A stretch of DNA of 64,000 bases. Source: Perkinsus olseni. Its lineage: Eukaryota > Perkinsozoa > Perkinsida > Perkinsidae. The stretch's first letter is position 1. Every line of letters starts with the position of its first letter. The translations under genes were made by a program, and so were the position numbers. The stretch is taken from contig JABANP010000052.1 in assembly GCA_013115135.1 (NCBI GenBank), positions 62,001 to 126,000 on the forward strand, written 5' to 3'. Below the pieces are notes generated by a model. The model ran no database searches. It was not told where the DNA came from and saw only the letters and a program-made list of their open reading frames with translations. Shown here piece by piece: positions 1 through 64,000 of the stretch.

Positions 1-374
1 CAGGCTGCCGGAGTTGGCTAGGTTTGGGTCTGTTGAAGGGACGCAGGAAGAGGCGTGCCAGTCGGATGAATCCCGATGGTGCGACGCGCAAGCTCAAGCT
101 TGACCTGATTTGTATCTTGCATGCTTTAACCTCAGGTACGTTACAATTTTTGCTAGACCGTTGCTTCGCTTCGCGTTGAGTGGTATGGTTGAATGGACTG
201 CCTCTACCGGAGTCAGGGAGCAAATCATCAGGATGTGCACAGTGAGTTGGAAAAATGCCGTCCCTGGGGATCGAACCTGGGACCTCTGCCAGGCTGTCAT
301 GCTGATGGCGGATACCCGGAAGGCTATGCCGTTCACCGAAGAGCTTATCATCCACATCTACCGGGCCATCAGAG

Positions 375-3223
375 ATGATGATGTTGACGCTGAGGCGAGG
401 GTTACCAAGGCCTGCCGTAGGTCAGCCGCGTGTGGCTGAAGAGAATCTCAGTTCTACCATTACAGAGCCGCCACTTGGCCTCGTCTTATCGGGGGAGGTT
501 CAGCGGGTGAATATACTCAAAACGTGCTCGTCTGCAAACTCCCTCAGGATGACCACGACGCTCGCCATAACTTTATTATTCTACTCCTTTCGAGGGCTGC
601 CCCTCACCGCTCGTCTGTCCTGTATCATCACCATTTTGGTTGCTGCCAGAGGTGCCGACCGTCGTGGTCATTCAGGCACCCTGTTCGGCGTTATCGTGGA
701 TCGGGTTGGGGTCGATGCCTTTGGGGTCATAGTTAATATCATGGCTAAGCATTTGGGCTGTACAGTTGATGATACTCCTGATGCCTCCCTGCCAGTGCGT
801 GGACATTCTAATACCACAACTTTCCCAACTCTTGTTGACGCTTAGGCGACGGCGACTACTGGAATGAGGAGAACCTGGGGCGGGTGACGACGCGAGTGGT
901 GGGGGCTGTCAGGACCACTAACAACTACAGAATCACTTCCCGAGCCGCGGGGCTCAGGTGCGTTCATCCATGGTCGACCAGTGAGTGCTACTGGAGCGCT
1001 CTGAGTATTTATAAATCGATAGAGATAAAGATATTAGTCTTTCGTTATCTGTTCCCTGATCTTGGAAGTGCCACGACTCGGTCGTCTATTGCGTGGTTGT
1101 TGTTGTCGCTGTTCTGTCGGCAGGACCTCCTCCTGCTGTTGGGTGATGCTATTGAAGTCCACGCCGGCCGTAGCATCACCACGGACGTCCTCTCTACCGC
1201 CCTCGACGTCATTCAAGCTGCGCTCGCCATCTCCTCCGATACCATCACAATCGTACCTCGTGTGCTCAAGGCGATGCTCCATTTGAAGGAGGGTGGTCAG
1301 CACTCGTCAAGGTGCCAACAGCAGCAGCAGTGGTGGTGCATTCTCAGGGCTGTCCGACGCCCTGGTCACTCGCCTCTTCGGTCTGCTATTGCAGTGTGTG
1401 GCCTCGACCTCGGAATCCGCTGAGGTCGGCCTCGCCTGTGGGAGCGGTCGACATCCCCGTCTGGTCAGGTGGGCGAGTGCATCGCTCTGCTGGCTGCTCG
1501 GGAAGGGACGTCGCCGGCCGCCGTCTATGACATGTACTTCGACGTACAGTTGGTGAGGCGGCAAGCTGGTCATCTCATCGATGTTCATTCCCTTTTCTCA
1601 TCATCAGTCGGGTATATTGGCAGAGAGCCTCGATGACAACTGGTCGGACTCGGACCCGACTCGGAAGATGCTGCATGAGCTCCTCCGTCGTACCTCCACG
1701 ATGAGTCTGGCGAGGTGCTTTAATGATGGGCTGGGAGGGCAGCTTATTGAGGTGATGCTGCTGCTGCAGGCGTATCTTAGGTTGAAGCATGCATCTCATG
1801 CAACATTAGATGCTCTGCTTCCAATCCGACCCTGAACGTTGTACCCCCAGCTGTCGTGTGGACGTCATCGAGAGCGTCTATGACGTAGCGAGGAGAGCAT
1901 CCGAGGAGGGAGGAGGGTGAGGTAGGCCACCGGCCGAACCCCGTCAAAGTCCCACCCTCAGGCCCCTACTAGAGGCCTTGAAGAAGTCTTCTCAGACACC
2001 TTCAGACACCGAGCCACACCACTTGACTATCGGCTGTAGGACGACGGCTCCGTGGCGTCCTTGTCGTAGTCTTGCTTCTTAGGTGTATCAACTACCATCG
2101 ATCTGCCAAGGGCAAGTCCCTCCTGCTGTTAGTCTCGTCACAGGGGTTCTCCTATCAAACTTGATCTGGCGGCCCGGCCAGGTGGGTGGTCTCTCTTGTG
2201 TGATGATCAGGGCTGCTGCCATTTGCGGTGTTTATTTGGCCCCACTTCGCATTGAATTCATCCCCACGATGCTTCCCGCCTCTTCGGCCGCTGGTTCCAT
2301 TGATTGCACCGTAATCGTCTCTACTCTGCCATCTCGCCTGATACCCCTCCTCGGATGTATACCGTCTCTAGGCCAATACCAGAATAAGGAAGGCCTCGCT
2401 GTTGGCCCTCCACACGATCTTACCCGCTATCGAACCCAACTGGATGAGGTCGATATTGGACGAGCTGGTACGGCCCGTCCTGGCCCCTTGGTCGTGCAGG
2501 CGTCGGCAGATTCCTCTCCTCAAAAGCAGCCTGGACGACGCCTTCACGCCGGACAATCGTCACTTGGCCACCACCGTCATCATCGACATTTTCGGGAAGA
2601 TGGCCGATGACCAGCAGTTGGACGAGTTCGACGCGGAGGTCCTTCGGGAGTGCTACCCAGACCTGCTCAAGCGTCTCGATGACAGTGTTGATGAGATAAG
2701 GTCTGCGGAGGGTTGTGCTCTTGCCGTGGAGAATATTGATTTTTCAGGATTCTGGCGTGCCGAGCGTTAGAGGTGCTGATGGAGGTCCTCAGCAGCCGGC
2801 CTGGGACGATGAAGGCCCTGTCCAACAGCGTCTTCGGTAGGGGCCTCTCGGTTGCTGCTGTAGCAGCCCTAGGGGCTCCTCAGGTTACATCATCCGGGCG
2901 TTGTTCGTGCATTTGGACGACAGTAACATGCAGCTGTCGAAGGCCGTGTATGCTGCATTGAGGAGGTGGGCAGCAGCGGCTAGACGGGCAAGGCAGAGTG
3001 TTGATGGTCGTCAGGCGTCGGCAGCCGGCGGGAGTGCATTCGAAGCGGAGGTTGATACAGCAGCAGCCAACTCCCTCCAGCCTGACCTCTGCCTCTCCCT
3101 CCTCAATAGGGGACTATCATCATCATCGTGACCGCCATGTTTTATGCTCCTGTCTCGATGACCGTAACGTGTTGTTGGGTTGGGAAGTATCGGGGTATGA
3201 GGAACCTTCGAAGACGATCATAA
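375..3223 (+). CDS. HEAT-repeat protein, possibly DNAAF5/HEATR2-like (exons partly resolved)
   Basis: Several plus-strand open segments read as helical repeat protein. The best is about 2360-2770: it begins NTRIRKASLLALHTILPA, continues with an IDIFGKMADDQQLDEF segment and ends around CYPDLLKRLDDSVDEIRSA, a typical HEAT pattern of two amphipathic helices followed by an LDD turn. A segment at 1160-1290 (HAGRSITTDVLSTALDVIQ) and one at 1590-1760 (LDDNWSDSDPTRKMLHEL) fit the same kind of protein. The LLKRLDDS-x-DEIR motif is reminiscent of DNAAF5, a cytoplasmic factor for assembling axonemal dynein arms; that name is inference. The exons lie in different frames with GT-AG candidates between them; start and stop were not found. 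The gene runs tail-to-tail with CEP104. Confidence 0.4.
1581..1798 (+). repeat. Copy 1 of ~210 bp duplicated block
   Basis: Nearly identical to 5565-5770. Copy 1 has an extra CAT near its start and an extra ATG/CTG-type hexamer before the CTGCTGCAG. Both copies keep one open frame (LDDNWSDSDPTRKMLHEL, then MSLARCFNDGLGGQLIEV) and both end inside the same GTATCTTAGGTTGAAGCATGC intron element, after which the sequences diverge completely. Confidence 0.9.
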
Positions 3224-3699
3224 ATCCTGGAGACGTGCGGCACCGAACTCTGAGCACCGAAGGCTTCCTTGTCGTCTTGGTCTCTCACCATCTCGGCTCC
3301 GGAAGATCCCGTTGAACAGTCTCAAGGCCTTGCACCAGCGGTTTTACCACCCTAGTCGTCACTAGTAGCGGACCGTTGGTCCGAGACCGCCGGTCATGTA
3401 CTCCACCCGGGGAGGGACGACGGATGTCAAGTTGTTCACTGTGAGATGTGCTGATTGTACCACCATGCACAGCACGAAGTATGAGGAAAGCTCCTCATCC
3501 TATTAATCCCGGACACTTCGGGAAGGACTTCTGCATGCTGGTTGACCTTCCGGGAATTGAGGGAATCCATTTGCACTATGACGGACTAGGGTCAACCTAA
3601 GATTCCGTACCTGTGCGCCCCACACCGTGCTCGAATGATGAAGTTTCCAGCGGTATGAAGACAGCGCTCGAAGTGCACTAACATGTCCCTCATTCCACT

Positions 3700-5197
3700 G
3701 TGGTGTTTCCGAACTCTCATCACAGCGAGGGCCTGACCTCTGAGACGTTCAATTCACATATCCTTAAAGTGGAAGCTGATGGGGGTCATAGAATGGTCGT
3801 AGGCGAGAACGGTATCGATTCCGGAATATCTTTGGCCCCTGGTTACCAACGGGAAGGGTCGAAAAATACGAAGCCTAAGATTTCCGAGGCTTGATTAAGA
3901 ATAAGCTTGAGTGCATGAGCATTACTCCAGGGCTCGGGGACACTCGAGGTTGACATTTCGATCATGAATGTCCCTCTGCGACCTTGGCTGCTGATCATCC
4001 TCCTCTGTACTCCCCCTGGCCAGACCAAGCGACCCGCTAGGTGATGGCCCAGCCGGTGATTGAGGTCATTCTCCACTGCCATGTCAGCAGACCCTTCGAC
4101 GAGTACGAAGCCGAAGAGACAATTGAAACGGAAATACCCCCTCCAAGTGATGCACTTCGATCACCCAGCGACTGCTAGACTCATCTCTCCTGTCCAGGAC
4201 GGCTGCGTTATTGAGACAGACGTCTTTCGGAAGTGACGCCACGGTCGAGAGAGAATCCTTCGACGGAGGCCGGGAGACCACGACGCCCGTACGGATGCCC
4301 ACGCGGGCCTTGATGAGCGGCTTGTCGTTCGTCAGTGGCAAGCTTCGGTTAGCTTGAAGTTCGACCTGAAGAATGGACGATACATCATCGACTACGCAAC
4401 TCTTGGGGAGAATAGGTAGGAGCCTGAACGCAGTCATCGGCACCTGGTCTAGCAGGACCACCTATGCCGGGGACCGCGTTGCTCCGGTGGTGGAGACCAA
4501 GACGCTGTGGTGGCTGTTCGAGGTCGACTGGTTGCCCTTTATGGAACCTCTACGGAATGTTGAAGCCCCGGGCTGTTCGGAGACGGTTTATGCCTGGGGA
4601 AAGGCCCTCCTGAGGAAGGAGCGCGGCGGCGGCGGGGCAGCCGTCGACGAGTCCTCAGCCATCTTGGCCGTGGTAAGGGAGGCCTTGAGGGAATCGACTC
4701 TTGCAGAGGACGATAATGGCCGTACGGAGGGGCCCGTCCACTTGTTTGGGCCTCCGGAGGTGAGCTCAGCCCTTGGCCATCAGTTTCATACCATAACTTA
4801 GTCACTTCTTCCCGCTACGACTACCCTATACTGGCTTGCTCGACTGAACCGCTTCGTCGTGAGCTCAATCAAGTTCGTCGATCACGAGACAGGGAACGAC
4901 ACCATCGAGTAGGTCACTATCATCAACCCTTCTGCACGGAGGTGCTCTTCTGTCAGTTTGCCTTTGGAAAGCAACGATGTGCATCGGATGAGGTACATGA
5001 TGACAGTAGCTAAGAAGGGGCGTACTCGAGAGGACCCCATCTACACCGAAATCGCTGATTATGCAGTCACTTGGGGGATCGACTTGCGGGAGAAGGGCAT
5101 CAGTCAAAAGGAATACAACAGTCGTGTCGGCGCTGCAGCAGCGGCTGTCGCTGCTGGCTGGAATGAGAGGCTTGCGCCCGAGGAAGAGGAAGACTAG
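3700..5197 (+). CDS. Unrecognised gene, exons only partly resolved
   Basis: I do not recognise a family. Plausible plus-strand coding pieces are 4085-4230 (STSTKPKRQLKRKYPL, then a stretch with MHFDHPATARL), 4373-4800 (a 142-codon open frame with an Ala/Glu-rich second half, AAVDESSAILAVVREAL) and 4955-5197, which ends RVGAAAAAVAAGWNERL followed by an acidic tail and a stop. The last piece has the codon use and acidic C-terminus of a genuine protein end. Whether these belong to the HEAT-repeat gene upstream or to a separate gene is not decided. Minus-strand open frames over 4084-4461 and 4539-4805 look like shadows. Confidence 0.25.
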
Positions 5198-5564
5198 AAT
5201 ACAGATGTTGTTCACGACTTGTCGTTTATGGTGTTGTTGTTGTTGGATGATGGACGGTCTTGTGTTGCTGTCTCAGTTGCAGGCCTCGAGCGTCGCCACA
5301 ATGGGCTTGCTATGCACCGCCCCTAATAGGTGTCGAGCAACGCGCGTATATCAAGAGGTGTGCACAGTATTGACAACTAGCCTTAGGAAGGTCATTGCTA
5401 CTGCGTTGCCGGATGGGCCGATATCAGTTGGGGTCTCTTTCTCGAGGGACACCGGAGTGCCTGCTACGTGAACAACCCCGTCATTGACTTTGTCATGGCC
5501 GCGATGGCAGCCCACACCTCCGTAACTTGTCAGGCAGCTTTCACCATGGCTGTTAACATCATTC

Positions 5565-5770
5565 TTGATTCCCTTCGCTCATCAGTCGGGTATATTGGCA
5601 GAGAGCCTTGATGACAACTGGTCGGACTCGGACCCGACTCGGAAGATGCTGCATGAGCTCCTCCGTCGTACCTCCACGATGAGTCTGGCGAGGTGCTTTA
5701 ATGATGGGCTGGGAGGGCAGCTTATTGAGGTGCTGCTGCAGGCGTATCTTAGGTTGAAGCATGCATCTCA
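5565..5770 (+). repeat. Copy 2 of ~210 bp duplicated block
   Basis: Second copy of the block at 1581-1798 with only a few substitutions and two small length differences. It lies between the end of the unrecognised gene and the 3' end of CEP104. It could be a duplicated exon plus the beginning of its introner, or a leftover haplotype piece in the assembly. Confidence 0.9.
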
Positions 5771-6093
5771 CGAGTGTGTCAGTTTAAAGTCCAAAGCCGT
5801 CGCCGGCTTAGTTAGACTTAATGCCGATGTGGTAGCAAGTTGACGATGAAGCCTGTGTTGCGTTATTCAGTTGGCAGCCCGAACGCTGCCACAACGGGCG
5901 ATCCCCTTCGCGTATGAGCGTCTGGTCGTGTCAACTGCGGATCCATCCGAGCCGTCGTCGTCGTCGCCGCTGTGGAGGCTCCACGGGCTCATTCGTGTGC
6001 GGTAATCTACTCGTCGGTGTGACGGCATGAGAGGCAAGAAACCCTTCGCCGTTCCCATCGCTACGGCTGGGGTTCACGATGCTCCTTGCAGCT

Positions 6094-9000
6094 TCAATGA
6101 TTCCCTTCCACTGACGAACACAACTCGGCATGGATGTGATGAAATGATGGCAGCAGCCTCCCCCCCACTAATTCAGTTATCATCATGTTTCGCCCACCAC
6201 CAGCAGCAGCAGCCTCACATTCAACCGCCCGATGCTCGGCGAGGCCAGCGAGCTCCACCACTTGCCCACAGCCGTAGCATTGGGTGAGGCTCGGACAGTC
6301 TCGCCAGTAATGCAGATCCAATAGGTCACTCTGGTTGGCGAACTCCGGATCAGAATAGCCGCAGAATTGGCAGACGACGGGGGTTGGCGCCACCGCAGGC
6401 TGCTGCTCCTTGGTCAGCCCAGAGTTGGGCTGAGCATCCAGAGAGCTCGAAGGGAGGGTTCGAAGAATGCGGACTTACCCGGCTGTCCTGCGTTTGGGGC
6501 CTCCGCCGAGAGGCACTCTTACTGCTACTGCTGCTGTTACTCCCTCGTCGACCATTGAGGATCCGATCGATCTCCGTCTCAATTGCCTGAAAGAAACATC
6601 GCACTTCTATAAGCACTATAGTTATACCCTAGAAGAGGACACTTTACCTAGTATACCTCTAAATTTTGCAAAATTATCAAGTCTAACATCCACAAGTAAA
6701 CGATACCTTGTTCTCGTTGTTTGCCTCTTGAGGAAGCCGCATCGATGAACTAAAAATTGTTATTTTTTCCTGAGGAATTCCATACCGGACGATACCGTGC
6801 GTCCACCACACAGTGCATATCCATCGCCAGATATTATTGCTATGATAAAACAACTCCCAGCCGCCGCCGCCGCCCTCCTCCTCACCTCCCGTTGGGACTG
6901 CCTCTCGATGCCCTTGATGAAGGGCTTGATGGCGTCCCTACCGACTAGACTGCAAACCTGCCACACCATCAAGTCAGCACCACCGAGGGCCCACAGTCCC
7001 CACCTTGGCAGCCAAGGACACCGCAGACGACCGGACCTCAGAGGCGGGGCATTGCTTGAGAAGGTCGAAGGCCATGGTCAGCAGCACTGGGGCGGTGAAG
7101 ATGCTGTTGCTACCGTGCTGTGTTAGGAGAGGGTGAAGGGGAAGGAGGGGTTTATTCCTACCGCATTTTCCGCAACTCCTCCAGCATCCGTGCTCACTAG
7201 GCCACAGGTATCAATAACAGCTTGCAGGACGTCACAGCGAGCCGACAAGGCCTTGTTGGGCAGGAGGGACGGCGCCGCAGCAGCCCTCCCACCCGCCCCC
7301 ACGACGGGCGGTTATCTTCAATACCTACCAAAGTCGCTCCCCTTCCCTTCAGTGGTGCTACTGAGTACATGATGGGTGGCGAAGGACGGGCCAACATTGA
7401 CGGCGATGGCGAGTATAGCATTCCGTGTGGACTCCTGACAGCGCTTGTTGGGGTCCGACAGCCGATCGGTGAGGGCTGGCATGAGGGGCTCGAGGATGGC
7501 ATGGAGGTCACGAGAGCCGCGGGGCATCGAGGATACCATCTGAAGGGGAGGGCTAGGGAGCCTCCCTCCGGATGGGTGTGGCCACCTCATTAAAGACACT
7601 GTTGGCTGCTGCTTGAAGGAGCCTCATGCATGGCAAGAAGACCTACAGACCCGACGATACCGACAGGGATGGGGAGGAGAAGGGCCTACATTGGCAATTT
7701 TATCGGTGACACATTTTCGGACGGCATAGATGGCAGCGTGGGCGCCCGAGACGGCGTCCCCTTTATCAGCCCACACGCCCTTCTCGAGGTCATGCTCGGC
7801 TTGGATGAATCCCGCCTCACGAACTCTCCAATCCTGCGGGCGCATGGGTACTAATTATCATCATACCACTCCTTCCGTAACTCACCTTGCTGACTATACA
7901 CCGAATTATATACTCACCCAACAGGGTCATCGGAGCCCCTTGGGCCTCATGGGCCACAGCTGGGGGGAGTATTTCTGAAGTCACCATTCACCACGGGCCC
8001 TCCCAGATCCTCCCCTACCCGCAGCCGGCAAGGCCTCGGAGTTGGGGACGTCGGGCAGGTCCGGGTGTGGTCCCCGGTCCCCTCCCAAGGGTGGGGTCTT
8101 GGGCGTACCTCCCGTCTCTATCGGAGCTGCTGCTGTTGGTGGCGTTGTGTTGGCTGTTGCTACGGCATAATAGGGATCTTGGCCGAGGTACTCCGACTGA
8201 AGACTCGAGATCGGACAAGGGAGAAAAGGAGAGTACCGGAAGGGAGTTTGGTCCGGCCTCTAGGATGGATCTGTGCTGACTACTCCCACCGCCACCTGAA
8301 GGATACTTCAACCCATGCCAGTCACGACAGGCTGACCTGCGACGGCCGGCATCTCATCATGTGTGTTCACTGGCCGGCTGCTGCTCCCGTGGTATGCTGA
8401 TGAGTGGACGAAGGATCGTGGGTTCCATCAGGCCCGTATTACCATCACTGACCCCCAAGGGGGTGGTACGGCCAGAGACCCCCGACAAAGGGGGTTTGGA
8501 ACGAATGTCCGCCATGCTGATGGTAGTACTGGTACCGAGGTTCATACACAGTCTGTGATTGCCGAGGAGGCGGCTGGGCCGCGGCACCGTTGGTCCTGAG
8601 TGTTACACTGTGGTAGAGGGTTCTGCGACGGTGAGCCGACCTGAGTCGGTGTATCTCCTCCTTCAAGGCCTTGGCCCGGGGATAGTCCTCCTCCTGTACA
8701 GCGATACGTTTACTCCGCTCCAGCTCAGCCAACGCCCGAGATACTCCCTGCAACCGGGTTATCTCATCTTTCAGTCGCATCGCCTCGTCGTAATCCTCCA
8801 CCTGATATGGTAGAGGTCGCGGGTTCGAATCCCGGCGACGACAATATAACCTCCACAGCCCGCTGCTTTAATGACAGCAGCTGATCGATTTGCTTTTGTG
8901 TTTCCGGGTCGGCCTCGGTCCCGAAGATACCCTCGGGCCCTAGGGGGGAGAAGTCCCCAGTTGAAGGTGGGGGATGGTATGCAGCTGGGGGAACTTCCAA

Positions 9001-10080
9001 GCCAAAATGCTCGCCCATAGAATCGAACCCGAGGCCTTCGGGTCCCTAAAGAGGCCGTATATCCTTTCACCGAGTGTCTTGGCACGCCGTCCATACCCCC
9101 AAGGGAGGCCAGCCGGAATTCTGATGCGCCCCTGGTTCGGCATCCGCACCGTGTAGGACAGGGAGGGCCACCATTGGTGGAGGAACTGCGAATGGTGTGG
9201 TATTGCACGCATGCACACGAACCAACTACTGGCATCCTCAGAGGGCAAAACGGGAGGAGGAGGTGGTGGTGGGTCAAGATAATTGCCGAGAATATTGACC
9301 GCGATGAGGCCCTGAAGGGACGGCCTTCAAAAGCAACATAATGAATCATCATCTACTACAACTTGCGACTGGAGGTTGAGGGTGTTAACGTGGCATTTGT
9401 GTAATTTGATTTGGATGAATCGAGCCTCGCAGTCAACGAAGACAGACTTCAATTCCCGAGCCAACCATTGACCTGATATCCAAGGTCGAAGCGTGCTAAA
9501 CACAGATTTTCCGATTACTCTTCTCGTTAGAGTCCAGAGAAAGATACCCCAACCTTCTGAAGGGGTATGGACTGTATAAAATCACAACCATCGGGATCCT
9601 GGACGGGGTCGTAGGGCGTCCGAGGCCCCTCCACGGACACGTACTGAAGGGGTTCGACCCTGGCGCCTGTTGCTGCCCGCTCCGTTACTACCAGTTCCAA
9701 CTTCGTCGATATTGCGCTTTGATGGCTGAGGAATTGCATCTGGTTGATGATACTACGACGTTCCAGCTCAAGTATGAGTATCTAAAAAGATACCATCATT
9801 GCATCATGGTATAAGACAGGTTAACCTGTGGGTAGGTGGGGAATCTTTTGGATATCCAACCTTGGCCACTGGTCATACCAACTCCCGTCGTCTCGGGGAC
9901 CACGAGCTCACTGGCGGGATGAGCTCCTGTACTCATAAGAGTATCCGAGGTTGAAGCATGCTCTTACCGTCTTCAGAAGATACGTATACAACTTCGTATC
10001 GAAGTCGGACTAAGGATACTCGAAGATACTCACGCACAGCCAAGATTCGCCTTACGAGCGCCCGAACTCTTCTTAGCCAT
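6094..10080 (-). CDS. CEP104: CEP104 homologue (ciliary tip / centrosomal protein)
   Basis: CEP104 binds microtubule ends through a TOG domain and shapes the ciliary tip. Domains appear in the family order. The N-terminal galactose-binding-like domain is at 10080-9280 (YEVVYVSSEDG, MQFLSHQSAISTKLELVV, ARELKSVFVDCEARF, LIAVNILGN). Two UVR-type motifs follow at 8890-8660 (KQRAVEVEDYDEAMRLKDEI and IAVQEEDYPRAKALKEEI). The TOG region lies at 7850-7310 (REAGFIQAEHDLEKGVW; LEPLMPALTDRLSD). The terminal zinc-binding part is at 6390-6200 (CQFCGY, LHYWRDCP, CYGCGQVVE, HRAVEC). The first exons are 10056-10080, 9968-10009, 9826-9926 and one starting at 9781; another intron is 8802-8850. The join near 9500 and the one near 9000 are out of frame by one base and unresolved, as is the extreme C-terminus. 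The start is the ATG at 10080, giving MAKKSSGALRLRYEVV after splicing. Confidence 0.9.
8802..8850 (-). repeat. tRNA-like element forming a complete CEP104 intron
   Basis: This 49 nt intron separates KQRAVE from VEDYDEA in CEP104. On the plus strand it contains GGTCGCGGGTTCGAATCCCGGC, a tRNA T-arm with B box, so the element is antisense to the host gene. Confidence 0.8.
9005..9080 (-). repeat. tRNA-like element in CEP104
   Basis: The minus strand reads a partial A-box region (GGTGAAAGGATATACGGCC) and a B box (CGGGTTCGATTC), like the other tRNA-derived copies. It sits between the exon ending GRRAKTLG and the one beginning HFGLEVPP, so it is probably an intron, but the join is one base out of frame. 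Confidence 0.6.
9927..9967 (-). repeat. GTATCTTAGG-family element forming a complete CEP104 intron
   Basis: This 41 nt intron (GTAAGAGCATGC...GAGTACAG) splits the Gly codon between VSSED and AHPASEL. Read on the plus strand it carries GTATCCGAGGTTGAAGCATGC, so the element is antisense to the gene. Confidence 0.85.
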
Positions 10081-11514
<1,434 letters not shown>

Positions 11515-12027
11515 GTGCTGGTTATTATTATCATTATTGAGACTATGTTAAGAAAAACGAGGATTTATTTCACTACTATTCACTCGGTCAACCCGAGTCG
11601 TGATGGTCAAAAACAACTGATGATAGACTATGGATAAATGTTAGTGTCTTTTTGACTGCTGTTGAGTTCACAGTAGTGCAGGAGGATGGGAAAAGGCGGC
11701 CATTTGTGTAACTCTCGTTGACATTAGTATTGTTATTGAGAGTAAGGGCGGTTCGCTACACCAATGGGCTGGCTAGAGGAAAGAGGCTTCTACTGTGAAG
11801 TCTCATTCAGTCTCTAGTAGGCCTGACAGGTACCATGGTCTTCAAGTTACATGTTTAATGTCGTTTTCATTAGTTCTTTTGAGTGTTGTGTTGATGAGTG
11901 TAAATTATGTATCTTAGGTTGAAGCGCGTAAGATACACAACAGGTCAAGTTGGGTCAAATGAGCCTCGACTGGACCATGCGAGTCTTTCGGATCGACAGT
12001 AATTAATGATCAGATTGTTTGTCTTGA
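11515..12027. other. Intergenic, GAPDH 3' region with one repeat element
   Basis: No gene seen. At 11909-11957 is a full copy of the hairpin element: GTATCTTAGGTTGAAGC, then GCG, then TAAGATAC with ACAACAGGTCAAG after it. This copy shows the 8 bp inverted repeat GTATCTTA/TAAGATAC best, and here it lies outside any recognised gene. Confidence 0.6.
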
Positions 12028-15000
12028 ATGTTGCATTCGCCGTCACGTTCGAGCTCTCCTAGTCCGAGCATACCCAAGCGAGGTGGTGGAAGTAAGGCCC
12101 TACTGTGCAGTCACTATCACCACTGTGGGTCGTCAGCTTCCACCCCTCCCTTATCGAGTCGGGGTCGAGGGTCTCCACTGGTAGTAATGATGAGGCCTCA
12201 GCAGTCTCGAGGGCAGGCGGCACGGCGGAGGGACATTCCAGTAACCATTTTTCCTCTGCTGAGTCGTATTGTGGATTGGCTGATGCAGTTACTCACGAAT
12301 GACTTTCTCGTTAACGTGGGGACGGCGTCCCGTGTAGAGAGCCTCGCTGGCTGGAACCTCGTCTTCACGGAGGGGTGGGCCTGTCTCATACCAAGCGTCT
12401 TCAAATGGCGGTGCGGCTGTTCGGCCCTCCACTGGGAGAGACAATCGGGGCTGCCGGGAACAAAGTCGGTTGTGTGTTGATCTGGCTGGTGCTGCTGATT
12501 CTGCCGCGTTAGGTACCGATTTGTAGGTGGCTGCTGGACCTCAGCGCCAACGCTGTCTTCACCACCCCTGCGGTAGCCACCCCTCCCACCATCGATGATC
12601 AGTCCGTAGGTGAAGGTTTGCTCAGGATTGAGGCCCGGCCGCCTGTAGGTCGAAGAGTCGTCCGTGTTCTCTACTTGAAGCTTCCCTCTCGCAGTTGCAT
12701 GTGACCTCGAACCTCAGCCGAGTGGTGGAGCTGTTCCTGTGGCAAACACTGTTGAGGTCCAATCCACCCTTAACAGCCACTCCCAGGCTTTCCAACGCCA
12801 GCAAGTCGGGGCTGATCTTCGTCCCTGTCAAGAACGGCACGCACGCGAATGTAATGCTGTCATCATTAGCACAGATGATGGACTTGATATCATCCAGGAT
12901 GCCTCCACGCCCTCCCTCGTCGACGTTTCGGGAGCTCGGGCCGAGCAGCGTGTTGTGGAAGGGACTGCCGAGGGTGGGGCGGCCAAGCTCACGGTCACCC
13001 TCCGAACTGCGAAGATGCAGCTCAGTGTAATACTACGCGTGAACTTGGTCTCTCACTAGAACGATCGTGTCCTTCAGTCCTCCTGCCCCCTGTCGGACTT
13101 CGTTCGAACAGTCTGTGACCTCCGCCGAGCTCAGCACGGTTTAGTATCCGAGTCACGAGGGAGCGAGGCGTGGCTGCCCAGTGAGGACGATATCATCGAC
13201 TTCAACCGGTTTTTGGAGTAATGCCCGACCAGATTCCGCGGAGCCCGATCGACTGGATTTTTGCCGTGTTTTTCCTCAGTACGGAGGTGAGGGTTGTCCA
13301 TGGGAAAAAGAGGGTCACTGGGCTGGGGCGGCCGCCACACGGTTTGGTCGTGAGCTGCGAGCACACCGGGAAGAAGTTGTATTACACCATTCTGCGGCTA
13401 CGGCGGTGCTCCGAGAGGCTTGCTGTCGATGGACAAGAGATGACGTTGAGGGAATATTATGAGACATACAAGCTCGAGGGGAAGAAGGACTGGACTTGCA
13501 CGTTACAACAACAGGATGATGAGGAAGGGGGTTTGGTGGTGGCTGAGGACTGGAAGGGCCGGGTTATCCCTATGGAGGTGAGCCCTTTTCGGAGCCGTTG
13601 ACGGCGTTGTGTGAATACCCTAGTCACTATCCGTGACTAGTGTGTAATAGTGTGCTATCCGTGTGTAATATCCAGGGCACTCGACTTCCCTTCAGCTGTG
13701 CCGAGTAGAGGCCGATCAGCTCCTCAGCGTTAAGCCGCTGACAGCAACGACCGCCGAGGCCCCGAAGGCATCTCTATCGTCTGTCTGGTTATTGAGAGAG
13801 TGAGTGCCCCCTAGCATCAGCAGCACAACGTAAATCCTGCTACCAGGCGTCTGGCGTCATCCCTCCCAATGCTGCCACGAGGGAGACAACAACAACACGG
13901 TCGTCCACCCTCAGGAGCCTCTGAGCATATTAACATGTTAAAGCCGGACTTGGAGGTAAGATGCGTGTCGTGGCAGCTTTGCCGTAGCCATCGGGCTTCG
14001 TTTTTAGATTGACGTCCAACGTCGCCCGCTCGCTGTCAAAGGCAGGGTACTGCCGGAGATCACCTTAGAATACAGAGATAAGCAGAAGCCGGTGGGTTCC
14101 AAATCGATCGTCAGGGCGAGCGCGGTGTTCTTCGTCTCGTACTGTAGATGCCATGCTCTCAAGGCTCCTGGGTTATCACTGGGCAGCAGTTCAAGCGTTG
14201 TGCGAAGTATACGATACCGTATGGCGTTCTGGAGGTCGGAGAGTGTCGAGGAGTCTCCACCTTCTGTGAGGCTCTTCGTACGATTGCCGACGGTCATGGC
14301 CTCAAGTTCCAGGACCAGCCGGTGAGTGTTTCTGATGGTAGTGGCCCCGGATGTCTCCGCGTCTTCAGCGAGTTGAACTGAAGTTGAGCAGCTCAGCGTT
14401 GGTCGATGGGGAAGATGTCCAACGGTTGAGGGAATGGTGTCAAAGACAGCTAGCGGACGCGGGCCCCGCGGTGAGTGTCGTTGCTCGCGTGGTTGTGAAA
14501 TGGGTAGTGTGTCAGATACTGTTTGTTTTTCTGCCGAGAAAGAGTCGACGGCCGTACTGCGTGGTGAAGGACTTGGTGGACCGCATCGCCGGCGTCCCTA
14601 GTCAGGTAGGCCGCTGGCCGTCACGGTGGAGTCGGGCACCGTCGTCTCAGGTGATAGTCTGTCCATCCAGTCAGAGGACCATCAATCAGTGGCAAAGTAT
14701 CATGTGTGAACTTTGCTGTAAAATATGTTTGAAGGAGCCCCAGGTGGAGAGCCCTGATGAAGGTAACCGACTTTCATCGTGTGATCGATTCAGTGCTGTT
14801 TTAGACCTCGACGGAGACACACCCCCTCCGACTCCGACGAGCCCTACTGGTGTTCTGCCGAGGACGCCCGCTCGAGTGCCTCCACATGGTGGTGTTATTG
14901 CTGGGGTGCCGAGGATGACGCAGCAGACGAGGTGGGCAAACCCGCCTCGGAATGTGAAGTCGTCAGTGCTGGCTGTTCTGAGGCACTCGCACTCTCCGAA

Positions 15001-16265
15001 TAGAAATTTTCGAAAATTTCAGTCTGAGCTCATCGGCTGTCCTGTTCTCAGTCTTTTCGCGATACCCAACGGTCGGGCCGGCGGCGGAGGTGAGGAACGA
15101 TCGTTGGTTCCCAGGGGTTGTATGGTAATTGCATTCACACTTGAGCGGAGCGAAGCAGTTGGTGGCCTCTGGATCGCCACTGCAGTCGGCAGTGTGGACA
15201 ACGACGTAAGGCCCCACCTCTCCATTCCGCTGTCATACTCGCCTGTCTCAAGGTTAACCTGTACGCCACAGCCTCGTCGGTCCAGGATACCGGCACGCGC
15301 ATCATCGACATCGAGAGCCTCGTCTTCCGTCTGCTCGAGCGTTTCTACATCATCAACTCCCGCTTGCCCCAACGTATCCTCGCCTTCCGCAATGCCTTCC
15401 CCAGTGGACGAGTAAGCTTCGCTCAGCGTCGACGAACGCACATCCGACACTGTTGTTAGTTCCTGACACTCCAGACGGCGGAGTTCCGGGACATCTCGCA
15501 TGCCATCAGCGATCGAGTGACCCAGGCCATCCTGTTGAAGTCGGGGGCGTTCGGAAGATGCTCGGAAAAGATGCGAGACCGCCTGGCCAGGGAGAAATAC
15601 TCGTAAGCGCTCGGAGTCTTCCCCGTCCAACCTTACCTGCCCCTGTGCAGGCCGACTCTGACCCTCCTGTCGGTGTCCTCCGGTTCCTCACAGAACCTCA
15701 CCTTATGGTGCGAGAAGCCGCAGGACTGCGATCGGAAGACGGGCAACGTCCCAGCTGGCACTATTGTCGACGGGACAGTCACACAACCGAACATCCTCAA
15801 TTTCTATTTAGTGTCTCAGCAGGTAGGCCTCGACCTTGTCGTTCGTGTTGGTGACTTGTCCCTGTTGTCAGTGCCATACTGGTACGGCAAGGCCGACTCA
15901 TTACACGTGCTTGCTTGATGACAACTACACCGACCCGAGCCTACGGGCTGAGGAGTTGCAGCAGATCGTGTGGTGTCTGTGTCACCTCAGCGCACGGTGT
16001 ACTCGGACCACCAGCAGGCCGGCACCTCTGGTCTATGCTGAGGTCAGTGAGCATCTCACGGCCGCTGAATGGAGTCATCGTCCCTCAGGCGTTGGCCAGG
16101 CGAGTTGACTGCTACTTGGAGGCGAATCAAGATGCTCGAACGGTCGAGGCGGCGAATGCCCTCCTGCAGGTGAGGATGTCGACGCTCGGTTGAAGTTGCT
16201 CAATTGTCTGCTTTCAGGAGGACGGACTGACTGACAAACTGCAAGGTGTCAACTTCTTCTTATGA
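12028..16265 (+). CDS. AGO: Argonaute-family protein
   Basis: Small-RNA-binding effector of RNA silencing. Domains in order: N (MQLLTNDFLVNVG at ~12280), PAZ (GKKLYYTILRLRR, EMTLREYYETY, RVIPMEV at 13360-13580), linker 2 (AVKGRVLPEITLEY and WVITGQQFKRC), MID (QILFVFLPRKSRRPY, VKDLVDRIAGVPSQ) and PIWI. The PIWI end is clear: exons 15253-15411, 15475-15602, 15651-15822, 15872-16042, 16089-16169 and 16218-16265 join in frame and carry GNVPAGTIVDGTVTQP, FYLVSQQ, ARPTHYTCLLDDN and RCTRTTSRPAP, ending GVNFFL rather than the usual YFA. Introns there are 46-63 nt. The catalytic tetrad seems incomplete (see findings). A Pro/Ser-rich insert of about 130 residues (14760-15120) lies at the start of PIWI; part may be intron. 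The start is uncertain; the first ATG of the open frame is used. Confidence 0.9.
14092..14147 (+). repeat. CGATC...GGGCGAGCGC-family element forming an Argonaute intron
   Basis: A 56 nt intron between DKQKP and MPCSQGSWVITG. Nearly all of it is the element AAATCGATCGTCAGGGCGAGCGC, seen again as introns in DnaJ, LMF and the gene at 53 kb. Confidence 0.8.
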
Positions 16266-16551
16266 AGCCTGTACTAACGTCCATTATTATTAACTGTACC
16301 ATTACTACTGTGTTGTTACATTTGCTTCACTGTCTTTCTGTCTGTTGTTGTTGTCAATTCTTGGGAAGGCGTCTCCGACCGTTTCACCTTCAGCCTTAAG
16401 GCGAGCGACATATCATAATGTCATTCCGAAACCGTCCGAGTCAGGTCGGCGGTTTCGTCCTTCATGCTCTCAAACCTGACGAGGGTCGTGGCACTCGCAC
16501 TAGCATTGGAGGGATCTATTGTGCTTCGCAGGTTTCCTTCTGTTTGTATTC

Positions 16552-18084
16552 ATGAAAGCCTTCATCTTTTCTGTCATTCTTGCTCCTTCGTTCGCTTTCC
16601 CCCGTCGAGTCCAAGAGTCTGGTATGTGGGATGACTACTGCCAATTCCTCAACGGTCCCGCCAGTGTCTGCTCCGGTACGGTCTGCTCCGAGGGTGGCCA
16701 AGCCTGCGGTGACGAGCCTTCCGCGATGTCGACTGTCGGCCCCAGTAGCCCGTCTGAGGACACCGAGAGGCTTCGGTTGGCCTGCGATAGCTACTGTCAA
16801 GTTCTCAACGGTGATGCTTCCTTCTGCAAGTGGTGGTTCGAGTCTCCCGTCTGCCAGTACGGTGATCAGCCGTGTGGCACCATGGAGCTTTGTGGTAACC
16901 CTCCTCAGTTCACGCCGCGGCCTCGGCAGTATTCACCCGAATGGGATGAGTACTGCAAGTATCTGAACGGTCCGACGAGTCGTTGTGATGGTACTTGCTC
17001 GGGTGGAGGTCAGTCTTGCGGCAGCGGGGAGGTGCCTTCCACTGATGCTACTACGGTACCGGTTGTGATTACTACCGCACCCTCCTCATGGACCACTGAG
17101 ATGACCTCTGGTAGGAGCGGTGACGCTGGGTGTGATGATTACTGTAAGAGCCTCAACGGTGAGACTTCCTTCTGCAAGTGGTGGTTTGTGGACCCTGTCT
17201 GCCAGTTTGGTGACCAACCCTGCGGAGATGCTGATTGCAAGTCGGGAAGTGCCCCTGCGGTACCGCCTGTTGACCCCGTCCCCCCTAAGGAAGCCCCAGA
17301 GGAGCCATCGAGCCCAACCTCCCCTGACGATGTCGTGCAGAAGACTTGTGACGTTTACTGTGTTCAACTGAATGGTGAGAATTCCTTCTGCAAATGGTGG
17401 CACACTAACCCTGTATGCCAACACGGTGATCAGCCCTGCGGTACACTCGACGTCTGCGGACAGCCTGTGAACATCAGCCAAGCCCCTGCTCTGCCGAGCG
17501 GAGATGGTCAGCATCATGCTGAGTGTGACAAGATGTGCCAGAGCTTGAATGACGCCACTTCCTACTGTAAATGGTGGATGAACTTCCCCGTCTGCCAGCA
17601 TGGTGATCAGCCTTGTGGTGATGCCTCCGTGTGTGAGTCTGAGACGTGGCCCTCCCCCAAGGCCCCACAGCTGCCCCCAGGAGCTCACTCTGAGGCCTCT
17701 GCTGAGTGCGACTCGATGTGTAAGGACATGAATGGTGATGGTTCCTACTGCAAATGGTGGAGGTCAGTGCCCGTGTGCCACGGTGGAGATCAGCCCTGTG
17801 GCCCCGGGGACTTGCGATGGCGTTGCAGCTGTGACGACCCCGGCGTGGGTCTCGATGCCCACGGAGCCTGTCATTGCTACCACTACACCCTCTCCAAGAG
17901 GCCGCCACTGTTGCCCCTGTTGTTTCCGGTGCGCACTCGATGCCCGAATGCGAAGTGTGATGCCTACTGTACGGAGCTGAACGGCCCCGGGTCCTATTGT
18001 AAATGGTGGAAGGATATCCCCGTTTGCAAGGGAGGAGATCAGCCCTGTGGAGCTGCGGTCTGTGATGATCCGACGACTAGGTGA
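16552..18084 (+). CDS. Secreted protein with eight Cys-rich KWW repeats
   Basis: I do not recognise a named family. The start at 16552 gives a signal peptide (MKAFIFSVILAPSFAF); an in-frame ATG at 16519 adds 11 residues. Eight repeats of about 35 residues follow the pattern C-x2-YC-x2-LNG-x2-S-x-CKWW-x3-PVC-x2-GDQPCG, separated by Pro/Ser/Thr-rich linkers. Six are canonical; repeats 1 and 3 begin WD(D/E)YC, lack KWW and have a shorter Cys set. The even cysteine count per repeat suggests small disulphide-bonded domains, probably outside the cell or on the surface. Between repeats 7 and 8 the open frame runs through atypical sequence (LSKRPPLLPLLFPVRTR) while better linker sequence sits in the two other frames (see findings). 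No introns are visible. Confidence 0.85.
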   Translation: MKAFIFSVILAPSFAFPRRVQESGMWDDYCQFLNGPASVCSGTVCSEGGQACGDEPSAMSTVGPSSPSEDTERLRLACDSYCQVLNGDASFCKWWFESPVCQYGDQPCGTMELCGNPPQFTPRPRQYSPEWDEYCKYLNGPTSRCDGTCSGGGQSCGSGEVPSTDATTVPVVITTAPSSWTTEMTSGRSGDAGCDDYCKSLNGETSFCKWWFVDPVCQFGDQPCGDADCKSGSAPAVPPVDPVPPKEAPEEPSSPTSPDDVVQKTCDVYCVQLNGENSFCKWWHTNPVCQHGDQPCGTLDVCGQPVNISQAPALPSGDGQHHAECDKMCQSLNDATSYCKWWMNFPVCQHGDQPCGDASVCESETWPSPKAPQLPPGAHSEASAECDSMCKDMNGDGSYCKWWRSVPVCHGGDQPCGPGDLRWRCSCDDPGVGLDAHGACHCYHYTLSKRPPLLPLLFPVRTRCPNAKCDAYCTELNGPGSYCKWWKDIPVCKGGDQPCGAAVCDDPTTR

Positions 18085-18530
18085 TCGAATAATAATCAGT
18101 TTAAAGTATACAGTCATTCAAGTGCAAGTAGTCGATTATATATATTCAACTCATCAGCCGCTACTGTTGTGGTGGTGAAATGTTTTTGGTATAATTTATG
18201 CGGTAATACGATGCTTTCTCTAACACTCAGTGTCTTGTGTGAGTAGTCCCGCACAGTCGAGTCAACGCCATCAGTGCCGATCTGGTGAGCTCGACGATGG
18301 GGCCTTGATCCTGCCTTAATAAAATTCACAGTCGCTGGTTTAACGAGAGCTGGCCCTTCATCTCTGAGTTCTCAACGTTCCGGCTAATTGCGAGGGACAT
18401 CTTCATTACTTAAACGAAATAAGCCGGAGGGGACTGTGTGGGTGGGCGTCGATTACATCGCGACTGACGCCAAGGACAAGATCACGATACTCAACTCAAT
18501 ACCAAATCCTCAACAACTTTCATGCACACC
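18085..18530. other. Intergenic
   Basis: No gene or repeat that I can support. The last 60 bp (GATACTCAACTCAATACCAAATCC...) are shared with 20420-20465 downstream of the paralogous gene, so they are duplicated 3' flank. Confidence 0.5.
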
Positions 18531-19455
18531 TCAGAATGTAGCCCAGTAATCTTCTCTTAGATCAGCCCCTCTCCTATCGCTCGCCAATAACCGTCGAGGT
18601 TTGCTCTGTTTCCTCGGCCTTTTACGGCCGCTGCTCTCTTCAGCTCCCTTGCTGGTATCCGCCATCACAGTGAAAGAAGAATCGCTCGGTCCCCGTCTGG
18701 AAAGATCCATAGGCACCTCATATCTATCGGGCTTGTGCGTAGCCGCTGTCGGCCAGCTAGGTGCAGCAATCAGATGTGGGTCGAGGTCAATCGAGCGGCC
18801 GAGACTGCCGAGGGCTCGATGTCCGTCTTGAGTAACCATACCGACCGTCTTGGTGGCTCTTGGGTGTGCTTCAGAGGGCGTTTGGTCTTTACTGGAGATA
18901 CGTTTCCTACCGGTATCCACTCGGGATCTTTCAAGTTCCAGCTTGATTTCATACTCAGCTCTACGCTTGAGGTACTTTCCGGTACGACCGAGCAGGAGTG
19001 TGGCTCTCGTGTACCGCCCGGTTTCATCAACGCTCTCCCGGTCCACACAAATCTGGGTGGAGTCCGGCTGGAAGTTCGTTATATACCAAGCCGCGAATTG
19101 CTGATACTTTTTTATATCCTCGTGCTTTCCCAAGCGAGTAGCAGTCATCTTTGATACGTTGTTGATGCTTGGTCGTGGCCTGTGTATTTTTGAAGGGCTG
19201 CTGCAGGGTGAGGTCGGAGATGTTGATGATTCTACCATCCGCATCAATAATAAGATCAGCAGCCATACCGCCGTCACCCTTCGGTTTCACTTCTACGCTG
19301 GTCTTCGATACACCAGTCGGAAGCTCCGCGTCGGTCACGCTAACGTACACACCAACAGATGGCAGCTGGGGCGCGGCTGCACTCCCAACGCTAGCAGCTT
19401 CCATCCATACGATCGAGGAGAGGACGAAGATGGACCGTTCGGGAGGTAGGAGCAT
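18531..19455 (-). CDS. Secreted protein A of a paralogous pair, one internal frame break
   Basis: Unknown family. The start at 19455 gives a hydrophobic leader (MLLPPERSIFVLSSIVWMEA), matching the leader of gene B; an upstream in-frame ATG at 19620 exists. The body has the same ordered blocks as B: LPSVGVYVSVTDAELPTGV, an ADLIIDADG block, ISDLTLQQP, QRIKDDCYSLGK, NFQPDSTQICVDRESVDETG and LLLGRTGKYLKRRAEYEIKL. The frame changes by one extra base in GGGAAAGCAC near 19210, just where B reads SLGRNDDLEEFQ without a break. The C-terminus is Lys/Arg-rich (GRKRPRKQSKPRRL) and ends acidic and aromatic (REDYWATF), again like B. Function unknown; conserved cysteines in the YSLG and ICVD blocks may pair. 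Confidence 0.6.
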
Positions 19456-20465
19456 TGAGGCGGAATGACGGTCGGGGATGGGAATCTCAGGAACAGCTGG
19501 GGAAGACGAGTCTCCCTCCTCTGCAAGAGACGGGATAAGAGGATCTTTCATCGCTCGCCCGGGTGGGAGAACTACGGAGCGGCACGCCGTCATATATCTG
19601 ATTGAGTCGAGTGAGGCCAACTGTTGGCCACCAACACCCTTTAACGAGCAGAGAGCGTCAAGCGGTCTGGAATTGCCACTGCTGAGCTATGGGATAGTTT
19701 TATCCGATAAGGGAGAAAAAACTGATGAGCTGATGAGCAACGCTTGCCGTCTTCGGCCCTATCGGGCCTCGGGAGGACCATCGCTTCAGCCGGCAGTACA
19801 GTATAGGAGCACACGATGTGCGTCATCACGCGGACACAATACGGCGCATCATGGAATAACTCGCCCTACGCTCATACAAGGCCTTCACAGCGAGCCCCGA
19901 GCCCTGTCTCGAAGGCGTTGCTACGCCAATATGAATGATTGCTGTTTTTGACGTCCGAAGACTCTTCGGCAAAGAGTCTCATTATACCACGCGCTCATCC
20001 TCAGTATTCGGCATGAGTGATACTACGGACCACACCAACTTCGTCAGCATGAGGGATTGGGGCATCATCCTGTCCGTGTGGGCTGGTTGGTGACATCATC
20101 TCCCAGAGCTGATAACGCTACCCAATACCCAATCTCGAACAACTCCCACGCTGAAGTCATGAAACCCTTTCAGTTAGCCATAGTGTATTGTCGACGTCAG
20201 TGAAGGGCTTCGTTAACTTGAAGGGCCGCCCACGACTATGTTTTGCTGCGTGCGTTTACATCTTCGCTGGGAGACATTCCTTCGACAAGTTCTCATCACA
20301 ACTACTCGCTGATCTTTCGTTACTGCGATCCTTCCTGACCATTATAATGATCGTCTTTCACATGGTCGTCAGCGACGTAGCACAGAGGAACCTGTTAGTT
20401 TGGAGCGTCAGGAATATTACGTTACTCAACTCAATACCAAATCTTTAACAACTTTCGTGCACACC
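19456..20465. other. Intergenic or upstream extension of gene A
   Basis: 19456-19620 is open in frame with gene A (MASLDSIRYMTACRS...) and could be its true N-terminus or 5' leader. From 19640 to 20420 I see no supported gene. Confidence 0.4.
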
Positions 20466-21731
20466 TCAGAATGTGCCCAAGTCATCTTCACTTGGATCAG
20501 CCTCTCTCCTAGTGCTCTCCGATAACCGTCGAGATTTCCCCTGTTTCCTCGGGCTCCCACGGCCACTCTGCTGTCCAACTCCTCTCTCGGTAGTAGAAGG
20601 CTCACGCGGCCGCTTCATAGAGAGATCCATGGCTCCATACCTATCAAATACATAGCTCGTCCGGTCAGGCGCGGTGGGGCCGTCTAGCGGAGATTCCCGG
20701 AAAGTGTGGTATCCGCGAAAGTGAGCAGCTTCTTGAGTGCCATCCTTGAACCTCTGGAATTCCAACTTGATATCGTATTGGACTTTACGTTGTGGGTGGT
20801 ATCCAACCCGACCGATGAGTAGCCTGGCTTTTGTATAATCCCCACTATAATCAATGCTGCTTCGATCGACACAAATTTGGGTGGTTTCCGGTTGGAAGCT
20901 CATTATATGGCGAGGATTGGAAGGGCGTATGAAGGGGCGTCTTCGGCTCCGCTCCCGCGAAAGGCCGTATGAGGGTGAGGTCGGGGATGGTAGTCGTTTC
21001 ACTCCCCACGCGGAGACTCAGATCAGCAGCAACTACTTCGACCGTACACTCACGCTTGTCTTCAATACCCCAGTCGGAAGGTTCGCATCGGCTGAGTTAA
21101 CATAAAGACCAACAGAGGGCAGCGGAGAAGGCAGTATCTTTCCAAAGCTGCCCACATCACCACCGTCTCCCTCCTCGGCCCTTCTCAGTATCATCGGAAT
21201 GACGTACTGAGCTGTGAGTCCAGCGGGGCCTCTGATTCGCCCGAGCTGAAGGTCAGCCCTCAAGTGATGTCCCTTTTCGTCAACACCCTCCCCATGCACG
21301 CATAGCTGTGTGTTGTGCGGCTGGAAGTTCTTTATGCGTCCACGGCTACGAAATTTCTGGAACTCTTCTAGGTCGTCATTGCGCCCCAGTGAGTAGCAAT
21401 TGTCTTTGATGTATCGTTGATGGGGGGTCCTGGCAGGCGTTAAAATAAGGGGCCGCATCAGTGTGAGGTTGCCAATACTCGTCTCTTTATCTCCCTCGTG
21501 AAGTACTAAATCGGCCAGTAGCTTTCCGTCGTCTGTCGACTTCACAATTACACTCGTTCTGGATACCCCCTTCGGAAGGCTCGCGCCAGCAACATTCTCA
21601 TAGACACCAACAGACGGAAGCGGGGGGCCGAAGGGTAGATTCACCACGGTGGCCGTCACCATCTCCAGAATCAGTGACGGAGCGATTATCAGTGTGAAGC
21701 GCTTGAGGAGAGGAGGAGGGAGCATTCTCAT
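20466..21731 (-). CDS. Secreted protein B of a paralogous pair, two domain copies, second one damaged
   Basis: Paralogue of the 18531-19455 gene. The leader is MRMLPPPLLKRFTLIIAPSL. Domain 1 is intact: LPSVGVYENVAGASLPKGV, an ADLVLHEGD block, IGNLTLMRP, QRYIKDNCYSLGRNDD, NFQPHNTQLCVHGEGVDE and LQLGRIRGPAGLTAQYVI. Domain 2 restarts at LPSVGLYVNSADANLPTGV. It then changes frame twice (about 21045 and 20915) and lacks the YIKDNCYSLGR block, before rejoining at SFQPETTQICVDRSSIDYSG. The tail SPRKQGKSRRLSE...DLGTF matches gene A. The missing block means domain 2 is genuinely reduced, not only mis-sequenced. Role unknown. Confidence 0.6.
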
Positions 21732-21994
21732 CAGGATGCTTGCTAACAGCTGGAAACGGCTCTTTCCCTCTCGCGAGACGTGCCTGGGAATGTTTTCCGT
21801 ATCGCTCGCCCTGATGGATGAACTAAGGAGTTGAGCGTCTCTTCCCTCTCTGAGTGCACCGAGTCTGATTCAGGCTCACCATTGTGGGAACCATGGGGCC
21901 TCTATACTGGGGAAAGGAGACACCATGATCTTCATAAGGCCGGTTCGGGTCTTCTTCACTCACAACAGTCGAATCTTCGACGCTGGAGAGTGTA

Positions 21995-23228
21995 TCACCT
22001 CGCTTCTGTCTCTGAAAATTTCTCCCCTTGAAAGGATGATGGCCACTCGGGTATGGCATTCAGCATTGACTCTGCCGCATGCTTGCAGGCAGGGTCCGCC
22101 GGGTGAAACGCTAGCTTGCCATCGTCCATCACAATGCTGCTTCGACCTCTGGGATGTGTCCACTCCGGCGGAGTCTCCCACACCGAACTAACATCCACCC
22201 AACAACACAGCGCCACCACATCACTTTGAAAATACTGCACGAGAAAGGACAGTGAATGATTCCGCCTTCAAGAGGACCGATGACAAACACAGTTATCAGC
22301 CTTGTACCAGCCTGCGTTGTGGAGACTCCGGAGGAACGATCGCCGAGCCTGCATGGACGATCAAGGGGAGTCCTCGGCGGCCCTCCGCTCACCTCTTCCA
22401 CCACATATCGCGGCCACCACGTTGAAAATACATTCACGCTCACTGACAGGTCCATTCCGCCACTTTTCCGGTCGATGTTGTCCTCGGGTAAAATCCTCAC
22501 ATCATGATACCAATTCCGAGGAAAATATAAAACATCACCTGAAGGCAGCCATGGCCATCCTCAAACGACCCAGCATTCGGCTGACTTACCTTCCCCTAGT
22601 GTCACCTTCAAGGCCGCCTTCTGAACTCCCGCCAGCTTCGGCCACTTTTCCCTCCAATTTTTCGCGTAAACATCAGCATCGCAACACCGAGTGCCATCAT
22701 CATACTTGTCATTAACATAAACCGCCTCACCAGCGTCCGGCGGAAATAAGACCACCCTCTTGACGCCTTGCAGCTGTACTAGGATATTATCCTCATCATC
22801 CGAGTGAACCCCAGTGGCCGTGACAGTAGAGGCTCGACCGACCCACATGTACAGAGTGTCCTTCCGATGCCGACAAAACGTCGGCGTCCAAAATCGGTCG
22901 AAATTTGTCAGCTAAATTCTGAGGTACCGGTAGTTGCTTGATGTACCCCTTCACGTCTCCCTCGACGTACTCCCGCATGCTCGTCCAAGACTTGCTGGTC
23001 GGCTTGTCGCTGCGTTCCTCAATCGACAAACTCAGTGCAATCTTCTCGTCGCCGAACTCCTTCACAAGTTTGTCTCCGCTAAAGTCATCTTTAATACTCT
23101 TCGCGAGTCCTCTGAAACACCATTGGAGCGTTCAGCGTCGCGACGTATTCTGCTGTTGGTTTTCGACCGGATTCTTCTACTTCCCTAACTCCCTCTACGA
23201 AAGATTCTGCCGCTGCTGCAGAGCACAT
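21995..23228 (-). CDS. JmjC/cupin-type Fe(II)/2-oxoglutarate dioxygenase
   Basis: Probable protein hydroxylase or demethylase of the JMJD7/cupin-8 type. The ATG at 23228 gives MCSAAAAESFVEGVREVEES. Then come NAPMVF / RGLAKSIKDDFSG, the conserved LYMWVGRASTVT and the iron ligands in GVHSDDEDN (His-x-Asp), VQLQGVKRVVLFPP, YVNDKYDDGTRCC and YFPRNWYHDVRIL with the third ligand His. SVSVNVFSTWWPRYVVEE ends the core. Introns with clear sites lie at ~22514-22578 (GEG|DVLYF), ~22340-22390 (VEE|ARRSFL) and ~22230-22290. Two single-base shifts break the frame, near 23110 (VF|RGL) and near 22870 (SEG|DTLYMW). The C-terminus beyond PEWPSSFQG (22010) was not resolved; 21823-22000 may hold the last exon. 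Confidence 0.8.
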
Positions 23229-23625
23229 TATTAAACAATCAATTTCTTATGAGATGTTCTTTCAAAACTGTGGTGAAATCGTTGAGAAGGAGACAGCGTG
23301 ACGACGTCGCGCGCAGTAGATGAAGAAGACAGATTAGCTATACTAGCTAGCGGCCCGCATTCGCGCCAAGTCAGCGCGCGGCCCTCTCTTTACTTGGCCC
23401 CCCGACTCCCCATGTCGAGTTCCGAAGTTAGAACTGAGGAGAGACGACTACAAAAACCCCGCAGGGCATGAGTTGTAGCGAGTGGATATTCCCTGGAGTT
23501 TTATACTCGCACGGCACTTGCAAGTCGAGCGCGCTGAGGTACTGGTCAGTATGTCCACCGACTGCCGAACTCAACTCGAATGGGAGAACGGCGGATGCTG
23601 ACCAAAACGGATGTTGAAAAAAATG
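23229..23625. other. Intergenic between JmjC gene and DnaJ gene
   Basis: About 400 bp without a supported gene. This is the 5' side of the JmjC gene and the 3' side of DnaJ. Confidence 0.5.
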
Positions 23626-26600
23626 CTATTGAGTTTCCTCGGCGGGGAAGAGCTTATCGATGGCCTCGCGTTGTGCATCCGTCAACGACTCCGGGAATTT
23701 AACATTCATCTTAACCTGATAGAATCCACCATGATCACCAAAAACCGAGCGGAGCGAAGCGGCGCTACATATAAGTCTCCGTAGTCACTATGGCCGCCGC
23801 CTTCGACTTTGTGCGGCATCCCCTCCCCAGGGATCTTCATAACCTCAAAAGGTTGACAGACCTCACCCGGCTGCTTCACCAAGCGCACCTAGGAAACTCA
23901 TCTTTGCGAACCACTGAATCCGTTGCGTCACCTGATGGCCGTCTAAGTGAGCCATGGACCTGTCGAAGCCCAGAAGGGCTTCTTTCAGGGGTATCTGCGT
24001 CGCCGTCCGCAAATCGTATCCGTTCTCTCGCATGAACCTCTGGTCGCTGGTCTGTTTGATAGTAAATATTAGATTACCGGGGATCTGTCCCGGACGCTGT
24101 TCAGCCATGCCTTCGAAAACAATCTGAAAGCACGAAAAAGATATTTAATTTCGAACTTGTCGCTCAAATTTGCATGCTAATGGGGTGATTGAGGAATTGA
24201 CTGAAGCATGCGGCACATAATACCGAGCAACAACCCTCCACCATCCAGCTTCATGTGTTCCCAAATTTACTCCCCCACGGCAGACTGTGTGATCTCGAGA
24301 GAGTACACAGGCTATCCTACCGGAAGGCCAGAGAACGGCAAAATGACGGAGGGTATTAATACCTCCATTCCCTGTGATTCATACGGAGTATCCTCCCCCA
24401 CCTGCTCGCCATCCATCATCCCCTTCTCGATGTTGAGCTCGAGCTCAGTATCCTCATTTTTGCATCTCTCCCGACTCGGGACTTGTTGCTGTTGTTGAAC
24501 GAAGAACCCAGGCCCGACCTGATCCACACATCGTGACTCTCATCCAAATTACGCACAGCGAAGATTTGAAGATACCCTTAGATACCCACCCACCTGCTGT
24601 TGGACCATCTTAACCTCATCCGGGCACTTCCCGCACCCCCGGCACTTTTCGAGATCCGGTTTTTGTCGGCACCCAGTACAGACCACACGACGATTGATCC
24701 TCACATGCTCCTTGGAACCAGTATACCTGAAAATCTTGCTCTCTCGCAATTCCTCAACGTACTTCTTGAAGACCCTTACAGCTTCTCCAGCGGCACTGGG
24801 TAGGTGACATGACCATCTTCGCCTCGCGGTATGTCCCCCTTCTCCATGGCTCTCACTGACTCCATACCTCCCATGTCGTATAGGAATTTCTTGGCCTGCA
24901 GATGCAGAACGATCGCGCGCGCCCCGATGATCGATTTGGATACTACCGGGTCCGATAATATCTCGTTAGCCTCTCCTATCCGCGTGAATTTGCGATGTGC
25001 TGTCGGATCTGCAACCGACGCGCTCTCCCCGATGACGACCCCGGTTCGACCCCCGCATCCAACACTCACCATTCCCGGTCTTGTCCGGGTGATACTTTAT
25101 AGACATTTTCCTGAACGCTTTTTTCACTGTACTGACATCTGCCCCCGGCTCTAAGCCTAGATCTCCGTATCTTAGATAGGGTGCGAGTAGCGCGCGCCAT
25201 CTCGATCGATTATGGAAGAAAACGGTCCTACAGATCTCTCCGGGCATCCTGTATTTCTGTATCGAAAACCTGGACGAACTCTGCATGAAGGGGAGCACCG
25301 TCTCGCTTCCTCTTTCCACTCAGGGAGATCTGAAAGTGGAGGGGCCGGGGATCGAACCAAGGACCTCTCGAATGCCGAACAACAGGCCATATCGTTAAGC
25401 CATGCGCCCGCTTCGTACATTGGGAAGCTCCAACTCGAAGTCATCATCATTCATATCTGGCATGTGATCAGCCTTCACCTCGTGTAGCCCAGACTTCCTG
25501 CGGGAAACCAGCTCCGATAGAAACCAATAATTTACGGATGTTATGGTACTAACTAATCGCTTCGTAACAAATGCCTCATCTAAATTCTCCGTCTCAACTA
25601 TTGCACTTTCCGATCAAATTAGATTGGGCACAAACATGATCATTCGCCGGTTATTGTATTAAATCTTCCATACCACTCCATCCGTAACTTACTTCCCCCA
25701 CATTATATTAATATTCCCGTCTTTATCAGCGCTCCATTTACACTGTTTAGCCTGGGGTTGATGGCACTCCTCAGTCGGGGCCACAAAAATCCCATCCGAC
25801 TGGAAGCGAACCTTCTCCCAACTGAAACATCACCGACCGAATACCAGTAACTACCAGACAGGCATTCGGACGTGAGAGCGATCGCCATACCAACGCCACC
25901 GCTGGCGCAACCGATTCATGAGCAGACCCACACCCCAGCCATAGAACTTGACACAGAGTAGCTCGCAGCACGGTGGAAGGGTCGGTTGGATGACTGTGAC
26001 GCACAGCCGAGAAAAAGAGTATCTTAGCTCATCGTTGCAGATGTGCGTTCCATCGTGGGGTTGGATAAGAGTTTACACAGAAAACATGTTGAAAATTTGG
26101 GTTTGTGAGTTGCACGGACTGCTCTCGATTATAGAATTTCTTGAACCCATAACGACCTATAGACGCTCGAGTCCTCACCTTACGATCGGCTTGGGACTGG
26201 TCCGAACGGAATTGCAAAGATGGGTGAAAACTATTCGACTCACTCGTTCCACATCCACTCCGTGCCCTTCATCCAATCCATCGATTTGTGTATCTTTGAA
26301 GTCACCCCCTTGGGGAACTTCACGGGCTTGTACCGAGGTTGTTGCGGCTGATGAAAACCTCCACCTAATTACAGCGGAGCGACGCGAATATATACTTCGA
26401 TCAACGATGATCCTCAAACAGTCCGGTGGAATCTACGGCGCTCGCCGCCCCTATCAACGTTCGCCCATCGCCACTCGAGAGCCCGTTGATGCTAATTATT
26501 ACCACCAAATTGAAATTGGAAGCCTCCCCCTCCCCCACCGCCAGCGCCTCCGAACGCTTGGTTGAGAATATCCTCTATGAAGGCTTGTGATGGCTGGATG

Positions 26601-26635
26601 GCCGTACAGACCAGTAGAAGAGAAATAAGGCGCAT
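23626..26635 (-). CDS. Secretory-pathway DnaJ (Hsp40) with novel N-terminal domain, 13 exons
   Basis: Co-chaperone for Hsp70, probably in the ER lumen. Thirteen exons join in frame to 496 codons: 26503-26635, 26244-26364, 25693-25821, 25419-25497, 25232-25329, 25070-25170, 24947-25008, 24780-24895, 24594-24726, 24402-24518, 23932-24123, 23769-23888, 23626-23715. Residues 1-20 are a signal peptide (MRLISLLLVCTAIQPSQAF), then comes a Gly-rich run (GGAGGGGGGGFQFQFGG). Residues ~50-150 form an unnamed domain (FPKGVTSKIHKSMDWMKGT, CKWSADKDGNINIMWGK, SGLHEVKADHMP). The J domain (~188-255) has YHPDK as its HPD loop and IGEANEILSDP. The substrate-binding part has C-x-x-C pairs (CTGC, CRGCGKC), VQQQQQVPSRERC, RPGQIPGNLIFTIKQ and the conserved LLGFDRSMAHLDGHQ. 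Start, stop and every junction are consistent. Confidence 0.93.
23716..23768 (-). repeat. AGCGGAGCGAAGCG-family element forming DnaJ intron 12
   Basis: A 53 nt intron beginning GTAGCGCCGCTTCGCTCCGCTCGG, so the element is antisense to DnaJ. The same element is an intron at 44187-44235 in the sense orientation. Confidence 0.85.
24896..24946 (-). repeat. CGATC...GGGCG-family element forming DnaJ intron 7
   Basis: A 51 nt intron between LSDP and AKKFLYD. It reads GTAGTATCCAAATCGATCAT then CGGGGCGCGCGC, clearly related to the Argonaute intron at 14092. Confidence 0.8.
25009..25069 (-). repeat. tRNA-like (B-box) element in DnaJ intron 6
   Basis: This 61 nt intron separates DKTGN from PTAHRKF inside the J domain. 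On the plus strand it reads ACCCCGGTTCGACCCCCGC, a T-arm, so it is antisense to the gene. Confidence 0.7.
25330..25418 (-). repeat. Near full-length tRNA-like element forming DnaJ intron 4
   Basis: An 89 nt intron (GTACGAAG...CCACTTTCAG) in the sense orientation. Inside are a tRNA-like A-box region (GGGCGCATGGCTTAACGA), a GATATGGCCTG segment and a B box (CTTGGTTCGATCCCCGG) about 73 nt in total: the most complete tRNA-like copy in the window. Confidence 0.85.
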
Positions 26636-26774
26636 CGCGAAAAAACCAACTGTGGAGGAATTGACGACCGTCCCAACTCTCAACACCGACGGCGGAATGG
26701 AGAAGTGTAACGTGGGGTCATGCAGCAGCATTATTATCATCTGCCTTCAGGAGTCTGTATATTTCATCGAGGAC

Positions 26775-28012
26775 CTAAACGAGTTCAAAAGATTCCCCTT
26801 TGTTGTGGTATGGATCTCTTTTCCGTGGATAAAACGCTTCGCTCCGCCCCTCCACTACCTCATCGGGCGGACACTCCTTGTTCGCCACCGCTAGCTTGAG
26901 AGCCTCTCTGAAAACCTACGAAAAATGCAAAATCGTAGGAATCTCCCTTGATAGGTCGACATCGCTTAACCTCTGCACGCATGTCCAAAGATACCCCCTC
27001 ACCTTCACAACGTTGGTGCCATTGCTCGCACTGACGAAGTAAAACGGCAGCTTGTGGCGAGCCGGGAATGCGAAATTACGCTGAAGAAGGATTCCGGTGG
27101 GAGTTGAGGTCGAGGGCATCGTTACCTCGGTGACCGTCATGTCGATATCAATCTTATTCGCGACACATATCGCCGGCACATCTTCAACATGCTGGCGGAG
27201 TTCGGAGAACCAGTCTTGGCTGAGATGGCGAGAAATCCTTGAAGGTGTGTGTGAGGAAACCGTCGTAAGAGAACAACGAATACGGGGGCCACTAAGAATT
27301 CCAGGGCAATAAAGACGGTCGGTCATCTCCATCGCCAAGTCGATCGAGTGTAGACGAATGACGTCCCGGAAATGGAAGCTGAAAATGTTGTGCTGGATCT
27401 GGCACAGTCCCTGCCCTTTTAGTGGGCTTGACTTCCCATTCCTCGACTCATTGAAATGAGCGATTACGAATCGAACCAGAAGCTTCGAAGCAACGGCACG
27501 ACCTCCCATCACTACAGATGTTTGTAGGTGATTTTCCTGGTGATGTCGAAGACCAGTATAGCCGCATTTGCTTTGTAATAGTAGCTCGGATGGAGTTTAT
27601 TGAACTGTTCCTGGCCCGCAGTGTCCCACAGATCAACTTTCCATTGACGACCATCTGAAGCGCCACAACCCTTCGCCGCGCCACCAGATTGTACTACCTT
27701 CTGTGGTAGTGGAATAACGAAAAAGGTTGACAGCGTAAGTTGATAGTTGCCGCGGATTGTAGTCGTCCAGCAGGAACCGTTCAACTAGCTTGCTCTTACC
27801 CGACGCTGAATCACCTAAAGACACAACGCCCACGGTTGTAGGGCGTCTTATCAACTCGCCATCTCCGCCACGGAGGGACTGCTCTTCAGCCAAGTCCTCC
27901 CCTTCAGCCAAGTCCTACCAAGTAGTATTATCTTCAAGTCAGCAGGTGTCATGTCATCGTCTGCGCATTCCTGATGTATACCCGTCGACTGCTGCTGTAT
28001 GGAGGCCGCCAT
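26775..28012 (-). CDS. RABL2: RABL2-type small GTPase (intraflagellar transport)
   Basis: RABL2 associates with the IFT-B complex at the ciliary base. Six exons join exactly in frame to 220 codons: 27919-28012, 27698-27814, 27516-27654, 27126-27219, 27003-27080, 26775-26915. Motifs: P-loop GDSASGKS, then KLVERFLLDDYNPRQLSTYA (diagnostic of RABL2), WDTAGQEQF, YYYKANAAILVFDITRK, the G4 motif ANKIDIDMTVTE, G5-like FVSASNGTNVVK and helix VFREALKLAVANKE. Introns are 104, 43, 296, 45 and 87 nt. Intron 1 contains a 15 nt tandem duplication (AGGACTTGGCTGAAG). The last exon includes the AGCGGAGCGAAGC-type 12-mer as coding sequence (EGRSEAF). No lipidation cysteine at the C-terminus, as expected for RABL2. 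Confidence 0.95.
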
Positions 28013-29583
28013 TGAGCTCGTCGTAAACAGGAGTGCGTTAACTAGTGTAGAGTAACAAGCGCGATATATGTGGGTATCATAGATGTATAAGAGGAGTTCT
28101 GTTCGGAGGGTGCACAGGACCCTCGTCATCTTAGCGAGCACAAGGACTGATGTCTGTCATTAGGAGAGTTCGCACAAGCATTTAACAGGCACGCACAGAC
28201 TACGATACAAAAAAGAATACTGAGAGAGCGCAAGATACGCAAGTCGCCCAGCCAAAAGCTCGGCGGCTTCAGAGGGCTGCTTATACGTTTTTTGACCCGA
28301 CTAAGGCGGGCCGAGGGTCATGGTTCGTAAGTTATGTAATTCGAGTTATCGATTCGTAACCCGATCATGATCGATACCTGCCGTATGATGATGTCACATC
28401 ATTGATGTGTCATAGGCTATGACTCATAGACTACGGTCCACAGTCTATAAACACCATCCCCTAGGAAGTCACAGGACTTGGTCCGAGTAGGAGATGATAG
28501 TTTAAGTCGTTCTAAGTTTGAACTTCAAAAAAATATATATAGTAATATATGATATATTATAATATACACGGGGAAATGATGTCGGACATGATAATAAAAG
28601 TCCATTGACCGATTTATCCGAAGTTTCTTATCTCAACTCAGTCAGTTCTATCCAAGAGGATAGTTTTTAATCGACTATTGCAAAAGCTACCCACTGCGTC
28701 TACTTCATTGGTAACAACGTTCAAGACTAAGTTCTTGCCTGGCCTCCCGGCCGGGCGAGGAGGACGGACTGCCTGTATCGGACGAAGGTGAGTAAGCTTC
28801 CTCTATTCATTGCTTCGTTTGATGCTCGAACTTCATTGCGCTTCTCGCTATTGGCTTCGCTATTTCAGGTACAACAACTACAAGGTTCGCGTCGGCCCGG
28901 CCAGAGTTCACTGTCCGTCCCTGTAAGATTGCCCTTTCTGTAGAATTAGGGTATCGCGTTTATTAGTGGGCGGCTCGGAGTGGCAAACGTGGAATTTATG
29001 AGGATGGAGTGGTAGCTCACAGTAGTCAAAGTTCCGAGATTAACTCAGCCTAACCGAGCATGAACAAGTGTCACGGTTGTGTCACTCATGCTAGAGTCGA
29101 CTACATGAGGCATCTCCCCAATCCAAAAAAATCGAGCGTCCACAATAGCAGACGCACAGTTTTGATCGCTGTATCAAGTTGGGAATTCAGCGTAAGGAGG
29201 GCAGGCCGTAAATGAGTTCCGAGAACTGTGAGGGGGAAGAGATTGCATGAGAGGGATAGTGACGCTATCGGTACGTGTTCATACGGCTAGCGTCTTTGTT
29301 CGTCTCGTCGCTCGTGTCCAAGGCGTCACGTAAAGAGAGGGTGAACAAGGGAAGGTGGAGTAGAAAAATAAGTGGCATCTGCATGGACTCTCTGGGAAGG
29401 TGGCAGACGAGTCCGTCTTGCGTCGGCACATTACTGAGAGACTCAGAAGGCTGGAGAGATGTACGTTTGACGGCGATTCAGCGATGGTGGTTAGCAGACG
29501 ACCGAATGGTAGCTCCCATGCGTGAGTAGGGCAACGCGTCATTGTAATGATACATCGTGAAGGTCACAACCTGATTCGCAGAA
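28013..29583. other. Long intergenic region with AT-rich palindromic stretch
   Basis: No recognised gene. 28520-28572 is AT-rich and self-complementary (ATATATAGTAATATATGATA...). 28330-28380 has nested palindromes around TTATCGATTCGTAA and ATCATGAT. At 28783-28868 there is a good GT-AG intron candidate (GTGAGTAAGC...TATTTCAG) between two GC-rich pieces; the second can read YNNYKVRVGPARVHCPSL and stop, so a very small spliced gene is possible but unsupported by similarity. Confidence 0.4.
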
Positions 29584-31731
29584 GTGAAGGGGGTCAATCC
29601 CCATTCATTTCATTTTTCCCAAATGTGGCAATACGCTCGACAACCATACGACTTCGTCCGGCGCTACTGCGGGAAAAAGTGTAAGGGAGAGTATCTGATG
29701 TCGATGCACGTTGGATATCTTCAGGTGCGCTCGTGGGTGCCTGGATATACTTTAGATACGGCTACTTCAATGATACCCTCGAGCTTGCCCAAAAATGGAA
29801 GATACTGATCACCAACCAGTTTGTCGGCGATCCCCGCTTGCCAAGCACTGTTGACGTGCTTGTATTGGGTGGAGGGGTGATGGGCCTCAGCGCGGCATGG
29901 GCCGCGTCCAAGTTGAAAAGGAAGGATGGATCGCCGGTATCTTTTGTTGTCGTGGAGAAAAGTAAGTTGTGAATCTTATCCAGCCGCAGCAGAGGCTTGC
30001 TCAGGTGATTCGACTATAACGTCCAGCTGGGGAGAATCTCGAATACTCCGCCTGGCATACGCTGATGAGATGAAGATCAGGTAGGTGGCAGCGTCGGTGT
30101 GTACGCGTAGGGCCATTACCGCAGGATGATGCAGCGGGCCTATGCACTTTGGTCTACTCTAGAAGGCATCGTCAAGGAGGAGTTGATGCAACCGAGCCCT
30201 ATGCTGACGATTTACCATGACACTACAATGCATTTATTGAAGAACCTTACTACGGCTTACAACACTCTCGGGCATCACTTATAGAGTAATTACACCGCCG
30301 TCATCTCGCCGCGGGTAGCCGCTACTTCAGGAGCTCAGCCCGAGGGAAGTGAAGAAGGAGTATCCTATGGTTCGTTTGAAAAGAAGTGAGATGTATCAGT
30401 TGGAGCTCAACAGTTTCAACCTGCCAGGTGATGTCGCCATCGAGCAGACAGATGGTGCTTGCATATTCGCAACGGAAGCGGTAGAGGCGTTGAAGTAGGA
30501 GATCGGTGGCGGCGGAGCGATGCATCATGTTCATAGAACTGCTGTCGGCGATGATAACATTGCTGAGGATAAAGCCGTATCAGTCGACGTACACAACCGC
30601 ACCGTTACTTTTGCCTCTGGAAAGATCGTCAAATACGGCGTAAGCGGCGGCGGGGCTCCCTCGCACTAGATGTTTCCTTCTCTCAGTCGTTGATCCTCGC
30701 CTGCGGTTCCTGGACCAACCAACTGTTACACAACAGTTATCTTGGATTGATGAATTACATCACGACAGCTGAGCAATTCACGTACTGGCCTCCTGCGTTT
30801 TTGCGAGATGTACGGATCGACCTTAGATACTATGAACCGAAGAAGGCTGAGGATCTCCCATTGCATGAGACATCGAAAATGCCGATAATAATAAGTATAA
30901 TCGCCGCTAACTTCTGTCGGAAACCCATCCGTTCAGCCCTTCACAATCGTCCACATTTCCCCGACATGGAGTTGGGCATCTACTGTCTGCCAGCTCTGCG
31001 AGGAGGAGTAGGTCGAAAGATTCTCTGTCAGCTTCATCCTTGGATATTCTCTCAAGATTGGCGCGGTTAAAGTTGGACAGCATCAAGATGGGCAGATTAT
31101 CAGAAGCCTTCAGCACATACTTCCCTTCAAAGTGCAGTTACCGAAGCTGCCGGTCTCGAGATCGTCCGAGACCATCAAAGAGGTGAGCTTGGAAGTGTCG
31201 ATTGATTATGCTCCCCTGACGGAATACCGCTAGAAGTTGGCAGCTGTTGTTTCCTGGGCTCAGCCCTGTAGAAGTTCGTTGGCCGTACTTGAGTGCGGCC
31301 GTTCCTCAGTGAGAGTAGCACACGGTCCAACAGACCTGGGTAAATGCAACGAACCTCCAGACAAGCCATCTTCACCTCGTTTATTGAGAGCGACGAGGAA
31401 GGTTGTTCTTCTGGTCGACAGGTACCGGTCGAGAAGGACCCTTACCTCGAGTCTGCTACCAATGGTTTTATACAGCAGTATCTCCCAGGCCTCGACGGCA
31501 CACATGCCTGTAGTTATGGTCGATGCTTATATCAACTCAGCTGCATGAAAGATTGTACGCCCGTCGCCGCTGCCCCGGCTGAGGGCGTCGATGATGTCAG
31601 ATGATTTTATAATCGGAGCCCACTGGGATGCCCCGGACGGCCGAGTACAAGTGGCGACAGGCTTCTCCGGCGAGGGCTTCAAGTTTGCTCCCGTTATCGG
31701 TAAGGCCATCGCCGCACGGCTGTAGTTTGGA
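29584..31731 (+). CDS. FAD-dependent amine oxidase of the monomeric sarcosine oxidase family, interrupted
   Basis: These enzymes oxidise N-methyl amino acids using bound FAD. Rossmann motif VDVLVLGGGVMGLSAAWA is at ~29855-29905. Family blocks follow in order across short introns: SSWGESRILRLAYADEM (30020), MMQRAYALWSTLEGI (30125), LSPREVKKEYP (30330), TDGACIFATEAVEALK (30450), SLILACGSWTNQLLHN (30690), AEQFTYWPP, IYCLPALRGGVGR (30995) and the C-terminal FIIGAHWDAPDGRVQVATGF / SGEGFKFAPVIGKAIA (31605-31720), which holds the flavin-site motif. After EAVEALK a TAG codon stands in frame at 30496-30498 with coding-like sequence after it. 31070-31560 is poorly resolved. The segment before the Rossmann fold (YARQPYDFVRRYCGKKCK; YFRYGYFNDTLELAQKWK) is unusual for the family and may be an extension or a separate small mitochondrial protein. 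Possibly a pseudogene. Confidence 0.6.
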
Positions 31732-32831
31732 TGGTAGCCTTTGGTAGGGGAGTTCCTGGCCACCCAAGCGGTCCGGGCGTTGGACGATGAGGGCGCCCTT
31801 CCGCCGCCCAACAGGCTCTTCAGGGAGATGAAGGCTCGCTTTGACCCGTCACGGGACTTGGCTGGGGAAGACTGCCAAGCCTCATCATCATCGTGACATG
31901 TTTCTATTCGTGATGTATTGCGTCAGTTGTAATCAGCTTTCTCGACCACTGGTGGAAGCCTATGCTCAACGATCGCTCATTCGGTTCTAACACGTTACCT
32001 TGAGGTTGCTCCAAAGTTCTCAAAGAATAGCAGGATCCAGTAGAACGGAAGAATTGAAGGCAGAAACGGCACGCAGGAGCTGATGAGTTGTCTCCTTCCA
32101 GTCCCACGAGGAAAACTGTGACTTAGTCTGTTAGTGTATTACACTCCCTTCACGCTCAATGGAGCATCCTCGCCTCTCGGGCCCACGGCCACTTGGCACA
32201 GGTCGGAGTGTCGTGTTGCTCGACTGTTGTTGGGACGCATCACTCAGGGTCTTCATTCAAATCTTATGTTGACGCTCGTGTTGGGGAGCTTCGAAAGTAC
32301 GCTGAGATACCTCCCTCTGATATCATCGATATTATACTTCTTGAATGGCGCTTTTGCTGACAAGTAATCCTTCATAGTCGCGGACCTGTCTGCCATGCTC
32401 CATTTGCAGTTTCCGAGGTGAAAACGATGAGAGGCCGCCGGAGACCAAACGTACGCGTACCGGAGAGTCTCAACAGCAGCCCTGCCAAGGTCAGTCGATG
32501 GTGATAACGCTTACTCAACTATTGTCTACTAAAGGCTCATCGCTGGTCCAATTTATCGGGGAGAAGATGGAAGGCTACTGCAGGAGAGGACTGCTCGGTG
32601 ATGGGCTGTGCATGGGCGATGCAACCCATTGTGCTCTCTGGGAGTGGAGGTTGAGGGATGGCTCATCGAGTGTGGGCATGCCTCGCCCTGAAGGAGGCCA
32701 AGATAATATCTTTCAATTCATTCCTTTAGTCCCCAACTGCGCCTACTGCGTCATCTGCCAAGGGTGATGAGGGGCCTACTGAAGCCACACGGTGAGCACC
32801 ATCCGAGGGTTCTGTGTCAACCCGGTTCTAG

Positions 32832-33223
32832 GCCGACAGTTGCTGATGATGATACTGAGCTGAAGAGGAGCCAGATAGATGAGGAAGCCTCTGCGTCGAC
32901 AGAGTCAGTCCTACAGGCATCGGAATCAAGTCTGGACGATGATAACTCAGTAGGGCAGTCAGTGAGAGGCCAACCTCATCCATCTTTTGAGATATATCAC
33001 CGTCGATTCCTCGTTTTTTGTACGACCTGTCTTCCAGGTACTAAACTCTGAGTCCGGAGCGTCAGGACTTTTGAAAGGCTCCAAGTGGGCGGTAAGAACT
33101 CTCTCGAGCGGCATTCGCTCAGTCGTTCGGCGTCAGGAAGAGGAGGTGCGCGAGCTTCTCAGGGCCCACTCGATCCACGGTACAGATTTCAAATCTGCAC
33201 TTGACTCTGGGCACTTTAGGTAA
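32832..33223 (+). CDS. C-terminal exons of an unrecognised acidic/Ser-rich protein
   Basis: Two exons join in frame: 32832-32961 (PTVADDDTELKRSQIDEEAS, then VLQASESSLDDDNSVGQS) and 33038-33223 (VLNSESGASGLLKGSKWAVR, then VVRRQEEEVRELLRAH, ending ALDSGHFR). The intron 32962-33037 has GTGAGA and CTTCCAG. The first exon is Ser/Asp/Glu-rich and looks like a phosphorylated linker; the second has a basic amphipathic helix. Earlier exons probably exist in 32130-32780, but I could not place them. No family recognised. Confidence 0.4.
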
Positions 33224-33912
33224 CACACGACCCTCCCCGGCGCTAGAGGAATGGCAAACTGTTCAGGTTTTCCAAAGGCCGAACTGCACTCTCCCTGAAA
33301 AGAAAGTTTTACCGGCTAGAGAACACAACATGAGCCTTTGATGGGATAAACGATTGAATCATGCTCGAGTGGTTCCCATGAGACGCGAATTGTGTTGAAC
33401 GGAGCTCGGACGTGTCAAAAGGTCGTGGTAGGGTTTAAGCGTGGAGCGTGTAATGAAGGGTTCACCAATACGATGCTTTCTGCTGTTTCCTTCGCAGAGC
33501 CTCTGCGAGATGGCAACCGTGCTTCGATGTGAATGCTCTCCCGCGACCTCAGCATTAGAAGCACTCCTCCGCTTGAGTCAACAGGGCCGATCAATGACAT
33601 AAGAAGAAGCGTTGATGAAGATGGCAGCGTTCTCAAAGCAGACTTCCTCCAATCTGTACCGTCGTACTACTGAATGCCCCAGCGTCACCAGATTATATCT
33701 TCAGGTATTAGACAATCAAAGTTATCTCTTCGAATTTCTAACCGCTCATGTATATATCGGAATACAATGGTGAGCCCTTGATGAGTTGCGCCACCTCGCC
33801 ATAGTAATGACATATTACCGCTGAGCGTTGTTCTCGACGGGTGTAACCCGATAGCGTCGTAGTGAAGGTGACGGATACCATATTGCAACAAACTCAACAT
33901 CATTCGTAGTTG
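33224..33912. other. No supported gene
   Basis: Minus-strand open frames of about 72 codons at 33415-33636 and 33685-33903 show no motif or splice context. This is the 3' side of both flanking genes. Confidence 0.35.
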
Positions 33913-34639
33913 TCATTTCTTCTTTTTGGCGTTTTTTGTCTTCTTCGTTTCTGTTGTCTCGACTTCTCGGAGATAAGCGATGGTCTCCTCCCTCAGGAAC
34001 CTTCCCTCTCCTCTCTCTTCTACCACCTGAAACATCAGATAGAAATGCTGACCATCTGGGGGAATTCCGCCCACTGAGAAGAACACGCGTCTGTGCGTGT
34101 TATTTCTCATGTTATTTCCCAGCAATCAAACACGAAATTATGATCAGGAGAGCTCACCTTGAGCGGAGTCCGTCCCTTGCTGTCTAGGCTCGCCAGTTGC
34201 TCTCTGAAGCCGCCTTCCTCTACTAACCACTTGAGCGTCTCTAGTTGGCAATGATGAGCGGCGATGTGCAAAAGAGAGCAGTCTTCACTGAGGGCCTGAG
34301 GTACATCGGGTGAGGCGCCCCGGCCGACACTATCAAACAGGCGGCGATGGCGCCATGTATCGTAAACACCTTTGCAAATTTACCAACTTATCTCCCTTGC
34401 AAATTTACATTGCAAGAATTAATCACGTGCAACGGGTGTAGCACACATCATCCGCTGAGGTTTTAAGTTCACAACAAACGAGGCTTCACCTCGGGATTGG
34501 CTTCTAATAATCTCCTCAGTAAGTCTCTCCGTCCCCACATCGTCGCCGTCATCACCGCACTGACGTCCACACCATCCGCCAGCAGCTCCTCGTCTACCTC
34601 CTTAGCACCCGCGATGCAGGCAATGTGAAGTCTCGACAT
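33913..34639 (-). CDS. Ankyrin-repeat protein with Lys-rich tail
   Basis: Three exons are visible. The first (34639 down to about 34490) reads MSRLHIACIAGAKEVDEELL, then RRDLLRRLLEANPE. The middle one (~34340-34158) reads CSLLHIAAHHCQLETLKWLV, then LASLDSKGRTPLK, both classic ankyrin helix-loop patterns. The last (34028-33913) starts after GATGTTTCAG and reads VVEERGEGRFLREETIAYLR, ending in KKTKNAKKKK. The ATG at 34639 follows ordinary non-coding sequence; a longer open frame reaches 34828 but its hydrophobic content looks like shadow or intron. Partners unknown. It lies tail-to-tail with the gene upstream and head-to-tail after GSK3. Confidence 0.65.
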
Positions 34640-34862
34640 TTCCTGGCGCGGCGACAAATTAATTTCCGTTGATGAATTGACAACCCAAATTCGTCGCCAT
34701 TCCGTATGTTCATGGACACCGTCATCATATAACACGCAAAGATGTGAAATTAAAATAATAACAAAATAATAATCAACCTTCCATCCGGCGGTCGTCGTCA
34801 TGAGTGGACGACGACGACACTTCGCCAATTATAATCATGCATCACGATGGTCAAACTTCGTG

Positions 34863-36326
34863 TTAAAAGAAAGCAGAACTTGAAGATGACGAGGATGAGC
34901 TACTCGATCCGGCCACAACTGGTGGAGCCTCCAAACTGCTGCATTTAGTGTACCATTGAGGGACCAACTTCTTGCCATCCGGTAACCGGCTGAATGCTAT
35001 TAATTCTTCCTGGCTGAAATCGAACAGAGGAGGTAGAGGCTTCTCGGGGGCCTCCCTCCCGAAAATGCCCGGGGGTAGTGTAGTGGACTTCAACCGCAAT
35101 TCGTCAAAGAAAACGTGCGTCAAACATTGCGTTGTTGTGATCCGCTCGGCCGGGTCGTACCTCAACGTACAACCGATCTGACAGGAGGACAGTAGCGCCC
35201 TCAAACGAGCAACGTTCACTTACGAATTCGATAGCATCGGGTGCCGTTTTCGAGCGGAAAACCTTCTGCCAAGTATGTGCCTTAATGTGAGGGAATTTGA
35301 ACTCGGTGTAATTCGGGTTCATCGCCAGCAACTGCTCCTTCGTGGGGGTACCTGACTGTAAGTTAACAACATCGAGCGCCTTCCGAACTCACCTAGTGAT
35401 TTTGATAACTTCAACAAGCTGATCAACTCCACTTTCACCGGGGAATAACGGAGACCCGAGTATCGTCTCGGCGAGTACACAACCTGAGCGAACCAAGGGC
35501 ACTCGTTGGAGTCACGAAAGCCTTTGCCACTCACCAGCGCTCCAAGTATCGATGACGCAGGTGTACTCTGTGGCACCGAATATGAGCTCAGGCGCACGGT
35601 AGTAGCGACTGCAGATGTAGGAGACGTTACTCTCGCCGGGGATGAGCCGCTTGGCCGAGCCAAAGTCGCATATCTTAACTCGATGCGTATCAGCACAGAC
35701 CAGAAGATTCTGTGGTTTGATGTCTCGATGGCAGATGCCAAGGTTGTGTAAGTAGGAGAGGGCACGGCATACTTGATAGGCATACAGCTTGCACAGCAGC
35801 AACGGCACTTGACGCTTTTGTTTGCTATAAAACTTCACCACTCGATAAACAGTGTCAGACATGTAGTCCATAACGACGTTGAGGAAGAGCTCATCGGGCC
35901 GCTCACCGTTCGTGTAAAACGCATGCTTCAGAGTAACCTGAAGGCTCGGCCTCAATCGGACTGATGATTACTGATGACGATAGGGGCGACTTACAACATT
36001 GGGATGCTTGAGCTCCCTCATTATGTGCAGTTCCCGATTCTTATATCGTTTGTCCTGGAAGACCTTCTTGATGGCTACGCTCTCTTGTGTCTCCACGACT
36101 GTCGCTTGATAGACTATCCCAAAGGAGCCGTTCCCTGAGACACAGAACAGTCCACTGAACAAGGGGAGGGTAGACCAAAGCCCGCAGCCTACCTATCACT
36201 CGCTCAGCATTGTAGGTGAAGGCGCTTTGATTCTTCCCACCTGAGAAACGCATGAGTCAACCTCAAGATATGAACAGCAGCACGACTACCGTCGGAAGGG
36301 TCGATGAAGCCGTCTGGAAGGTCCAT
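34863..36326 (-). CDS. GSK3: Glycogen synthase kinase 3 (GSK3/shaggy) Ser/Thr kinase
   Basis: CMGC-group kinase of broad signalling roles. Seven exons: 36290-36326, 36193-36240, 35995-36134, 35535-35937, 35393-35483, 35224-35351, 34863-35177; introns only 41-58 nt. Protein of about 386 residues starts [12 protein letters not shown]. Motifs: glycine loop [14 protein letters not shown] lysine in [35 protein letters not shown], catalytic loop [18 protein letters not shown], activation segment [19 protein letters not shown] with the regulatory Tyr, [38 protein letters not shown] and the C-lobe [11 protein letters not shown]. The tail ends in a 13-Ser run. The exon 5/6 join is one base too long: dropping the extra A in ATCACTAG restores the expected K-I-L-G-T-P-T. 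Otherwise complete. Confidence 0.96.
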
Positions 36327-36707
36327 GTCAACTGAGTGTCGGCAGGATCCCTGAGGGAAAGCACTTAGACGTGAATGTGGATCTCATACTCGTCGTTTCT
36401 GCGCTGTCAACAGCGCTCGCCATTCTAATCGATTAGGATTCATCTCGAGCGTCTCCGTCCCGTGCGCATTAGAGTTCTGTAATGCACTTCGGAGTATGGT
36501 GGTGCGGCTTAGAAACTCAGTGCGACATCGCTGATGCAGCTCTGAGGTGTGATGTCTTGGTTGTGGTGCAACTCCAAGTCAGAGAAGGCCGATTCTTGGG
36601 TCGTACCTCGACCTGTTTTGTATCTTTCACGCTCAACCCCAAGATTCATCCGGGATTGGAGATCAACTAGCGATCTGAGGCAGTGTTTTGATTAATTTTG
36701 CGGAATA
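36327..36707. promoter_or_regulatory. Divergent intergenic region, GSK3 / PSMA3
   Basis: 380 bp between opposite start codons; both promoters must lie here. No TATA-like box or repeat stands out. A minus-strand ATG at 36431 begins a short frame (MASAVDSAETTSM) that could be an upstream GSK3 exon, but it is not needed. Confidence 0.4.
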
Positions 36708-38004
36708 ATGTCGGGAACAGGCTCCGGATACGATCTCTCGGCTACGACGTACTCCCCTGATGGAAGGGTCTTCCAGGTATCTTAGCTCGAAGCATGCAGG
36801 ATACAGAACGGGCTAACACATGTTTGTCTTAGATCGAGTACGCTCAGAAGGCAGTTGATAACGGCGGCACTGCCCTCGCTCTGTGCTGCAAGGACGGAGT
36901 AATAAATTATATCGCAATTGTATACCGCAATTCCCCCTTCCCGTTCAGATCGTCTTCGCCAACGAGAAATTTCTTCTATCGAAGATGTTGGTGCCGGGTA
37001 CCAATAAAAGGATATTCCCAGTGGATCGTCACGCCACTCTGGCCATCTCTGGGCTTGTTGCCGATGCTAAGCAGATCGTTGAGAGAGGTAGTCATGATAA
37101 TTATACTCATCATCGTTTTATTTTTGGAAGCGAAATTCATTCTGAAGTATGTGGGGAGAATCGTTCAGTCCCGATGCGTGAAAACGCCTCTTTTGAAATA
37201 GTCGGCTCGGTCGATGCGGCATGAGTTTATTATTTCAGCTCGGGAGGAGTGTTCTCAGTACAAGCAAGTATATTCTACTCCCGATACCCTGGACCGGTGC
37301 TGGCGGATCGCGTAGCTATGTTCATGCACATGTACACGCTTTACTGGAGTGGTAATAGCGGAACGGGTTATAGGGTTAGTGTCTCGTACAGGAGGTCTAG
37401 GGTTCAAGTCGCAGGAGAGTTTATTTTGTTCAGTTCGACCATTCGGCAGCACAGTCCTTCTGGGCGTTTATGACGAAGTTGAGGGGCCTCAACTCTACGG
37501 CATCGACCCCAGTGGAACTGCTATCAAGTTCAAGGGGATTGCTGTGGGTACGAGTATCTTTTATCTTGTTATAGACAGTCTTCAACATCCTCGTATTCAT
37601 CAGGGAAGGGTCGCCAGGCCGGGCGCACTGAAATTGAGAAACTTCTGCCAACCGACGCAGCGGTGCCTTATGTGAATCTGACCTGCGAGGAAGCGAAGTT
37701 CAGCGCAGCTAAGATAATCCAAAAGTGCCACGACGAGAAGGTGAGAGAATCTTCTGTTCAACCGTGGAAGATACACAATAGGTCGGGGCACACGTTTTTT
37801 TCAGGACAAGGACTTCGAGTTGGAGATGGCTGTGTTGTGCGATGCCACCGGAAAGTCGCATAAAATGGTAAAAATATTAATTCGGTATCGCACTGTTTAT
37901 CTCTTTCGGGTGGGCAGCTTCCCCAAGCGGAGATCCATCAACTCCAAGAACGTGCCAAGAAGTCGATTGAAGAGGAAGAGGAGGCACAGATGGAGGAGGA
38001 CTAA
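36708..38004 (+). CDS. PSMA3: 20S proteasome subunit alpha type 3
   Basis: Structural alpha-ring subunit of the 20S proteasome. Eight exons: 36708-36776, 36833-36898, 36949-37087, 37239-37351, 37434-37547, 37604-37740, 37805-37867, 37918-38004. The product is about 261 residues. MSGTGSGYDLSATTYSPDGR matches the alpha-subunit N-terminal signature, followed by IEYAQKAVDNGGTALALCCK, LSKMLVPGTNKRIFPVDRHA, LADRVAMFMHMYTLYW, VRPFGSTVLLGVYDE, GIDPSGTAIKFKGIAVG and an acidic tail EEEEEAQMEED typical of alpha 3. Exon 4 is one base short between VYSTP and LADRV (about 37280), which shifts the frame. Introns 1, 4 and 6 contain repeat elements. Confidence 0.95.
36777..36832 (+). repeat. GTATCTTAGG-family element forming PSMA3 intron 1
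   Basis: A 56 nt intron whose donor is the first base of the element: GTATCTTAGCTCGAAGCATG, then CAGGATACAGAACGGGCTAA, ending TTGTCTTAG. The neighbouring codons (VFQ|IEYAQK) are invariant in alpha subunits, so both borders are certain. Confidence 0.92.
37352..37433 (+). repeat. tRNA-like element forming PSMA3 intron 4
   Basis: An 82 nt intron between TLYWS and RPFG. It contains a D-arm-like GGGTTAGTGTCTC and a B box in GGTCTAGGGTTCAAGTC, in the sense orientation. Confidence 0.85.
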
Positions 38005-38337
38005 TACTGGGTGGTCATTCGAGAGGCCTCGGGTTCGATTCCCAGGAGTGACTGCTGCCTATTGTGTGTCAGAAGCACGAATAGTAATCGTTTCAAAAGA
38101 TACTCTCAACACCCCTTCCCGACTTTGGTTCATCATAAATCTGACCGGGGGGGCTGTTTGGTGGGTGAACAGGAGCTGCAACCACCAGGTGCTGTCGTTC
38201 CCATTGTCCGAGTGGGACACAAGCATTGACTGTGGTAAAGGTGATAACTGTTCGTAGTAGGGCCGCTGCTGTTGGTAGGTTGTTGTTCTCGGTAGTGGTA
38301 GTTTTGTTCTATTACTACTATGTCTACCTGATTATAA

Positions 38338-41300
38338 TGCCGCGCAGTTTTCAACCCCCAGTCAGAGAACACCGACCTCACCCACAACAACATCTACTGC
38401 GACACTCACGGTCGTTATTGGCGCAGCAGCAGGACGGCCTTGCGGATGACTCTCCTGAAGAGATCATCACCAAACGTTACGGCTCGAGGAGGCCCTGGGC
38501 AGCTCTGTTGGCATTCACGTAAACAGATGGGTCGGAGCTGCTGTAGTCTAAGCTCTATCGACTAGAGCTATGAAGATACTTCCTATCGGTTACTCTTTTG
38601 GAACCTCGAGGGTGTATTCTGTGGATAGGAATATCGATTGGTGTGGTTGGGAATGTTGATGGCTGGGACGGCCGCGGTGAAGCATCTCGACAGCGTCTCA
38701 TCGCTTCAGTCGACAGACCATTATTCTAGCTCAGTGAACGATAGAAAAAGCAACCTCGTTATTGCATCTCAGTCCAGCTCCGGGCTGCCATCCGTCATAC
38801 TTTAGTGTCTGATGTCTCTCTTCAGTTACGTCTGTTGGTTGGTCTTCCAGTACTACGCCACTTGGGTAGCAGTAACCTGTCCTAGAAGGGACCTTCGGCA
38901 GTGGGGATGGCCCCTAGCCCTCCTCCCTACCGCACCTTGCCTTTATTATGCAGTCCAACTAGGGTGAGTAGGATGTCCTGGTTGGGGTGTTATTATTGTA
39001 TTTTGACAGGTACAATAGGAGCTTCTTCAAGGCTTTCCTGGCGGCTTTTGGCCTCTACCCTCTGTTCTTGTGCTTGAAGTCCCTCTCTCGATGCAAGGTA
39101 ATGTCACGGAGTTGTGGTACTTCGACTGGTGTTAACTACTACAGCAAAGGCCCCGAGGTTTGAATAGAACTTGAGTCCAGGGCCTGGCGAGAATTGGAGC
39201 ATCTCCGAGTAGAGGGAGGCGAGAAATCGTGCTTTAGCTCACAGTCGGGCCGAACCGGTCGTTCCACTGGATGATGGAGAGTCCACAATCTGTAACCAGT
39301 GGAAGAAGAAAGGCTTCGCGGAGTTTAGCGCGCGCCTTGGCGATCGATCCCACCATCGTTTGGTTCTGATATTACCTTTTTGCAGGATTCCCATAAGTTC
39401 GAGGAGGTCCAAGTGGTGTATGGTGGCATGTCGATAATGCCGAGCCTGGCCCTCTATGGGAGTATCCTTGTCAGTGTGGAGACGCCCTACAGCAGAATAC
39501 AGGGCAATGGATTCAGATATTACTCCGTAACAAAGGGGATGCCTACCATAGTCAATCAGCATTGTTACGCATGATCACCGTGGAACTGTCCTAGTCGAAC
39601 AGCCCTAGTCTCCTCCTGCGCAGTACAAAATCATCGTAAAAGCTCCATCTGATACTAGGCGTCGGCGGCTGCTGCTCGCCCGAGTTCGATTCCCCATTTC
39701 ATCATAATCGCCATTGGTTCTGTGGCGGCGTCTGAATATTCATGTGAAGATTTTCCGCCGTTTACACGGTGGGTTTGCTCGTGTCAGCATTTTTCTGACA
39801 CCTCTAGCTTATGTCTTCAGCTGCCCGGTCCACTGGGGTCATGGTCGGCAGAGTGGATGCAGTATCGAGTGGACCCGCAAGTGGTTCTTGATGAAGAGTC
39901 ACTCAGGTGAGAATAGTTATTTCGTGGCGCGCGAGAATACTCTCTTATGTCGTCGTGGCCTCCTTGCTGCACTGCGCCGATCCTATCACACTTTGCCCTC
40001 TTGGCTGGTCCATGGGGGCTTCTGCCATCCAATCACCAGTCAGCGTGTCTCTGTTGAAAAACGCGAGTGTCAACTCTCACACGCCGAACTGTCCTCCCGT
40101 ACGTCCACCAACTTTTGCTTTTTCTCAGGAGAGCCTCACTGTGGGGTATCTTTCTTTCGGCCTTTTTCGTGGGTGTGCTGTTGGCTCGATCAGAGGTGGA
40201 CAAATCCATTTCACCCCCAAAGTCCATTATAAGGCAAATTATGTCGTTGCTGTAGGTTGGGTTACGAGCGGTGCAACAATCGATCATCAGGGCGCGCGCT
40301 AAATACATGACCTGGTGTTAGATACTATTCGTGTTCAGCATGTGCTAGAACGACTTTAGTAGTGTTATTTCTCTCCTCGGGGCCATCGCGGCGCATCGCC
40401 CCTTGGAACGGCTATTGCGTCCTCCTCAGCATGGCCGTCGCAGTCGTCTTATGTGTAATAGGGGAAGGGGCCTCGTGCGGCGGAAATTCTGTACAGAACG
40501 AAGGTGAATGCTTGCAAGGTTTGTTTCGAAATAAACGAGAAAGAAGTTTTCCAATTTTATGTTTACTCGTTAAATTTCTACGAATTTTGGGACAATTAGC
40601 GTTATAATAGCGTTGAAATAAATCCGAAAAAGATGGAAAATTAGTTTTTAGATTTTTTGTCACGATCTTCCCTCAATTTCCGGGTTGCGAAGACTGACTG
40701 CTGCTGGTGCGTTGGTGATTATCATATATGCCCCTCAGGCGTTCTCCTTTTCACGAGCCCGATCACAATCAGGCGCAGCGATCTCTGGACTGGCTGGACT
40801 GGGCTGTTGGTGGACCAGTAAGTATCTTTGCGCACAGAGAAGGATTCCGCCCTGATGGGGCGAGTTTTTAAGAGAAATCAGTATTGCAGTGTCTGAGACG
40901 TGGAGTATCTTCGTTCGGGCGCACAGTGAAGATTTTTGAACTCTCTCAGGTTGGCGGGCTGTGAATGCATTCGATGCAGAGGAGTGGGATGCTTCTTATT
41001 CCCTGTTGGAATTCCTATCACAACTATGGGGTTGGGAGAACGTTATCGTCTTGGCGGTTTGCTATATAACAGGTAGTCGCGGTAAGGGTGAGAAGATACT
41101 TCATCATCGACCCCCCTAAGATTCGCCGGATAAGCGTCTTCAATGGTCGGGCTTTGTCTAGGTTTGGCGAGTAGATTCATGGTGACAGTTTTAGGATTTT
41201 CGTCATTCGTACTAGGTCTGAAAACATTGCTGTTTCGATTTTCCCAGACATATCTTAGGTCGAAGTTCGTCATTCATAGTTCTCAGATCGGAGTAACATT

Positions 41301-41440
41301 CTGGTCGTATTGTCCTGTCTTGGCGGGTTCGTATTGGAACGGCTGTTGAGGGAGTGCCTCGACCTAACCCTCGAGAACAACACTCGGGAGGAAGGAGCCA
41401 GAACCGACAATCCTCCTCTAACTGAAGCTCTGTTGTCTGC
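38338..41440 (+). CDS. Multi-pass membrane protein, family not recognised
   Basis: ATG at 38338 opens MPRSFQPPVREHRPHPQQHL, then SPEEIITKRYGSRRPWAALL. Further plus-strand exon candidates read as transmembrane or loop segments: FSYVCWLVFQYYATWVAV (38820), LALLPTAPCLYYAVQLG joined across GTGAGTAGG...TTTTGACAG to FFKAFLAAFGLYPLFLCLK (39010-39090), WKKKGFAEFSARLG (39295), SHKFEEVQVVYGG (39390), LPGPLGSWSAEWMQYRVD (39820), SYVVVASLLHCADPITL (39950), APWNGYCVLLSMAVAVVLC (40390), VLLFTSPITIRRSDLWTG (40740), LLEFLSQLWGWENVIVLA (41000) and FMVTVLGFSSFVLGLKTL (41170). These look like one protein with about ten membrane segments, perhaps a transporter or enzyme of the endomembranes. Intron positions and the stop are not resolved; it may be two genes. 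Confidence 0.35.
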
Positions 41441-42094
41441 CTAGAAATCGATCACAATGGCGCGCGCTTTTTACGCCAGGTATAAGATATGTATATTACT
41501 GAATGCAGATCGCCGTTATGGTGTTATTTCACAGGAATAAGTGTCTGTTTGTTTTCTAATTTGGAGGGAGGGGCTCTTCGCCTGCTGCTTTCGTATCGGT
41601 TATTTATCACGAGAGACCAGTGGAGATTCTTTTGCATCGTTTTATAGGAGTTTTCGTCTGGAACCATCACTTCATCATTCGAGTTGAGTGTCGGCCTTTG
41701 TGGGAGGAATTGAATGGAGTGCTCGTTTTTGAGTTTAAGAATTGTGGTTGTAAAGTGTATCATTTTGATGAATAGTTTTCTCTTGTCTAGCCAAAACTAT
41801 TTTACTGACTCTAGAATATAGAGGTTCGAGGTTCGTGTGTATCGAAATTTTTTATCCATTCATCAGCTCCTGCTCCTTCCAGGAGGTGAAATTATCGTGT
41901 GCATTGTGGAAGAGTCAGCGGTGACGGACCCCGAATTAGGGCCCCGATGTTTAAACTTTATGAGCGCTTTTTCTGAGGTTGGCCGAAATTACGGTCTTCG
42001 AGGGCGGTTCAATTCCGAAGCAGTTGAGAGGCATTCCCACTGCGGGAAGGAATCGGCTCACTTTCTCTTCCCTTCAGTTGATTTTACTTTGCCT

Positions 42095-43019
42095 ATGAGT
42101 TCGACCATCACCATCATCGGCAATGTGAACTGTCAGCATTATCAGAAGGTGAAGTGTCTGGCGGAGTTCCTCAAGAAGAGCTCGGAGGACAGAATCGAGA
42201 TCCGCGGATTTTTTGAGGCGGACTTCGACAGGATTGCGTGCGAGTGTGCAGTCTCACGTGCCGCTGATCGACGTAGAAGTGTTGATTTTTGTGGAGGAGA
42301 AGGGGGAGGACAGAATTCTGCAGTTTGGTGTTAAATCGTTCGAGGAGTGGGTCGGAAAAAATTACGCATTTTTCTCCGACGATTGGCAGTGTGGCGATTT
42401 CGAAGAGAATATGAAGGCGAATGCGGAGAGAGATCTACGCGATTTGATGAATCCTGAAAGGTCTTACGTCCGGATGAATTTTGTGGCGCGCGAGAATGAC
42501 TATAATGGCTCGGTTTTGATCGAGTTTTACGATGATATTTGCCCGAAAAGTTGTGAATTTTTAAAGAAGAAATTGTCGGAATCTTCGGTAACTCGGGCAG
42601 TGAAGGGAGGATGGATTCAACTCGGTGAGGACGGCGGAGCGGTCGAGGGAATTGCGAGAGAATCCTTCGCGGTGCATCACGAAGTTGGTGGTATTATTGG
42701 CTTATGTCCTAGCGGAGCGAAGCCCGGATTGTACGGCAAGGAGTTGTATATTACTACTAAACCGTTGGAGCACCTGGACGGTAATGGAGTGGCTGTTGGG
42801 AGGGTGCTGGAGGGACTTGAATTGGTGGAAAAAATATCAGAAATTGATACGATGGGTTTTAGTAATCAGAAGCCTAGGATGGAGGTCAAGGTGGAAGGTG
42901 TGTCCGAGGTCGGGGTGAAGACGGGCGTGAAAGATAACAGTGACGGTCATATCGATTGGAAATCGATCACGCGATCGATTTTACGAGGGGTGATGGAAAA
43001 ATTCGTTGTTGTGGGATGA
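42095..43019 (+). CDS. PPIL6: PPIL6-like cyclophilin-domain protein
   Basis: Cyclophilins are peptidyl-prolyl isomerases; PPIL6 is a cilium-associated member with an N-terminal extension. The ATG at 42095 gives MSSTITIIGNVNCQHYQK; the preceding CCCTTCAG at 42069-42076 may be a splice acceptor for the leader. The extension (LAEFLKKSSEDRIEIRGFF; KSFEEWVGKNYAFFSDDW) matches that of PPIL6. The cyclophilin fold follows: SVLIEFYDDICPKSCEFL, HHEVGGIIGLCPSG, GKELYITTKPLEHLDGNGV and GRVLEGLELVEKI. Several catalytic residues typical of active cyclophilins (for example the Arg and Phe of FHR and QFF) are not seen, so it may be inactive. Near 42235 the frame moves by one base; a missed 19 nt intron is less likely. 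The 3' end at 43019 is a TGA. Confidence 0.85.
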
Positions 43020-43239
43020 TCATGATATGTGGGAAGTTGTCCATGTTGTTGGACTGTTGCGTTCAAGTTGGAAATCTTGCAATCTTGCTCTTTCTCAACG
43101 CAGTTTTCATCTTCAATGGTGGTTCAGAAAGAGAGCACAGTCTCCCTGTCCAGCTTCCTGTGCATCAAATTGATGTGTAAGGTCTAGCGGAGCGAAGCGA
43201 TGCATGTTCTGCATTTTTCGCTGTCGTTAAGTGTAATTT

Positions 43240-46200
43240 TTCTCAGTTGTTGCACAAGTGTTTGCCTTTTCGAGTCTCCTCGAGGACTCGGAGGTCATCT
43301 TCGGCCCGTGCGGGTTTATTTCGACCAGCCCGGTGGTGAGCATGGTCATCAGTATCATGCTGGTAGGTAGTATCTTTTATGTCTGTGAAAGACGTGGATC
43401 GACCCAAGATGCGCATTTTGTTTGACTAAATGATGGAATCTTCTCAGATATGTTGTCTCCTGTCGAGCATCTATTCTTCAATTTTTTCATTCAGTTCGGC
43501 GGCCGTGGCGATTCACGGTCTGCTATTTGCGGCGGCTCATCTGGTGTAAGCAATTTCGTGGCGCGGTGAAAAATCCCGGAGGAACTTCACTAGGTTGCTT
43601 CAAAGCGTATCTTACGATTTCGAAGTATCTAAGGTCGGCCCGCAGTTGATTTGGAGCGGTTATGATAAGCTACTGGTCGAAGCCTCGTTGATGGTCTTCA
43701 TAGCAGGAATTCACGGGCAGTAGGTTGTGAAAGGGCGCGCGCCCGAGTGATCGTTTTATATGTTAGATACGGTGTACTTGAAGTTCCTGCTGTCGAGGGT
43801 TTTCCTCTCTGCCGGCCTGTACACCATTGTGAAGAATGGTGAGTTGCTGGGATCGAACCGGGGACCTACGGGTAAATTGAACTCGTTTTTCCTCGATCCT
43901 CACCATTATTGAAGGAAGTGGCTTTGATAATAATAGTCCCCTCCAGGACTGCTGTGGTACTCAGGTGGGTGTCGTGTCGCGTTACGCGACGTATCTCGAA
44001 GCGTGCTTGATCCGCTCCCATTTTCTGAAATTTTCTCACCGACAAGCGTGGATCTTGCTAATCTTGCTAAATCTTGCATTTTCCTCAGATTTGGCGTGGA
44101 CAAACTTGGCTGACATGTCCTGGTCGAGTATGCTAGACGCCCCGTTCCCTCTACCTTTAATCTGGCATGCCGATAAATTTCCTCCCGTGAGCTTAGCGGA
44201 GCGAAGCGATTTTTGTTTCTCATGTTCCCCAACAGGTTCTTCACAGCGTTATTGGGGGATTGACTGTCGCCGTTGAAATTGCGGCCTCATTAATTCTGAT
44301 GGCGTCCCCGCCGGCCGGCGTTTTCGAATTCCTCTCAAATGTCTCGATGGCGGTTTTGGCGGTGTGGTCGGCTTGTGTGGGTAATCGAAAGGTTCCTGGT
44401 TCGAATATCGGTTCGAGCTCTTTTCAGGTAATTTGAACTGGTCTATTCTGACACTTCTAGCTTTGAGTGTTGGAATGATTGACGAGGAGATTATCGCTGC
44501 TGTAGTGGGGACGGATATATTCCAACGATTTGGTACCTGATGTGGGAATCGATCACCAGGGCGAGCGCTTTTTGCACCAGGTTGTAAGCGTGTATTGGCA
44601 CCCCTTTGACAGAGGAAAGAGTGGAAAAGACCATCATGAAGGCGGTAATATGTCGGGTGGTGGGATCGAACCTGAGACCTTTGCCGTACGGGAAGCCTCA
44701 GTTGTTATTCCATTCCGGTTGAAAAGTTGGAGTATGAAAAAATTGGGGAAATTGTTTATTTTTCGGGACGGGGACAGAAAGGTTTGTCTCGCTCAGTGAG
44801 AGATGTCAAAGATTTTTCCGGAATTTCAGGCGGAGAACATTCGTGAAAAATGTCAGAAAATAGAATTTTTCCGAAAACCCACTTTTCTGTCTCAGATTGT
44901 CCCTTCTATTATATTCACCATCGTCGTACATCTACCGGCCGTCTTATTGGCACTAAAGTACGCCTCTCTTGGTCCAGTGGTGTCGAGGGACTCCGTGTAA
45001 TACACCGTTTAACACCTTATCGATCACCAGGGCGAGCGCGGTTCTGTCAGGCCTGCTGGGCTTTGGGGTGTCCTTGCTACTATCCCGGGAGTGTTGGTGG
45101 TCGTCTACGGCCTTGTTGGACGAGGGACAAATAAAGGTATTTAGCAGCTTGCTTGACGAGACAGTTCTGGTGTGATTCATTTTCTCGGACGTTTTCACGC
45201 CTTTTTCGGATTTTTTTCTGTTCAGCGTTTTCGTGGTTTTCAGATTTAGGTTTTTTGCCAATTTTCCCTCTTTCAGGAGGTTTTTCAAACCGTGTGGCAG
45301 CGACCTTAGTGGCTGTCGCCACCGCTTGGCTGATCGGAACAACCGATGTCGTCGGTTATGATATGGAAGGAACCTTGAGCTCGAGTAAGCAAGATACGGG
45401 ATAGGTCAAGTTGATGCCATAAGCAGGTATACTACCGGTGCCATACGTTCGTAGTGGGAGACTTCCTGAGGAGCGCAGTGGTGATTTCGCGCGCTAAGGA
45501 ATTATGTCGGAAATTTTGTTGGCAGGAAATTTCGGTGCTCCCGTACCGCACACCCTCGACGGTAGAAGCGCCCTCACCTTTCACGTACAGGCCGAAGGGG
45601 TAATTATATCGATCATTTGGGCGAGCGCTTTATGCGTTCTCTTTTTCTCACTGCACAGATGCCGAATCCTGATCACAGCATGGAAGGACTATGGGAGCTC
45701 AACATGCCGTATTCGGTTAACGTAATAGTTTCCGGGCGCGCGAGAATTTTGGACTTTTCTCGTTGAGAGGCCCGCTGCCTGTGGTTGGATAATCTTCGTT
45801 CCTCTGCCACCGGCGGCTGTCGTAGTCCTCGGATAGCTTTCCGCAGAAGTTCATTCGGGAGAATCGTAGGATGCCGAGGGTCATTAACGAATCATATCAA
45901 TTTGCTCCTCAGTGTTGCGGTTGGCTATTCTGTCGCTTACTATCGTCCCGCCAGAGCGTCGAATTAATTTCTTACCGCCAGCCGGAGGGGTATCCCGCCC
46001 CGTATCTTTCGTTTTGTCTTCAGTCAGATCAACGTCCAAGATTCTTATCATTCCATCACCCTAGGGTAGACTATCTAGTCTGGAAGTTGCACACTCAGGA
46101 GGAGGTGGAAAAGCCGGGGTAAGCTGCTTTCCGCTGACATCGAGTTATTTCTAGGAATCAATTTCTCGGAATTTCTGAGGGGCCAGTGTCATGTTTTCCG

Positions 46201-46560
46201 CGTTTTCCCAGACGGAAAGTTTGTTGCATCTACGGTGACCCATAATGCCCCGGCTATTTTTTCATTTCTCGACACTCTCCGAGAGAGTCTCTCGGGGGAT
46301 TTGCTATTTACTATTTTCTGTTTATATTTACCGAACATTTCGTTTATTTTCCCTCATTTCTTACGTTTTTTTACTCTTGCTGTGCCAGCTCTGATTGCCA
46401 TGTGCGTGATCTACGCCCCGTCTGTAGGTCGTTAACTCCGTTCCTTGTGGATCTCCTCTGCACTTGTCTTGCGATGCCGGAGAAATGTGGTAGGCTGGCG
46501 GAGAGAGTACTACTACCGAAAGAGAATGAAGAGGACCCACGGCGAAGACTGGTACAAGGT
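43240..46560 (+). CDS. Lipase maturation factor family membrane protein
   Basis: LMF proteins are multi-pass ER membrane proteins that help fold secreted lipases. Family blocks appear in order: LLEDSEVIFGPCGFIS (43275), a membrane helix ICCLLSSIYSSIFSFSS (43450), QLIWSGYDKLLVEASLMVF (43650; family FQWDALLLEAG), YLKFLLSRVFLSAGLYTI (43770), DLAWTNLADMSWSSM with PFPLPLIWHA (44090; family DPTWRDL...TQPLP), VLHSVIGGLTVAVEIAA (44236), GNLNWSILTLLALS (44425; family GNYNFFNLLT), and near the end RPRFLSFHHPRVDYLVW (46030; family PRLDWQMWFAAL). Introns of about 48-60 nt between these blocks consist of repeats (44187-44235, 44533-44580, 45600-45658). The N-terminus, the middle (44600-45500) and the last exons, possibly to RTHGEDWYK at 46555, are not fully resolved. 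Confidence 0.75.
43841..43872 (-). repeat. tRNA-like B-box fragment in an LMF intron
   Basis: The minus strand reads CGTAGGTCCCCGGTTCGATC then CCAGCAACTC directly after the exon ending GLYTIVKN, where the plus strand has GTGAGTTGC as donor. Antisense copy. Confidence 0.65.
44187..44235 (+). repeat. AGCGGAGCGAAGCG-family element forming an LMF intron
   Basis: A 49 nt intron, GTGAGCTTAGCGGAGCGAAG through CCCCAACAG, between WHADKFPP and VLHSVIGG. Confidence 0.75.
44533..44580 (+). repeat. CGATC...GGGCGAGCGC-family element forming an LMF intron
   Basis: A 48 nt intron, GTACCTGATGTGGGAATCGA then TCACCAGGGCGAGCGC, ending TTTGCACCAG. Related introns end at about 45054 and span 45600-45658. Confidence 0.7.
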
Positions 46561-46599
46561 ATTACTTGACCTATTCTGTATCCTGCCAGCTGCGACCTG

Positions 46600-47490
46600 A
46601 GATACTTTTTTAGACGATCTCGGGCGTCGAGCGTTGGTAGCGTTCAGCCGAAAATGGGAGTTGACTGATGATAAATACGGAATATATTGGTAGTGAGCTG
46701 TGGAGACCGCGGGTTCGATCCCGGCACCCTGTATTTTGACTTCGCCGCTTTGAAGCCTACTTACTCACTGTAGATGCTTATTGAGAACTGACTTGGCTTT
46801 TCCACTTACCTCCCGCTGTCGGTGTATCTCATTCTGACTCAGCAAGGTTGGAATCATTATTATCAGACTCTGGGTAAAGATCATATGAAAATATTAAGAA
46901 TCTTATCATTTAGCTTCATTTCCTAGTTCGAAGATTCCACTGCAAAATCATTGTTATGGAGATTGGGCGATCTGAATAAGGTGCGGAGTAGATCGCATCC
47001 GGCGTTTGGTGGGCGGCCTAGCGTGTGAAAGGCGCTCATCAGGAATTCTCAACACGTTATGGAACGGTCTCTGGATTCACGGGGGGAATACTCTCCTCAC
47101 TGAACCTGCTGTTCGCACCGGGATACACTCCTATCTTCAAGGTGGTCGTCAGCTGGATCGTCCGCCATCACTGGAGTGCCGGCGGGGCTGATGGTGACTC
47201 TCCCACAGGGATGGTGTCCCCAATCGGCATACCGTAACCCGATTTTCAGAATAATCGCTAAGGTAGGTATATTTGTGTTCATGCGTGCTTGTCAATTATC
47301 TATAGCTATCTTCGAACTCTGAGGAACATCCACAACTGAGGTCGTATTGATTCTGAAAACAATCGATTTTTCTGTTTCATATACTCACCAGTTTTGGGTA
47401 TCATTTAGGTTCCCATCACGATCAACGAGGTGAGCGTCGGTGTTATCACCGCAGGAATGATTGCCAAACTCTTATTCGGGTAGGAGATCA
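46600..47490 (+). CDS. Possible further membrane-protein exons, not recognised
   Basis: Plus-strand segments 47025-47237 (GTVSGFTGGILSSLNLLF, then TPIFKVVVSWIVRHHW) and 47410-47480 (PITINEVSVGVITAGMIAKL, preceded by ATCATTTAG and followed by a GTAGG donor) look like membrane-protein exons. A tRNA-like element at 46690-46732 precedes them. I cannot say whether they extend the LMF gene or form another one. Confidence 0.25.
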
Positions 47491-48153
47491 TGAGCACTGT
47501 TTTTCCGTCTCACACCTGCACTGTTGAGTTGTTCTTCAATATCGATCGGCTGATCGATTTTTGATCGAATCCTTTTGGGGGACCAGCTCCCTAGCGGCAT
47601 AATTGCTTCTTTTTCAATGGAGTAATATTAGGATTACATTCTTTCGGACGGAAAATTTATCAAAAACTTCGCTCCGCTGAGCATCCTCGCGCGAGAAATT
47701 TAGCATTCCAAGTTCGGATGGACCTTGATGATTTATTCGCTCGAGTGTTCTTCAAGGAGCTTGAAAGAGAAAACTGGGAGAAGCCCTCGGAGTGAATTTC
47801 ATGCTATGTAAAATGCTTTTACAATTTCTCCGAGGATCATATTCGTGCTTAGGCTGGTAGAGGTCTTTGAGTACGCCGTACTCAGTATGGTTATCTCTAC
47901 GCTGGTAGCAGAAGATAGATTCCTGGGGGTCTCGCTCTTCATGATGACTGAAATTTTCAGTTCAATTCAGAAAATTTATGTTTGAAATAATGAAATTTTC
48001 AAAGCCGTCGGCAAAAAAATTTTATGAAAGGAAAGTGGAGAGTTCGTCGACGGATTGTTTTCTACTGGAATGTTGGGGTTGATTCCCAGTGGGGGGAGGG
48101 AGGTTCTTAGCGGAGCGAAGCGGTCCAGTTTTACCAAGATTAGTATATAATGG

Positions 48154-48813
48154 CAGAACAGGCTGGGCTAACGATGGGGTCCACTGACGCCCTCACTACT
48201 GCGGCGACGATCACCAAGAGAGTCATCGACGAGCAGTTAGCAGTCCTCTCAGCGTAGGTGGAGGGCGCAGGTTCGATCCCGGCAACTTGCTTAAGGAAAA
48301 TTCACCTATTTGATAATCAGTGAACCTCCGATAGTCCACTTCGTTTGATTTGATGTTTTTCTTGGTAGGTATCCTCAGCATTTGGTGACAGCTGCACAGA
48401 TGCCGGCTAAGATGACCGCGCTGGAGACCACTACTAGTGACTTAAAGTTACAGGTGAACACTGGAGTGGTATTGTTGTTGACCTCAAGATATTAGCCTAG
48501 CTTCAACCTAAGATACTCCGTTTCTAGGTCTACACGTTAGATGCTCTCCGGGCGTGTCGTAAATTGTGGCGTTTGGCGTGTGAGCTTCATACAAGCAGTT
48601 CTTGCATGAGGGTGGGCACGGAGCAGCTCAGGCCACTGGAACTGGGTGGAAGACTGAAGGAAATAGAGGTAAAGAAAAGCAAGTTTGAGCAAGATTGCAA
48701 GATTTGCTGTGTTAGGACCGAATAGGTGAGTTGGAGGAGCAGTTGAGAGAGTCCAGGAGGAGCGCTGAACTGCCTAGTAACGATTTGGTTTATGACCTCG
48801 AAAATACGCAGTA
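48154..48813 (+). CDS. Helical/coiled-coil protein, unrecognised
   Basis: ATG at 48154 opens MAEQAGLTMGSTDALTTAAT, then ITKRVIDEQLAVLSA. The intron that follows (from about 48254, GTAGGTGGAGGG, to TTGGTAG) begins with a tRNA-like B-box element, after which the frame continues with YPQHLVTAAQMPAKMTALET. Later exons: YTLDALRACRKLWRLACEL (48530), RLKEIE, then GELEEQLRESRRSAELPSN and VYDLENTQ (48727-48813). The heptad-like pattern suggests coiled coil. The piece around LDALRACRKLWRL resembles helical tether subunits of Golgi complexes, but only loosely. The true 3' end is unknown. Confidence 0.45.
48250..48291 (+). repeat. tRNA-like element at the 5' end of an intron
   Basis: GTAGGTGGAGGGCGCAGGTT followed by CGATCCCGGCAACTTGC, sense orientation, starting exactly at the splice donor after QLAVLS. 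Confidence 0.75.
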
Positions 48814-48988
48814 AGGTTGGAATTGTGAAGATACGCCTCGGTGCAGGTGGTATCTTAGGTTGAACCACGACGATGACATAGAGGTCACGATATTATCTGA
48901 TGATCACGAAGATATCGGCGGAGCGTAGTATCTTTGATATCGAGTTGTGTTCACTTGCGTAGGGGCGAATGCATGCCTGCAGCTTTTG

Positions 48989-49708
48989 ATGACCTCCCGC
49001 CGCATCCTTCCCGTCACCCGCCGTGCTTTCGCAAGCTCTACTAGGGAAGAGCTGCCCCGCGGCGTCTTTCGCTCCTTTGAGAAGAACTCCGCTGCTCCTA
49101 CCTCTTCTGGCGACGGTGGCCTGCCTGCGGGGATCTCCAGAGTGACCAGTCGAGCGACGGGCTCGGGTCAATCATGGCCGGGCGAGGGTAATAGGAGGGT
49201 CGGTGAGGATGATGACTTGCCGAGGATACCACGGGAGTTGCCAAAGGGCATGGCTAGGGTCGGCCGGGAGACACCGAACGTGAAGCTACGCAGACCTCCG
49301 CCACCACCGCCGGTCGAGGAAGCTTCGGCGATGAGGCTTCCGAAGGGTTTGGTTAAAGTAGGGGAGGCGGAGAAGAGGGCTGAGCGAGGGTTACCTAGGG
49401 GGGTCACACCGATAAGTTCGGCGAAAGTTGGTATGGATGTGCTCGTGGACGCTGAGTTGCCGCAGGGGCTCAAGAGAATAACTGACCTGGAGAATGCGGC
49501 CCCGGTGAGGAGAGAAAAATTGGAGAATATTTCATTTGAAGGGCGGAGCGAAGCAAGTTTTGAATCGAAGAATTCGACTCGACACCCACAAGCCCCTCGG
49601 GGAACCATACCGGTAGTCCAGCGGCCGAGCATGGCTGGTGGTGTTATGATCACCCCAGTGGAGAGCAGTGAGTTGGGCGAAGGGCGGTATTCTGAAAATG
49701 GATACTAA
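48989..49708 (+). CDS. Putative mitochondrial protein with seven LPxG repeats
   Basis: Unrecognised family. The ATG at 48989 gives MTSRRILPVTRRAFASSTRE, a good mitochondrial presequence (basic, hydroxylated, no acids until residue 20); an upstream in-frame ATG at 48947 would mask it. The body repeats a short motif LP-(R/K/Q/A)-G-(V/I/M/L)-x2-(V/I/F): LPRGVFRSF, LPAGISRV, LPKGMARV, LPKGLVKV, LPRGVTPI, LPQGLKRI and a divergent APRGTIPV, 25-45 residues apart, with a PPPPPP run between. The AGCGGAGCGAAGC-type 12-mer lies in the coding sequence (GRSEASF). 239 codons with no intron. Linear repeats of this sort suggest multiple binding sites for one partner. Confidence 0.6.
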   Translation: MTSRRILPVTRRAFASSTREELPRGVFRSFEKNSAAPTSSGDGGLPAGISRVTSRATGSGQSWPGEGNRRVGEDDDLPRIPRELPKGMARVGRETPNVKLRRPPPPPPVEEASAMRLPKGLVKVGEAEKRAERGLPRGVTPISSAKVGMDVLVDAELPQGLKRITDLENAAPVRREKLENISFEGRSEASFESKNSTRHPQAPRGTIPVVQRPSMAGGVMITPVESSELGEGRYSENGY

Positions 49709-50194
49709 AATTAGGGAGGTTGCTCGTGATGTTGGTGAAATCGGAAAGAATAGGAATCTACTATGTCCGCTATGGGAGTCTATCCTTCGCTCGGCGTGTT
49801 GGCGATTTTATAGTTCCGCTTAAGTCGTTTGATAAGTTCATTCGAGGCATCAGCCATCCGAAAGGAGGGATTGGGTCTGGACGAAACTTGAATAAGGAGG
49901 GCATGAGGCTTGTAAAAATGGCTCGGAATTACCTGGCTGAGAAAAACAGTAGTAGTTGGAAACCGCGTTGAGAGTATCGAGCATAATCGTTCAACCTAGA
50001 CGAAGTGGATTCACTCGTAAAGGTGCGCCGCAGGTGCGCCCCCGGCGAGTCTATCGGTCCCAAAGTCGACAAGGGAAATTGCCACTGAGGTTACTCCTGG
50101 AGCTGTGGAGATACTCAAGGTTTACGTATCGGGGAAGAGCGAGGTAGTATTGAAATGACGGGTGCAGGGATCGAACCGGGTGTCTTCACAGCCT

Positions 50195-53100
50195 GGCAGA
50201 ATTGTGATAGCCTTGAAGCAGCTGGCCGGGCATCACCAGAATGTTGAGGAAATAGAAGGACTCGAGAATTTGCCGGAGTAGGTTGGTAGTCACGCACGCG
50301 GAAGGATTTGACCTTTTGTAAGATACCAGCGATTGTTGGATGATATGGGCGCCGCCCTGGATCTGGCCAGATTCTCCGGACCAGAGATATCCGAGCTCGC
50401 AGAGTACTTCCGTGTAAGATACGAAATAGGTCGACCTCAGTATCAGTGTTAATGATGTGTTGAAGATACTGGGCGCTCCAGGAGTTGCCAACCCGTCACG
50501 ACAGATGGCGAAACGGCTGAGTGTAAGTTGATCGATTGGGGCGTATCTTAGGTTGACTCTGCTCAGTTTCAAATATGCGAACGTTTACATGAACTGAGCC
50601 CTGTGGAGAGAATCCGCACTATCTACGTCATCACCACTGTAGGTTGGGAGCGGTGTCAGGGTACTGGCCACGGGAAACTATGAGCTCATCCTCGCTGCAA
50701 ACTTGTCTAGTCTCATGAATTTCCTGTCACCCGGTTGTGAGCGACTAACACCGGCTAATACAGGTTGATACCTGTCGAACTGACCGACTTGGTTTGACCT
50801 CCCAGATCGTATACTCTCGATTCCTCGTTGCATCGACATTCGCAGACTAAGTCCGCCGTAAATCGTGGCTCGCCCTTCACCAAGTGAACTTCGTATCGTG
50901 TCTGACGCCATCGCGCCAGTTTTTCCTCCGCCGCAGTAGCTGCCCTGAGCATTGAGTAACACATCGCTGATTTTGTATTCTTAGCGGAGCGAAGCGTTCT
51001 CTCAATGTTATTTTTCAGTGGATGGGGCTTCGTCTCGATGATTACACCCATTGGGCTCTACACCAGTCGATCGATTCTTGGATCGACTCCCCGGAAGTTG
51101 ATGATGCTGCGGTATTACCGGCCCTGTAGGAGAGATCAAAAGTTGGACGATTGTGAGCAAAGATGCTTTCTTAGGTATCTTCTGTGCGAACCTAGTATGC
51201 GGAAGCGCAGCCACAAGGTTTTGACTAAACCCAAGGTGGGGCGTATCTTAGGTTGATGAGTGGAGGATACGAAATAGGTCGAATCCAGGTTTTCACTCGC
51301 ATGGAGGGAATGGTTGATCGTTTGGAAGTTCATCAAGTAGTGGACATGGTCAGAGCGCTGGGGAAACATGAGGCTCAGGTGATTCAGGGAATTTCTGGTA
51401 TCAATAAATCTTTGTCGTGTAAACCATATCATCAGAAATCCATCGTCAGCAAGGCTCTTACGAGGCTAGCTGCGAATCCAGGAAGGATTCCTGACAGGAG
51501 TTTACCGGCATTAGCGGGTTTCTTAGGGTGAGTAATCGAAAGATTCCCGGTTCGAACCCCGCGTCCTTCACTATATAGGTCGACCGACCCGGCCAGCCCC
51601 GACATGTCTCCTGTTGCTGCCCATGCCAGGAAGCGGCTGTCTGATGTCCTCGCTGACCAGAGTGTAGGGTTTTAAAGTCTGTATGTGTGCGTACCACTCC
51701 TTAGGTTAATCGTAATGATGCCGCGCATCTTGTGGTTGAGCTCGCTAAAATGCCTACTGTAGCAGATGGTGTTCTTGACGATTCAGCCGAGGTGAGCTCA
51801 GATCTGTCACTGCGCTACGAAATTTCCCTCTCCGGCAGATGATCCGTACGTCAGCCAATCACCTAGACCGAGAAGTTTTGCCGCAACTTCTATTGCTGTA
51901 CACCGCGGAAGGGGTAGTATCTTCTGGGGCCTGCCGTATCTCGGTGAATATGTGTGAAAGAGTATCTTATCTTCACCCTAGGAATGCACAAATTGAGGTT
52001 GGCAACTGATTTCAGAAACCTATGCGGGAATTGGAAATATCTGCTATGGCGGGTCTGCGGGAAATTCAGCCGAAGGGAATCGCTAAGCTGTGTCTAGCAG
52101 CGGCAGCTGGAGGAAGTAACAATATCATCCTCATCCTATACCACAATTTTGGTTATTCTAGTGCGAGAGAAGGATGCCTTGGTTGCCTTGTATGGCGAGT
52201 GTCTGGACCGTGCAAGGCAATTCGATCCCGAAGAGTAAGACAGCGTTGGCGGACCTCGTACCGTGTGCCTAATTTTGTGGCGCATGGAGAATTATACGCT
52301 ATCGAGAAATCTGATTCCTGCAGAGGCAGATCGAGATCTTGTGAGCATATGCATGAGTGCCATGGGAGTTCTGAGCAGTGCGACAAAATCAGGAGATGTC
52401 CCGTTTGATGGATTTTATATTCATAGAGACTATCGCCTCGCCACCACTGCGTTTGGTGATTACACCTATTCCCATTCTAAGTTTCATCGATGCCTTCTAC
52501 TCGATGAGCCTTGCTGGACTTGTCAATGATGATGCTCTGGTAGAGAAGGTGGATATCGAGAAGGTAACCTATTTTGTATCTTGCCAGCGTCAACCTCTGT
52601 GCCGTAACTGTCAGATTATACGTCAATCGCCTGTATCGGCCCTTCCCTCCCTAGCCTGGTCGTTGGTTGTCGCCAACTTCAGCCGTCCCCTACCATGGAG
52701 TGTCCTCTGTAATACACCCTACGCAGTACCCTCCATACTCTTAGCTCGGGGTTCGTTACTTCATCCCAATCGATGATTTTGTGGCATTATAGAAAACAGT
52801 CTTGAATGGCCAGCGCAGCGAGACCACCCCCGATTTGAAGGGAGTGTCACCAAACTAGCGTTACCTTCTTCTTTCGTGTCCGTAGGCTCGCGAATCATCG
52901 AAGACCCAGCGAGAGCAGTTGGCGATGTCGAGTTCGATGACCATGGCGACTGCGTGAAGGGAGACCCTCATCAAGCGGCTTTACTGTAGGGAAAATTACT
53001 ATCCTAGAGGGATTTAGTCTTTGCGCTGTTCGCAACGTTCGTATCTTGCACGCTTGGACCTCAGATACGAGGCCTTAGCAAGTGCAGCGGCTCTGAAGTG

Positions 53101-54017
53101 GTTCGTGATTGACGAGCCGTCAGTCGTAGCGGGTATGGAGAAGTGGAAAGTGGCTTGGAGAAGTACAACCCCACCGATCTTGCTAACTTGCGATTCCTCA
53201 ACTCACAGGTACACAGGCTCAGCAAGACCCCCCTAGCCGAATGCCATGGGAGGAGATTCTCAATAAGGTAATTTCTTGAGGTAAATCGATCGTTAGGGCG
53301 AGCGCTACTCGTTCAGTTGGACATATCCCATCAAATGGAGGTGGAGGTTGGTTACAAGTGGCCGTTATGGGAAGTGCCAATTTTGATGTCCGAGTTGAGC
53401 TGCGTGATTGATCCGAAATTGAGGAAGTCCCAGATTGTACATTACTACAGCGGGCTGACGACGGGAACTGCCAAACTCAGGCATCGAATCTGGAATGCCA
53501 AGTGAGCCGCCTCCTCGGTCATTACGATCATCATCCAATTCTAGGGGATATGCCGTGTTTGGTATCGGAGATGACCAGTTCCCCGAGGCTAGCGGCGGAG
53601 GAGCATCTGATGTGAATTGCGACTTCCTGGCGGGTCTGTTGGATATAGTAGGTCCATGTTGCTCCGTGTGATGTTTAAGGGACGGTCACAATCTCCCTGG
53701 GCTGATTTTTTGTTAACGCGACCGCACCTCGAAGCCTTTGAGTCGGAGGGATTGAGACACCTAGTTCTGGCTTGTTAGAGGCATTTGGGTGTGATATGTT
53801 AGGCGGCCTTGGTTGTCGTAGGTGAGGTTGAAAGATACTTTCCGTGTTCGTGCAGGTGGTTAAGAATCAGCTGAATAATCAGCGTATGGCCGGTATCGAG
53901 CTGCAGACGACAGAGCGCCCCAACAACAGCAAGAGGAGGCAGCCTACACGGTCAGGGAAGGTTGTTGACTTCGCAGCTGAGCGAGCTAAGAAGGAGTCTA
54001 GGTGGCTGAGAAGATAG
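50195..54017 (+). CDS. Helical-repeat protein, possibly organellar RNA-binding (HPR/OPR-like)
   Basis: A run of plus-strand exons separated by short introns reads as repeated pairs of amphipathic helices: LKQLAGHHQNVEEIEGLENL (50210), YQRLLDDMGAALDLARFSG (50325), VNDVLKILGAPGVANPSRQM (50450), DDYTHWALHQSIDSWIDSP (51040), VVDMVRALGKHEAQVIQGI (51340), PGRIPDRSLPALAGFLG (51480), ELEISAMAGLREIQPKGIAK (52030), LSFIDAFYSMSLAGLVNDDA (52470), EKYNPTDLANLRFLNSQV (53165) and VVKNQLNNQRMAGIELQT (53855). It ends FAAERAKKESRWLRR with a stop at 54017. About 35-residue periodicity and conserved Leu/Ala positions resemble organellar HPR/OPR proteins of alveolates. Frame joins were checked only at a few introns, so it may be two genes. 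Confidence 0.4.
52564..52614 (+). repeat. GTATCTTAGG-family element forming an intron, antisense
   Basis: A 51 nt intron after LVEKVDIEK: GTAACCTATTTTGTATCTTG, then CCAGCGTCAACC, ending AACTGTCAG. This is the reverse complement of the element at 51241-51285. Confidence 0.75.
53268..53316 (+). repeat. CGATC...GGGCGAGCGC-family element forming an intron
   Basis: A 49 nt GT-AG segment reading GTAATTTCTTGAGGTAAATC then GATCGTTAGGGCGAGCGC and ending GTTCAG, inside the helical-repeat gene. Confidence 0.7.
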
Positions 54018-54449
54018 TGTGTCATGTTTCTGTTACGAGTGCCGAATGCGTTTCTATTGACCTACAGTGGACTGTTGAGTACGGAGATCAGTTATGTGTT
54101 GGGCTGTCGGCTCCGGTCATCACCTGTACTGGTGGAGGGCCTACTCTGGTTGTTCGAGAGAGGACTTCCCAAAGACGGTTATGACCTGTGACAATCACCA
54201 CCTAATTACACCACGTTATCTAGCTTGGGTTCGAGTATGGAGGCCGTTGGCTTTCAGAGGTCACCTCCCTCGGCTGCGCACATCTTCTTCATGGAACTCC
54301 CTCCCCTCGGTTTCTTACTACTGGCCCATCCTGGGCCTCCGTTCTGAGAACGAACTTCCGATTCTGGCTGGCAATGCTATTTTAGGATAGAGAAATGCCC
54401 GTGCTTGGGTTCGAACCGGGGTGGGGATTCGTGACCGAAGCAGAGTCCT

Positions 54450-55183
54450 AGCTGAGTTTAACTCTGCTATTCCCAGCCCCGGTTCCCGAACAGGCTATTG
54501 TACGGCGCGTTAAAGCACTCAATGTGTTATTTATCAGACATGGTATACCGAACGATTCGGTCCGAGTCGTGGAGGAAATAGCGCTCGCCCGATCTGGGCG
54601 TGCGCTATTTGCTCGGCGCGTCATGTGCTCTGGTCTTGGGGATTGGGTCATTGCCAAGAATTTCTCAGTATATTATTATGACTTACTCTCTGACTTCTGA
54701 TGATGACGAACGTTATCACAACGCTAGAGGGTTCCTGTACGAAACGAATAAATTAATGAGAGAAAATAGCGAGACGGATCTTCTAAGGTGAGGATGTCGC
54801 CCGTCACCGTCATCACTGTGGGGCCCTCAGTTACCAAAACGCGTTGATCCACGAGAAGGTCGGGCCGCTAGTTCGCACCTCCTTCGGGGTTGGAGTCCTT
54901 ATGGGGGTCCGACCGGATGGTACGGCTGAGGTGCAGTTGCAAACGTTGAAGATGTATCCAAGGCTTACTGATGTAGGGTCATCGTTCGACCGTCTCTTGA
55001 CCACTCACGGTAGATACGATTACTCCCTGAGAGGCCTCCGTCATTTCATGGCGATAGTGAGGGTCCTCAAGGCTGTAAACGAGCAGGGCAATATCATGAA
55101 CAGCAGTCCTGTCCTAACAAGAATAAGAGGCAGTTGGATGATTTCCACTGAGTTGATGATCCTCGCTGAGCGAACGATCCTTT
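54450..55183 (+). CDS. Unrecognised exons, possibly SH3/KOW-like
   Basis: Plus-strand pieces that look coding: 54470-54660 (VPEQAIVRRVKALNVLFIRH, then SVRVVEEIALARSGRALF), 54844-54980 (HEKVGPLVRTSFGVGVLMGV followed by RPDGTAEVQLQ, a small beta-barrel-like motif of the type FGxGxxxxxRxDG) and 55010-55130 (DYSLRGLRHFMAIVRVLKAV). Introns between them carry GT-AG sites. No family assigned. A near-palindromic tRNA-like piece (GGTTCGAACCGGGG) lies at 54400-54422. Confidence 0.3.
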
Positions 55184-55264
55184 AGTCGCATCGGTGAACG
55201 GTGTTGTGTTGTTGATTTTGTTCGTGACGGCGATGGCTGAATAGTGTTCAGCTTCGATCGTGTG

Positions 55265-56444
55265 ATGACTCTTCCTCCTGGGTTTAAGGACAATCGTCCG
55301 CAGTGGTTGAAAATAACCCAACCCTTCGCGGCGGGAGGCCTTGCTGGGTCTTTGGCGACCTGCGTCATTCAACCCGTTGACATGATAAAAGTAAACAACT
55401 CGATCGTGACTATCATCACCGAGGATCTCAGGTACGGATCCAAATAGCCGAGGCTGGCGCAACCCGCAGCCCTGTGGTCATCGCTCGGAACATCATAGCC
55501 AACGAAGGCTTTCTCAGCCTCTACAAAGTAGCTCCCTCTTCTTCTCCTCTTCGCACTGGACTCACCTCAGGGCCTGGATGCGGGTATAGTCCGGCAGCTC
55601 ACTTACACTACCACTAGGTTGGGGGTGTTTCGTCTCACATCGATGTCGTTGCAGTCGCCTCATGAGAAGACTCTGCCCTTCTGGAAGAAGGGCGTTGCTG
55701 GACTGTAACGCCGTCATGCGCCCTCGAGTTGCAAACCTTTCTTCAGGTTCGCTGGTGGGGTGGGAGCGTTCGTTGGCACCCCAGCAGATCTCTCGCTGGT
55801 TCGTCTGCAGGTGAGCACAGCCATCTACATTTTCGGCCATTATCGCTGTTCAGGCCGACGCCACCCTCCCCCCAGCCGAGCGTCGTAATTACAAAGGGGT
55901 TTTTGACGCCATGAGCCAGATTGTTAAGGCCAGAGGGAGTGACTGGTCTGTGGAAAGGGTCTCTTCCCACCGTCACTCGGGCCATGGCTCTCAATGTCGG
56001 AATGCTGGCAACCTTTGACCAGGTAACCGTGCTGTTAATACTATTGTGTGTCTTCGATGCCGTTCTTTTCAGGGTAAGGAATATTTCAGCCACCTCATGG
56101 GCCCTGGATGGGGGAGCTACACTAACAGCATCCGCATGCTCGGGCTTCGGGGCATCGGTTATGTCCCTGCCGTTTGATTTTGTAAAGACAAGAATTCAGA
56201 AAATGAGACCGGATGCTAATGGGGTCATGCCCTACACCGGTACTCTTAACTGTTTTGCCAAGGTACAGGAGGTCTCCGGTTCGATTCCCTGTCACGGTAT
56301 ATTTATTAGGTTCTCCGTGAAGAAGGTCCACTAGCTTTCTATTCAGGCTTCCCGACCTACTACACTCGTATTGCTCCCCATGCGATGTTAGTTCTGCTAC
56401 TGGTTGACGCGATCAACACCTCAGTGGTGAAGTCGTTCGCGTGA
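55265..56444 (+). CDS. Mitochondrial carrier, 2-oxoglutarate/malate (SLC25A11) type
   Basis: Inner-membrane exchanger of dicarboxylates. Seven exons: 55265-55390, 55432-55527, 55571-55704, 55747-55810, 55854-56022, 56073-56262, 56310-56444. The three carrier repeats are present, with signatures QPVDMIKVRIQ, TPADLSLVRLQ and LPFDFVKTRIQKM. LDAGIVRQLTYTTTRLGVF, ADATLPPAERRNYKGVFDA, GLWKGSLPTVTRAMALN and FPTYYTRIAPHAM are typical of the oxoglutarate subgroup. There is one extra base near 55932 (KA|EGVTG) and another in the GGATGGGGGAGC run near 56115 that shift the frame; without them the gene is complete (about 303 residues). Intron 6 (56263-56309) is a tRNA-like element. Confidence 0.93.
56263..56309 (+). 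repeat. tRNA T-arm element forming a complete carrier intron
   Basis: The 47 nt intron is GTACAGGAGGTCTCCGGTTC followed by GATTCCCTGTCACGG and TATATTTATTAG. Its borders are fixed by the conserved carrier sequence NCFAK|VLREEGPLAFYSG. Confidence 0.9.
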
Positions 56445-57617
56445 AGGTCTCGTGGGTTCTAATACGCCGTTATTTTTTCCTATCATGTCCAATTCTTAGT
56501 TTGATCATCATGTGCTGAGACTATCATCAGTGGCGTTTGTCCTCGGCACATCCTCTTGCGTAGTGTTATAGTCACAGGAAAACTGGGCCGAGGGCTACAG
56601 AGGCCCCATGGGAATGCGGACGAGGGAAAACTCATCATCTCGGTCAGGCGTACCTCTAGGATGAAGTCTGGCCCTATTGACATTCATAGAGGAACCTATA
56701 GCATCCTAAACACGCTCTCTTGATGTGAGGTAGGTTACGAATCCTCATCCGTACCGAACACTACGGAAGATATGCCCGGGACGCATGGACGATACGGATT
56801 GATGGTGACTCCCCGGGACGCGTAAAGGCCCCACGAAGCCCGAGTGTGGTTGAAGTGGACAGAATTATGAGTGAACTAGTAGTGACTGTGAGGACGCTTC
56901 AGGCCATCGTCCAATGGCTCCCATGGCCTCCATGTGGGTAATTAGACTCCTCCAGTTCATAGTTGGTTGAAAAAATCCCATGCCTCGAAGAGTATCCAAC
57001 ACCTGTGTTCGGAATTCACTCACGACCTGACCAGGCAGTCCCCCGGAGTTGGCGAGTGTCCACGACATGTAGGTGTTCACGCAGACTGTCGTCCGAGAGC
57101 GGCTGTCACAGTCCCGGATACCGACATCCGTTTGTACTCTGGTGACAAAGGTTATTTGAGCTAGTAGCGCATTAATATCGACAGACCAAGTATGGGGAAG
57201 GGTTATTGAATGATACAGTGAGACCTCGATGTGAGGCTATAGGAAGTGCGCAGATGTCAATGCCTTTACCGTATCGGACCTCTTCAGAGAACGAGGGCAA
57301 GCGGTGCGATTTGAACCTGAGGCCTTCAGGACCTCTCTCCCCAATGATGAGAGGTTGACTGGTAACCCAAAGCTGGGAATCGAAAAGAATACTGGCTGAG
57401 CGATCTGACTGTGAATACTCAGGATGCCAGGGCGGATAAGGACACAAAAATCCCGGTGGAATGGCTATTCCTTGTGTTGACGAATGAAGGAAGATACTTG
57501 GTACTTCGTAGACTATGCTACTGCTGCGACTGAGTAGCAGTTATGGGGATGATGCTCAGTGAGATATCGATAGCCGGGCCAAGGGTATTTAGAGAGACCC
57601 GTCGGCCTAGTCAGTCC
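56445..57617. other. No supported gene; one tRNA-like fragment
   Basis: Open frames here are short and unrelated. A minus-strand B-box fragment at 57300-57345 (GAAGGCCTCAGGTTCAAATC) belongs to the tRNA-like family. Confidence 0.4.
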
Positions 57618-58301
57618 TTAATAAAAGTACATACACACTTTACCGAGTCCTTGGACGGCAGCACCCTTCATACCCGGCGGACACCCCTGAAGAGGAAACA
57701 ATTCCGTGTTCATAGTGGCCAGGCCTGTCCCTCACCCCTTCCAATGCGATGAAGCACAGGCCAGATAGGCATTCAGCCCTGCCGTGATGGGGCGCAGGGC
57801 AGCTCTCGGGAACAGACGACCCCCCTAAGGCCCTCTTAGTCGATTGCCTCAGAGTTCCACGAACTCTTCTGTCGTCACAGTACGGCGCGCATACGACCGC
57901 CTCCAAATATCCTTGTTTGTTCTAACAAGCGTCACCACTAAGGCAGGGAGAGGAGCACGATGGACCCACCAGAACTCCCAAAGGCTTCTTCGTCTCCTGT
58001 ACAGGCGCAGCCCCAAACCCCACCGTACGCGGGCTTACAGTCACCAGTTGGGCGTTCATATGGGGGACCTGCAATCACAACTGAGAGGAGGACCGTCACC
58101 TGAGGGGACTCTACCTGCCTCAGTCGAGTTCACGACTTGGTCTCTCAATTCCCTGGGCTTCCTGAGCCTGATCAATGGGAGTATATCCGAAGTGCCAGGT
58201 ACGTTCTTCTCCAGCAGTCCGTCAGCGGGCGAGAAGACTTCATTCTGGACGGAGCTTGTGACTACGGCAACAGCTGTTACAAGAGCGACGAGTTTAAGCA
58301 T
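57618..58301 (-). CDS. Small secreted Cys-containing protein, copy 1 (minus)
   Basis: Unknown family; first of four paralogues. The ATG at 58301 gives the signal peptide MLKLVALVTAVAVVTSSVQ. Conserved internal blocks follow: EAGRVPSGDGPPLSCDCRS, then ESCPAPHHGRAECLSGLCF, then a last exon after CTCTTCAG reading GCPPGMKGAAVQGLGKVCMY and the end FY. Introns lie between these blocks, but not all junctions were fixed. Two or three disulphides are plausible. It lies head-to-head with copy 2, 594 bp apart. Confidence 0.55.
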
Positions 58302-58894
58302 TGAAGAAGCAAGGTGAACTCTACAGAAATCGGAGTCATTGGCAATTGACTTAGCATCAAGTTGAGAGTAGGTCAGCATCCACGGCAGCGGTACTGTTGG
58401 TTGGTCGAGAGAGTCCATACGGCAGTTAGAGATAGACCGCTGAAACAACTCTATGAGCTGCCTGAATGACGTGCACAACTAGCTCGAGCTCACCGTCACG
58501 TCACCGAAGCCATGGCACGCGCAAGGGACGGACGGGCGTTCATGATCTCTTATTCATGAACTCACGTCTTTTAAGGGCGAAGACTGTCATACGATAGTGG
58601 AGATGAGGCCGCACTGAGTTTCCCCGAGTTTCTGTAGCTGAGGGACAAGCCATGCAAGGTCTCACAGAACTCCTCCCCGGAACCTCGCGTAGGCGTGCAG
58701 ATGCCTGCGTGACGTGATTCAGCTATGGTGGAGCTTCAGGGGGGATGCAGCGAGCACCGCTCCTGGGCTTTCTTCCATCACCATCTTCGCCTTCTGCGAG
58801 CGTCCCTTGTGCTGCCATCGAGCGAGCTAAGCTGGCTTGCACTAATAAACAGAACCATACTCCGCAGCTGACTGAGCCTTTTACGCCTCCCCCA

Positions 58895-59575
58895 ATGCTC
58901 CGCTTCATTCTTGTTATTGTCGCTGTTGTCTTCGGTAGCTCTGCCCAGGGTGAAGGAGTTTTGTCTGTCGCTAGAGGCCACGGCACGTAAGCATCACAAT
59001 CCCTCCAGTTTGGATTATTTCACTCTCGTCAGATTCGGAGGTCCGGAGGAGGAGTTCATAAGCTTGAGTGGACTTAAGGGTGAGGATGGTTTCGTCGATC
59101 ACCCGATTTGGAAAGCTAACTGTAGGTTCCTTGTACGAGCGCCCCTATGGCGAGTGTACACCGAGTGGAGCAAGTGGGGAGATACTCCTCAACTGCTACT
59201 GCCAGGGAGCCGAAGAGTCGCCTATCGGAGGCGTCGTAATTGCGAAAACAATTCTTCCATCTCACTCAGCCTAGCGGTTGCCTCAGAGCGGAGGGATACT
59301 CATTGCGTACGTCTGCGCACCACCATGTGGCAGGAGGGCCCTGGGACAGGCCGAGGGTGCCAGAGCCTTGGGAGGTTCTGTCGGGAGTTGCCCTGCCTCA
59401 CCACTGGGCCCGACTGATTGCCTATCGGGAAAGTGTTTCCTCTCACCTGAGAATGTGAGCGAATATTGATAGGACGGTTGATTCTGTCGTATCTCTTTCC
59501 TTCAGGGATGCCCAGCAGACATGAGATTTGTCAATTTGCTCACGTTCGGCTTCGGTGTGCATGTACGCGAAGTGA
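58895..59575 (+). CDS. Small secreted Cys-containing protein, copy 2 (plus)
   Basis: Signal peptide MLRFILVIVAVVFGSSAQ. Exon 2 is best started at 59124 (GSLYERPYGECTPSGASGEI, then LLNCYCQGAEESPIGG), spliced at GTCGTAATTG...TTGCCTCAG to SGGILIAYVCAPPCGRR, which removes an in-frame TAG at 59270. Then come GSCPASPLGPTDCLSGKCF and, after CCTTCAG, a final exon GCPADMRFVNLLTFG and VCMYAK, with one extra base before VCMY. Same order of blocks as copies 1, 3 and 4. Function unknown. Confidence 0.55.
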
Positions 59576-60266
59576 GGGTCGCTTCAGCGCCCCCTTGTTG
59601 ACGTCGGGCGAGATTTCCTGGCTTCAGCTGGCATCACCTCGTATGACAAGCGTCAGGAGGTTCACATTTTCTATGTTCTGCTTATCGTCACAGATGGTAG
59701 CCATTCCTTCAGTCAGACTGCGTATCTGTTATCTATTCAACTTGCCATTCATAGTCTCTCAACTCAGGAGCTGGTAGTTTCCATTTCCAGCTTTGTGTTA
59801 CAAGAATAAGTGAGCATCAGAGGAAGCCACTAAATGAACCAGGTCGTCAGGGCAAGCTGATATCTGCTTGGATCGAGAACATATGAACAGTCTCTGTTGA
59901 TGGATGACTACTCCCAGTCAAATCTGCATATGACGAGAGCCTCCGCGGCGACGAGGCACCGATTCGCTGCTCTTAGCTATCTTTTACAACCTCGGTATGA
60001 GGGATGCAGACCTTGAAATTCCACCCCAACAACTCCACGTATCTCCTTATCGAGCTGAGATCAACCGAGGGACCCACTCATAACGCAAAAGTTGAGCATC
60101 GAAAAGGGCCACTGGCTGACCCGATCGGACGACGAACGCCTAGGTTTGATGAAGTACATAAAAATTATGGAGAAATGACTGTCGTGACGAATAAAGTGAA
60201 GCTCATGAGCTCAACCTACAGACCTTGTGGAGTTAACGAAGAGACACCCGTCTAACCGGGCGGTCG
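59576..60266. repeat. Duplicated 3' flank, copy 1
   Basis: 59605-59808 is nearly identical to 62335-62535 downstream of copy 4. It can be read open (RDFLASAGITSYDKRQEV...) in both copies, but nearly all differences change the amino acid, so it is more likely non-coding or 3' UTR. The rest (59810-60266) holds nothing I can support. Confidence 0.6.
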
Positions 60267-60950
60267 CTAATAAAAGTACATGCACACATCACCGAGTCCT
60301 TTGACGGAGGTACCCCTCATCCCTGGCGGACACCCCTGAGGAGGAAGCAAAGCATCTTTGCATTCGTCATAGCCAGCCTCTCCGCTCACCTTTCCGGCTG
60401 CGATGAAACACAACCCCGATATGCATTCAGCCTTGCCGTGCTTAGGCGCAGGGCAGCTCTCGTCATCCGACCCCACCAGGGCCCCCTGCCTCAGGGTTCT
60501 ACGGACTCTTGTGTCATCACAATACGGGGTGCATACGACTGCTTGGACATATCCCTGCTGGTTCTAACACGCACGTGTCGTTTGGCAGCAAAAGAAGCTT
60601 GCATGACCTACCAGAACGCCGAAGGCCTCCTCATCTCCTTCGCAGGCGCAACCCCAAACCCCACCGTACCCAGGCTGACATTTGCCGGTGGGCCGCTCAT
60701 ATGAGGGACCTAGACCATCATGGAGAGCCCCTTCCCGGTGTAGCCAGCTTCACCTGATAGGACCCTGCCAAGCCCAGTCGATTCAGCGGCTTCGTCTTTC
60801 ACTTCCTTGGAATTCCTGGACCTGTGAGGGGCACTTCGATCTCATGGGCTGCAAAGATACGTACGCTTCCAGCACGGCAGACGGAATGGCTCCGTCCTGA
60901 GCGAAGCTGCTGACTGCGACAGCTGCAAAAAAAGTGACGAAGCGGAGCAT
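60267..60950 (-). CDS. Small secreted Cys-containing protein, copy 3 (minus)
   Basis: The ATG at 60950 gives the signal peptide MLRFVTFFAAVAVSSFAQ. A later exon reads ALVGSDDESCPAPKHGKAEC and ISGLCFIAAGK before a GTGAGCGGAG donor; the last exon after CCTCAG is GCPPGMRGTSVKGLGDVCMY, ending FY. Closest to copy 1 in its C-terminal half and to copies 2/4 in its signal peptide. The middle exons were not placed. Confidence 0.55.
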
Positions 60951-61608
60951 GGGGTTGAGAAATTAGGACTGGCACGTAGCCTTTCGCTAAACTAAATCGA
61001 TTCGCGTTCCATTTTTACCACAATATAGGTAACTCAGCCCTGGTGACGGGACAAGCAACCTACTGCTAGGCGAAAGCGGAGGTCGTACGACTCTTTTTCA
61101 AAGTCTTGAAACCACCACACTGCGAGGTAACGATGTGCTAGAGACGACAAGAAACGTGCGCAACTAGCTCTAGCTCAACGTCACGTAACCATAGCCGTGA
61201 CACGTGCAAGGGACGGACGGGTGTCCATGATATCTTATTCTCGAAGCCAAACGCCGTCTTTCAGGAGGGAAGATCGACATACGATAGTGAGGGTGGGCGC
61301 TGCACTGAGTATCTCTGAGTTGTCGTAGCTGAGAGGCAAGCCGTGCAAGGTCTCGGAGAACTCCTCCCAGAGTCTTGCGTAGGCGTGCAGGTGTCTGCGT
61401 GACGTGACTTAGCTTACGTGGAGTTTCAGGAGGCGTCCGCATGCGTGCTTGGGCGCTGATGCAGCGAGCATCGCTCCTGGGTTTTGTTACATTACCACCT
61501 TCGCCTTTTGCGAGCGTCCCTTGTGCTGCCATCGAGCGAGCTAAGCTGGCTTGCACTAATAAACAGAACCGTACTCCGCAGCTGACTGAGCCTTTTACCC
61601 CTCCCCCA

Positions 61609-62290
61609 ATGCTCCGCTTCATTCTTGTCATTGTCGCTGTTGTCTTCGGTAGCTCTGCCCAGAACGAGGGAGTTTTGTCTGTCGCTAGAGGCCACGGCAC
61701 GTAAGCATCACAATCCTTCAGTTTGGATTATTTCACTCTCGTCAGAGTCGGAGGTTCGGAGGAGTTCATAAGGTTGGGTGGACCTGAGGGTGAGGATGGT
61801 TTCGCCGATCACCCGATTTTGGATAGCTTAACTGTAGGTTCCTTGTACGAGCGCCCCGTTGGTGAATGTACACCGAGTGGAGCAAGTGGGGAGATACTGC
61901 TCAACTGTCGCTGCCAGGGAGGCGAAGAACCCGTCGGAGGCGTCGTAATTGCGGAAACAATTCATCCATCTCACTCAGCCTAGCAGTTGCCTCAGAGTGG
62001 TGGAAGACTCCTTTCCTACGTCTGCGCCCCATCATGTGGCAGAAGGGTCTTGGGACAGGCCGGAGGTGTCAGAGCCTTAGGAGGTTCTGTTGGGAGTTGC
62101 CCTGCATCACCACTGGGCCCGACTGAATGCCTATCGGGGAAGTGTTTCCTCTCACCTACGCCATGTGAGCGATGATATCCTGACGGTTGATTCGATTCTG
62201 TCTCATTCTCTTTCCTTCAGGGATGTCCCGGCGGGTACAAAAGGTTTCTCCTTGCTGAAGTTCGGCCCGGTGTGCATGTACACGAAGTGA
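61609..62290 (+). CDS. Small secreted Cys-containing protein, copy 4 (plus)
   Basis: Near-duplicate of copy 2: the signal peptide is identical (MLRFILVIVAVVFGSSAQ), followed by SLYERPVGECTPSGASGEI, a segment with CRCQGGEE, YVCAPSCGRRVLGQAGGV, GSCPASPLGPTECLSGKCF and a last exon ending FGPVCMYTK. The TAG at the same place as in copy 2 (61981) is again inside the proposed intron, which supports the splice model. About 200 bp upstream of the ATG are also conserved with copy 2, so regulation is probably shared. Confidence 0.55.
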
Positions 62291-64000
62291 GGGTCGTTTC
62301 AGCGCCCCTCGCTGTTGGTCCGGATATTGATGTTGGGCGAGATTTCCTGGCTTCAGCTAGCATCACCTCGTGTGACAAGCGTCAGGAGGTTCAAATTTTC
62401 TATATTCTGCTTATCGTCACAGATGGTAGCCATTCCTTTAGTCAGACTGCGTATCTGTTATCTATTCAACTTGCCATTCATAGTCTCTCAACTCGGGAGC
62501 TGGTAGTTTCCATTTCCAGCTTTGCGTTACAAGTGAATCTCTTGCAACCCCTACACTGTGTATGGGAGAAGGTGTCGAGGACTAGTTCACCTTCTCTAAC
62601 GTGATCGTGCGGGGAACAGCATGAAGTCTCATGATCTGATGTGCTGCCCGAGCCGGTATCTATTCCGATGAGTGAACAACTGGTAGTGGAGTCCTCCAGG
62701 GACTGCCCTTACACAAGTCGATGTTAACACTTATAACGCTTATCGTTGAGTAGATACAAAGTTGAAAGGTCTCCCAGATTATTGAACTTTCCCTCATTCT
62801 CAAGCTGAGTGCTTCACACATATCTACTCCGCTAGTGTAACGGTGATGCTGAATCAGTAATCGATGATGCCTGGGCTGCTCGATGGGAGTTTTCGATGCG
62901 TTACATCGATAGCATCTTCCCGTTCTCGCGACTGACCAAGAACACAAGGCTGACCATCAGATGGAACGCCTGAATGAGGCAATTCGCTGCTAGAAGAAGG
63001 GAACCTAATATCTACTTGGAGCATACGAGCTGCCTCTGTCGAGTATCGTTGAAAACGACTATGATGGGAATATGAGAATATTAGGAAGCGGCTGACATGG
63101 TCAGAGTCCCAACGGGGTATGTGTGGGCTTGGCCTAGCTGTTCGGTGGGGGCGCATCGGGGCGGAGCACTGGTAATTACTTCCAGGAGGTGTTCTCGGTT
63201 CAGTGAAGTCGGCATTGGGTTATTGGGCAGCTATTGGTGACCCGCTGTTATCGTAGCGACTCTGAGCATACCACTATGAGCACTCGTCGACGCGTGCTGC
63301 AGGCTAAGGTCACCCTGTATATTAGCAGGACGAACTCTCAGAGGAGTTGCTTTTGAATCAGAAGTGCTCATGTCAGGGTCAGGACTGTATAGTATCCACC
63401 CTCCTTCCACTATAAGCGTCTATTCGAGGCCGCTTTGACGATTGTGTTTTTAGTTGCTAAGGTAGTTGACGTCCTCCAATACACTTCCTTCGCTCTCCGC
63501 GAATGACCTCCGCATCCTGTATGACCAGAACACCATAAGCACATCTTCTCCATAGAGGGTAGCGTATTCGTGTTAGGGCTCCACCACGTACGAGGCCACA
63601 CTCTATATGTCTCTCTGTGTCATGCGACCATGAGATACCATAACAAGAAGAAACTCAATGGAGGCCGACGACACCAAGTGTACCTGCCGTTACTCAACAG
63701 TGTAGCGGCTGTAGATCTCGTCCGCGCGTTATGATGCCGAAGGCTCCAAATATATTTCTCAACATGGTTACCCGAACTGAGAACACAAAAGGTTGCATTG
63801 AGCATATCAGAAATCTCCTTTGAAGAACAAAAGGTATCATGGGCATGTGGGAGGAGAGAGGCGTATTAGGAAAGTTCAGAAATAACACGAGACACACAAC
63901 TAATTGGCAGCAGCAGCAGCAGAGGCTATAATCACTCACGTGATGATGGCGATACACTAGAGGCAAATCAGCATGATTACTGATAGAAAAAAGAGAAATA
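62291..64000. other. Duplicated 3' flank, copy 2, then no supported gene
   Basis: 62335-62535 repeats 59605-59808. From 62540 to the end I see only short open frames without motifs and a CAG repeat (63908-63923). Confidence 0.45.

Follow-up and report, generated by a model that had tools for sequence, protein, structure and literature searches.

Short repeats of about 42 nt that carry a B-box are dispersed across a Perkinsus genome, and comparison with conserved proteins indicates that similar copies form introns at many unrelated genome sites, in both orientations. The preferred explanation, to which a probability of roughly 0.6 is assigned, is that they represent an old tRNA-derived, introner-like repeat family, or several such families, whose genic copies are spliced out as GT-AG introns. 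The analysis started from the window (i.e. the whole 64,000-nt stretch of Perkinsus olseni DNA that was analysed) and was extended to the genome.

The strict core of the repeat was found 549 times as an exact match in the 61.5-Mb Perkinsus genome, a count that takes in true tRNA genes, compared with 0 matches for a reversed control. Allowing up to one mismatch, 1815 matches were obtained vs 19 in the reversed control, while the window contained 10 matches with up to two mismatches, where 0.52 were expected. A profile model, which the earlier note had proposed as a check, was trained on 45 copies, none of which came from the window or from positions 1-200000 of contig C1. With a cut-off of 12 bits, this model returned 10 hits in the window, five in 200 kb of C1 and none in shuffled sequence totalling 1.32 Mb; with a cut-off of 10 bits, the corresponding numbers were 13, six and one. 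The copies are very diverse, with a median pairwise identity of 35% outside the ascertained core. A subtype consisting of GGTAATCGAAAGGTC plus the core was present at 13 exact sites (a number that may count the same locus more than once), and the unrelated loci L046 and C28 were shown to have an element in common (92% over 50 bp). The latter element is oppositely oriented relative to the two genes, the gene strand at L046 being based on open frames; this difference in orientation speaks against reverse splicing as the way of copying.

About 17 copies had been listed for the window by the earlier note (Table 1). Ten of these sites scored at least 14 bits and two scored near 10 bits, whereas the five sites starting at 9005, 25009, 37352, 39675 and 57300 were not supported by the sequence of the repeat. 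Of the latter, 9005-9080(-) reached 8.5 bits, unsupported on sequence alone, and neither 39675-39700 nor 57300-57345(-) gave a model hit. The copy at 25330..25418 had been taken to approach a full tRNA shape; no copy in the window scores as a tRNA, but this one appears to be near full-length tRNA-derived, with an A-box retained at the right spacing, 37 nt before the core. The candidate intron at 44381..44427 is flanked by an open frame on both sides, and no Pfam domain match was obtained around it.

Table 1. Repeat copies and associated introns in the window, with profile-model scores in bits
Feature	Position	Strand	Range in earlier note	Bits	Remarks
Copy	251..289	-	260-337	33.9	Dispersed
CEP104-like intron, 49 nt, GT-AG	8802..8850	-		17.5	Element antisense to gene; UVR motif across join
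DnaJ-domain intron, 61 nt, GT-AG	25009..25069	-		4.8	HPDKTGN joined to DPTAHRKF; element antisense
Candidate intron, 89 nt	25330..25418	-		31.8	LPN joined to ISLS; open frames only
PSMA3 intron 1, 56 nt	36777..36832	+			Second-family repeat (GTATCTTAGGTTGAAGC) begins at 5' splice site
PSMA3 intron, 82 nt, GT-AG	37352..37433	+		3.2	LYWS joined to VRPFG; element in sense
PSMA3 intron, 64 nt	37741..37804	+			More diverged second-family copy (repeat family D7)
Copy in PSMA3 3' UTR	38011..38050	+		14.6	
Copy	43842..43872	-	43841	26.9	Dispersed
Candidate intron, 47 nt	44381..44427	+		10.2	GTAATCGAAAGG start, TTTTCAG end
Copy	44647..44684	-	44656-44705	25.7	Dispersed
Copy	46708..46737	+	46690-46732	21.2	Dispersed
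Copy	48263..48291	+	48250	19.3	Dispersed
Copy	50152..50179	-	50159-50197	17.8	Dispersed
Copy, GTAATCGAAAG type	51533..51573	+	51529-51575	10.5	Dispersed; borderline
Copy	54391..54421	-	Absent	11.4	Borderline
Mitochondrial carrier intron, 47 nt, GT-AG	56263..56309	+		20.2	CFAK joined to VLREEG; element in sense

The repeat was shown to carry parts of a tRNA, namely the end of its variable loop, its T-loop (B-box) and A73, together with a T-run. When 50 strict-core copies were laid out in tRNA coordinates, A at position 44 was present in 90%, C62 in 86%, C72 in 72% and A73 in 74%, and each of the four positions that follow A73 was a T in 56-72%; the core itself, and with it the B-box, is conserved in this layout because the copies were chosen for it. 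Four of the 50 copies had an A-box 36-37 bases before G45, a distance close to that in tRNAs, and this supports tRNA ancestry. The dinucleotide GT peaked at positions -10 (9/50) and -3 (8/50), compared with a mean of 2.6 per position between -70 and -31. Conversely, the Watson-Crick T-stem pairs 49-65, 50-64 and 51-63 were formed no more often than in shuffles, whereas they were present in five out of five real tRNA genes; the T-loop is intact although no residual pairing of its stem was detected, and positions 49-51 vary in type (CCG, CCC, CCA, GTG, GCA, TCG and others). The SINE-like status put forward in the earlier note is incomplete in view of the unpaired stem, and a reading of the copies as intact tRNA 3' ends was dropped because of the missing pairing. 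Beyond the T-run, no conserved column and no shared tail were detected out to +44 in the 50 copies. Finally, ARAGORN identified a tRNA gene at 2 of 48 strict-core loci (tRNA-Asn at L036 and tRNA-Thr at L057) and none at the remaining 46 or across the window, where tRNA was also not among the Rfam matches at E values up to 10; no cloverleaf of a functional tRNA was recognised in the window or at these 46 loci.

Comparison with conserved proteins supported the joins of 11 introns, of which five contain the element in sense and six in antisense, in agreement with the earlier observation of both orientations. In the gene models of this analysis, these introns measure 82 nt (PSMA3), 61 nt (DnaJ), 49 nt (CEP104), 47 nt (carrier), 49 nt (kinesin, L001), 62 nt (thioredoxin-like protein with a thioredoxin fold, L006), 51 nt (TPP enzyme, L033), 48 nt (adenylosuccinate synthetase, L037), 53 nt (CK2-alpha, L059), 48 nt (Ufd2-like, L060, with a join below the Pfam cut-off) and 117 nt (USP7-like, L108, with a donor chosen by hand). 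Splice sites coincide with element borders in that 9 of the 11 introns span 47-62 nt around a repeat of ~42 nt, the exceptions being the PSMA3 intron and the composite USP7-like intron, which contains two different repeats. For PSMA3, DnaJ, the gene around 8802..8850 (named CEP104 in the earlier note) and the carrier, the splice sites that had been placed at the element borders were corroborated by gapless or domain-spanning joins: the Pfam DnaJ domain crosses its join without a gap, Mito_carr crosses that of the carrier, and the PSMA3 join at 37352..37433 is gapless and is shared with P0122, an annotated protein of P. olseni. Strict cores or scores of at least 17 bits were found in 9 of the 11 introns. 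The PSMA3 and DnaJ introns are well supported because of such joins, yet the repeats in these two are among the weakest matches. Among the 46 strict-core loci, any Pfam match was obtained at only nine, and at six of these it ran cleanly across the join.

The PSMA3 gene further shows that a second short repeat family makes two more introns. These introns were placed by tblastn, with P. marinus PSMA3 as the query for the first. With respect to the species, PSMA3 segments agree fully with an annotated protein of P. olseni, and the figure for GAPDH is 99%. The four PSMA3 introns without either repeat measure 50, 151, 56 and 50 nt, indicating that the ~42-nt repeat fills an intron of 47-53 nt rather than being added to one. 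The copy at 38011..38050, one of those listed in the earlier note, is not in a coding intron, as it starts 6 nt past the PSMA3 stop codon (gene end defined by comparison with P0121). The idea that both repeats make up one composite SINE, in which the second would be the tail, was rejected, since the two repeats lie close together at only two independent loci, which is by estimate about what chance would produce.

Under the preferred explanation, tRNA-derived B-box repeats would have dispersed across the genome in both orientations, and the spliceosome would remove a genic copy as an ordinary GT-AG intron whose length barely exceeds that of the repeat. Sense copies would take their GT from the anticodon-loop/variable-loop stretch, where it often reads GTAATCG... 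or GTAGGTC; the place of the polypyrimidine tract would be occupied by the T-run of Pol III type that comes after A73 and may act as such. Antisense copies would use the complement, with A-rich sequence behind a GT and, ahead of the AG, the tRNA-like 5' end in complementary form. Spread may have occurred through Pol III transcripts that were reverse transcribed, with the intron being created at insertion. The broadest form of this proposal is that Pol III-type tRNA-derived elements, perhaps re-inserted via RNA, created many introns of a Perkinsus, with tRNA parts supplying splice signals both ways, so that tRNA genes would be a constant supply of ready-made introns, and with a second, hairpin family acting likewise in parallel; it is offered tentatively, as the odds lean somewhat against it.

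The earlier note had regarded the elements as introners that create introns on insertion. The tRNA-derived repeats do constitute nearly whole introns, but their creation on insertion was not borne out. The search for target-site duplications (TSDs) that it had suggested revealed no excess, the longest shared flank word averaging 5.04 vs 4.83 in mismatched pairs (50 copies). A GTGGAG direct repeat around the CEP104 intron is not regarded as a TSD, because both of its copies remain in the spliced reading and the group test was negative. On near-duplicate contigs, no empty site was found, with 16 out of 16 second copies retaining the element; second copies were found at 10 of the 22 loci searched, candidates were scored in part and an empty copy could be split or missed. 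One set of these pairs was chosen for hits in both copies and therefore says nothing about absence. Recent insertion, as judged from these contigs, was rejected, no contig being without the element. A coarse test of coding flanks by their openness detected no difference between the elements and positions drawn at random from C1. Furthermore, a paralog of the carrier (C612, L111) is interrupted at the very same position by a 51-nt intron, which holds a decayed element at most, implying that this intron site is older than the split of the two paralogs or was gained twice.

This paralog also fits the rather unlikely alternative that the repeats colonised or replaced pre-existing introns, with selection for shortness trimming the old sequence and no new intron arising, as do the two different repeats inside the USP7-like intron and the copy in the PSMA3 3' UTR. 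However, 9 of the 11 element introns are about as short as the repeat-free ones, so that replacement would need repeated compensating deletion, and both orientations are about equally successful. It is also unlikely, and slightly more so, that no mobile family exists and that decayed pseudogenes or fragments of many tRNA species were captured independently at DNA breaks. The several types at positions 49-51, the low pairwise similarity, the lack of TSDs and a true tRNA-Pro gene with a variable-loop/T-arm string closely similar to the repeat speak for such captures, but the lack of residual T-stem pairing beside an intact T-loop, the 13 exact sites of the GGTAATCGAAAGGTC subtype and the element common to L046 and C28 speak against them.

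Retention of the B-box for a function in place (TFIIIC binding, help in splicing or insulation), a role suggested for mammalian intronic tRNA-like sequences, is considered improbable. Between duplicate contigs, elements differ at 28 of 630 sites compared with 442 of 5922 in the flanks, a flank figure inflated by the pair L034/L107 (103/385), but the adjoining upstream 20-base bins (-100 to -21) are equally conserved at 3-4%, choosing exact cores biases core divergence downward and the T-stem is unpaired; purifying selection on the B-box was discarded as not separable from ascertainment. Chance matches or functional tRNA genes, although they do account for two of the 48 strict-core loci, are a negligible explanation overall and have already been ruled out at the 10 strong sites in the window, given the absence of hits of at least 12 bits in shuffled sequence and of any tRNA found by ARAGORN or Rfam in the window.

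The origin of spliceosomal introns is an old question. A bidirectional, tRNA-derived source would tie the birth of introns to a very common type of dispersed repeat. Sequenced genomes of Perkinsus would make such intron birth directly testable. Perkinsus is a parasite of shellfish.

Among known systems, tRNA-derived SINEs possess a B-box and an A-box at tRNA spacing, are dispersed in both orientations and vary in their 5' part. The Perkinsus repeat resembles them in its B-box, its occasional A-box at this spacing, its two orientations and its variable 5' part, but differs in being only ~42 nt long, in having no common tail after the T-run and in showing no TSD excess. As in the introners surveyed by Gozashti et al. 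2022 (PMC9860276), dispersed similar sequences correspond to introns in unrelated genes, with splice sites in or beside the element. By that survey's account, TSDs and terminal inverted repeats (TIRs) are not required of introners, being seen in 49 of 130 and 72 of 177 families, and its argument is mainly for DNA-based elements; the words tRNA, SINE and Perkinsus are absent from its main text. Unlike those introners, the Perkinsus repeat has a tRNA-derived core with a B-box and a T-run in both orientations, and its copies are very diverse, with no recent insertion seen. Repeated introns are also described in Amoebophrya, a dinoflagellate relative (Farhat et al. 2021, PMC7789003), where the elements are reported with inverted repeats of 8-20 nt, direct repeats of 3-5 nt and non-canonical introns, whereas the Perkinsus repeat introns are GT-AG and show no excess of TSDs. 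Human nimtRNAs (intronic mitochondrial tRNA copies, PMC7722341) likewise place tRNA-like sequence within introns; as described there, they keep the cloverleaf and are contained within the intron, while the Perkinsus repeat, with its unpaired T-stem, makes up nearly the whole intron.

The earlier note had proposed that tRNA-derived repeats make up whole introns of conserved genes, and some ten loci, where homology spans the joins, lend this good support. The repeat (here termed the B-box repeat, comprising a variable-loop end, T-loop/B-box, A73 and T-run) was found in either orientation in genes, as had also been claimed, with five sense and six antisense copies among 11 introns. A Pfam test of 46 loci carrying the strict core (the exact GGTC-N3-GGTTCGATCC pattern) yielded matches at nine (E≤0.01), six of which ran cleanly across the join. 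At L035, the domain bridges the join only with a long insertion, while the Pfam matches at L063 and L067 fail to support it.

Introns composed of the B-box repeat, second-family copies and other features (plain numbers are window positions; L, extracted locus; C, contig)
Feature	Location	Strand	Remark
B-box intron	PSMA3		Gapless residue-level alignment across element
B-box intron	L037, adenylosuccinate synthetase		Gapless residue-level alignment across element
B-box intron	L059, CK2-alpha		Gapless residue-level alignment across element
B-box intron	L001, kinesin		Gapless residue-level alignment across element; join AYGQT|GSGKT
B-box intron	L108, USP7-like		Gapless residue-level alignment across element; donor picked by hand
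B-box introns	DnaJ, CEP104 and carrier, window		Pfam domain bridges join
B-box introns	L006; L033		Pfam domain bridges join
B-box intron	L060		Pfam match under cut-off
Second family, PSMA3 intron	36777-36832		Copy begins at splice site
Second family, PSMA3 intron	37741-37804
Second family, further sites (among others)	11909; 51243
Second family, further sites (among others)	46589; 123	-
PSMA3 frame slip	~37300-37330		Between two conserved blocks
TAGCGGAGCGAAGC, 14-nt exact repeat	42710; 43185; 44194; 48108; 50982	+	Five copies in 8.3 kb; more in C1 and L069
Diverged segment pair	57591-62533		~2.7 kb apart; blocks 73-96% identical
511-aa open frame	16551-18084		Cysteine-rich repeat (95 nt, 6 copies); apparent putative signal peptide at start
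High-scoring tRNA gene clusters	C778:264811-310471; C823:79646-81382		Arrays spaced ~166-185 nt; many genes equal in score

The original observation was largely right, and the B-box repeat represents a genome-wide feature: in the 61.48-Mb assembly (968 contigs), the strict core was matched exactly 549 times, compared with zero for the reversed pattern, and 1815 times with at most one mismatch (control, 19). A subtype, GGTAATCGAAAGGTC-N3-GGTTCGATCC, was present at 13 exact sites. Seventeen copies had been listed in the window. A model trained on 45 copies, all from outside the window, recovered ten sites at ≥12 bits, all of them on that list, and returned no match at this threshold in 1.32 Mb of shuffled sequence; two further listed sites scored near 10 bits, five lacked support, and one borderline site absent from the list was added. 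Copy density was uneven, the 64-kb window holding 10 and a 200-kb stretch of C1 five. Since 5 of 15 model matches carried a strict core, the 549 strict cores extrapolate, as a rough estimate, to ~1,600 copies genome-wide.

Two of 48 strict-core loci were true tRNA genes and were removed, leaving 46 loci which, with four window copies, formed a sample of 50. In tRNA numbering, these exhibited A44 (90%), GGTC at 45-48, the T-loop, C62 (86%), C72 (72%) and A73 (74%), followed by T at each of four positions in 56-72%, which is the layout of a tRNA 3' half. Conservation fades upstream of approximately position 34, indicating truncation or divergence at the 5' side in the majority of copies. An A-box 36-37 bases 5' of G45, approximately the tRNA distance, is retained in four of the 50. 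Watson-Crick pairing of T-stem positions 49-65, 50-64 and 51-63 (32, 56 and 22% of copies) showed no excess over shuffling (40, 53 and 29%), so that most copies probably descend from an element that carried the B-box but had already lost the cloverleaf. The T-stem was fully paired in all five real tRNA genes, two with G-U. Neither ARAGORN nor the Rfam tRNA model recognised any B-box copy in the window.

Parts of the repeat may themselves act as splice signals, judging from their sequence. GT was enriched at -10 (nine of the 50 copies) and -3 (eight) relative to G45, the mean being 2.6 per position, with GTAATCG... and GTAGGTC as the sense contexts. In sense copies, the T-run after A73 occupies the expected place of the polypyrimidine tract. 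Where the copy is antisense, a 5' splice site could adjoin the T-run complement (L006, GTAAAATG), and a 3' splice site could come after the reverse strand of the tRNA-like 5' end (L054, GGTTACAG, a candidate intron by open frames only).

A second repeat family, a hairpin of ~41 nt opening with GTATCTTAGGTTGAAGC (227 exact genome copies; control, 0), also occurs in introns. The 117-nt USP7-like intron (L108) holds one copy together with an antisense B-box repeat, and tandem arrays of 34-nt period are found in contigs C169 and C95. Its two PSMA3 copies and one B-box copy, the latter a weak sequence match, mean that three of seven PSMA3 introns bear a repeat.

The window corresponds to C468:62001-126000. 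Long PSMA3 segments were identical to an annotated P. olseni protein, including an intron read-through stretch, and the window GAPDH was 99% identical to that of P. olseni, so that the DNA belongs to this species or to a very close one. The PSMA3 frame slip resembles a misassembly, or else a tiny feature that escaped recognition; the P. olseni protein annotated for this gene is likewise odd. Some contigs have second copies diverged by ~2-7% (L069/L070, L071/L072 and L093-L107; 15% in one pair), resembling what heterozygosity or polyploidy would produce in an assembly. Whether haplotypes or homeologs, these provide a handy internal comparison.

That the repeats create introns upon insertion, as introners would, is plausible but unproven, and several results speak against fresh creation. 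Target-site duplications (TSDs) showed no excess at B-box copies. All 16 second copies (~2-7% diverged; returned by 10 of 22 loci) retained the element. In a carrier paralog (64% identical in nearby DNA), the same codon is interrupted by a 51-nt intron containing at most a decayed element, one B-box copy lies within the PSMA3 3' UTR, and flank openness at 50 copies was not greater than at random C1 positions. The family is therefore old, and replacement, whereby repeats took over introns already present, stays a live rival on these same grounds. Dispersal by reverse splicing, in which the sense strand alone is copied, is hard to reconcile with the 50-bp element common to the unrelated genes L046 and C28/C228 (BLAST, 92 and 90%), since its orientations relative to these genes are opposite (L046 strand by open frames).

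In the open-access journal literature searched, no paper combined 'introner' and 'tRNA-derived'. Among the matches listed for 'introner' and 'tRNA', judged by their listing entries and by passages of PMC7789003, none concerned tRNA-derived introners, and the titles and abstract openings of the other matches listed revealed no closer precedent; the main text of an introner survey (PMC9860276) lacks the words tRNA, SINE and Perkinsus. Published Perkinsus introns span 39 to 1622 bp, most <100 (PMC3101222). Of the 11 B-box introns, nine measure 47-62 nt; the seven placeable PSMA3 introns measure 56, 50, 151, 82, 56, 64 and 50 nt, and the four without either repeat 50, 151, 56 and 50 nt. The ~42-nt repeat is therefore the intron itself rather than an insert, unless old intron sequence was later lost.
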